Below, in pieces: positions 1 through 51,000 of a DNA stretch of 51,000 nt; within the stretch, counting starts at the first letter, position 1, and each line of letters begins with the position of its first letter. This stretch comes from Tubulanus polymorphus (lineage: Eukaryota; Nemertea; Palaeonemertea; Tubulaniformes; Tubulanidae), in assembly GCF_964204645.1 (NCBI RefSeq), contig NC_134035.1, positions 374,001-425,000 of the forward strand, given 5' to 3'. The notes under the pieces were generated by a model that searched no databases, was not told the DNA's origin, and saw only the letters and a list, made by a program, of their open reading frames with translations. Made by a program: the position numbers and the translations under genes.

Positions 1-1064
1 CTTGAACTAACGAATGAGTAGTCGTATACTTGAACTAACGAATGAGTAGTCGTATACTTGAACTAACGAATGAGTAGTCATATACTTGAACTAACGAATG
101 AGTAGTCATATACTTGAACTAACGAATGAGTAGTCGTATACTAGAACTAACGAATGAGTAGTCATATACTAGAACTAACGAATGAGTAGTCGTATACTTG
201 AACTAACGAATGAGTAGTCGTATACTAGAACTAACGAAAGAGTAGTCGTATACTTGAACTAACGAATGAGTAGTCGTATACTTGAACTAACGAATGAGTA
301 GTCGTATACTTGAACTAACGAATGAGTAGTCATATACTTGAACTAACGAATGAGTAGTCGTATACTAGAACTAACGAATGAGTAGTCATATACTAGAACT
401 AACGAATGAGTAGTCATATACTTGAACTAACGAATGAGTAGTCATATACTTGAACTAACGAATGAGTAGTCGTATACTAGAACTAACGAATGAGTAGTCG
501 TATACTAGAACTAACGAATGAGTAGTCATATACTAGAACTAACGAATGAGTAGTCATATACTTGAACTAACGAATGAGTAGTCATATACTTGAACTAACG
601 AATGAGTAGTCGTATACTAGAACTAACGAATGAGTAGTCATATACTAGAACTAACGAATGAGTAGTCGTATACTTGAACTAACGAATGAGTAGTCGTATA
701 CTAGAACTAACGAATGAGTAGTCATATACTAGAACTAACGAATGAGTAGTCATATACTTGAACTAACGAATGAGTAGTCATATACTTGAACTAACGAATG
801 AGTAGTCGTATACTAGAACTAACGAATGAGTAGTCATATACTAGAACTAACGAATGAGTAGTCGTATACTTGAACTAACGAATGAGTAGTCGTATACTAG
901 AACTAACGAAAGAGTAGTCGTATACTTGAACTAACGAATGAGTAGTCGTATACTTGAACTAACGAATGAGTAGTCGTATACTTGAACTAACGAATGAGTA
1001 GTCGTATACTTGAACTAACGAATGAGTAGTCGTATACTTGAACTAACGAATGAGTAGTCATACT
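1..1064. repeat. 28-bp satellite array, 38 units
   Basis: Thirty-eight consecutive 28-bp units of the type CTTGAACTAACGAATGAGTA followed by GTCGTATA, in register from base 1 to 1064. Units differ at two diagnostic sites (TTG/TAG near the start, CGTA/CATA near the end), with a rare GAAAG variant at 237-240 and 909-912. The array starts at the window edge and so is probably longer. The last unit decays into CTTTGAACTAACGAACAC at 1065. No coding content. Confidence 0.97.
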
Positions 1065-1079
1065 CTTTGAACTAACGAA

Positions 1080-1320
1080 CACACTTAGTTTTACATCCAA
1101 GATAAAAGCTTGGTTTAGTTGTAGTGAGTATGTTGTAAACATACTTACATCAAAAATATTGAAAATATTCCTGGATAAGATGCAGAAAGCGAGTGCAACT
1201 TCATACATAGAGAAAGGCTAATGCCTGAACTTTTAACATGAATAACTGCATCGTACTGTAAACTCATTAACAATTACTACCAATTAATGAAACGAATATC
1301 TCGGCATTTTTATATATAGG
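1080..1320. other. unique spacer, nothing recognised
   Basis: AT-rich single-copy-looking sequence between the 28-bp satellite and the TTACCCC field. I see no exon-like splice pair or RNA gene here. Confidence 0.6.
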
Positions 1321-2095
1321 GGATATAGTTTATCTTACCCCAAAGTGAAGAAATGATTCTTGTGGAGCTTATCTTACTCCAAAGAGAATTTCCATGTATT
1401 ACTAAATAAATAGGGGTTATATTCATCTTACTTCAAAGTAAAAGATTCTTACAGGAGCAGCTTGTCTTGTATTTCTTATGTTATATTTATCTTACCCGTA
1501 GGAAAAATGAGATTCTAACAGGGGTGGCTTATCTTACCCCATAGTGAAATGATTCTGACAGGGGTAGCTCATCTTACCCCAAAGTGAAGATTCATGTATT
1601 ACCTAAATAAATAGGGGTTATATTCATCTTACCCCAAAGTAAAAGATTCTCACAGGGGTAGTTTATCTTACCCCAAAGTAAAAGATTCTGACAGGGGTAG
1701 TTTATCTTACCCCAAAGAGAAGATCATGTATTGCTAAATAAATAGGGGTTATATTCATCTTACCCCAAAGTAAAAGATTCTTACAGGGGTAGCTTATCTT
1801 ACTCCAAAGAGAAAAGAGATTCTTACAGGGGTAGTTTATCTTACCCCATAGTAAAATGATTCTTACAGAGATAGCTTATCTTACCCCAAAGGTAAAAGAT
1901 TCTTACAGGGGTAGTTTATCTTACCCCATAGTAAAATGATTCTTACAGGGATAGCTTATCTTACCCCAAAGTAAAAGATTCTTACAGGGATAGCTTATCT
2001 TACCCCAAAGTAAAAGATTCTTACACGGGTAGCTTATCTTACTCCAAAGGTAAAAGAGATTCTTACAGGGGTAGTTTATCTTACCCCAAAGAGAA

Positions 2096-2640
2096 GATTC
2101 ATGTATTACTAAATAAATAGGGGTTATATTTATCTTACCCCAAAGGTAAAAGATTCTTACAGGGGTAGTTTATCTTACCCCAAAGTAAACAGATTCTTAC
2201 AGGGGTAGTTTATCTTACCCCAAAGAGAAGATTCATGTATTACTAAATAAATAGGGGTTATATTTATCTTACCCCAAAGGTAAAAGATTCTTACAGGGGT
2301 AGTTTATCTTACCCCAAAGTAAACAGATTCTTACAGGGGCAGTTTATCTTACCCCAAAGAGAAGATTCATGTATTACTAAATAAATAGGGGTTATATTTA
2401 TCTTACCCCAAAGGTAAAAGATTCTTACAGGGGTAGTTTATCTTACCCCAAAGTAAACAGATTCTTACAGGGGTAGTTTATCTTACCCCAAAGTAAACAG
2501 ATTCTTACAGGGGCAGTTTATCTTACCCCAAAGAGAAGATTCATGTATTACTAAATAAATAGGGGTTATATTTATCTTACCCCAAAGGTAAAAGATTCTT
2601 ACAGGGGTAGTTTATCTTACCCCAAAGTAAACAGATTCTT
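2096..2640. repeat. 134-bp higher-order repeat inside the TTACCCC field
   Basis: The segment starting GATTCATGTATTACTAAATA recurs at 2096, 2230, 2364 and 2538. The first three are spaced 134 bp apart; the last interval is 174 bp because one extra 40-bp monomer is inserted. This is the pattern expected from unequal exchange between monomers. Confidence 0.85.
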
Positions 2641-2814
2641 ACAGGGGTAGCTTATCTTACCCCGAAAAGAAGATCGGGGTTTGAACTCACAGACTGAGCT
2701 CAAACTAGTAAGCCTTACCTCTCCTCAAGGGTACATAACATACACCAAGCTTATCTTACCCCAAGTGAAACATTTTTACAGGGGTTACATTTATCTTACC
2801 CCAAAGTTAAAATA

Positions 2815-3650
2815 GATTCTTACATGAACAGTTTATCTTACTCCAAAAAGAAGAAAAGATTCATGTATTACTAAACAAGGGTTGTAGTTTATTTTACCCA
2901 AAAGGTAAAAAATAAACACTTTTACAGGACTAGTTTATCTAGGTCAAAAGTGAAAAGCATATATCACCACAAAGTACAGATTCATGCCTTACTAAACAGG
3001 GTTTGTAGCTTAACCTACCCCAAAGTAATAAGATTCTTACAGGGGTAGCTTATCTTACCCCAAAGAGAAGATTCACTGAATAAACAGGTTAGCTTATCTT
3101 ACCCTAAAGTAAAAATAGATTCTTACATGAACAGTTTATCTTTCCCCAAAAAGAAGAAAAGATTCATGTATTACTAAACAAGGGTTGTAGTTTATTTTAC
3201 CCAAAAGGTAAAAAATAAACACTTTTACAGGAATAGTTTATCTAGGTCAAAAGTGAAAAGCATATATCACCACAAAGTACAGATTCATGCCTTACTAAAC
3301 AGGGTTTGTAGCTTAACCTACCCCAAAGTAATAAGATTCTTACAGGGGTAGCTTATCTTACCCCAAAGAGAAGATTCACTGAATAAACAGGTTAGCTTAT
3401 CTTACCCTAAAGTAAAAATAGATTCTTACATGAACAGTTTATCTTTCCCCAAAAAGAAGAAAAGATTCATGTATTAATAAACAAGGGTTGTAGTTTATTT
3501 TACCCAAAAGGTAAATAAACACTTTTACAGGACTAGTTTATCTAGGTTAAAAGCATATATCACCACAAAGTACAGATTCATGCCTTACTAAACAGGGTTT
3601 GTAGCTTAACCTACCCCAAAGTAATAAGATTCTTACAGGGGTAGCTTATC
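2815..3650. repeat. 303-bp higher-order repeat, three copies
   Basis: The landmark GATTCTTACATGAACAGTTT starts at 2815, 3118 and 3421, a constant 303-bp period. Each copy contains the segment AAAGCATATATCACCACAAA and several TTACCCC monomers. The third copy is slightly shortened. Confidence 0.82.
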
Positions 3651-6206
3651 TTACCCCGAAAAGAAGATCGGGGTTTGAACTCACAGACTGAGCTCAAACT
3701 AGTAAGCCTTACCTCTCCTCAAGGGTACATAACATACACCAAGCTTATCTTACCCCAAGTGAAACATTTTTACAGGGGTTGTAGCCTATCTTACCTCAAA
3801 GTGAAGAAAAGATTCTGACAAGTTTTTCTTTTATTAATAATGTTATATCTATCTTACCCGTAGGAGAAATGAGATTCTAGGAGTAGTTTACCCCAAAGTG
3901 ATATGATTCTTACAGGGGTAGCTCATATTACCCCAAAGTGAAGAAAAGATACATGAGCAGTTTGTCTTGTACTTTTACGATAGATATTTATCTAAGAAAT
4001 GTTGTTGCTTATGAGAGAAATGAGATTCTAACAGGGGTAGTTTATCTTACCCCACAGGGCAAAGAGATTCTAACAGGAGCAGTTTATCTTGCCCCAAAAT
4101 AAAAACATTTTTCCAGGGGTAGCTTATCTTACCCCAAAGAGAAGAGATTCTTACAGGAGCAGTTTGTTTTCCCCCAAAATAAACAGATTCTTACAGGGAT
4201 AGTTTATCTTACCCCAAAGAGAAGATTCACTGAATAAACAGGGGTTGTAGCTTATCTTACCCCAAAGATACTCACAGGGGAAGTATGTCTTACCCCAAAG
4301 AGAAGATTGTTTGGGGTTTGAACTCATCTAGTTAGCCATACCTCTCCTCAAGGGTACTTAACATACATCAAGCTTATCTTACCCCAAGTGAAACATTTTT
4401 ACAGGGGTTACATTTATCTTACCCCAAAGTTAAAATAGATTCTTACATGAACAGTTTATCTTACTCCAAAAAGAAGAAAAGATTCATGTATTACTAAACA
4501 AGGGTTGTAGTTTATTTTACCCCAAAGGTAAATAAACACTTTTACAGGACTATTTTATCTAGGTTAAAAGCATATATCACCACTAAGTACAGATTCATGC
4601 CTTACTAAACAGGGTTTGTAGCTTAACCTACCCCAAAGTAATAAGATTCTTACAGGGGAAGCTTATCTCGCCCCAAAAAGAAGATTGGGGTTTGAACTCA
4701 CTGACTGAGCTCAAACTAGTAAGCCATCCCTCTCCTCAAGGATAGCTATACATAACATACACCAAGCTTATCTATTCATTTATTAATTATCTATCTTACC
4801 CGTAGGAGAAAAGAGATTCTTACAGGGGTAGCTTATCTTACCCCAAAGATTCTCACAGGGGTAGTTTGTCTTACCCCAAGATAAACAGATTCTTACAGGG
4901 GTAGCTTATCTTACCCCCAAAGAAAAGATTCACTGAATAAACAGGGTAGCTTATCTTACCCCAAAGAGAAGATTCACTGAATAAACAGGGGTTGTAGCTT
5001 ATCTTACCCCAAAGATTCTGACAGGGGAAGTATGTCTTACCCCAAAGAGAGGATTGTTTGGGGTTTGAACTCATCTAGTTAGCCATACCTCTCCTCAAGG
5101 GTACTTAACATACATCAAGCTTATCTTACCCCAAGTGAAACATTTTTACAGGGGTTACATTTATCTTACCCCAACGGAAAAAGTTTCTTGCAGGGGTAGT
5201 TTATCTTACCCCAAAGTAAGAATAGACTCTTACATGAACAGTTTATCTTTCCCCAAAAAGAAAAGATTCATGTATTACTAAACAGGGTTTGTAGCGTTTA
5301 TTTTACCCCAAAAGAGAAGGGATTCTTACTCTTACAGGAGCAGTATATTGATCTTCTACCCAAAAAGATTCTTGTATTACTAAAATAAACATGGGTAGTT
5401 TATCTTACCCCAAAGAGAAAGGTGATTCTAACAGGGGTATTCCGTCGTACCCCAAAGAGATTCTAACAGGGGTAGTCACCCTAATAATAAAAAGATTCTA
5501 ACAGGGGTAGTTTATCTTACCCTAAAGAGAAGAGATTCTAACAGGGGTAGTTTATCTTACCCCAAAGTGGAAATATTATTACAGGTGCAGTTTATATAGG
5601 TCAAAAGTGAAAAGCTTATATTAGCACAAAGTACAGATTCATGTATTGCTAAACAGGGGTTGATAGCTTAAATCTTACCCCAAAGTGATTCCAACAGGTG
5701 CAGTTTATCTTACTTCAAAAAGAAGATTCTTGTATTACTAAACTGGGGCGGTATTCAACTTATCCCAAAGTGAAAAAAGATTCGTATGATAATAACCGAT
5801 GCATCATTAACCGGGTATTGATACAAAAATAAGTGTTAGATACGCATATTCTCAAATTATAGACACCACACAAAAACCATAAGATTCTACCGCATTTGAA
5901 TCGAACTATAACGTTGTCCGCCCTTCACGGAGGAAATAGTAAAGGGCGCAGAATTCATACAGAAAACAATAGTTTCAACGACAGTCTTAATAACGACCCA
6001 GCTAAATTCAGGGAAGTAAAACCCATTTGGAAATATGGTTATGAACGTCCATTTCAATCGTAATCTAATTTTGCTAGATTTTAATCTAAGTTTGCTCCGA
6101 ATTGGTAATGAACGTCTCCATTTCAATTCTAATGAAATAAATCATTTTGCAAAATTATCGAAGTCTAATTATACTTTTTCTTCTAATTTTAATTCTAATT
6201 TTACAG

Positions 6207-6436
6207 TGGAACAAATTTTTATTGATAGGGTGGAGAATGGTCCGGAGGACATGAAAGAGGCCATAGACCACTTGAACCTTAGTCCCGTGTTGGACGACCA
6301 GCTGGCAGACCCCGTTCCAGCTGCTGCCTTCCCAGTTAGGCGGCCTAGGCAGCGGACCCTCCGGCAGCCGCACCCTGCTGCACAGAGGTGATCCCGTCGC
6401 GTGGACGGGCGGCTGTGGGAGGGGGAGTTACGGGAG
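6207..6436 (+). pseudogene. relic of exon 40 with a premature stop
   Basis: It starts after TTTTACAG and ends before GTAAGC, exactly like exon 40 at 13844-14079. It is 230 nt against 236, a net loss of two codons. The frame reads EQIFIDRVENGPEDMKEAID and onward, closely parallel to the intact exon, until an in-frame TGA replaces the Trp codon after AQR. Downstream of the stop the frame continues with SRRVDGRLWEGELRE. One stop in an otherwise preserved frame points to fairly recent inactivation. Confidence 0.85.
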
Positions 6437-6479
6437 GTAAGCATCATTTCAACATCAATGAGATTTGATATTGTACTAA

Positions 6480-7200
6480 CCAGGTGGCGATCGCGTCACC
6501 GAAACCACCAGATGGCGATCCCACCATTTATGCCACCAGATGGAAATTTTATGCTTCATCAGCTAATAACGAAAATGTTGCAGCCGCCGTGATATTTCAA
6601 GGTAAGACATATTCGATTTTAATCAATTAAATCTCAACATCGTCGAGAAGAAAATGTAGCCCCTGATGCAGTCGCCGCTGATGCCACAGAAAATAGTAAG
6701 TCTACACATATTCATGATCCTATTTTAGATATGTCCGTTTGTAGCCAGACATTTTTGGTGGATGGGTTTATATATACTTATGTAAAAGTGGCAAATCTCA
6801 CTTGGCGGAACCAAGAATTCTAAATAAGAGCTGAAACGTTCATATTTTCAGTTGTACATATTGAATACACGCATACCAAGCGGTCCAGTTCCAGTTAAGA
6901 TTCGACTCAGTAGAGTTAAAACATCAAAACGAATTAATTCTATAACTAAATGATCGAAAATATCCATTTCGATTGTGATCAAATTGATAAGTTTAACTAG
7001 ATTCTCAAAGTTCACCAGATGGCGATCCCACCAGTTACGCCACCAGATGGCGATCCCACCAGTTATTACCAGATGGAAATTTTACGCTTCATTAGCTGAT
7101 AATGAAAATGTTGCGGCCGCCGTGACATCTTAGGACGTATTCAATTTTAATCAATTAAATCTTAACATCATGATTGTTATTATATTATAGGAAGAAAATG
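6480..7200 (+). repeat. direct duplication within the pseudogene region
   Basis: The segment containing CACCAGATGGCGATCCCACC, a stretch ending in GCCGCCGTGA, and an exon-38-like sequence occurs at about 6480-6695 and again at about 7010-7200. The 3' copy keeps the TATATTATAG acceptor in front of the exon; the 5' copy has lost about 20 bp there. Confidence 0.75.
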
Positions 7201-7279
7201 CAGCTCCTGCCGCTGCTGCAGTTGTCGCCGCACCTGCACCTGAGCCAGCCCGAAAAGGGCCCGCGTTGGTGCCGTGAAA
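7191..7279 (+). pseudogene. fused relic of exons 38 and 35
   Basis: It follows the acceptor TTATATTATAG and begins with the exon 38 frame (EENAAPAAAA). From 7247 it switches to the exon 35 sequence, readable as SPKRARVGAVK in a different frame, and ends at a GTAAGT donor. The 89-nt length is not a multiple of three, so the fusion shifts the frame. The exon 38 frame alone meets a TGA just before the donor. Confidence 0.75.
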
Positions 7280-7679
7280 GTAAGTTTGATTTGCGTCAAA
7301 TCATTTTAAGTTCGATAATCTGGGCAGGGTTTTATAGACCACATCATTTTCTCCTAGGGGTAAATCCTCAACCTTGGCCCGATTTCATAGACCGGGTTTC
7401 AATGTTGCCCCTAGCGGTAAATCCTCAACATAGGTGACAACCACCATTGTAACAATGATAAACTATGGTAATAACTGACAAATTTTTAAATGTTTCCATT
7501 TCGAACCACTTTTCAAGTGATTTTCGCGTCTCTGCACCCACAGTTCATGGTTATTCATGAAGACTTGACCATTATTTCCTGTTTTAAGTCATGTAGATTA
7601 TTATCATTGTGGTTCACCAATGATTATGAGGATATTTTATTGTTTTCAAAATTTGCATCGGAAAAAGAATTATCCCTGA

Positions 7680-7860
7680 ATCTCTCTGGTCCTACCGAGC
7701 TATTCACATATAAGAATCCCTGAACCTTTCCAGTCCTACCGAGCTATTCACATATAGAATCCCTGAACCGAGCTATTCACATATAGAATCCCTGAATCTC
7801 TGGTCCTACCGAGCTATTCACATATAGAATCCCTGAACCTTTCCGGTCCTATAAAACCAA
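7680..7860 (+). repeat. 43-bp minisatellite, inverted copy of the array at 17740-18285
   Basis: Four to five diverged units containing GAATCCCTGAACC and CTACCGAGCTATTCACATAT. They are the reverse complement of the intronic array between exons 36 and 37 of the micro-exon gene, and lie in the matching place in the pseudogene, upstream of its exon 37 relic. Confidence 0.85.
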
Positions 7861-8639
7861 GTTATTCTGATACCGAATTCTCCAAACAGTAAGAAATCAT
7901 TTAATGTTTCGATGATTTAATCAATGTTGATCGTTTTGTTTTTTCCAGAGAGACGAGATACCGTTACGGCGTTCGCCGCAGCTCCGACGCCGTAGAGTAA
8001 GTTTGAATTGTTTACTGAGTTAGTGGTATTCCAGACCTGATAACGACTTTGAGAGTAGTGCCTACATTTTTATGAGCTTTGAAATATCAAAATACTTTCA
8101 AGATCACAATGATTTCTAGTTGTGGTTATTTTTCGATCTCTTTCATCTGAACCTTGGCTGTGGGAGGGGGAGTTACGGGAGGTAAGCATCATCTCAATTT
8201 GTTTATTTAACAATCATTGAAGAGATTAGGCGGAATATCGCCGTGGATCCGCGGTATTTAGTTAATTTTTTGACGCGATGTAAGTACAACTTTTTGCACT
8301 TATATTATACTCTCTACTTTCTCTTTTCACTGATCACATCATTTTTCATCCCCCGCTCGTGTTGAGATAAATATCCTCAACGTATATTGAATAAAGTACT
8401 GGCTGTAATGGTGTAAAACTATCTTGCTCTATCCGTTATCAATTACACTTTCCTGTTCGACCGATAATCAGAAGATTATGTATCAAAAGAAATCCTAAAT
8501 TATCTCAAATACTGACAAAACTTGAGAGTGAGAAGCAAAAAACATTTTCATGCTGGTATCACGGTTCCCTCAGTTATATGAATTCAGAATTCCCAAGTAT
8601 TTCATGGGTGATTTTTCAATTTTCCCAAATGGCAATGAA

Positions 8640-8895
8640 CACATATCGTCATGCAACAGTCAACATTTTAGCGGTGACTGGTTGATAAAGGTGATTTTCA
8701 ACGGAAATTGCTGAAGAAAGTTGCCCTTGGCAAATACAACATGTGAAATATAATGAATTTCCCAAGTATTTTCCTGATATAAGGAAAATTTTTTCAAATT
8801 CCCAAATATTTCCAAACCGGGAATTATTATTACCAAATTCCCAAGTTTTCCCAATTTCCCTGTTCTGTGGGAACCATACGGTATAATACGCACAT
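8640..8895. repeat. dispersed repeat shared with 36710-36900
   Basis: The region from GAAGAAAGTTGCCCTTGGCA to CCCTGTTCTGTGGGAACCA is similar along its whole length to 36710-36895, with many substitutions. Both copies are AT-rich with repeated AAATTCCCAA motifs. Function unknown; probably a short transposon. Confidence 0.7.
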
Positions 8896-8984
8896 CGTAA
8901 ACGGATGCATAGCAAAAATCGAAAAAATAATTTGGTGTCTATAATTTGAGAATGTACCTTTATAAGAATAACTTAGTATACATG

Positions 8985-9150
8985 TGACTAAATATACACA
9001 TAACTAGACATACACAAACCTAGACATACACATGCCTAGACATACACATGACTAGACATACACATGACTAGACATACACATGACTAGATACACACATGAC
9101 TAGATACACACATGACTAGATACACACATGACTAAGTATTCAGGTGACTA
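8985..9150. repeat. about 16-bp minisatellite
   Basis: Roughly nine units of ATGACTAGACATACAC and close variants. A related array with the opposite orientation of the same words (CTAGTCATG) lies at 11650-11840. Confidence 0.88.
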
Positions 9151-9164
9151 GTCAGAGACTGCAT

Positions 9165-9415
9165 TCGTGTTTTAATAGTTGTTATCATTGTTTCCAGAGG
9201 GTTGGAGAAACCTCTGGGGAGTTACTGGACATATCCCGTGAATCGTAGCGGTCTAACCAGGAAGATGACCATATCCAGACCAACCAGAATACCCGCTTTT
9301 GAAAACCCTTTTACATCTTCCCATATTGCTGGCTGAATGCGTGCTCGCGGCGCGTGTTGGGCGTAAATTCTTGATATCTGCACCGGCAACGTGGACCTGA
9401 GTAAAAGCTCAGCAA
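9165..9415. other. unassigned, slightly GC-richer stretch
   Basis: It includes TTGTTTCCAG, which looks like a splice acceptor, but every frame after it meets a stop quickly and no matching donor is seen. I leave it unassigned. Confidence 0.4.
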
Positions 9416-9419
9416 CAAT

Positions 9420-9840
9420 TTAGAGGGGAGTGGGTAGACCAGGGAGGGAATAGGGCAGGACTATGGGAGAATTTGGGAGGGGAGCAGAAATGGGAGTAAG
9501 AGGGAGATAGAAAAGAGGTAAGGAGGAGGGCAGAGTATAAAGAGAAGAGGATATGAGGGAGGGATGCAGGGAGGGAGGGAGGGATGCAGGGAGGGAGGAC
9601 AAGAAGAAGTGAAAGAGGAGGGCAGAGCATAGAGAGAAGAGATTAGGGCAGGGTAGGGAAGAGGATGTGAAGAGGAAAGGGAGAGAGGGAGGATCAGGTA
9701 TGGGAGAGGATGAGAGGAAGAGGGTTAGGGTAAGGAGAGGGTGGTAAAGGAGAGAGGCAAGAAACGTGGAAGGGAGGAGGAAAAGAAGAGAGAGGAGGAG
9801 CAGGGTAGAGGGTAGAGGAAAGAGGGAGCCAAAACTAGGG
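9420..9840. repeat. 420-bp purine-rich strand asymmetry tract
   Basis: The plus strand is almost entirely A and G, with runs of GGGAGGGAGGGAGG. Such tracts can form triplex (H-DNA) or G-quadruplex structures. The Pro/Leu/Ser-rich ORFs on the minus strand are by-products of this composition. Confidence 0.9.
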
Positions 9841-10047
9841 ATGCAATATCCAGTTATACTAAGTGAAAATACCAAGAATTTACGTGCCAAGATAAATGGG
9901 GAGGGCCTACAAAAAAGTCTAAGAAAAAAAAACCTAAGAAAACGAAATACCTAAAAAAGTGTTTGGAAAAAAATCAGGAATTTCTGAAAATATTGTGACA
10001 AATTTTGAATATTTTTGCTATATGATTTTTAAGAATGGTCTAAAGAG

Positions 10048-10132
10048 CAACGAACCCAGTTTCACGAAGTATAATTTGACAATGATTGGTTCTAACTCAA
10101 TCCTAAACTGAATATCTTCGTGAAACTGGGCC
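10048..10132. mobile_element. short inverted-repeat element, MITE-like
   Basis: CCCAGTTTCACGAAG near 10055 is mirrored by CTTCGTGAAACTGGGCCC near 10115-10132, enclosing about 50 bp. The same CAGTTTCACAAAA word recurs at the ends of the element at 38830-40440. Confidence 0.55.
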
Positions 10133-10276
10133 CACATAGGAATACCAACCACCCCCATAACCCGAACCCATCCTCAACCATGTCCCTACACCCCATCCCA
10201 GGGTTTAATGGGTTCAGACGACACGCGTGAAGAACTAACAATCATTCTCGCAAAAACAGAACCAACATTCACTGTA

Positions 10277-10312
10277 TACAACATTCACACACACACACGC
10301 ACACACATACTA
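10277..10312. repeat. (CA)n microsatellite
   Basis: A short imperfect ACACACAC run in otherwise unremarkable AT-rich DNA (9845-10690). Confidence 0.85.
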
Positions 10313-10685
10313 AGAGAAGCTTCGTAATTGAAACGTTGAAATTAATTTCGAATATTTCATTCAATTAATGGATTCACAAAAAAGCATCAACTCCTTAAAC
10401 GAGTTTCCAAACGTTTTTGTTTAACTTTGCCTAGGATCGAAACATCACGAATTGTTATGAAATCCAAACTCCAAATCTATTTCAAATTTTCAATTACGTT
10501 CTTCTGAGAAAAAACAAAAGAAGACCAATCTTAATAATGATTATTTCAAAAATTTTCTAAAATATCAAAACATTCTCAGTAGTTCCCGACGCAGAAAAAA
10601 TTTTGCCTAGAATTTTGCCTAAGTTAAACCTAATTTAACCTAATATATTTTGTCTGGGATCGATTTTTTCGGATATTTCCTTGAA

Positions 10686-11112
10686 TCATTTGAACACTTG
10701 CCTCAACTTGGGCTTAAACGACAAGTGAAACTGTGTACTCTGAATAAAACATTGTTTCTTATAATCCATTTTACACTGTATCGAAGAATTGTCAACAAGT
10801 CTAATAGGGAGAACAATAGACTCAATTTTTTTAAATAAATCAAAAATAAATTAAGTTCAGAAATTAGCCTACACCTTTCACGCCTAAATACTGAAATATT
10901 TTCCAAATGATCAAAATTATAATTTGTCGGCTTGAAAAAATTGGAAACACATTGTTAGAAATGAAAAAAATGGAGTCTCTTTTCTCTTATTCAACTAGAG
11001 TAGATTCTTTTTCTATCTTTCAATACAGCATAAAATGGATATAAAAGCTAGTTCATTTAGACTGCACCGTTTCACTATCATATCAAGACCAAACTCGAGG
11101 CATGTGTTCAAA
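10686..11112. mobile_element. about 425-bp MITE, family A copy 1
   Basis: The left end reads CATTTGAACACTTGCCTCAA; the right end, reverse-complemented, reads CTTTTGAACACATGCCTCGA. These long imperfect terminal inverted repeats continue inward (CAAGTGAAACTGTGTACTCT against TAGTGAAACGGTGCAGTCTA). A second copy lies at 37383-37813 and a half copy at about 14740-14840. No coding capacity, so it is non-autonomous. Confidence 0.7.
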
Positions 11113-11261
11113 AGATTAAGAAAATTATCCCGAAAAATCTACCACAGACAGAAAAATATAAGACTTACGTTAGACTTACGTTAGATAAGAAAAAAAAAGA
11201 AAAAAAACCGAACTCCTTAAAATTGTAATAATAAATCCTAAACTATCACTAAACCTAAACT

Positions 11262-11602
11262 ATAAAAAAAAAGGTAGGAAGAGGGGGGCCAAGATCTCGG
11301 CACAGCGAGCCAGGGGGGTTAGTGCACATCCTGCGCTCGCTAGGAGGGTACATGACCACCCTCCTGCAACCTCGGGAGGACCTCCTACTGCAGCCTCGGG
11401 AGGTCTTATGCCTCGTGCTACAGCCTCGAGAGATTTTATACCTCCTATTCCGTCACTTCCGACGGAAATACGCCATTGCCAGCTATGGAAGAATGGGATG
11501 TATGTTTTGTGCGAGTTTATCTCCGGAAGGCCCGGATCTGCGGCCATCAACCCAGCACCGTACGATTCATATCGAGATATGACTAGTAACTCCGAGAGGT
11601 AG
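11262..11602 (+). other. GC-rich open stretch, possibly an exon, strand uncertain
   Basis: An island of higher GC in AT-rich DNA, open on both strands. The plus frame runs about 113 codons without a stop, has its first Met at 11408 and ends in SNSER before TAG. It includes two related GGP/GGL repeats and a more protein-like tail (LPTEIRHCQLWKNGMYVLCE). The minus frame is open for 122 codons (11260-11628). Open frames on both strands are expected from GC content, so I do not call a gene. Confidence 0.25.
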
Positions 11603-11649
11603 CCCAACCATAGAAACAATGATAGCAACTAGTAAAACAGAATACAGAG

Positions 11650-11840
11650 TCTGACTAGTCACAAGAATACCTAGCCACGTATATACCTAGTCATGTGCAC
11701 ACCCAGCCATGTGTACATCCAGCCATGTGCACACCTAGTCATGTGTACACCTAGTCATGTGCACACCCAGCCATGTGTACATCCAGCCATGCGCACACCC
11801 AGCCATGTGTACAACTGGTCATATGCATACTTAGTACCTG
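11650..11840. repeat. about 17-bp CTAGTCATG/CAGCCATG minisatellite
   Basis: About ten units alternating CCTAGTCATGTGCACACC and CAGCCATGTGTACAT. It is related, in the opposite orientation, to the array at 8985-9150. Confidence 0.88.
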
Positions 11841-11869
11841 AATACATATGTACCAAGCACCTAACAGCA

Positions 11870-11985
11870 CCTGCACCTAAAAGGATCTGCACCTGTACCT
11901 GAGAGCATCTGCACCTGTACCTAAAAGGATCTGCACCTGTACCTAAAAGGATCTGCACCTGTACCTTATAGTATCTGCACTTGGA
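11870..11985. repeat. 23-bp minisatellite
   Basis: About five units of AAAAGGATCTGCACCTGTAC plus CT, with variants GAGAGCATCTG and TATAGTATCTG. Confidence 0.88.
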
Positions 11986-12220
11986 AAATTGACTGCAATT
12001 TTCGCAGAGTAATTTTTACTCAAATTGCTGAAAATTAGAAAATATCGACGAGGCGAACACGTCGAAAAAACGTTTGACACGCAAAATATTGTTTTAGAAA
12101 AAATCGGTTTAAGAAAATGCCGAGATATCGATCGACGGTTTTTCGAATAATCTGAACTCAATTGAGCTGATTATCAATTTATCGACTGATCGACTTTCAA
12201 CTGACTACTACGACCGAGTC

Positions 12221-12860
12221 ACTGACTTATAAAGACTTACTGACTACTACTGAACATGACTACTGTGATTGAGTGACTGCTACAGAGTCACCAATACTAT
12301 TACTATTAATGACAAAATGACTACTACGAGTCACTGACTACAACTTAGTGACTACTATTAACCAAAAAATGACTACTACAACTGACTTATAAAGACTTAC
12401 TGACTACTACTGATCATGACTGCTGTGATTGAGTGACTGCTACAGAGTCACCAATACTATTACTATTAATAACAAAATGACTACTACGAGTCACTGACTA
12501 CAACTTAGTGACTACTACTAACCAAAAAATGACTACTACAACTGACTTATAAAGACTTACTGACTACTACTGATCATGACTACTGTGATTGAGTGACTGC
12601 TACAGAGTCACCAATACTATTACTATTAATGACAAAATAACTACTACGAGTCACTGACTACAACTTAGTGACTACTATTAACCAAAAAATGACTACTACA
12701 ACTGACTTATAAAGACTTACTGACTACTACTGATCATGACTGCTGTGATTGAGTGACTGCTACAGAGTCACCAATACTATTACTATTAATGACAAAATGA
12801 CTACTACGAGTCACTGACTACAACTTAGTGACTACTACTAACCAAAAAATGACTAGTATG
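12221..12860. repeat. 160-bp tandem repeat, four copies
   Basis: ACTGACTTATAAAGACTTAC starts at 12221, 12381, 12541 and 12701, an exact 160-bp period. Inside, shorter TGACTACTAC words repeat, so the 160-mer itself grew from a shorter unit. It lies immediately downstream of the micro-exon gene stop codon. Confidence 0.95.
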
Positions 12861-13043
12861 ACTGCGTAACTTGACTGAATGACTACACTACTACTGCTGA
12901 TTAACTGACTACCATGACCGATGAAAAAAACTGTTTCGTTGAACTGCTGATTACCCGGATACAGGAAGCAGTTGAATTGTAAATGACCCAGTGAAGCAGT
13001 GAACAAACAAGCCTACCTCGTTACTGGATCATTTACGATTCAT

Positions 13044-13511
13044 CTACTCCCTGTACCCACGCCTAAACAAGACCGATTTTAAATCATGTAAAAGAGCCTT
13101 TGATCTATCCGAAGATAGAAGCTCCTCCCACGGTCCCACGGAACCGCGAGCCACCACCCGCACTTCGGCGCGGCATCGGTCGCTGGACAGAACTCTGTCC
13201 AGCGCCGAAACCGGGGCAGCGGCCAACGGCTCCACGGGGGCAGGAGGAACCCCTCTTACCTCCTCAACCTCCACGACCATCTCCTCTTCTACCAGTTCCG
13301 GCTCCGGCTCCGGCTCCGGGACCGGTTCAAACACCGGTTCCGGTTCCGGCTCCGGCTCCGGCACCGGCACCGCCTCCACCACCTCCGGAACTACCACGAC
13401 GCCGATCTCCTCCCCTCCGCCACCGCGTCGCTCCCCCTCGGGAGGCGCCACACCACCGCGACGAACCGCCGGACGGCGTCGTCTTCGATGCCGAGCGGTG
13501 CGCGTGCCCGT
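13044..13511 (-). CDS. micro-exon gene terminal exon 41 (Pro-Glu repeat, stop)
   Basis: A 468-nt exon after CTTTTTTTTGCAG, 155 codons plus TAG. It opens TGTRTARHRRRRRPAVRRGG, has a Gly/Glu stretch, then a Pro-Glu repeat (VPEPEPEPEPEP and again PEPEPEPE), a Val/Glu segment, and a C-terminal part with two related motifs, LDRVLSSDR and WEELLSSDR, ending LFRRGYRE. The DNA is much richer in GC than the introns. The antisense frame (13100-13546, plus) is also open because of the repeat and is not a gene. Confidence 0.87.
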   Translation of the reverse strand, partial: TGTRTARHRRRRRPAVRRGGVAPPEGERRGGGGEEIGVVVVPEVVEAVPVPEPEPEPEPVFEPVPEPEPEPELVEEEMVVEVEEVRGVPPAPVEPLAAAPVSALDRVLSSDRCRAEVRVVARGSVGPWEELLSSDRSKALLHDLKSVLFRRGYRE

Positions 13512-14932
13512 CTGCAAAAAAAAGAAAACATTCATTTACTAAATGATCGGTTGAAAAGTGATTTTTTACAGAAAATTTTCGGATCAGTAACCGAGCTGAA
13601 ATAATGGAACAATTGATTACATATAAACAAAGAGATAAATCGTCGCGATCTGGGAAACAATATTCTAAAGGGTTAGAAAATAAAGCAAAAAAAAAAATGA
13701 CGATGGCTCGCTGAAAATGAAAGTATTATTTAAGAAAAGATATTATAAGTGATTCATAAAAACTGTTCGTGTGAGAGAAATTCATTCGAAATCAAAACTG
13801 AGAGAAATATAAAAAAAACAGTTAATGTTGAGATGATGCTTACCTCCCGTAACTCCCCCTCCCACAGCCGCCCGTCCACGCGACGGGACCACCTCTGTGC
13901 AAGAGGGTGCGGCTGCCGGAGGGTCCGCTGCCTAGGGCGCCTATCCGGGGAGGCAGCAGCTGGAACGGGGTCTGCCAGCTGGTCATCCAAGACAGGACCA
14001 AGGTTCAAGTGAAAGAGGTCTATGGCCTCTTTCACGTCCTCCGGACCATCCTCCACCGTCTCAATTAATATTGGTTCCACTGTAAAATATAAAATAGAAA
14101 GAAATACATTAACAATCAGGAGAAACAATTAATATATCAAGGGCGGATCCAGTCCCCCGCCTTTAATATCTTGAGGTGCCCTCGAGATATTTTAGGAATT
14201 TCTTTTTCCATTTTATAAAGAAATATCAAGTATTCCCTCATGATGGCTATCGAATAGCCTCGGGCAACAAAATTTCAAAATTTTCTGGGGAGAAACACTT
14301 AAGACCCCTTTCATCCCTTCACGAGTGCTCATGTGCCCTTCAGTAAACCTTCCAAAAATCCTGGCTCAGCCCTTGTAGATTTACAGTGAACCCAGTGTAG
14401 CTAGTAATCTCATTAATACAAAATGGTTGACTTTCCACTTGAAGCGTGATTGGTTGCCAATAATTTGTGACATCATCATGCAGCAGAATGGGGGATGCGG
14501 AAAGAAGACAATATGAGTCTCGATGAGTGACATTGATGGGCTGGTTGAGAGTTTAGGTTTGTCGGGACAGGGTTACTACAGTACAGCACAGAAGTAACTA
14601 AACATTGTATCATTGTATTGTTCAGTCACATGAACAAATAAATAGGTGTCATACCATCAGCGAACCATCACTTAACCATCAGGTGAACCCCTGCCATAAC
14701 CGCAAACCATGATTCATGATGATTTGAAAATAATTCTAAATGGTAGGCATGGAAACTTGTTAAAATTGATGGTTTATTCAGACCGCGCGGTATCACTGGT
14801 CGTATTTAAACCAAATTTGATGCGGTATGTGTTTAAAACAATGAGCGACATATGGTATATGGAGTATATTACTTCATGCCTTGCCAAACACTAATTACTT
14901 ACTCACCAAATCACTCAATTAACCTGTTCTTA

Positions 14933-15019
<87 letters not shown>

Positions 15020-18000
15020 TTTTAGTCAATATCTCACACCTGACGATGATCTCTAGGGTGAGATCGAAACGTCGTGTTCTTATGTTTTAGATTGTTTCCA
15101 TAAATAAATTCTCGATTTTAGAATTCTTTTAATTTGTAAATAAAGTTGGTTTTTATCTTATTAACCCTTTCAGTGCTGACTGATCAATACCCTATAGTGC
15201 TGGAGATAATTTGAAAATTTTGAAAAATTCCACCCAAGTGTGTTGAATAACGGGAATAGCACTACAGTGCGTCTACACCACGGCGCGGTGTATCGTTAGT
15301 TACTGATATTTCACGATGTGTCTGAAAATGGTTGACGCCGCACGAAAATAAATAGGCTTTTGTTATACAGAATTCTGTTGTAAACAGAAAGGGAACAATG
15401 ATCTCGTTTTTCGATTTCAATTATTTCTAGGATGTACCGTCAATAAGACCCGGGGCTTGATGAGGCAGTGGCTGCGTTACTGTGGCAAGCGAGGATCAGC
15501 TAGTGGTTACTCCTCAATTACCGTGCTTCAATTTCGTCGACACTTCCCGATTGAACTGTAGCCGACTCATCGCTTTATCAATACGCGAAAGTTCACGATT
15601 GGTAGAACACTTTATCCGTGTTGACGCGATGAGGAGAGAATCCCACAATGATAATAAAAAGTCCGAAAATGAAACTTCGAGATAGTAGTTTATTTCAACG
15701 TTTTGACTATATCCTAATAGTCATCTTCAGGAATAATTCCTGATTATTCCTGAAGATGACTATTAGGATATAGTCGAAACGTTGAAATAAACTACTATCT
15801 CGAAGTTTCATTTTCGGACTTTTTATTATCATTGTGGGATTCTCTCCTCAACGTGAAAGTTGCTCGAACAAAAATTCGTTTGATTATATTTGAATTTTGT
15901 AAGCGAAAATCGAGTTCGAAAATAAACTAATTTCATCGCGTATCAACGAGTGTACCAGTACCTTATTCAATGTACGTTGAGGATACTTATCTCAACACGA
16001 GCGGGGGGGGGGGGGATGAAAAATGATGTGATCAGTGGAAAGAGAGAGGAGAGAGTATAAATGCAAAAAGTTGTACTTACATCGCGTCAAAAAATTAAGT
16101 AGATACCGCGGATCCGCGGCGATATTCCGCCTTATCTCTTCGATGACTGTAAAATAAATAAATGAGAAAAATTATTAGTATTTCATTAAATCATGGACGA
16201 TCAATAGGAGTTTTACGACGTGGACAATACAGTCAAAGTCCGTTATACTGCCGCCATACTCCATCAGGAGTGACATGATTTTGGGCATTTTAACGTGCTG
16301 GATCCAGTTCCACAAATGAGTTAACTCTGAACTCATAATCTAGTTCTACATTTGCGAGAGTTAACTCTGAACTCAGAATCTAGTTCTACATTTGCGAGAG
16401 TTAACTCTGAACTCAGGATCCAGTTCCACAGATGAGTTAGATTTAACTCTGAACACAGAATCCAGTGCTACAGTTACGAGTTAAAGTTAACTCTGAACTC
16501 AGGATCCAGTTCTACAGTTACGAGTTAAAGTTAACTCTGAACTCGGGATCCAGGACCCAGTTCCACAGTTGTGAGTTACAGTTAACTAAATTAATCATCA
16601 GTTATCAACAGTAAGGCGCTCAGTAACATCTTTCATATTTCTGTTCAAATCAGAGACAAATTCAGTATTTCTTGTCATAAAATAGTAACAAATACCGAAA
16701 ATCAGTAACAGTTTGGGCAGCTCTGCTAAAAATGTCTGGCTACAAACGGACATATCTAAATAGGATCATGAATATGTGTAGACTTACCATTTTCCGTCGC
16801 ATCGACGGGGGCGGCATGGGCGGCAGCTGCATTTTCTGCCTATAATATAATAACAATCATGATGTTAAGGTTTAAGAAAACAACAAAAAAATTTGTCAAA
16901 ATTTATGCAGTTTTTACTAGCGTTTCGATAACACGAATCGTAATTAGAGAGATAATGGGGCCAATTCCCTATATGAAATCAAAAGCTGAAATAGAGCCTG
17001 CAAACAAGAGCATTTCAAGAGCTCAACTAATGCAGCGCAAAGTTTCCAAACAAACCAAGAAATCACAATTTCAAAGTTTTTTTTGATTTCTCTTTATAGT
17101 ACATTCGCCGTTTATGTATAGCAGTTCCGGTCCATTGGATAATCCTTTCATCATCGCTTTAATGAAATTTGAACAGTAGGGAACTGGCACGCCAGCTATC
17201 CCTTCAGATGGCACCGCTTAGGTATGTGAGACAATCTAATGGGACAGAAAGTGAATTTCAGAGACGTCGTCTGCGCGACAAAAAGTCGTCAAATTAGAGC
17301 ATCGATATTTTTTCGCGCATCTCTTATTGTATTAATAGTGAGCACTGGATCATATCATTACGGTTAAAAATACCTGACAATTTGATATCTCTAATTTGAG
17401 TAGTTTTCACCTGAATATATGACAGCGCAAGGGCTCTAATATCAAAAATGGTAGTTGAAAAAGAAATAACCACAACTAGAAATCATTGTGATCTTGAAAG
17501 TATTTTGATATTTCAAAGCTCTTAAAATGGAGGCACTACTCTCAAAGTCGTTATCAGGTCTGGATCGGAATACCACTAACTCAGTAAACAATTCAAACTT
17601 ACTCTACGGCGTCGGAGCCGCGGGGAGCGCCGCAATTGCGGTATCTCGTCTCTCTGGAAAAAACAAAACGATCAACATTGATTAAATCATCGAAACATTA
17701 AATGATATCTTACTGTTTGGAGAGTTCGGTATCAGAATAAGCTCGGTAGGACCAGAGAGATTCAGGGATTCTATATGTGAATAGCTCGGTAGGACCTGCG
17801 AGGTTCAGGGATTCTACATGTGAATAGCTCGGTAGGACCTGCGAGGTTCAGGGATTCTACATGTGAATAGCTCGGTAGGACCAGCGAGGTTCAGGGATTC
17901 TATATGCGAATAGCTCGGTAGGACCAGAGAGATTCAGGGATTCTATATGTGAATAGCTCGGTAGGACCTGCGAGGTTCAGGGATTCTACATGTGAATAGC

Positions 18001-21000
18001 TCGGTAGGACCTGCGAGGTTCAGGGATTCTACATGTGAATAGCTCGGTAGGACCAGCGAGGTTCAGGGATTCTATATGCGAATAGCTCGGTAGGACCAGA
18101 GAGATTCAGGGATTCTATATGTGAATAGCTCGGTAGGACCAGAGATTCAGGGATTCTACATGTGAATAGCTCGGTAGGACCAGAGATTCAGGGATTCTAT
18201 ATGTGAATAGCTCGGTAGGACCAGAGATTCAGGGATTCTATGTGAATAGCTCGGTAGGACCAGAGATTCAGGGATTCTGTATGTCTTCCTGTTCATTGAC
18301 GTGTCAGTAATGATCAACACATTCAGTGTATTTGATGCATTATAATTATTTTCACTTATAGTTCAAACTTACATCAGCTTGCGGCGGCGGCGGCGGCGTC
18401 GCAGGTGTTTCAGTCTAAAAAGTAAAAAAACGATATTTCCATTGGTTATAAAAACATGAAAATGATTCATTTCAATTTAATATAATAAAACTTGGTTCCA
18501 CAGTTCAGGACCCAGTCCCACAGTTACAGAACCTGGCTCCGCAGTTCTGGACCCAGTTCCACAGTTTGAAGTTATGATCTAGTAAAGAGTTACCGATGCT
18601 GGATCCTAGTTTTCCAGCCAATGATATTCAGTTAGTTCCGTGCGATAGTCATCAAGCCGATTGTCATAAATTTCTAGATCTCTCCCTGTCCCGCCGCCCC
18701 AGAATTAGGTATTTTTACTTTTTTTTGGTTTCGATTTTTTGGTGCCACGAGATCCAAAGCAGAAGAATTCTACACTATTTTAATTCTTTTTCCGATGCAG
18801 ATTTTGAAAACAATAAAATATCCTCATAATCATTGGTGAACCACAATGATGATAATCTACAGGACTTAAAACAGGTCAATTTGTCAGTTTTTACCATAGT
18901 TTATCATTGTTACAATGGTGGTTGTCACCTATGTTGAGGATTTACCGCTAGGGGCAACATTGAAACCCGGTCTATGAAATCGGGCCACGGTTGAGGATTT
19001 ACCCCTAGGAGAAAATGATGTGGTCTATAAAACCCTGCCCAGATTATCAATAAACTTATTTGAAATTAGCTTCACTTAAAATGATTTGACTCAAATCAAA
19101 CTTACTTTAACCGGTCCGACGCGTGCCCGTTTAGGGCTAACGGGGTCCTATAAAATAAAAACAAGTTGAAATCAACATCCAGAATTTTCAAACATATTTC
19201 TGAAGGAAATCTCAATTTCAGATTATCTTAATAATCTTTGGTGAGCCACGAAAATGATAATCTACACAACTAAAAAATGGAAATGAATAACCATGAACTG
19301 CGGGTGCAGAAACGACAACACCACTTGCAAAAAGGGCTTCAACAAACTCTCCACAATCACAAGAGGCACGTACTACCATCGCGAAAATCTTCTGCCTTTT
19401 TTTCCATGCCCAAAATAGATGTTCAAGCCACTTGGAAAGTGGTTTTTTTCGCATCGACAAACTCTCGTCGCAATCACAAATCATACTTGTCGTAAGCTTA
19501 AACTTTCACAAGATCCCGTCGGCAGGCGGACAGACGGAGAGACAGGCGGACAGACGGAGAGACAGGCACACAGACGAACGGACTGTAAAATGATTTGATG
19601 AAATTCAAACTCACCGATGCCGGTACCTCGAGCTTCCTCTTCTATAAAATAAAAAATCAACTTTAGTTTAACAACGTCAACAAAAATTCAGACATATTTC
19701 ATCTGCAGTCGTTTGTGTTCAACTGTAAATTCAATAGAAATGTTCACAATATTTACCGGCACATTCACGCACGTGTGGAATTCATTTCTCTACATAAAAA
19801 GAAAAACAAGAGCTCAATTTAGCTCAATTTAAATGAAAATCAGAATAAATAATCTTAAATCTCGCATTTTTTTAATAGCTTGGTTGACAGGGTAGACTAT
19901 TGAAATATCATTTCGGAAAATTTAAAAAAAAAGAACTCGCTCAGCGCGATAAACACAGTTTTTGAAGGAAGAGGGAACGATCGATAGGGCAATATACATA
20001 TGTCCAAAACAATGATCCTTGGAAAGTTCGAATTCTGCACACAAATGTGATCAAAAAAAAGAATAAACGCGCGGTTTTCAATTTTTTCATCATTCAAGCC
20101 GGGATTCTCATTCGGCGAAGGTGAAAAACTTTTTTGCTCGTTTTCCACTGAATTTGTTCCACGATTGGGAGTAAAAAAAATTCTACTTTTGTTTGACTTT
20201 TCTTCAAATTTCGGGAGGCGGTTCCCGTAAACCAAGCTATTTAAGAAAAAGCCTCATCTGGTGAACCATCAAAAATAGTTATTATTACGTTATAGGTTGT
20301 TACTAATGATCGGATTTATGAGAACCACAACGGTATAGTGTACATTATGGAATAAAGTTCAAGTTTTTGTCAGTAGATGGCAGGCAGGTGGTATTTATTA
20401 AGTGACTGGGTGTCAACATGTGTAACTGAAATTGTCTATTGTAAACTTACGTCAATTTGCACAATACGCGCGATTTCCGATTCCTAGAAATGTAAAGAAA
20501 AAAAATTCTGAAATCAAGTTTTGAATAACTATACCACGGATGAAAGATTCCATGATCTAAATTCTTAGTTGACCCTCGATTTAGAGACTATTTTGAGGAT
20601 AATTGAACCGATGGATGCTGCGTGACATGATTTCAATATTCTACTAACTCGGTCTGAAGAATATTCACATCGATACAAAACTGTGACCGAGCCGCAACTT
20701 TTAAACATTCTTAGTTTCACTTAAAAACATTGCTTCACACTATTATCAATACCAATTTTACGAATAATATGAACTTGGTAAGATAAATATTCACATCGAT
20801 ACAAACTGTGACCGAGTGCGACTACTTTCAAACACTCTTTAGATATAACTGGCTTCAGCTGTGATTAATTTAGGACCGAAGATACTACTCTATATAGCTT
20901 AATCAGTAGCGGATCCAAACTAGATTCCATTGTATTCCCGAATATAGTCAGAATAACATTTTTTTTTTTTTAAGTAACTCGATCCAACAGAATGTCCCAG

Positions 21001-24000
21001 ATACAAGGAAATTAGAACATATTTCAAAATTTTTATTGGTTAGGACCCCTAAACTGCGGCAGCTGCAGCGGTCAGGCAAAAAATATCTTTAAGGAATATA
21101 GCCAAATTCACCAGTCCCCCACGGAACTGCCCCTAAGTAATGACTTTAGAATTGAACCCATGATACCGTATAGCGGCTGCAAACAGATCGGTCACAATTA
21201 CCAGTGTTTATGTTTTCCAACAACAAATAAGCTAGCAAAAACTAGGTGCCTTTAGCCTACGAGCAAAATTGGTCGTAGCTTTAGCCAAGTTTGACCTTGG
21301 TGGAGATATGCTATGGGATCTCATAGAACATGGATATTTCAGCAGGAAAATCAATATCAGATTATAATAATCTGGTGAACTACGAAAATAATTATCTTTT
21401 ACAACTTACGATAATGGTAGGAGCCTCGGGCTCCGGCGGCGGCGGCTCTGGGAAATCATCATTCTAGTAATCAAAATAACATGAAATATCATGAAAAATT
21501 CTAGCTAACCCTAAAAGCGAGTATATATGGAGCCACCCACTAATGAAAGGGATGGCTCCAAATTCACTGAGAACGAGTAGGCGATCAAAAGGATATTTAC
21601 CCAAAGGTCGTCGAATAAATTGATGTCCTATAAAAAAGAATACAAAAAATTTATTACGATAAAATGTACGTATGTTTTTGGTAAATGACACTTACTGATC
21701 ACAAGTGACATATGGTCACGATAGTATCACAATTGCTTGCCAGTGAGGCTAGGCGTTCACCAGAGCCAAGTTTCATAGATGTTGGGAAAAAATAATACCA
21801 GCTGGGATCATTTCGAAATTTTTCAGTTATTACCAAGGTTTTCATTATGAAGTTGTCACCTATGTTGAAGATTTACCTATAGGCAACCAACAGGGCTGCC
21901 AACCTCTGAAAAGTGCTATCAGTAACAAATTGTAATATGAAAATAAATGTTCAAATCAATCAGTAATCAACAGTAAGACCCTCAGTTAGATCTTTCATAC
22001 TTCTCATATGCATCGAACAAATCAAATCAGTATTTCTTGTCATAAAAGAGTAACAAATACCGAAAATCAGGAACAGTTGGCAACTCTGGGTAACATTGAT
22101 ATCCGGTTTACAAAATCGGGCTCAGGTTGAAGAAATACCTCCAGGGTATTATTGATATACAGTCTATGAAACAGGGCTAAGGTTATCAATATTTAACATC
22201 GATATCGAAAATGATTTAATGAAATTGAAACTTACCTCGTCACGCGGAATCTTCGGCGGGCTTACGGGTTGCTGTAAAATATTTTTAAAAAAGTTGAAAT
22301 CAACATTCAGAATTTTGATACACATTGATAATAATCTACACGACTTAAAACAGGAAATAATGGTCAAGTCTTCATGAATAACCATAAGCTGTGGGTTCAG
22401 AGACGTGAACATCACCGACCGACCGACCGACCGACCGACCGACCGACCGACCGACCGACCGACCGACCGACCGACCGACCGACCGACCGACCGACCGACC
22501 GACCGACCGACCGATTCAATGAGATTGCCAGGTTTTCTAGGACATTAGCACCCTTGAATTGCTGAACAATGCCTATACCACTGGCGATTGTGAGATCCTA
22601 TCTATGGACGAAAAGACAGATTGAAAGTAATAACGGGAGAACGATTCGATAGAATTCAAACTGACCTCGTCGACGGATCGGCGTCGCTTTCTGGTGACCT
22701 ATAAAATAAACGAGCAACATTTAGATTTAATCATTTTTCATTTTCAAGTTCATGATCACGTGTAGTTCGAACATGGAAAGCATTTCATGAGAGAAATTGA
22801 GTGGAGCCGATTTAAGACTGCGAGGAAAGATATCAGTAATGTCAGTGATGAGCGAAAACTAAAAACATGGCCAAAACTTACTTCTTTCGTTGTTGTTATT
22901 GTTTGTTTGCTCTGATGCCATGAAAGAAAAAAAGAGAATTAATTTTAGTTTTGTTATTTTATGTTCAGTAGCACACGTAGGTATCAATATACGTAATAAA
23001 TGAGTTCTAAGCGACGGATGCCTCGTTATAGATATTGTTTTGATTCTGTATCGTTATTTAATAAAACGAACAGGAGAATTTTTATGACTTTGTTCGGTAT
23101 GAAATACATTGGCTGTCAGATAGAAATGAACACGACAGAAAATCCATGATACAGAAAAATGCTGACTTACTTCCTTCGGTGCTGCTGCTGTTGGTTTCTG
23201 TTGCAATAAAAGAAAGAAAATTCAGTAAGTTTTTTTTTTTAATATTTCATATACAGCAGCAAACGTTAATAAACACAGTAGACATAAAAACTGGACAGGT
23301 TTATATAGATGTCTGTATCTGAAAAATGATTTTGATGTCATTAGCATAAATATCTTACATTAAGTTAAGTGCAATTCCTGAGTGCTAATGGATTAAAGTT
23401 GATGTTAAGACAGGATCATCTACGAGGGAATACACGGGAAACGAATGACGCTCAATTATAAAATTGAAACTTACTCGTGCAGGAATGGCCGCTACCGCTG
23501 CTGTTGCCGTTGGTGTTGGTTTCTGTTGCAATAAAAGAAAGAAAATTCAGTAAGTTTTTTTTTTTATATTTCATATTCAGCAGCAAACGTTAAACACAGA
23601 AGACACAAAAACTGGGCAGGTTTAATATCTGTGTCTGGAAATCGATGAAAATCGCAAAAAATAATTGCCCATAGGCCAAGAGGTTTACCACAGCCTTATG
23701 AAATGCTTATATCAGGTAACGAAATAGGGATGTAAAGTGTAAGGTGCGAGAAGTTTCGGTCTCGGTTAGAGAAATGAACGTTATCGCGGACCCAAGACAG
23801 AGCCGCTATACCGCGCCGTTCATCAGTCAGAATAGGACCGATTCCATCGCATCTCAGCTGCAGCCTCGGTACGGGAATTCAGAGCGTCGTTACGAAATGC
23901 GAGTTAAACACACCTACTTCCCACTTAACCCATTAGCACTCAAGCCGCCCGAATCCGCCCCGGTACTTTTTTTGTATCCTGCACAAAAACGGTTATAGTG

Positions 24001-27000
24001 GGATTCGAACCCAATAGCTTATAACAATCTACACACCTAAGTCCTCGAAATACCGAACAGAAAATCGACATCCTCCTATTTCAATTTCTCAAGTATTTCG
24101 AGTTTGAACATGAAATATCTGAGCGTTCACTTAAAATACAAGTAGCGGTATGTTTGGATGAATTTCAAGGGGGGCCAAAAGGACACAAGGATTTTGGTGG
24201 CCCATCTCATCAAATCTTACATCATATGAAAGCCATGATTATTTACTACAAAATAACACTAACTTGTAATGCATGGAAATAAACAGCCAATGAGCTATTC
24301 GGTATCGCGATAAACTTGGATTTTAATTTGAATTTTCTGAGGAGTAATCGACACTACATAGTGCAATTCCTGAGTGCTAATGGATTAAAGTTGATGTAAA
24401 GTTGATGTTAAGACAGGATCATCTACGAGGGAATACACGGGAAACGAATGACGCTTAATTATAAAATTGAAACTTACTCGTGCAGGAATGGCCGCTGCCG
24501 CTGTTGGTTTCGTCTGCAATAAAAGAAAGAAAATTCAGTAAGTTTTTTTTTAAATATTTCATATTCAGCAGCAAACGTTAAACACAGAAGACACAAAAAC
24601 TGGGCAGGTTTAATATCTGTGTCTGGAAATCGATGAAAATCGCAAAAAATAATTGCCCATAGGCCAAGAGGTTTACCACAGCCTTATGAAATGCTTATAT
24701 CAGGTAACGAAATAGGGATGTAAAGTGTAAGGTGCGAGAAGTTTTGGTCTCGGTTAGAGAAATGAACGTAATCATAAAATCGTAATTATAAAATAGAAAC
24801 TTACTCGTGCAGGAATGGCCGCTGCCGCTGTTGTTGTTGTTGGTGGTTGTTTCTGCTGCAATAAAAGAAAGAAAATTCAGTTTTGTTTTAAATTTCATAT
24901 TCAGCAGCAAACGTTAATAAACACAGTAGACATAAAAACTGGACAGGTTCATATAGATATCTGTATCTGAAAAATGATTTTGATGTCATTAGCATAAATT
25001 TCTTACATTAAGTTAAAATCAAACATGCCACATGGTAAATCATTTTGAAGGGAATCGAACTCAGATTAAATTCTGTAACTTTTGACAAAATTCTGATGAA
25101 AAGCTCTTTAAGAATCGATTGTTATATTATTTGATGATCATTGGTTTACATATATCTGTTGGTTAATATTATCAATGAACTTGTGGTCCAGTCGCCAATC
25201 CCACGCGAAAAATGATTTGGACGCTTGATAATCAGACTTATTTGATATTCAACGCCCCCTGGTGAAAATATACAAAAACCGTTGACCTTGAAACTCGTCA
25301 CTATCATAGAAAATGTCGCAAGTGAACAGATGGAGAGATGAACAGACGGACAAAAAAGTCCATGATACAGAAAACTTCAAACTTACAAATGCTGCTGCTG
25401 TTTTTGCTGCTGTTTTTGCTGCTGCTGCTGCTGCTGCTGCTGCTTTCGTCTGCTATAAAAGAAAAGAGAATTCATGAATTTCTTGCGTTATTTCGTATTC
25501 AGTTGCAAACATTAAACATAGATCATATCTTGATTAAAACAAAAGAAACAAAAAACAAGTTTTTTATCTGTGTTTGGAAAAACTCTGATATTTATGTAAC
25601 TTTGAAATTGATATTTCTGTATTCGTTTGTTTTACGGTTTAAAAGATATAAAGTCCATTAAACAGACAAATTCAAACTTACTTCTAATGCTTTTTTTTTC
25701 CTTTCCCTCTGGAAAGAAAAGAGAATTAATTTATTTAGTTTTGTTATTTCAGACTCAGTAACTGTGTGACCTAAATCCGCCTGTAATTATTCGAAAGAAT
25801 TTACTTACTTCCATTTTTCTCTTCTCTTTCAGAGTCTATTAAATAAAAACGATTCAATTAAATTCTTTTTCTATTTTCAAGAGTGATGAGAGTAATCAAC
25901 AAAAGAAATTTCGGCGACGATAAACTAGAAATTATTGTGTGATTGTTTGGTATCAGCTGAGCTGTTAAAATGAGGAGAAACTAAAACTTAGCAAAGTGGC
26001 AACAACTGGAAGACAGGTAAAGAATGTTGCAGTCTTCGTAAAAAACGACAGAGTTTACTTAATTTGTTATTGACTTCGAAAGAATTAAGCTTAGCCGTCT
26101 TAAAGCGAAGTTTCACGGGAATCCATCGAGAAATACAGGGCAAACTTTGGTTTTTCGTAGCTAGTCGACCAATGGTTGGAAATCACTGAACGCCCGATAG
26201 CTCAGTCGAAACATATTCCAGCCATCTTGGAATCATGAAGTCCGAACTACAGCGACCGTGCTCAATACCACAGTCGATCATTTCTGACTATAGTCATAAC
26301 TGACATTCTGTTGCACTTAGTTCACAAATAGTCGACTAACTGCGATAACCAAAGTTCGTCCAGGCTTTGTAGCGCTAAAAATAAATTCAAGATGGCCGCC
26401 GATGACATCCTTCAATAGGGGTTAACGTGTGCCCTATATCGCACCGAGGATTGCAGGCTGGATGATGCTGGGACTGCACACACTGAGTAAGATTAGATGG
26501 CCCCCACAACCGAAGAAACATTAATATACTCTCATATTATAGTTGTCATAATCAAGTATGGATATTATTAACACTATTATTCTTACCTCCTGCGCGACGA
26601 GCCGGTCGCGTAGTTCGTGGGCGTACTCGTAGCAGTTGTCAACTGCTACTTTCGGCCCACGAACTACCACGATGGCATGAACTCTCGGCAAATCTACCAT
26701 CACTTGCTGTAAATAGAGAACAAAAGAGACCGTATGAGCATTTTAAATCAGTAGCAGTTTGAAAGTGATGAGAAATAAACGTCATTCACTGAAAGCTCGT
26801 TATATACAACAATGAATTTCAGTAATCTGTTCGTTTATAATCGATATGAAATTATTAAAATGTTTTATTTTGGACGGAATTCTCAGGTTTATAATAAAAC
26901 TAACAAATAGTTAGATAAGTCGTTATATCCAAAGTCATTTTAACGTGAAAGTAATGAATTGAATACAAAATGTATAGAGCATTTTCACCCTTTGACTGTT

Positions 27001-30000
27001 TAATTTATGTAATCAAAGTGGCTCCCCCTAGGGTAAGCTGCACTTCCTTTGAAATCAATCTTTTTCACATTACCGGATGTTTTCGCGTCAGCGTCTTCTG
27101 GAACGAGGCCCTGAGCGACGTCCCCAACTTTAATTCGAAAACTGTTTCGATTTCCTGAAATATAAATGAAAAATTTTACATCTCCATAAATATCAATTAG
27201 AGGAAAACTGAAAGAGGTGTTTATTGACACCTTGAATGACACATGAATTGCTTGTCAACGATTGACGATATATGAATTAATCGGGGTCGAATTCTGTATT
27301 TTCCTTTCATAGGAATGAAAGTTACGAAAGCAGTGTTGTCGTATGTCAGTTACATCTTTATTCTTCAAGTTCTCCGTGTTCCTGTTCCGTCCGATGAGTC
27401 GGGGTAGTCAATCAGTGTGACTACTAGCAGGATCAATAAATATATGTTGAATTTGAATATATCGATGATTGAATTGAACTGACCGGCAAAATCTCTAGTC
27501 TCTAGCCCCGATATATCAACGAGGTAATACCGGTACACAAATGTCTATTGCCAATAAGACATATATAAAATTTATCGAACAGAAAACATACAGAATGAAA
27601 TATGTTATATTCAGAGTTGCCACTTATGTGAAGCTAAAAATCCGGAAAATAAGTCGGGGGTCTGGGGCCCTCCCCCAAAAATTTTTTTTAAATTAGAACG
27701 CCAGGAGATGCGTTCTGGCGCAATACGCGTTATAGGCCTCACTTTCATTACCGCCTATAGATCTTTTTTTCAAATAGCAATTGGCTCCGGCAAATACACC
27801 TCATATATAAACCAGAGCCAAAAAACAAACGAAGCGTCAGTCGATTTCGATCGTCGCGTCATCTTGGTTTAATCGTGTACTGCACGCGGGGTTGTTGCCA
27901 CTACGTGGCAGCACAATACGGCTTTTTCGAACCCTCTACGGAGCCGTCACGTTTTGATGTTTAGGGTCGAATCCCGAATTGATTTTATTTTTTTCGCGAT
28001 GTTTTCTTTTGTGGTTATTTGACTTCTCCCGAAAATCCGGAAATGAAATTGGATTTTTTTTAAATCCGGAATTCCGGAGAAATCCGGAGAAGTGGCAACA
28101 CTGTATATTACAAAATGGATAAGCGAACATTCACAATTGTAATTGTTATTTTGAAATGCTTCAATATTGAAATCTTCACCTGTCAAGGGATTTGAACCCA
28201 CTACGCTAAAGCTGTTCCCCGAACCCCCTGACCTCACGAGTCGTTGGAGTCGTTACTAGCCGACCAGAATCCGGTCGTACCAATCACAGCGCTTGTAACA
28301 AACCGTCAGTAGACTTATGTTGGTTTTCCCGTTAAATAGACCAATCAGCGAACGTTTTACCGAACAAGGAAGTATTTCGCAAATCGATATATGACGTCAC
28401 GCGCAACAGCGCCAGTAATGAAATCACACTTCATGAGGCCAGGGGGCTGGTGGAAGCGAGTTCGGGAGTGATACCGGACCCCTGGCAAGCGTTATATTAC
28501 AAAATGGATAAGCGAACATTCACAATTGTAACTGTTATTTTGAAATGCTCCAATATTGATGACGTAGCGCACATTGACTCACACAAAACCATAGGCGTCC
28601 CCGAGGGGTGCAGGGGTAGCGGACCCTTTTCAAGATAGCTAACTTCTCAAGTTAACATGTAATCAATGTTCAAGATTTTTCTTGCCAATTTGACTTAAGT
28701 CCTTTAACTCTAAGTGATTCATTTAGAGCCTGGAAAACGTCTCTAAAGCCTCAAATTTAAAAAAAAGTTTTTTGGGGGAGGCCCCCCAAACACCAGACAT
28801 TGTGCTTGGATGCTGGATTGATGCTTATTCGAACCCCGTATGAAAATTTCTGGGGACGCCTATGAGAACCTGTTTTAAATAACGCACAGGTATGAATGTA
28901 TATGAACATCGTTGTAATTCCGGTTTTTACGGCATCAAAAAAGTTGCGATATTTGCTTCGCTATTAACACTCCCTCCCGTTAAATAATACAGTCGAAGTA
29001 CCAAAAAATTGCATCAAAAGATTGAATCGTGAGAGCATCTCAAAAACGACATTTCAATAAATTGTCGTTAAGCCCTTGGGTTGTTTATCCTATACCTGAA
29101 ATTTAAGGAGTTAGCAAATAAACTGGTCGCTGAGCTATAATTAATTGGAGAGGCGCAGTGGCCAAGTGGACTAAGCCGCCGGTCACTGGTCTCGTCAATC
29201 CAGGGTTTATAGGTTCAAACCCTTGTGACGACAGAGTTTCTTAGTCGAATGTTTTTCTCTGGTCTCTTAAACAACGAATCCACTTATAATGCCATGTGTG
29301 GCGCTTAGCGTTTTGAGGCTCTTAAAAAGAGCTATAATTCGTGCAAATTAGATCATTTTTCAAAAAATTGTTACCAATCTTTTCTAAGGGTCAGTCATAC
29401 CCTAGAAACCTTTCAATTAACATTAAGCTCATCTCTTACAGTTTTCACTCTATGGAGCTCGAAAGTTTCTATCGATTTTCCTACTTTTATGTTACCAATG
29501 ATGGGCACTCTGAGTGTTTTTTTTTATCAAATCACCCGTGAGTGCTGAAAGAGTTATGCCCTTGGATGATATATACTGGGAGGTGGGTTGATCCGACGTG
29601 GCTCCTTAACTCATTTCCACCCAAACACGTACTCGTATGTTCGTTATCTCCCATCACATTCCTGCCAAAACCGTACTGGCAAAATGGTTGGCTTGTTTCT
29701 TAACTCAAAACCGTACCGATACGGTTGGCTTGTTTCTTAACTCAAAACCGTACCGATACGGTTTGCTTGATTCTTAACTCAAAACCGTACCGATACGGTT
29801 GGCTTGATTCTTAACTCAAAACCGTACGGATACGGTTGGCTTGGTTCTTAACTCTAACGATAGATGGCGAATTCATCGCACAACACCAGTTAGTTTAATG
29901 CCTTTTACTACTAAACAAACTCATCAGTTGTTCTATACAGTGTGCGAGTGACATCATCTATTGAAATGGGGGCTGAACACGCATGAACGAGCATATATTC

Positions 30001-33000
30001 TGCAAAATACTCCCTCTGCACTGGTTATCGCTACAGATTTTATCACTCTTAGAAGAAATGCCGCTTATTTTACATGAAAATGCAAGACCAGATCAAAGAT
30101 ATAAAACAAATTTGATGAGAAGATATCTCTTCTTGTTTTTGTTTTATGAATCTCTGAAAAACACGGAAATCCTGGCAAAACGCAGCATTGCCTGAAAAAT
30201 AGGCGTGGCAGGCAAAGAGTTACGAATGTTCTTCATTTATATTCCCGCTTTTTTTCTCATATACCCTAATTATTCACTCGCCTTAAGCCCGCCGCACCGG
30301 CATAACATTTGTTTCGCCAAAACATAAAACACACTTTTCAGAACACGTTTTGCCCACAAACAATAAAATGTTCAACGGACACGACATTTTGCTGTTCGGC
30401 GTTTTGTGTTTTGCCTTCCCCGCACACGGCATAACAAAAAACAGGCTTTAACCTCATGTACTAACACAATACAAATCATTTTCATCTCAAGTCTCAACAT
30501 ATTACAATTGATAACCAGCCAACAGAATGGATACATCTAAACTTACTTCGATGTCTGGGGACGCCAACGTGGACCTCGTTCCAGTGTGATGCTGTAAAAG
30601 AATAAAATTCATTAATACAAAGCCTAGGAATTGGTAAATCGACCATGGAAAACATCATCTTGTTTTGCAGAAAATCTACCAGGCGAAAGAAAAAAACGAG
30701 TCGGAATCTATTCAATCGTTGCGCTTATGAAAATCAGCACCAGTTTATGGGCATAAAAATGTGCGCCAAGAATTGAATTTGATGACCAATACAAATAAAC
30801 CAAAAATAGACAGGTTTGATATCTGTAACCGAACTGGATTTAGAGCCGCCTTTTTTCAGGTCAAAAACGATAAGTTACGAAGGGAATCGAACTCCGATTA
30901 AATTCTGTAACTTTGATGATAATTCTGACGAAAAACTCATAAGAATCGGTTGTTTCAAGGTAACAGAAGAATTTATACTTACTGCCTTTGCTGCTGTTTG
31001 TTTACGCTGATGATATGAAAGAAAAAAAGAGAATTCCTTTTAGTTTTGTTATTTCACGTTCACACGTTAAATACAGTAAATATAAATACATCAATAAGAG
31101 ATACATAAAATATATGCACATATATCCGTGAGCAAATGCTTCCAGATTTTACTGTGTGTGCTAATGTTATATAAAAGAAACTTGATATATAAAATAATTC
31201 TAAGTGACGGGAATTTATTTCATTGAAAGCAGGATTATTTTCATGACTTTGTTCCTGGTATGAAATATACGATGAAAATCACAAACAAATCATCGTCTGT
31301 CAGAAAGAAATAAACACCACAGAAATTCCATGATACAGAAAACTTCTCACTTACTTCTGGTGCTGTTGTTCTTGTCGTCGTCGAATTCTGTCGCAATAAA
31401 AAAAAAAGAGAATTCATGAATTTCTTGCATTATTTCATATTCAGTAGCAAACATTAAACACAGGAGATCATATTATAATTAAAACAAAAGACAAGTTTTA
31501 TATCTGTATTCGGGAAAAACCTCGATATTTCAGTATTCGTTTGTTTTAGGGTTTTATTTAAACAATATAAAGTCCATTAAACAGAAAAATTCAAACTTAC
31601 TGTATTCGTCGCTGTTTGTCTGTTCTGTTGCAATAAAAGAAAAGAGAATTCATTAATTTCTTGCATTAAAACTCTGATCTCTGTAACTTTGATATTTCTG
31701 TATTCGTTTGTTTTACAGTTTGATTCAAACGATATAGAGTCCATGAAACAGAAAAATTCAAACTTCTGTTGTCGTTGCTGCTGCTGCTGCTGCTGCAGCA
31801 GCAAACTGTCGCGATGAAAGAATAGTAATTAATTGCGTTGTTATTTCATATTGAGTAGCACACATTTAACAGAGATCATTATTAAAACGAATACCAGACA
31901 GGTTTAATATCTGGAAAAAAATTTCATCAGAGTAAACTTGTTACAATGAGAGAAAACCAAAAACACCACGCGATAAATCAGTTTGATAATTCCTGTTATC
32001 GGGATATTTGCACTTTAAAAATGACAATTGTAATTATCATCATTACTATTATCGTTGTTACTACGAGTATGATGATAATTATGAAAGACGAAATCAGTTA
32101 CAACTTGCTTAAAGAGTTATGAAGTTTCAATGACTCTCAGCGAAAATGGTAGATATCATATTCCACCGAGGAGATTAATAGAAAACTTACAAAATGAATT
32201 TCCGCTTCTACTGTTATCTAGAAAAGAGAATTAACATTCATATCTATAAAAATCATTCATTAAATGATCAATGAATCTAAGCACCAGTTTTATGGAGACC
32301 AATGTTTACTTTAATAAATCTGGGTTAACTTGATTAAAAGTGAATTCAGTTAACTGAGCACGGGTTAAACATAATACCAGTCTAACCGGCTTCAGAGGAC
32401 CAGGTTAAACAAAACAGGTTTACATAAAATGATATCATAAAATCTAAACTTACTGGCGGCGGAATTTCCTCCAGGACTTCTGGCTGTTAGAAAAGAACAA
32501 TAACATTCACATTCAGGTCAAAAACGATAAGTTATGAAGGGAATCAAACTCCGATTAAATTCTGTAATTTTGATGATAATTCTGTTGAAAAACTCATAAG
32601 AATCGGTTGTTTCAAGGTAACAGAAGAATTAATACTTACTGCCTTTGCTGCTGTTTGTTTACGCTGATGACATGAAAGAAAAAAAGAGAATTCATTTTAG
32701 TTTTGTTATTTCACGTTCACACGTTAAATACAGTAAATATAAATACATCAATAAGAGATACATAAAATATATGCACATATATCCGTGAGCAAATGCTTCC
32801 AGATTTTACTGTGTGCGCTAATGTTATATAAAAAAAACTTGATTATAAAATAATTCTAAGTGACGGGAATTTATTTCATTGAAAGCAGGATTATTTTCAT
32901 GACTTTGTTCCCGGTATGAAATATACGATGAAAATCACAAACAAATCATCGTCTGTCAGAAAGAAATAAACACGACTAGAAATTCCATGATACAGAAAAC

Positions 33001-36000
33001 TTCTCACTTACTTCTGGTGCTGTCGTTTTTGTCGTCGTCGTCGTCGTCGCTGAATTCTGTCGCAATAAAAAAAGAAGAGAATTCATGAATTTCTTGCATT
33101 ATTTCATATTCAGTAGCAAACATTAAACACAGGAGATCATATTATAATTAAAACAAGAGACAAGTTTTATATCTGTATTTGGAAAAACCCTGAAATTTCT
33201 GTATTCGTTTGTTTTAGGGTTTTATTTAAACAATATAAAGTCCATTAAACAGAAAAATTCAAACTTACTGTATTCGTCGCTGTTTGTCTGTTCTGTTGCA
33301 ATAAAAGAAAAGAGAATTCATTAATTTCTTGCATTAAAACTCTGATCTCGGTAACTTTGATATTTCTGTATTCGTTTGTTTTACAGTTTGATTCAAACGA
33401 TATAGAGTCCATGAAACAGAAAAATTCAAACTTCTGTTGTCGCTGCTGCTGCTGTTGCAGCAGCAAACTGTCGCGATGAAAGAATAGTAATTAATTGCGT
33501 TGTTATTTCATATTGAGTAGCACACATTTAACAGAGATCATTATTAAAACAAATACCAGACAGGTTTAATATCTGGAAAAAGATTTCATCAGAGTAAACT
33601 TGTTACAATGAGAGAAAACCAAAAACACCACGTGATAAATCAGTTTGATAATTCCTTTCATCGGGATATTTGCACTTAAAAAATGACAATTGTAATTATT
33701 ATCATTACTATTATCGTTGTTACTACGAGTTTGATGATAATTATGAACTATATGCGCAAATATAAGCGTATGTGTAAGTGAGCGCGCACACAAACTGAAG
33801 ACGAAATCAGTTACAACTTGCTTAAAGAGTTATGAAGTTTCAATGACTCTCAGCGAAAATGGTAGATATTATATTCCACCGAGGAGATTAATAGAAAACT
33901 TACAAAATGAATTTCCGCTTCTACTGTTATCTAGAAAAGAGAATTAACATTCATATCTATAAAAATCATTCATTAAATGATCAATGAATCTAAGCACCAG
34001 TTTTATGGAGACCAATGTTTACTTTAATAAATCTGGGTTAACTTGATTAAAAGTGAATTCAGTTAACTGAGCACGGGTTAAACATAATACCAGTCTAACC
34101 GGCTTCAGAGGACCAGGTTAAACAAAACAGGTTTACATAAAATGATATCATAAAATCTAAACTTACTGGCGGCGGAATTTCCTCCAGGACTTCTGGCTGT
34201 TAGAAAAGAACAATAACATTCACATTCAGGTCAAAAACGATAAGTTATGAAGGGAATCAAACTCCGATTAAATTCTGTAATTTTGATGATAATTCTGTTG
34301 AAAAACTCATAAGAATCGGTTGTTTCAAGGTAACAGAAGAATTAATACTTACTGCCTTTGCTGCTGTTTGTTTACGCTGATGACATGAAAGAAAAAAAGA
34401 GAATTCATTTTAGTTTTGTTATTTCGTTCACACGTTAAATACAGTAAATATAAATACATCAATAAAAGAGATACATAAAATATATGCACATATATCCGTG
34501 AGCAAATGCTTCCAGATTTTACTGTGTGCGCTAATGTTATATAAAAAAAAATTGATATATAAAATAATTCTAAGTGATGGGAATTTATTTCATTGAAAGC
34601 AGGATTATTTTCATGACTTTGTTCCCGGTATGAAATATACGATGAAAATCACAAACAAATCATCGTCTGTCAGAAAGAAATAAACACCACAGAAATTCCA
34701 TGATACAGAAAACTTCTCACTTACTTCTGGTGCTGTTGTTCTTGTCGTCGTCGAATTCTGTCGCAATAAAAAAAAAAAAGAGAATTCATGAATTTCTTGC
34801 ATTTTTTCATATTCAGTAGCAAACATTAAACACAGGAGATCATATTATAATTAAAACAAAAGACAAGTTTTATATCTGTATTCGGAAAAACCCTGAAATT
34901 TCTGTATTCGTTTGTTTTAGGGTTTTATTTAAACAATATAAAGTCCATTAAACAGAAAAATTCAAACTTACTGTATTCGTTGCTGTTTGTCTGTTCTGTT
35001 GCAATAAAAGAAAAGAGAATTCATTAATTTCTTGCATTAAAACTCTGATATCTGTAACTTTGATATTTCTGTATTCGTTTGTTTTACAGTTTGATTCAAA
35101 CGATATAGAGTCCATGAAACAGAAAAATTCAAACTTCTGTTGTCGTTGCTGCTGCTGCTGCTGCTGCAGCAGCAGCAGCAGCAGCAAACTGTCGCGATGA
35201 AAGAATAGTAATTAGTTGCATTGTTATTTCATATTGAGTGGCACACATTTAACAAAGATCATGATTAAAACGAATACCAGACAGGTTTAATATCTGGAAA
35301 AAGATTTCATCAGAGTAAACTTGTTACAATGAGAGAAAACCAAAAACACCACGCGATAAATCAGTTTGATAATTCCTTTTATCGGGATATTTGCACTTTA
35401 AAAATGACAATTGTAATTATCATCATTACTATTATCGTTATTACGAGTTTGATGATAATTATGAACTACATGCGCAAATATAAGCGTATGTGTAAGTGAG
35501 CGCGCGCACAAACTGAAGACGAAATCAGTTACAACTTGCTTAAAGAGTTATGAAGTTTCAATGACTCTCAGCGAAAATGGTAGATATCATATTCCACCGA
35601 GGAGATTAATAGAAAACTTACAAAATGAATTTCCGCTTCTACTGTTATCTAGAAAAGAGAATTAACATTCATATCTATAAAAATTATTCATTAAATGATC
35701 AATGAATCTAAGCGCCAGTTTTATGGAGACCAATGTTTACTTTAATAAATCTGGGTTAACTTGATTAAAAGTGAATTCAGTTAACTGAGCACGGGTTAAA
35801 CATAATACCAGTCTAACCGGCTTCAGAGGACCAGGTTAAACAAAACAGGTTTATATAAAATGATATCATGAAATCTAAACTTACTGGCGGCGGAATTTCC
35901 TCCAGGACTTCTGGCTGTTAGAAAAGAACAATAACATTCACATTCATTAGAATTATTTGAAAAATAAGCATCTGGGGGCGGTTGCACGTCAATCGAGACT

Positions 36001-36468
36001 TAAGTCCGAAAGTGGTCTTAAATCTTAAGACTGGTCTTAAGTTGTTAGATTGGCTATAGAACCAAGTTGGTCTTAGACTGATCTTAAGTCTAAGCCCTGA
36101 CTATGGAACGGGCCCCAGAAAATGTTTCAGTTTTGAATATTGATTGTAACATCAAATGATAATCGGTCCCGGGTTCAATTCCACATTTAATTCAATATTA
36201 TATATAATATCTGTATCCTGGATGGTTAGTGAGGTGTAGTGGACGGTATCTTTGATGGGTTGGTATGAACGCCAACACCAGGGGGAGTGGGGGCGGGGGA
36301 TTTAAATCTAGCTCCGATATATCAATGAAATAGTGCGCACTATCTCAAAAATATCGATGACGTAGTGCACATCTACTCAGGTAAGTATACTAGGTATCAA
36401 TGTAGATACAGACATATTATTGGAACAAAAAAATGAATACTTACTATCTGCTTTCGTTTTGGAGCCAT
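13044..36468 (-). CDS. micro-exon gene, 41 coding exons, 735-aa predicted protein of unknown function
   Basis: Rebuilt from splice sites: almost every exon is preceded by a pyrimidine tract ending in CAG or TAG and followed by GTAAGT (variants GTCAGT, GTAAAT, GTGAGT, GTAATG, GTAAGA, GTAAGC). Exons in transcript order are listed in the block entries below. Thirty-seven of 41 are 24-66 nt. Introns are in phase 0 except the two flanking exon 39, which are phase 1 and match each other. The joined frame is 2,208 nt with no stop. The protein begins MAPKRKQI, has no signal peptide, carries basic clusters such as RKRRRS, PKRARV and KRKLE, and is rich in Thr, Ala, Pro and Lys, which suggests a nuclear, largely disordered protein. 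I recognise no family. The symmetric exons could be skipped singly without breaking frame. Confidence 0.87.
13844..14079 (-). CDS. micro-exon gene exon 40
   Basis: A 236-nt exon between TATTTTACAG and GTAAGC. It reads EPILIETVEDGPEDVKEAID, then LFHLNLGPVLDDQLADPVPA, and ends with a basic stretch finishing RVDGRLWEGELRE. Phase 1 in, phase 0 out. It is acidic at the front and basic at the back. No domain recognised. A broken copy is at 6207-6436. Confidence 0.87.
14138..14375. mobile_element. 238-bp hAT-like MITE candidate
   Basis: The left end CAAGGGCGGATCCAG is mirrored by CTGGCTCAGCCCTTG at the right, imperfectly. The GGGCGGATC type terminus is common in short non-autonomous hAT-like elements. 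The flanking octamers TAATATAT and TAGATTTA match at only five of eight positions, so target duplication is weak. It sits in the intron upstream of exon 40. Confidence 0.45.
14935..15015. repeat. (TA)n microsatellite
   Basis: About 80 bp of pure alternating TA, abutting the retroelement-like 3' end at 15016-15120. Confidence 0.97.
15016..15120 (+). mobile_element. retroelement 3'-end fragment with hammerhead-like hairpin
   Basis: It contains CTGACGA (15040-15046), T, a 6-bp stem GATCTC/GAGATC (48-53 with 60-65), then GAAAC (15066-15070), and 30-40 bp later ATAAATAAATTC, which includes a polyadenylation-like signal. CUGANGA, stem, GAAA is the hammerhead ribozyme core order, but one extra U lies between CUGANGA and the stem. 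The same layout recurs at 15750-15780. Confidence 0.4.
15161..15335 (-). mobile_element. piggyBac-like element fragment, lacking the nested insertion
   Basis: It begins TTAACCCTTTCAGTGCTGAC and is the reverse complement of the right end of the element at 37818-38702, through GCGTCTACACC and GGTGTATCGTTAG. At the place where the 37968-38566 element is inserted in the other copy, this one reads straight through as an empty site. Confidence 0.6.
15631..15849. repeat. near-perfect palindrome, 107-bp arms, 5-bp loop
   Basis: The left arm 15631-15737 and right arm 15743-15849 are reverse complements with a single mismatch. The arms contain GTTTATTTCAACG, the CTGAAGA...GAAAC hairpin motif and the word GATAATAAAAAGTCCGAAAA. 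The mismatch replaces the G of GAAAC in the left arm. It lies in the intron between exons 39 and 40. Confidence 0.93.
16081..16839 (-). CDS. micro-exon gene exons 38-39 (phase-1 junction)
   Basis: Exon 38, 16788-16839 (52 nt), reads AENAAAAHAAPVDATEN and leaves one extra G. Exon 39, 16081-16146 (66 nt), begins with TC to complete a Val codon, reads IEEIRRNIAADPRYLLNFLTR and leaves one T. Exon 40 completes that codon with TG. This matched phase across three exons is strong evidence for the model. Exon 39 looks like a helical segment and is preserved at the same length in the pseudogene copy. Confidence 0.85.
16305..16590. repeat. about 60-bp degenerate tandem repeat
   Basis: Five units with GGATCCAGTTCCACA and GAGTTAACTCTGAACTCA. 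Related single pieces lie at 18490-18560 and 40520-40580, so this is a dispersed family. Confidence 0.8.
17603..18414 (-). CDS. micro-exon gene exons 36-37
   Basis: Exons: 18373-18414 TETPATPPPPPQAD and 17603-17653 RDEIPQLRRSPRLRRRR. Exon 36 contains a CCG run encoding five prolines. Exon 37 is very basic. Exon 37 has an intact-looking 48-nt relic at 7949-7996 (RDEIPLRRSPQLRRRR), while exon 36 has no counterpart there. The intron between them holds the 43-bp minisatellite. Confidence 0.83.
17745..18285. repeat. 43-bp minisatellite with 172-bp higher-order repeat
   Basis: Twelve or so units of AATAGCTCGGTAGGACCAGA plus GAGATTCAGGGATTCTATATGTG. Four-unit blocks starting ACCAGAGAGA at 17751 and 17923, with the next at 18095, are identical in variant order, an exact 172-bp period. 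The final four units are shorter (GAGATTC form). Located between exons 36 and 37. Confidence 0.93.
19106..19789 (-). CDS. micro-exon gene exons 33-35
   Basis: Exons: 19757-19789 RNEFHTCVNVP (GTAAAT donor); 19615-19641 KRKLEVPAS (GTGAGT donor); 19106-19147 DPVSPKRARVGPVK (GTAAGT donor). PKRARV is a good monopartite nuclear localisation candidate. DPVSP resembles QPVSPP of exon 29. A relic of exon 35 is found on the plus strand at 7247-7279. Confidence 0.8.
19515..19575. repeat. short CAGACGGAGAGACAGGCGGA repeat
   Basis: Two and a half 20-bp units in the intron between exons 34 and 35. Confidence 0.75.
20451..21627 (-). CDS. micro-exon gene exons 30-32 (acidic, proline-rich)
   Basis: Exons: 21601-21627 DINLFDDLW; 21410-21463 NDDFPEPPPPEPEAPTII; 20451-20483 ESEIARIVQID. 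Exon 30 has a GTAAAT donor. The acidic-hydrophobic NLFDDLW followed by a Pro-Glu stretch has the look of a short linear interaction motif; this is inference only. Confidence 0.78.
22236..22911 (-). CDS. micro-exon gene exons 27-29
   Basis: Exons: 22882-22911 SKQTITTTKE; 22666-22698 VTRKRRRSVDE; 22236-22271 QPVSPPKIPRDE. Donors are GTAAGT, GTCAGT and GTAAGT; all phase 0. The RKRRRS cluster is a plausible nuclear localisation signal. The intron between exons 28 and 29 contains a long GACC repeat. Confidence 0.82.
22408..22513. repeat. (GACC)n microsatellite, about 26 units
   Basis: A pure tetranucleotide run in the intron between exons 28 and 29. The TDRP-repeat reading of this run is not a protein. 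Confidence 0.97.
23171..24855 (-). CDS. micro-exon gene exons 23-26, duplicated AIPAR family
   Basis: Exons: 24805-24855 QKQPPTTTTAAAAIPAR; 24478-24513 TKPTAAAAIPAR; 23475-23522 KPTPTATAAVAAIPAR; 23171-23197 KPTAAAPKE. The first three share the ending AAIPAR and a near-identical donor context (ACGAGTAAGTTTC), and exons 24 and 25 sit in duplicated DNA 1,003 bp apart. All are phase 0. The acceptors share the TTTTATTGCA(ACA)G form, so all four exons probably descend from one. Confidence 0.85.
23370..24770. repeat. 1.0-kb tandem duplication carrying exons 24 and 25
   Basis: Sequence from GTGCAATTCCTGAGTGCTAA through the exon to GAGAAATGAACGT occurs at about 23370-23775 and 24360-24770. Exon starts differ by 1,003 bp. 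The two copies are separated by about 580 bp of unrelated DNA (23780-24360) that contains TGGGATTCGAACCCAATA near 24000, a tRNA-like B box on the minus strand. Confidence 0.85.
25387..25452 (-). CDS. micro-exon gene exon 22, polyalanine
   Basis: A 66-nt phase-0 exon between TTTTATAG and GTAAGT reading QTK, nine Ala, KTAAKT, AAAF. The Ala run is a pure GCA repeat (CAG/CTG microsatellite), so length will vary by whole codons between alleles. The Lys-Thr-Ala composition is similar to linker-histone tails. Confidence 0.83.
25682..25835 (-). CDS. micro-exon gene exons 20-21 (basic)
   Basis: Two 27-nt phase-0 exons: 25809-25835 TLKEKRKME and 25682-25708 RERKKKALE. Both have TAG/CAG acceptors with pyrimidine tracts and GTAAGT donors. 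They are strongly basic, likely part of a nuclear localisation or nucleic-acid-binding segment. The intron between them is only 100 nt. Confidence 0.82.
26587..26706 (-). CDS. micro-exon gene exon 19, folded-looking segment
   Basis: A 120-nt phase-0 exon after TTCTCTATTTACAG and before GTAAGA. It reads QVMVDLPRVHAIVVVRGPKV, then AVDNCYEYAHELRDRLVAQE. The pattern of a hydrophobic strand followed by an amphipathic helix suggests a small alpha/beta fold made with exon 18. It loosely recalls anticodon-binding-like domains, but I would not assign it on sight. The DNA contains GTAGTTCGTGGG and its inverted copy, a side effect of the coding sequence. Confidence 0.82.
27074..27154 (-). CDS. micro-exon gene exon 18
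   Basis: An 81-nt phase-0 exon after TTTATATTTCAG and before GTAATG, a weaker donor than the others. It reads EIETVFELKLGTSLRASFQK followed by TLTRKHP, which unlike most exons looks like a folded, helix-forming segment. A second frame is also open (NSFRIKVGDVAQGLVPED), but phase 0 is supported by the neighbouring exons on both sides. Confidence 0.72.
28106..28561. repeat. direct repeat around a possible SINE relic
   Basis: TATTACAAAATGGATAAGCG and following bases occur at 28106-28172 and 28494-28561. Between them, GGGATTTGAACCCACTACGC (28188-28207) reads as a tRNA B box on the minus strand, but no good A box is visible. Confidence 0.6.
28590..28864. mobile_element. 275-bp MITE candidate
   Basis: The left end CATAGGCGTCCCCGAGG is mirrored by TCTGGGGACGCCTATG at the right. 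The interior is GC-rich at the ends (GGGGGAGGCCCCCCAAACACC). A clear target duplication is not visible. It lies in the intron between exons 17 and 18. Confidence 0.6.
29143..29328 (+). mobile_element. tRNA-derived SINE with 11-bp target-site duplication
   Basis: It contains a pol III A box (TGGCCAAGTGG, 29159-29169) and B box (GGTTCAAACCC, 29212-29222) at tRNA-like spacing. The head resembles a class II (Leu/Ser-like) tRNA. The tail ends in a short TTAAAAA. The duplication GAGCTATAATT flanks it at 29132-29142 and 29329-29339. It is in intron 17, sense to the plus strand and antisense to the host gene. Confidence 0.85.
29690..29855. repeat. 37-bp repeat with internal palindrome
   Basis: About four and a half units of TTAACTCAAAACCGTACCGA plus TACGGTTGGCTTGATTC. 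ACCGTACCGATACGGT inside each unit is nearly self-complementary. Confidence 0.88.
30547..30591 (-). CDS. micro-exon gene exon 17
   Basis: A 45-nt phase-0 exon between TATTCTTTTACAG and GTAAGT, reading HHTGTRSTLASPDIE. It is the first exon after the triplicated blocks and is not itself repeated in the window. The next intron (27155-30546) is the longest of the gene and holds a SINE and other repeats. Confidence 0.82.
30857..32513 (-). CDS. micro-exon block, unit 3 (exons 12-16)
   Basis: Third copy, 1,657 bp. Exons: 32454-32483 PEVLEEIPPP; 32191-32217 ITVEAEIHF; 31601-31624 NRQTATNT; 31355-31387 NSTTTRTTAPE; 30983-31006 RKQTAAKA. It lacks about 56 bp of intron present in units 1 and 2 (the stretch with ATGCGCAAATATAAGCGTAT), which accounts for its shorter length. 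Exon sequences remain intact and spliceable. Confidence 0.87.
32514..34226 (-). CDS. micro-exon block, unit 2 (exons 7-11)
   Basis: Second copy, 1,713 bp. Exons: 34167-34196 PEVLEEIPPP; 33904-33930 ITVEAEIHF; 33269-33292 NRQTATNT; 33012-33056 NSATTTTTTKTTAPE; 32640-32663 RKQTAAKA. The 33012 exon is 45 nt where the other units have 33 nt: a run of ACG codons has expanded by four codons without breaking frame. NRQTATNT differs from unit 1 by one synonymous change (GCA to GCG). Confidence 0.87.
34227..35946 (-). CDS. micro-exon block, unit 1 (exons 2-6)
   Basis: First and longest copy (about 1,720 bp) of a tandemly triplicated block. Exons: 35885-35914 PEVLEEIPPP; 35622-35648 ITVEAEIHF; 34972-34995 NRQTATNT; 34725-34757 NSTTTRTTAPE; 34353-34376 RKQTAAKA. 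All are multiples of three, all phase 0, all with GTAAGT donors. A further exon-like segment at 35135-35188 has a damaged donor (separate entry). The block boundary is the word CAGGTCAAAAACGATAAGTT at the low-coordinate end. Confidence 0.87.
35135..35188 (-). pseudogene. exon-like Ala-rich segment with damaged donor, unit 1 copy
   Basis: It is preceded by CATCGCGACAG and reads F, then Ala codons (GCT then GCA runs), then TTTE, 54 nt in phase 0. The donor should be GTAAGTTTGA as in the neighbouring exons, but four bases are missing, leaving GTTTGA after GAA. Copies at 33433-33468 (36 nt) and 31764-31805 (42 nt) share the same loss. Either the exon is dead or a weak GTTTGA donor is used at low level. 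Confidence 0.6.
35965..36125. mobile_element. dispersed MITE-like repeat (GGTTGCAC... CTTAAG)
   Basis: It runs from GGGGGCGGTTGCACGTCAAT to CTATGGAACGGGCCCC, with internal CTTAAGACTGGTCTTAAG-type inverted repeats. It looks like a short non-autonomous element common in invertebrate genomes; the family name is not certain. Lies between exons 1 and 2. Confidence 0.5.
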
Positions 36469-36472
36469 ATTT
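36445..36472 (-). CDS. micro-exon gene exon 1 (start codon)
   Basis: The start ATG is at 36468-36466 in the context AAATATGG, which matches a good Kozak context (A at -3, G at +4). It reads MAPKRKQI, a lysine/arginine-rich start that looks like a nuclear localisation signal, then GTAAGT. TTTTGTTTTCTAG stands only 4 nt upstream of the ATG and looks like a 3' splice site, so either a 5' untranslated exon lies further upstream or the message is trans-spliced. I found no promoter I could defend. Confidence 0.75.
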
Positions 36473-36646
36473 CTAGAAAACAAAATAGAGACATCATAAA
36501 CATTTGAGCGACGACACTTATCATCATTTGAAAATTGGCATATCGATTGTAAACAAATCCGCCAGATGACAGATCTGTAATCAGTCAGTGCTATGGAGGG
36601 TAGCCCTTGGGTTTTAATAGAAACAATTTCAGAGACAACACATTAA

Positions 36647-36905
36647 CAACTTTCGTCAACGAATTCCCTTGAGAATCATCTGTATCAACCAGTTACAGAT
36701 GATTCTCAAGGGAATTCGCTGACGAAAGTTGCACTTGGTAAATACACAAAATATAAATGAATTACCCAAATATTTCCTTGATTTTAGGAAAATTTCCGAA
36801 ATTTATTTTTGGAAATATTTCCAAACTAGGAATTATCATTTCAAAATTCCAAAGTTTTTCCCAATTTCCGCGTTCTGTGGGAACCATGAGTATGCCTGTT
36901 TATCT
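36647..36905. repeat. 38-bp-arm palindrome plus dispersed repeat
   Basis: Arms 36647-36684 and 36694-36731 are reverse complements with one mismatch and a 9-bp loop (CAACTTTCGTCAACGAATTC in the left arm). The adjoining 36732-36905 is related to 8700-8890. It lies upstream of exon 1, so it may be near the promoter of the micro-exon gene. Confidence 0.85.
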
Positions 36906-37382
36906 AAGTGCTGAGGTGGAATTTTTTAAATCTTACATCTCCAGCACTTTCGAGTATTGATTAGTTCAATGAAATGCTTAACGCACCTTAAAATTTCAAC
37001 AAAATATTTTGTTTAGGGTTTCATTCAGTAAACCATCAGGCCATACATGCAGTTCAACAGTTTTGGACGCAATGGGATACCGGCAAGGCTAATGAATGAA
37101 TAAGACCCTAAAGATATTTTCTGTTGAAGACATTTTGAGGGCACCAACGATTCCCTACCATTTTTCATTACCAGTTGAAATTTGGTTTATTTCAGAATGT
37201 TTTAAATCTAAAAAACTGATCAAGAAATGTGGAACTGGGGGGTCCAGAACGGTGGAACTGGATCCTGATAGCCGCTTTAAATGAAATCTTTTTGACATTT
37301 TTGTTGAAGAAATTAAATTTGTGTAGGGTGCCAAAAATCCCAGATCAGTTATCCAAAGTAATACACACTAAATTTTTTATTT

Positions 37383-37813
37383 TCGTGTTTAAACTTTTCT
37401 CAACTTGGTCTCAACAGGACCAGTGAAACTGTATAGTCCAGATAAACCATCGTTTCTATATCCATCTGACACTGTTTTCAAAGGATTGTCAAAAAATCGT
37501 CTTTAACTGATTTGAATCAGAGAAAAGAGACTCCATTTTATGAACTAAATAAATTTTAACAATATGTTCCATGCCTACCATTTTAAATTATTTTCAAACC
37601 ATCAAGAATCATATTTCAGAGGCATGGAAACACAAGAAACATTTTGTTAGAATTTCAAAAATGGCTGATCTTTTGTAATTGCAACATGAGAAAATGAAGA
37701 CTTTTTGGCAATTCTTCAATATGGTGTAAAGTGGATGTAAATACAACTGTTTATTCAGACTGCACATTTTCACTCTGGTCGTATCGAGACCAAATTGAGG
37801 TGTTTTCAAAAGT
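37383..37813. mobile_element. about 430-bp MITE, family A copy 2
   Basis: The left end has CTCAACTTGGTCTCAACAGG; the right end, reversed, has CCTCAATTTGGTCTCGATAC. Inner similarity to copy 1 (10686-11112) includes GATCCATTCTACACTG-type and GTGAAACTG words. A diverged single piece of the same type is seen at about 39370-39480. Confidence 0.68.
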
Positions 37814-37817
37814 TTAA

Positions 37818-38702
37818 CCCCTTTAGTGTGTCTACAGCACAGTGTGGTATATAAATCAGTGATAGATTTTGCTAATTCACCGCACTGTGGTGTCTTGATG
37901 TAATAAGTAATTAGTTTTTATCTCTATTGAAAGATGACAGCACCTGTCAAACATAGTGAAATACTAGTACCGTATTTTCCGGCCAATAAGCCGATTTTCT
38001 AGCCTCAGATTTTTACCCAAAATATCGTGATCGGCTTATTGGGCGGATACGATCTGACATAAAAAATCACTTCCCGATCTATGCCACTCTAATGCTCTCA
38101 ATGATCGTCAAAATCAAGAAAAGTGGTCGATATTTATTGGAGGTCATTATTTACTACCAATTATAATCTATTTTGAACTATTTTATTTTTACTTTGATTG
38201 TTCCATCACCGCACAGCGGCAATGGTATACATTTATATAATGCGCGAGTTCATCGCACTACCACGTGTCAGTTCATACATTAGTATTTATGCAAATCAGC
38301 AGTGAGCCGCGTACTGCGTGTATAGTAATCAGCTGAGTGATTCTATATATAGCACAGTCACTCGGCGATGATAGTATACACAGCACTCTCACACATCGGC
38401 GGGCGCTACTGTCAGCCTCTTAAATGTCAATTAAGACGAACTAATTGACAAATCAGTGAATTAAAATCTCCGATGAAGGGCCTCGGCTTATTGGGCGAAG
38501 CTTTATGAAATCCATGTATTTTAGGCTAAAAAACTGCCCTTGGCTTATTGGCTGGAAAATACGGTAGCTAATGATACACCGCGCCGCGGTGTAGACGCAC
38601 TATAGTGGTATTCCCGTTATTCAACAAACTAGGGCAGAATTTTTCAAAATTTTAAAATTATCTCCAGCACTATAAGCTATTGATCAGTCAGCACTGAAAG
38701 GG
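37818..38702. mobile_element. piggyBac-like non-autonomous element, 885 bp
   Basis: TTAA at 37814-37817 and 38703-38706 flanks ends CCCCTTTAGTG and (reversed) CCCTTTCAGTG. TTAA duplication with CCCTTT termini is the signature of the piggyBac superfamily. No transposase is present. About 600 bp of it is a second, nested element. Confidence 0.7.
37968..38566. mobile_element. nested ISL2EU-type MITE candidate with TA duplication
   Basis: It begins TACCGTATTTTCCGGCCAAT and ends with the inverse of TACCGTATTTTCCAGCCAAT, with about 28 bp of terminal inverted repeat. The flanking sequence continues GAAATACTAG on the left and GCTAATGATAC on the right. Compared with the empty copy at 15161-15335, the duplicated dinucleotide is TA. 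Confidence 0.65.
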
Positions 38703-38829
38703 TTAAGAGAAATATCACAAAGTAACGGATGTCATGCAAAAATTATGAAGACATCGGTCCATTCCGTTTCATGAACGTAAAAATAAAACCCTGTAAATCA
38801 ATTCAACATTCACTAAATTCACCTGCATT

Positions 38830-40440
38830 AATGAAGAAATTTAAAATCGATTTTAAGTGTAAGATATTTTTTATGTAAGTGGGTCCTAGTCTAATTGGGT
38901 CTAACAGTCAGTTTCACAAAAATTTTATTGGCGAGATAAACTTTAGTTAATGATGAAATTTTATAATCGATTCTAAGTGTAAGGCTAAACAAAAATGATA
39001 CCTTGTTTCTCCGCAGCCGCCGGGTCATTTTTGTAAAATATGATAAAATTTATAAACAGTTCATTTCTATAGCGGCCGGGTCTGTTATGGTAAAATTGAT
39101 CACGATTTTTAAAAAAGTAATGTATAGGGTAGATAGGCGGCCGGCCGGGTCAACATTTAAGTTCAGCAGAGTGGAGAAACAAGGTATCAATTTTTTTTAG
39201 CCTAAGATATTCTTCATCTAAGTGGGTCCAAGCCTAATTGGGTCCAAGAGTCAGTTTCTCGAAAATTGTACAGCTATTTTCTATTTCGACTTGACTTGCA
39301 CATCAGGTGGCCTAGCTCAGTCAGTTTTAGTGGTATATACCTGATAGAAGTCTTATTAGGACCAGAAAGGACTGGCAGTTGACGAAAAACATTGTTTTCT
39401 GATCCATTCTACACTGTATTTAAGGATTGCAAAAAAAGTCTTCATTGAAAACAGTTAAAATAAAGAAAAGTTGCTCTATGATTCTAACATTCTAACAAAA
39501 GTGGCTCTATGATTCCAACATTAAATTCTAACAATTTATTTCCATGCCTACATAGCAAACTTCAGTTGCTAAGGCTTTTTTGTAATCATTTGATACAGTG
39601 TGCAATGGATTAAAAAACGACTGCCCCTCAGTAAGTTTAGGTAAAAGGGTCAAAAGGGTAAGCACAGATGGGCAGCTGATCTAAAAGCATCGGTTCCATT
39701 TAAACTGCATTGAGGGATAACCTAAATCTTCTTTAACTCAAATGATCTTCAATACAACGTAAAATGGATTAAATATCAAAGTTTAAGGTTGGCCGCCTAT
39801 CTGTGCCATCTCATTTGAGACAACAGGTTACGTACTACCAAAACTGACTGAGCTAGGCCACCTGATGTGCGGCCAAATCTAGTTGAAATAGAAATTAATC
39901 AAAAAACAATATTCTTTACCAACACTAATGGATACAAAAATCTTGTAAAACCAGGGCAACTAAAATCGGGGAAGCAATTTCATGACATAAATTTGACACC
40001 AAAATCTATTTCATGGCTCAGTATTTTATGAGAATAGATAATTCTAGAATATAATAATATTTTGCCTAGTATTTGTTGATTTGTATCAACATCATCCACA
40101 GCTAATAGTGATCTAAGGTCTCAGTGAGTTGTATTGTATTCAAACAACTGTAAGACATGCCGCTACATTTTGAGCAGCCAGGGTTTGACTAAGGGTTTGC
40201 CAGGGTTTGACTAGTTCGCCATCTAGTGGATACTATGAATTATGAGTGTCTATCGGATTAAATTGTCAGCTGGCAGATGAGCTTGGCAAGAAAGTTTTTC
40301 AAATCGATTCTAAAAATATTTACATTTAATACAGTTTATCTCACCAATAAATTTTTTGTGAAACTGACCCCTGGACCTAATTAGACTAGGCCCTACGTGA
40401 AGAAAATCTTACTCTAAAATCGCTTTTAAATTACTTCAAC
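38830..40440. mobile_element. 1.6-kb element with about 140-bp terminal inverted repeats
   Basis: The left arm (about 38833-38985) and the right arm (about 40300-40438) are imperfect reverse complements; the shared text includes CTAGTCTAATTGGGTC and GTCAGTTTCACAAAAA. A third copy of the same motif lies inside at 39180-39270. A second inverted pair, GCACATCAGGTGGCCTAGCT, is nested at 39298-39335 and 39836-39870. No transposase frame is visible. Confidence 0.65.
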
Positions 40441-40933
40441 ACGGGTGCATATTGAATCGATTTAGGATTAATTTCGTTTTGGGAAAATGTACCCAGGGTC
40501 GTATATTTCATATAGGCAGCTATCAGGATCCAGTTTCACAGTTCTGGACCCAGTTCCACAGTTGTAAGTTAGAGCTAACTGAGTTCATTTTCAATGTTTT
40601 AACTACAATCAATTTTGAACTCAGATTTAGAGTTCAGGTTTAAAGCAAATTGAAATGAACTAATTTTAACTCAAAGTAAACCAAAGATGAAACCGAGATC
40701 GAATGCTGATTTTCAGATGCAGCTCTCAATTCAGAATAATTCTTATCAAAATAATTTCTGATCTTTAGGACTAATGACCCTTCATTTCACACCCCTTAAC
40801 ACTGGACAAAAATGAACTCAGCTAGCTCTACCCCAACCTGGAAGCTTTGTTTATTTTCTACCCTTAGCTACGTATAAAGCTCGGGTCTAAAATCAAAACT
40901 TCACTTCAAAAACTTAGGCCTAGTTTACAAAAA

Positions 40934-41181
40934 ATGGCCACCGGGCTGAAGAGGTAGGAGGGAGAGGGATCGCCGCCGACGGGGCTTTGTTTCTTCAGTT
41001 TTCTTCTGCCGTTCGTTCGACCATCTCATTTTTTCAACCAGTCGCTGCTGTGATGATATTCTCCTGCAGAAATTTGAGATCTCAAAAAGATCGGCCTCAA
41101 GAATATCGGCGGCGATCAGGATTGAGGAGCGGGATGGGTGCGGAAAGTGGCGCCATTTCAGACGACGGAATATCGAGTTAA
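40934..41181 (+). CDS. possible two-exon small gene, 43 aa
   Basis: Exon 1 40934-40953 reads ATG GCC ACC GGG CTG AAG AG with GTAGGAG as donor. Exon 2 41070-41181 follows TCCTGCAG and runs to TAA. Joined product: MATGLKRNLRSQKDRPQEYR and 23 more residues ending GISS. The area is GC-richer than its surroundings, which suits a 5' gene end, and could be the start of a longer gene. No homology recognised. Without the intron the frame stops after seven codons. Confidence 0.3.
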
Positions 41182-41214
41182 AACATCGTCTGAAATATCA
41201 GTTTACATCAATAG

Positions 41215-41631
41215 ATGATCGTCAAAAACTATTTCTACGCCGTCCAAACGACCTCTTCTGTGATATTGGCCGTAAAATCTACCGCAAAACGATCCGATTT
41301 AACGGATGTAAAGAGATTTAAATCGAAAAAAATCACCAACACGTTTACTTACATCGCTCGATTTAGCATGAATGATAATGCGCGCAACGGGCGAGCCAAT
41401 CACCGTGACGGAAACAATAGGATCCAATCAACGGAACGGATACTATCGGATGCCGGACCACGTGGTGTGTTTGAATCGGCGACACTCGGATACGGATTCT
41501 ATAACCGAACCGTCGAAATGATATATCATTATCAATTTCAATTGATGTATCGAAATATCAATTCGACTATCGATAGAAATAGAAATGATTATATCGTAGA
41601 TCTTTTAATATCAGTATCGGATTTTTTTTAG
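41215..41631 (+). CDS. hypothetical ORF, 138 aa
   Basis: A 417-nt open frame from ATG to TAG directly after the preceding small frame. Residues are polar (MIVKNYFYAVQTTSSVILAV at the start, LLISVSDFF at the end). No domain seen. Length is somewhat above chance for this AT content, but nothing else supports it. Confidence 0.2.
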   Translation: MIVKNYFYAVQTTSSVILAVKSTAKRSDLTDVKRFKSKKITNTFTYIARFSMNDNARNGRANHRDGNNRIQSTERILSDAGPRGVFESATLGYGFYNRTVEMIYHYQFQLMYRNINSTIDRNRNDYIVDLLISVSDFF

Positions 41632-41746
41632 ATTTTACGGACGCCCGACGACCAAACAACTCACATCATCCTCGATTGCCAGGGGCCGGATGAAACGTTG
41701 AACGCGGACTGCGTATCGGCCATCGGCACTATCTAGGCTATGAACC

Positions 41747-42515
41747 CAGGGGCGGATACAGGGGGTCGCACCTGCGGCACGTGGAATTTGTGAAGTGCCC
41801 TTTTCAAAAAGATTCTCATGAAAATACAGCGCCTGCAAAATCCGACGTCCGGACCTATGAAATTAATTAGAATTTGAATTATTGCGGAAAAGGGCACTTT
41901 ATATTGCAAAAAATGGCACGTTTCATTGAATCAATTGCCAAAAGGCACGTTATATTGTCAAGAAGGGCACATATATTGCGAAAAAGGGCACGTTCATTTG
42001 CAAAAAATTTAGAAAAGGGCTCCAAAAATAGTTTGAAAAATCCTGTTATGGGCACGATTAATCTCCAAAATGAGGGCGCATGTGTTCAATCATATTACCG
42101 TACTGATGTGCTCTGACAGGGCACAACTCTGTGACTATCGGCACGTTCAAATTGCCAAAAAAATCCTAAAGGCACATTGTATTGCCAAAAGGGCACGTTC
42201 ATAAAAATTCAGAAAAGGGTTCAAAAATAGTTGGCTCAAAAAAATGACTAATAACTATCACATTCTAAAAGGGGCACATTCAAATTGCAATAAATACTAA
42301 GAGTGGTTTGTTATTGCCTAAAATTCAGACAAGGGTATTTTTGCTATTTTGATGCCTCAGATGCTCTGATAGCTGGGCTTCAAATTTTTAACTGATTCTA
42401 AACCCCTTGGTGGCTTCGTACCTTCGGTGCTCGCCTCGTCGTGGTAATACAAATCCGGACAGGTGCCCTCTTGAATGAGTGCTACCCCTTGAATTTGGGC
42501 CTAGATCCGCCCCTG
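41747..42515. mobile_element. hAT-like non-autonomous element, 769 bp
   Basis: The ends are CAGGGGCGGATACAGG and the inverse of CAGGGGCGGATCTAGG. GAACC flanks both sides (41742-41746, 42516-42520), shorter than the 8 bp expected of hAT. The interior has many diverged copies of AAAGGGCACGTT, about 30 bp apart (41880-42300). No transposase. Confidence 0.6.
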
Positions 42516-42879
42516 GAACCGATACCAACCAAACACTTTCAAAAATAACTTGAAACCTTATTTAGAAATAATTGCGATTAAGATTTCATCCCCGGCTTTA
42601 ATTACTCTTGTTAGCTCATGTTTTATTAGTAAAAATGTTCATGTAAGTCCCAGACGAAGTCTCTTGATATTTCGGCTAAAACATTTACATGGTGTATTGT
42701 TTTTATATACTTGTAATCGATTCTAATAAATTAATCGATTTTCAATCGTCATTGTAATAATTTTGTTCTTTTTGAATAAATTTCTTTTTAATGTTTCGGA
42801 TAATTCTATTGATTTTCCTTGTGTAACAATGAGTGAATTGCTAGCTACCTCCTGAGGGAGAGACTCTCTTTAGTGCCTG

Positions 42880-42940
42880 CGGACCATGGGGGAGACCATG
42901 GGGGAGACCATGGGGGAGAACATGGGGGAGAACATGGAAG
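42880..42940. repeat. 12-bp minisatellite ACCATGGGGGAG
   Basis: Five units, the last two with AACATGGGGGAG. Confidence 0.9.
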
Positions 42941-42942
42941 AG

Positions 42943-43310
42943 GCGTATCTCTTTAACACCCGTATTGCTCGGGTTAGTTTTACTACCAACGGGTGGCGCT
43001 GTATGTAAATTTCACATAAATCAACGACTTTCGGCTATAAGCGGTACATAAGACCACTTGAAAACATCATAGTCAATTACGGAAGTAGTGAAAATAAAAA
43101 GATACAGTACAAAGATACAGTACGGTGTACAGACATGATTCCATAGCACCCATACTAGAGACATTTTATTCAGACAAGGACTATTAGTTAAACATAATCT
43201 TCATGACATTTTCAGCAATTAATGATCTGTTGAATTAATTAGTAATTCGGTCTTTCGTTGGTTCGAGATAAAATGCCTCGAGATAAAATGTAATATTCAT
43301 TATCGTGTTT
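42943..43310. repeat. partial copy of the 43.9-46.9 kb repeat
   Basis: GCGTATCTCTTTAACACCCG to GGTTCGAGATAAAATGC matches the starts of the two larger copies (44062 and 45797) but diverges after about 43300. Confidence 0.88.
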
Positions 43311-43867
43311 TATTATGAACTATTTTCAGTAAAGCCCATCCTTTCATCAGTCAATCTATTATTGTGCTGTATTTCTGTAGAATTTGCAGCGCACGACTTA
43401 ATTAGACTTAAAAGTGAAATCAGATACTGAACCGACAGAGCGTAACGAACGACTCGCGTGCCGCTTGTCAAAAGCCAGAATGATTCGCTGAAACGACAAA
43501 GCGTAACCGACTGGTTTAACGTGCACTTGGTGGGCTTCCTGGTCGTCCCACTTCGGTGCACACAAATTCACTCCTTTGAGGCAATCATGAAATTCAATTT
43601 CAGCTTTTAAAGCTCAAAGGAAAATAGCTAAAAGTTTTAGTTATTTCAAAAATGTTTAGCCGGTAAGAAGGTCAATTTTGACTCGGACACAAGCAAGATT
43701 TGGGTGCAGGTAGGTGGCCGTAGGATTTTCAACGCCAATGCGTAAATCAAAATTATCGCTTAAAATACTGAGCTCTATTAAAAAGCTGCTCAAAGATTCT
43801 ACGTTTGTTGAACGCTTTTTTATTACTCGCATGCCGCAGAAAGTGTCATATCAACCTCTACCGTCAA

Positions 43868-46800
43868 GTGCTGCCAAATAGCAGTGAAAACGTGTGGACT
43901 CCAGTTACTTATCAGAAATTATTGAAACATGAAACATGAAGCTAGGTCAATAAGCAATTTCTTTTTATGAATGACTTTAAGAAAACTGGAAAAAGAGAAA
44001 CATCTGTACCGGTATCGTACCGGTACATTTTTTTGCCATTATGAGAATGCCTGTTTGCTAGCGTATCTCTTTAACACCCGTATTGCTCGGGTTAGTTTTA
44101 CTACCAACGGGTGGCGCTGTATGTAAATTTCACATAAATCAACGACTTTCGGCTATTAGCGGTACTTAAGACCACTTGAAAACATCATAGTCAATTACGG
44201 TAGTAGTGAAAATAAAAAGATACAGTACAAAGATACAGTACGGTGTACAGACATGATTCCATAGCACCCATACTAGAGACATTTTATTCAGACAAGGACT
44301 ATTAGTTAAACATAATCTTCATGACATTTTCAGCAATTAATGATCTGTTGAATTAATTAGTAATTCAGTCTTTCGGTGGTTCGAGATAAAATGCCCGCAA
44401 AATAAGAACCTAACGAACCAGGGCTGACCACAAATTGCCCACCAGATAAATTTTCGAAACGACACAATCCAATCATGTTTGGTATCAAATGTGGCTCGGA
44501 CCATGGTCTATTAACTGACCACTGCATGACCAGTACCATATATAGTAAATTATTTGTTTTGCAAACAATCATGTTGTTTGGTGTCAAATAACTAGAAATG
44601 ATGTGGGCATTAATCTAAAAATTGTTTAACTGACCAATTATTGACCAGTACTGACCAGTTATCAGTGCTAACCATAACCCCCATAAGTAATTTATATGTT
44701 TAGTAAAGCCATAAAATCGTGTTTGGGCGTCGAGCGACTAAATCTGGCGCGGGCTATGATCTAACAACTATTTAACTGACCTATTTTTTTACCAATACTG
44801 AACTTTAAGTAATTTGTCTATTTTAGAAGCAACACAGTCGTGTTTGGTATCTAATAATTAGATATTGTGTGGGCTTTCATCTAACAACACTATTCCAACT
44901 GACCAAATCTTGACCAATACTGACCACATAGCTATATTTATCTGTTTCAGAAACAACTTAGTCGTATCTGGTATCAAATGATTTCATTTGGCCTGAACGT
45001 AAATATAACAGCTCTTCTAGATGTATAAGCTACACAAGTACTCTCTAATTACCGGTTAAATGTTTTTAGAAATGACACGGGGTTTTGCCTGAACCCTTCG
45101 TTAGAACTACTAGCTCTTATATTTAAATTTGTCGCTTGAAAAGTCTTGTCAGATTTTTATTGTAGGTAGCGAGCTAACTTTGGAATTTCCTATTAAAGTC
45201 TATCCCAGTGGTTATGATCGCGGTGCATCAAACAGTTCATATCATCGCAGATCTGGAACCCTGTGGTTTCTATGTGCTCAACCCTGCAAGTAACTGAGGT
45301 CAGGCAACTGCTACACTCAAGAGTGAATAATACTAAAGTTTTCCCATCCTGGTCATTCACTTCTCTTTATTCCTCTAGATTTGGTTTTTTCTTGTATATT
45401 CTCAAAAGTGCTGCCAAATAGCAGTGAAAACGTGTGGACTCCAGTCAGGTCCAGGCTTCTACTTCTTCTTCTTCTCAGAAATTATTGAAACATGTGAGAT
45501 TTACGGGCCCAAACCCGGAGCTGTGATAGACTGCTTGACGACTACAGAACCTAACGCTGTGTATTCTATACTACAACTGACTTTATTGTTCTCATGAAAA
45601 TGTTACAGTGCTAAAGATCGACAAGGGTCGCTTCAACTGGGTCGACTTAAGGTCGACTGTCTCTGACAAAACATGAAGCTAGGTCAATAAGCAATTTCTT
45701 TTTATAAATGACTTTAAGAAAACTGGAAAAAGAGAAACATCTGTACCGGTATCGTACCGGTACATTTTTTTGCCATTATGAGAATGCCGGTTTGCTAGCG
45801 TATCTCTTTAACACCCGTATTGCTCGGGTTAGTTTTACTACCAACGGGTGGCGCTGTATGTAATTTCACATAAATCAACGACTTTCGGCTATTAGCGGTA
45901 CTTAGGACCACTTGAAAACATCATAGTCAATTACGGTAGTAGTGAAAATAAAAAGATACAGTACAAAGATACAGTACGGTGTACAGACATGATTCCATAG
46001 CACCCATACTAGAGACATTTTATTCAGACAAGGACTATTAGTTAAACATAATCTTCATGACATTTTCAGCAATTAATTATCTGTTGAATTAATTAGTAAT
46101 TCAGTCTTTCGGTGGTTCGAGATAAAATGCCCGCAAAATAAGAACCTAACGAACCAGGGCTGACCACAAATTGCCCAACATAAATTTTCGAAACGACACA
46201 ATCCAATCATGTTTGGTATCAAATGTGGCTCGGACCATGGTCTATTAACTGACCACTGCATGACCAGTACCATATATAGTAAATTATTTGTTTTGCAAAC
46301 AATTAAGTTGTTTGGTGTCAAATAACTAGAAATGATGAGGGCATTAATCTAAAAATTGTTTAACTGACCAATACTTGACCAGTACTGACCAGTTATCAGT
46401 GCTAACCATAACCCCCCATAAGTAATTTATATGTTTAGTAAAGCCATAAAATCGTGTTTGGGCGTCGAGCGACTAAATATGGCGCGGGCTATGATCTAAC
46501 AACTATTTAACTGACCTATTTTTTACCAATACTGACTAATACTTTAAGTAATTTGTCTATTTTAGAAGCAACGCAGTCGTGTTTGGTGTCTAATAATTAG
46601 ATATTGTGTATGGGCTTTCATCTAACAACACTATTCCAACTGGCCAAATCTTGACCAATACTGACCACATAGCTATATTTATCTGTTTCAGAAACAACTT
46701 AGTCGTGTCTGGTATCAAATGATTTCATTTGGCCTGAACGTAAATATAACATCTCTTTTACATGTATAAGCTACACAAGTTCTCTCTAATTACTGGTTAA

Positions 46801-46930
46801 ATGTTTTTAGAAATGACACGGGGTTTTGCCTGAACCCTTCGTTAGTACTACTAACTCTTATATTTAAATCTGTCGCTTGAAAAGTCTTGTCAGATTTTTA
46901 AAGTAGGTAGCAAACTAACTTTGGAATTTC
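43868..46930. repeat. large tandem duplication, two copies
   Basis: Copy A (about 43868-45170) and copy B (about 45409-46930) share AGTGCTGCCAAATAGCAGTG at 43868 and 45409 and then nearly everything through GCCTGAACCCTTCGTTAG. The offset changes from 1,541 to 1,735 bp because copy B has extra sequence, most of it a probable solo LTR. No gene is visible; the minus-strand ORFs at 44357 and 46073 diverge by frameshift. Confidence 0.9.
45493..45668. mobile_element. probable solo LTR, 176 bp
   Basis: It begins TGTGAGATTTACGGG and ends CTCTGACA, giving the TG...CA ends of LTRs, and is flanked by AAACA on both sides (45488-45492, 45669-45673), a 5-bp target duplication. The matching place in copy A (about 43925) lacks it. 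The interior has palindromic GGGTCGACTTAAGGTCGAC. Confidence 0.6.
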
Positions 46931-47238
46931 CTACTAAATGCAAAAGATTTATCTCGTGGGGTTTTGAACGAACAATGTTTCGATTTGTAATTGTAACGTG
47001 CGCATTTGAGCCTGTAACGTGCACATTTCACTCGCGTGAACGTGCCTATCGGTACCATTATGCGAGACTTGTTCAAACTGAACATTAAAGAAGATATTAT
47101 ATCATATCATATGTATGAATATAGAAGGAATGATAATGTAGTAGTTTCGTAGCTGCTGTCCACTGACCACAGATCAAAGTTAATCGCCTGATATGAAGTA
47201 TATATTGTTATAGGGATGTAGTAGTTCTGCGAGAATTC

Positions 47239-47286
47239 AAACTTATGGGTAATTCTGAGTGATCACTCAAAATTACCCATAAGTTT
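47239..47286. repeat. 24-bp-arm perfect-centre palindrome
   Basis: AAACTTATGGGTAATTCTGA plus GTGA (47239-47262) is followed immediately by its reverse complement with one mismatch and no loop. Confidence 0.9.
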
Positions 47287-47507
47287 ACGCTGACCAATAG
47301 AGAAAGCTGTAAGGCCTAAGAAAAGATGCATTAAGTATAACGTATCTTTCAATATAATGAAGAAGTATTCAATTGGCCATCTGATCACAACAATAGTGAC
47401 TTGTCTTATTGAAGCAATTGTAAAATACCGGAGAGTTAATTGGAGAACCCTGAATTCAAAACAATTCCACACTCAATCGTTTACTTTGAAAACACAATTT
47501 ACAATTA

Positions 47508-47939
47508 GTGGACATGCATTTTTTCTGCACGAAAAGCATGAAGTATATTATATTTGCTTGTAAAAATTTGAAGTTTTCGGGGAAGATTTTTGGCCTAACC
47601 TGTGAACACGTCCTTGATATATTTTCTTCATATAAGACCGTTGAAATAATGCTGAGAGTTTCGAGGAAAATTGTGGTAGGATGTAAACTTAGGCCGCTTC
47701 GTATCCGTGGAAGGTTGCTAATTATTGAATACACAATAATCATAAGTACCATGAGACTCGATAGAATATCGTTTTTCAATCATACGTACGCGAATTATCG
47801 CGATATAAAGATAAATGGTACTTTAATATACTTGTTAAGTCTTATAATGTATATTTCTTTGGTAGTACAAATCAAGAGTGGATCTGCAGGCCACCTGAGA
47901 CTATTCCACGATCTAAGGTCAGTTGCCAAAAGTAAGTAA
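47508..47939 (+). CDS. hypothetical ORF, 143 aa, unassigned
   Basis: An open frame from ATG at 47508 with hydrophobic stretches (GTLIYLLSLIMYISLVVQI). It runs to a GTAAGTAAG just before the stop, which would be a good splice donor after AKS. An overlapping frame upstream (47357-47563) could join by splicing or frameshift. The antisense strand is also partly open. No family recognised. Confidence 0.25.
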   Translation: MDMHFFCTKSMKYIIFACKNLKFSGKIFGLTCEHVLDIFSSYKTVEIMLRVSRKIVVGCKLRPLRIRGRLLIIEYTIIISTMRLDRISFFNHTYANYRDIKINGTLIYLLSLIMYISLVVQIKSGSAGHLRLFHDLRSVAKSK

Positions 47940-47944
47940 GTTTA

Positions 47945-49275
47945 CCAGTGGATAGTTAACATTAATAATGACAATTAAAACTTCATTGCTAAAATAACTT
48001 TGTACTTGTAAAATAGTCACACTCAAATGCGGAGAATCGATAATACGATAATACGATACGAAAACTCACTGTGTACAAACAAATTCAAAAAGATGACCTC
48101 TAGTGAGAAATTGAACGTTGTGTCGTAATGTTCTAATGATAAAACTTGGTTTGAAATTTGAAATCTGTACATAGTGGATCTTTTACATATTAACAGTGTA
48201 TTTGGCCATGTATCATATTGTATAATGGTTAATCTAAACTAACTGGTCCCAGAGTTGTATCCTTAATTCCTGTAATAGAGGATGCAATCTTTTTGCGGCA
48301 AACAGTACAAATAGCTAGAAAAAGCAACGATAGTGCATTGGCAAACTTAAAGCAAGCGTACATTGGTTTGTTTAGGTTTTTCGTTGGGAAAATTAATGTT
48401 TAATCATTATTGAAATATCCGAGGCGAGCTTTTCCAGGAATTTACAAAGTTGAGCTTTACACAAGGAATGCTTTTGTAGTCCGATATCCGTGATTACCTC
48501 TGGCGTGGAGAGATACAATCTAAAACGTAGAGTCAAATATTTTACCACAATTTTCTATGATTAGTAAAAAGATTGGGTACCGGTGATAGACATAAACATG
48601 CAAACAGTAATATCTGAATTCCACTCCATTTCAAACTCATTCATCTTTACACAAACTCCAACTTGTTGAACAGTTCAAAATCGCGTGGCTTGAATTATTG
48701 CGATAGCTAAAATTAGGGACCACGATACTTGCTCATCTACACTGGCTACCAATTTAACAAAGGATTGAATTTGTGTGTTTGATGTTGTAACAATACCATA
48801 CTGAATTATGGTTTCAGTTTCTACTTTTTGATTGAACATTTATATCACATATTGGGCATCATTTTTACCAGTATATATGGAATAACTTATCCATATATCA
48901 TTTTTTATTTTATATAATCTGACTTTTGAGATGTCATTCAATCAGATGTCATTCATATGCGGTCGTCGCTTTCAATAGCCACCACGGACTGGCTCCTTGG
49001 CGATACCTTGGCGGACGATCCCACACGTTTCTTGCTCCAGCCCTAGAATGCTCAATTATAGTCGATATGAACACCCGATTTGAATTCAAATTCTTAAAGA
49101 CTCCTAAAAACACACCTGTGAATTCGATTACTCTAAAGCGCCTTTGAACATTTATATGCAAGAACCAGTGAAATTGGCGCTTTATCAGTTGTATTCATCA
49201 TTCGAACCCACAATTCTCCTTATCCTATGAATGTGGAGACCCATCCTCGTAAGAGAATGAATATATAGGCTCTGT
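47945..49275. other. unassigned AT-rich DNA
   Basis: I see no repeat array or convincing exon. The short overlapping frames around 48926-49161 on both strands look like chance. Confidence 0.5.
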
Positions 49276-49280
49276 CATTT

Positions 49281-49352
49281 GATATGAGGCTACGTGTCAT
49301 CTTTAATTGAAATCATGTGATTTCAATTAAAGATGACGCGTGGCCTCATATC
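49281..49352. repeat. 35-bp-arm palindrome
   Basis: GATATGAGGCTACGTGTCAT and the rest of the arm (49281-49315) are mirrored at 49318-49352 with two mismatches and a 2-bp loop. Confidence 0.9.
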
Positions 49353-50278
49353 ATTACTTTATGTTTTTTTTTTAAGGCTGGGCGAGAATATATTCTTATG
49401 TTTTTGTTTCTCTGAATGTTGCTATTTAAGAGTTCAATAATTTCAGTCTTCCAAACAAAGGGTTTTTCTTTATGTTTCGTGTCCTGTTTTTCCATAACCC
49501 TATCGCATTTTAGGTATCTTTTCGCGGATAACCGAAAGTTGTTGTCCGTTTCTAGTAATTTGATGATATATGTCGAATTTAAATTTTAAAAAGAAATCAG
49601 GCATATCTCCTTGTTTGACTAAGTATGAACTCAATTTTAAGGGACACTCCCTTAAAAGGCGCCGAAGTGAAATCATGTGTCGAGTGGAGATGACAGAATT
49701 TCTTCAAAATCGGCGGAGAAAATTGAGTATTTTGAAAATAATAATTTTACATGTATGCAAATCCGTTATATCTCTCTAGAAATAACAATACGACGACAAG
49801 CACTTTCGAATCCGACCACGATATTCGAGAAGTTTCACTAGGGCAGTGGTGGTCAGTGATGGTCAATTTATGAATTTTCAATGGCGAATCCTTTCTAGTT
49901 TGACACCATAATGCGGTATCAGGTAGTGGTCTTTCTACGAAGCCCACGCGGTGAGCGTATTATTATGAAATCTTTTTTTTTTAAACCACGGTACCACGAA
50001 GTAATAAGCATCGTTTAAGCACTTGAAACAGCCATTAACCACTTGAAACTGTCATCATACCGCATCCCCGCAAAGAGGGGTAGTTCAGCAAACCGGAGTT
50101 TTCATTGGCCTCTCTAGACTACCCCGGAAAACTCATAATGGCCGGGAATCGGGGCGGGGTTAGGTTTAGAGATAGAGGTTAGGGGACCAAACCGAAGGTC
50201 TGGAGACCCCACTAGTGCACGGGCAGCGGGTTATCCCTGTAAAAAAGTAGTAAGAGTTAATTGTTGTAGTGAGGCGGT

Positions 50279-51000
50279 CTACGGGACGTTCATGCCTCGG
50301 GGCGTGTTCGTGTCGAGTCGTCGTGTTCGTGTCGAGTCGTCGTATCCAGTCTTGTTCGGCTGCTTCGCGGTTCGGTCTCGTGGACCCTGTAGGTGTTGGA
50401 GACCGTACACCCGAAAGTGTTCGCGGATGTGGTCGACTTGGTTGAAGTGGTCCGAGACTGGAGTCGAATTCTTCGTTCTGATGCGTGAGACGTGATGCGT
50501 GACGCGTTCTCGTAGAGACATTCCGGTTTGGCCGACGTACAGCATGTTGCACTTGGTGCATTCGATGCAGTATACAATTTCACGGGTCGCGCAATTAATT
50601 GTGCTGCGGATCGCGTGCATTTTGTTGTGGCTGCGGCAAACGGTTGTTTCTCGGACGAGTGTACACGTACGACATCTCGGTGTTCTGCATTTCTTGGTGC
50701 CTCGACGTCGGGTTGACGGAGTTCTTTGAGTAGACCTGGATATAGAAGAATTGGAAACAACGGAAGTATTTCTGTTACGATGCGGTGAAGAGGGGACTCG
50801 GGGAGGGGGTGGCTCCGTGGGTTTGAGCTGCGACGAAGTTAGGAGTTCTTTGAGACTCTTGTGCTTGGTGTAGGCGGTGACCGTGGTTACCTCGTCCGAC
50901 CGGGCGGTGGCCGTAGCCAGTTCCGTAAATCTGGTTCGGATGTTACGGGCTAGGGTTCGGTTGGCTTCGGAGTGAGGTAAGATAAGCGGTAAACGCTTTT
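50279..51000 (-). CDS. Penelope-like retroelement, C-terminal part with GIY-YIG endonuclease (partial)
   Basis: A single open frame from the window edge to TAG at 50281-50279, 239 residues visible; the reverse transcriptase core lies beyond the edge. Order: a segment with AYTKHKSLKELLTSSQL, typical of the end of the Penelope-like RT; a Pro/Ser/Arg-rich linker; a cysteine cluster KCRTPRCRTC with later Cys/His; then the GIY-YIG core with EIVYCIECTKCNMLYVGQTG, the Arg of SLRERVTHH and the following His residues. It lacks an ATG here because it continues upstream. The last 35 residues (from LQGPRDR) look unlike the family and may be damaged. Downstream 49960-50278 is probably its 3' untranslated region. 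Confidence 0.85.
   Translation of the reverse strand, partial: KRLPLILPHSEANRTLARNIRTRFTELATATARSDEVTTVTAYTKHKSLKELLTSSQLKPTEPPPPRVPSSPHRNRNTSVVSNSSISRSTQRTPSTRRRGTKKCRTPRCRTCTLVRETTVCRSHNKMHAIRSTINCATREIVYCIECTKCNMLYVGQTGMSLRERVTHHVSRIRTKNSTPVSDHFNQVDHIREHFRVYGLQHLQGPRDRTAKQPNKTGYDDSTRTRRLDTNTPRGMNVP

Follow-up and report, generated by a model that had tools for sequence, protein, structure and literature searches.

The window analysed here, that is, the whole stretch of 51,000 nucleotides (bases 374001-425000 of contig C11 in a genome of 267.8 Mb and 77 contigs), carries on its minus strand a chain of 44 coding exons, which was rebuilt directly from the window sequence. The chain runs from position 36468 to position 13044 and joins into 2334 nt, which make up 777 codons and one terminal stop. 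Its exons, and the features that accompany them, are as follows (window positions).

36445..36468, minus strand, exon 1, MAPKRKQI, with the start codon; region present in nine genomic places
35885..35914, minus strand, exon 2, PEVLEEIPPP, array unit 1; 26 genomic matches
35622..35648, minus strand, exon 3, ITVEAEIHF
35135..35188, minus strand, exon 4, alanine exon, donor GTTTGA; one-base shift in copy B
34972..34995, minus strand, exon 5, NRQTATNT
34725..34757, minus strand, exon 6, NSTTTRTTAPE
34353..34376, minus strand, exon 7, RKQTAAKA
34167..34196, minus strand, exon 8, PEVLEEIPPP, array unit 2
33904..33930, minus strand, exon 9, ITVEAEIHF
33432..33467, minus strand, exon 10, alanine exon, donor GTTTGA
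33269..33292, minus strand, exon 11, NRQTATNT
33012..33056, minus strand, exon 12, NSATTTTTTKTTAPE
32640..32663, minus strand, exon 13, RKQTAAKA
32454..32483, minus strand, exon 14, PEVLEEIPPP, array unit 3
32191..32217, minus strand, exon 15, ITVEAEIHF
31764..31805, minus strand, exon 16, alanine exon, donor GTTTGA; unmatched in unit 3 of copy C at 70% query coverage
31601..31624, minus strand, exon 17, NRQTATNT
31355..31387, minus strand, exon 18, NSTTTRTTAPE
30983..31006, minus strand, exon 19, RKQTAAKA
30547..30591, minus strand, exon 20, HHTGTRSTLASPDIE
27074..27154, minus strand, exon 21, 81 nt; fused to exon 22 without an intron at loci L038 and L040
26587..26706, minus strand, exon 22, 120 nt, with a variable 5' third and near-invariant 3' two thirds; open and flanked by AG/GT in 11 of 11 matches of at least 92%
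26607..26670, minus strand, hairpin inside exon 22, -37.8 kcal/mol, z -7.5
25809..25835, minus strand, exon 23, TLKEKRKME
25682..25708, minus strand, exon 24, RERKKKALE
25387..25449, minus strand, exon 25, alanine/lysine exon; 63 nt in copy A, 45-57 nt in copies B-E
24805..24852, minus strand, exon 26, IPAR at its end
24478..24513, minus strand, exon 27, IPAR at its end; absent from the chains of copies C, D and E
23475..23522, minus strand, exon 28, IPAR at its end
23171..23197, minus strand, exon 29, KPTAAAPKE
22882..22911, minus strand, exon 30, SKQTITTTKE
22666..22698, minus strand, exon 31, VTRKRRRSVDE, basic cluster
22236..22271, minus strand, exon 32, QPVSPPKIPRDE
21601..21627, minus strand, exon 33, DINLFDDLW
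21410..21463, minus strand, exon 34, NDDFPEPPPPEPEAPTII
20451..20483, minus strand, exon 35, ESEIARIVQID
19757..19789, minus strand, exon 36, RNEFHTCVNVP
19615..19641, minus strand, exon 37, KRKLEVPAS
19106..19147, minus strand, exon 38, DPVSPKRARVGPVK, basic cluster
18373..18414, minus strand, exon 39, TETPATPPPPPQAD
17603..17653, minus strand, exon 40, RDEIPQLRRSPRLRRRR; nine differences from copies C, D and E, eight of the nine synonymous (by eye)
16788..16839, minus strand, exon 41, 52 nt, ending in phase 1
16081..16146, minus strand, exon 42, 66 nt, phase 1-1
13844..14079, minus strand, exon 43, 236 nt; 100% identical in seven of nine copies
13044..13511, minus strand, exon 44, 468 nt including the stop codon; a 461-nt probe has nine full-length matches at 97-100%
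41353..41600, minus strand, putative 5' UTR exon and promoter region, with a donor GTAAGT at 41352
3061..51000, no strand, window portion of the duplicated block, about 48 kb in copies A, B, D and E; left end not reached

Forty of the 44 exons are 24-66 nt long and the other four measure 81 nt or more; 39 are both shorter than 70 nt and divisible by three, and up to 20 of these follow each other in an unbroken run. The introns (100-3392 nt, median 348 nt) begin with GT and end with AG in all 43 cases, the donor being GTAAGT in 33 of them and the acceptor CAG in 30. All junctions are in phase 0 (41 of 43), save for two phase-1 junctions which flank exon 42 and compensate each other. Exons 2-19 constitute three units of the same six exons, and the three alanine exons (35188-35135, 33467-33432 and 31805-31764) have the weak donor GTTTGA. 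An earlier, sequence-only reading of this DNA had arrived at 41 exons and 735 codons, which comes close to the model without the three alanine exons (41 exons, 733 codons), whereas the count is 44 if those exons are used. Its other structural statements, namely that the exons join without a stop, that nearly all of them are symmetric phase-0 multiples of three, that the only two phase-1 junctions balance each other, and that this is a micro-exon gene out of reach of ORF calling, are all borne out by the model.

An acceptor TAG is found 4 nt upstream of the ATG of exon 1, which suggests a spliced 5' UTR. The transcript would then start upstream, near 41.4 kb, with a non-coding first exon spliced to exon 1; the region 40950-41650 is kept at 98-100% in nine genomic places. 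We infer that recognition of exons as small as 24-66 nt would be enabled by the strong donors together with the shortness of the introns.

A blind search for splice chains, which relied on dynamic programming with generic splice matrices, phase consistency and the absence of stops, and involved no hand choice, was applied to the same region. At a penalty of 12, the best chain on the minus strand of 13000-36600 scored 141.8 and comprised 37 exons, 33 of them in phase 0-0, as compared to 14.1 (3 exons) on the plus strand, to 10.6-47.1 in four flanking combinations of stretch and strand (the top value belonging to the repeat-rich minus strand of 1-13000), and to a mean of 22.8 and a maximum of 49.9 in 100 dinucleotide shuffles. 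The respective scores were 224.0 versus a shuffle maximum of 101.2 at a penalty of 10, and 181.1 versus 72.7 at a penalty of 11. With the score that far above the shuffles and the opposite strand, a chance origin of the chain is rejected, as the sequence-only reading had maintained. The blind chain recovered exactly 29 of the 44 model exons at penalty 12, 30 at penalty 10 and 31 at penalty 11; support for the weaker exons therefore comes from comparing the copies with each other rather than from the scan. When the whole window was scanned with looser settings, the score was 452.1, as compared to 201.9 for the plus strand and 191.8-281.7 for 20 shuffles; that chain extended beyond the gene and contained 97 exons, 31 of which belong to the 44-exon model.

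What escaped the sequence-only reading is that the gene occurs nine times, in near-identical copies embedded in large interspersed duplications, and these also made a comparative test of coding possible. The 461-nt probe from the last exon has, apart from its nine full-length matches, matches to five pieces of a diverged copy on contig C8. Exon 43 shows nine matches at the same places, accompanied by additional hits that are diverged or incomplete. The conserved stretch at 41 kb is represented by nine long matches at 98-100% and two partial ones, and exon 22 has eleven matches of at least 92%, two of them in rearranged places. Six copies are located on contig C11, two on C9 and one on C8, in both orientations. 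The window represents copy A; for copies B, C, D and E, 50 kb were taken around each, and the remaining four copies are known by their marker exons. Counted via exon 2, the array has three units in every copy but the one on C8, which has two. The block is shared from about 3 kb to the right end of the window, mostly at 95-100% outside the minisatellites of the left edge; the match of copy C ends near 42.9 kb, and those of copies D and E continue for some 375 bp beyond the right end of the window and then diverge. Judged by these extents, the duplicated block that contains the gene is interspersed, measures about 48 kb or more, and has edges that differ between copies; all nine blocks were located through the gene. 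The left edge of the window (1-5600) comprises minisatellites of 40-300 bp as well as a 28-bp satellite, the latter at 1-1079. A partial copy of exons 43, 40 and 42, scrambled and inverted, lies on the plus strand at 6187-8324. Its exon-43 part is interrupted by a stop; the parts from exons 40 and 42 are retained in all four of the other copies read. In the right flank of copy D (locus L023 on C11), there is an open frame of about 300 aa with hydrophobic segments that look receptor-like by eye, and without a Pfam match at E 0.01.

When copies A-E were compared, exons were assigned by position, and those that matched under 70% of the query were omitted from the chain, which gave 44, 44, 42, 43 and 43 exons in copies A, B, C, D and E, respectively, with the frame kept in four copies. 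All 216 exon instances are bordered by AG and GT, with the outer edges of the two terminal exons, 1 and 44, as the sole exceptions. Lengths indivisible by three are confined to exons 41 and 43, which are balanced, and to one 55-nt alanine exon in copy B. The chain reads through from ATG to stop in four copies out of five; in copy B, a 1-nt insertion in the first alanine exon shifts the chain, resulting in 27 stops unless this exon is skipped, which its weak donor would allow. Of the indels that separate copy A from the other copies, 37 of the 43 in exons have a length divisible by three (the other 6 do not), as against 27 of the 216 in introns (Fisher p 2.5e-21); many of the exon indels fall in trinucleotide runs, where steps of three are to be expected in any case. 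The variant sites divide into 23 synonymous and 14 non-synonymous ones in the frame of the model (p 1.8e-6), as against 7:29 and 7:28 in the two other frames, and into 11:10 (p 0.006) if exons 22 and 40 are left out; this test covers 22 of the 44 exons in best-match alignments, the array exons and exons 25-28 being set aside. Pairwise pN/pS values from the same alignments range from 0.08 to 0.54 (0.17-0.22 for A versus C, D and E; 0.34 for A versus B). Relative to A, the density of substitutions in copies C, D and E amounts to 1.25-1.4% in introns and to 2.0-2.5% in exons. This surplus in exons runs opposite to simple purifying selection; in copy B the density is 0.7% in exons and introns alike. 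The excess is partly due to the clusters in exons 22 and 40 and to array exons with uncertain best-match assignment, and it may reflect the exchange of exon-sized tracts with diverged paralogues.

Exons 21 and 22 deserve separate consideration. In a diverged paralogue on C8 (loci L038 and L040), exon 21 runs directly into exon 22, the intron being absent and the joint free of gaps. Hence both exons are contiguous in the coding sequence, as modelled, and either the intron was lost in the C8 paralogue or it was gained in the window copy. The L038 and L040 copies are degenerate, with a 1-nt gap within exon 21 in L040. The other junction-spanning matches (14 of 16) were discarded as low-complexity matches of alanine runs, which are uninformative. 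At L040 and L038 (about 13.993-14.000 Mb of C8), and also at C8:13952486-13955042, exons 21 and 22 together, as well as exon 43, recur as short tandem copies, which is amplification at the level of exons. The RNA of exon 22 folds with -55.3 kcal/mol (z -6.0), owing to a near-perfect hairpin of 64 nt. Across the 11 genomic copies of at least 92% identity, the last 81 nt of this exon vary at one site and the first 39 nt at 12 sites. Such constancy exceeds the demand of protein coding alone; it could have its source in the youth of the copies combined with gene conversion. The hairpin is partly broken in the degenerate copies on C8. Searches of Rfam with the window, five loci and the exon-22 region gave no match, and a tRNA search found none. 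The three alanine exons are runs of GCT and GCA, and their lengths vary between copies by threes and once, in copy B, by a single base; exon 4 folds as a palindrome (z -5.9).

The predicted product of about 85 kDa is largely of low complexity and rich in A, P, E, T and R (15.8, 11.1, 10.7, 10.3 and 9.7 percent, respectively). It contains basic and acidic residues in almost equal number (113 and 112), eight basic clusters and 3 cysteines in 777 residues. Its most hydrophobic stretch is an alanine run that starts at residue 29, and the predicted N-terminus, MAPKRKQIPEVLEEIPPP, is not signal-peptide-like as judged by hydropathy only, in line with the absence of a signal peptide claimed earlier. 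The joined protein and three pieces of it matched nothing in Pfam at E up to 1, and a 655-aa version, with two of the three array units omitted, had no match at E 0.001 among 5.8 billion predicted proteins (7987 candidates scored). Exons 42-43 drew 7 candidates from the predicted proteins, none of them a relative, and the best match of exons 20-24 in a sequence search of the PDB had E 0.33. The earlier claim that no described family includes this protein thus holds for Pfam and for the 5.8 billion proteins, the latter being weak evidence of novelty since that collection may hold few spliced animal proteins; nor did the titles and abstract openings of open-licence PMC articles, searched without a species term, include one that describes the gene. 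Two weak matches of the exon 44 ORF (E 1e-4 and 4e-3; 7984 candidates scored) were dismissed as due to a low-complexity PEPEPE run, and similar matches below the cut-off were seen in Pfam and NCBIfam. The last 71 residues, when modelled alone by AlphaFold, gave a mean pLDDT of 60, and this model was set aside. Most likely, the product would be a nuclear or chromatin-bound disordered protein; with no Pfam family and no homologue, the nuclear role, which the sequence-only reading had likewise favoured, is read from composition only.

Taken together, the above data are best understood if the locus represents a real, functional, multi-copy protein-coding gene, to which we would assign a probability of about 0.88. 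The encoded proteins would form a lineage-specific, disordered, probably nuclear family that has spread by segmental duplication and is apparently kept by selection. One could surmise, instead, that the family was active until recently and is now decaying, so that the frames of these young duplicates of a formerly functional gene are open only through recency. Indeed, the copies differ little (by 0.7-2.5% substitutions), one chain in five has a frameshift, and degenerate pieces are present both at 6187-8324 of the window and on C8. Decay would not explain, however, why the synonymous excess is confined to one frame, why exon indels come in multiples of three with four of five chains open, and why exon 43 is identical in seven of nine copies; on the first three grounds, the view of these copies as mere pseudogenes is rejected, and ongoing decay appears very unlikely. 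It is quite unlikely, too, that the whole block constitutes a mobile element of very large size, or a selfish duplicon, which carries the gene as its cargo or driver, in which case the gene may still be real. The occurrence of nine interspersed copies on three contigs and in both orientations would suit such an element, as would the fragment of a Penelope-like element at the right edge of the window, but a Pfam scan of ten window ORFs, weak as it is for having missed that very fragment, encountered neither a transposase nor an integrase, and the ends of the block are not fixed, given that copy C ends near 42.9 kb and copies D and E run past 51 kb.

A functional gene of this build invites comparison with the micro-exon genes (MEGs) of flatworms. 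The definition in the accessible parts of PMC7653826 is structural, with at least seven exons, and the gene falls under it by its 39 short exons divisible by three and their run of 20. The MEGs of Schistosoma and tapeworms, as portrayed in the accessible parts of PMC10526429 and PMC7653826, similarly have many exons of less than 70 nt, mostly multiples of three, and long introns; they are also multi-gene, hard to annotate, and retain the frame upon exon skipping. The likeness in structure could mean that the DNA comes from a flatworm and that the gene is a genuine flatworm MEG whose secretory exon was missed. This is very unlikely, considering that the MEG proteins described in the accessible parts of PMC10526429 are short (the longest has 189 residues) and bear a constant N-terminal signal peptide, whereas the product predicted here has 777 aa, basic clusters and, by hydropathy only, no signal-peptide-like stretch at its start. 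The four exons of at least 81 nt and the near-identical copies in large blocks are further points of difference, and the "secreted variable proteins" invoked by the sequence-only reading are a property of schistosome MEGs which this gene does not share.

In aphids, according to the accessible parts of PMC9168663, bicycle genes have some 17 exons on average and megacycle genes more than 100 microexons in repeated modules. These, too, form a large family with many small internal exons of one phase and without homology to described proteins. However, the bicycle exons are nearly all in phase 2, as opposed to phase 0 here, and many bicycle proteins possess secretion signals and CYC motifs, whereas the predicted protein has no CYC motif and no signal by hydropathy. 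Thus, going by the accessible parts of these sources, we are faced with a gene that is structurally a micro-exon gene in the sense of PMC7653826 and by its protein neither a flatworm MEG nor a bicycle gene. The primate core duplicon NPIP/LCR16a, as presented in the accessible parts of PMC7419210, resembles it in being a lineage-specific family within large interspersed segmental duplications that retains an open frame while the exon structure changes (here, nine places and four open chains out of five); the proteins are unrelated, and those parts of the article make no mention of micro-exons. Tentatively, and with rather low likelihood, the non-secreted nuclear micro-exon gene might be the core of an invertebrate duplicon, with its symmetric exons serving as evolvable modules and exon 22 being doubly constrained, by the protein and by the 64-nt hairpin; that hairpin may then take part in RNA processing or duplication.

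As nearly all exons are in phase 0-0 and divisible by three, single exons and whole six-exon units can be duplicated, lost or skipped in frame. Runs of small phase-0 exons that encode short repeats and are tuned by exon number are known from the PEVK region of titin and from collagen genes. Pfam showed no sequence relation of either to the protein considered here, and titin and collagen are not known to be nuclear. In the case of a functional gene family, the gain and loss of exons would tune the length of the Ala/Thr/Pro linkers between the conserved parts (exons 20-24, 33-37 and 42-44). The copies would multiply by segmental duplication and exchange sequence, so that the nine stay alike, and purifying selection would hold the frame and the conserved blocks. 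The animal genes built of many symmetric micro-exons, that is, flatworm MEGs and aphid bicycle genes, encode secreted proteins of parasites and plant feeders, as far as the accessible parts of the articles cited above go. Should the reading as a functional gene be true, a 44-exon gene of nuclear type in nine near-identical copies would imply that this architecture is not tied to secretion. It would also offer a natural experiment, in which exons gained, lost or altered in length can be followed among paralogues of one genome whose background hardly varies, and it would exemplify a class of genes that ORF calling does not see and that the comparison of copies can reveal without RNA.

The ORFs at 50139-50838 were considered as a gene of the block and rejected, since they are the end of a Penelope-like element. 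This end (50139-51000) is also found at loci L043 and L044, with RVT_1 recognized in L044 and GIY-YIG just below the Pfam cut-off in the window piece. No fewer than 44 matches to the element were counted, with 40 of 133 candidates scored; many of the matches are less than 70 kb from a contig start and 4-7 kb apart, and L043 contains 61 CCCTAA. These matches possibly make up an array of endonuclease-bearing telomeric retroelements.
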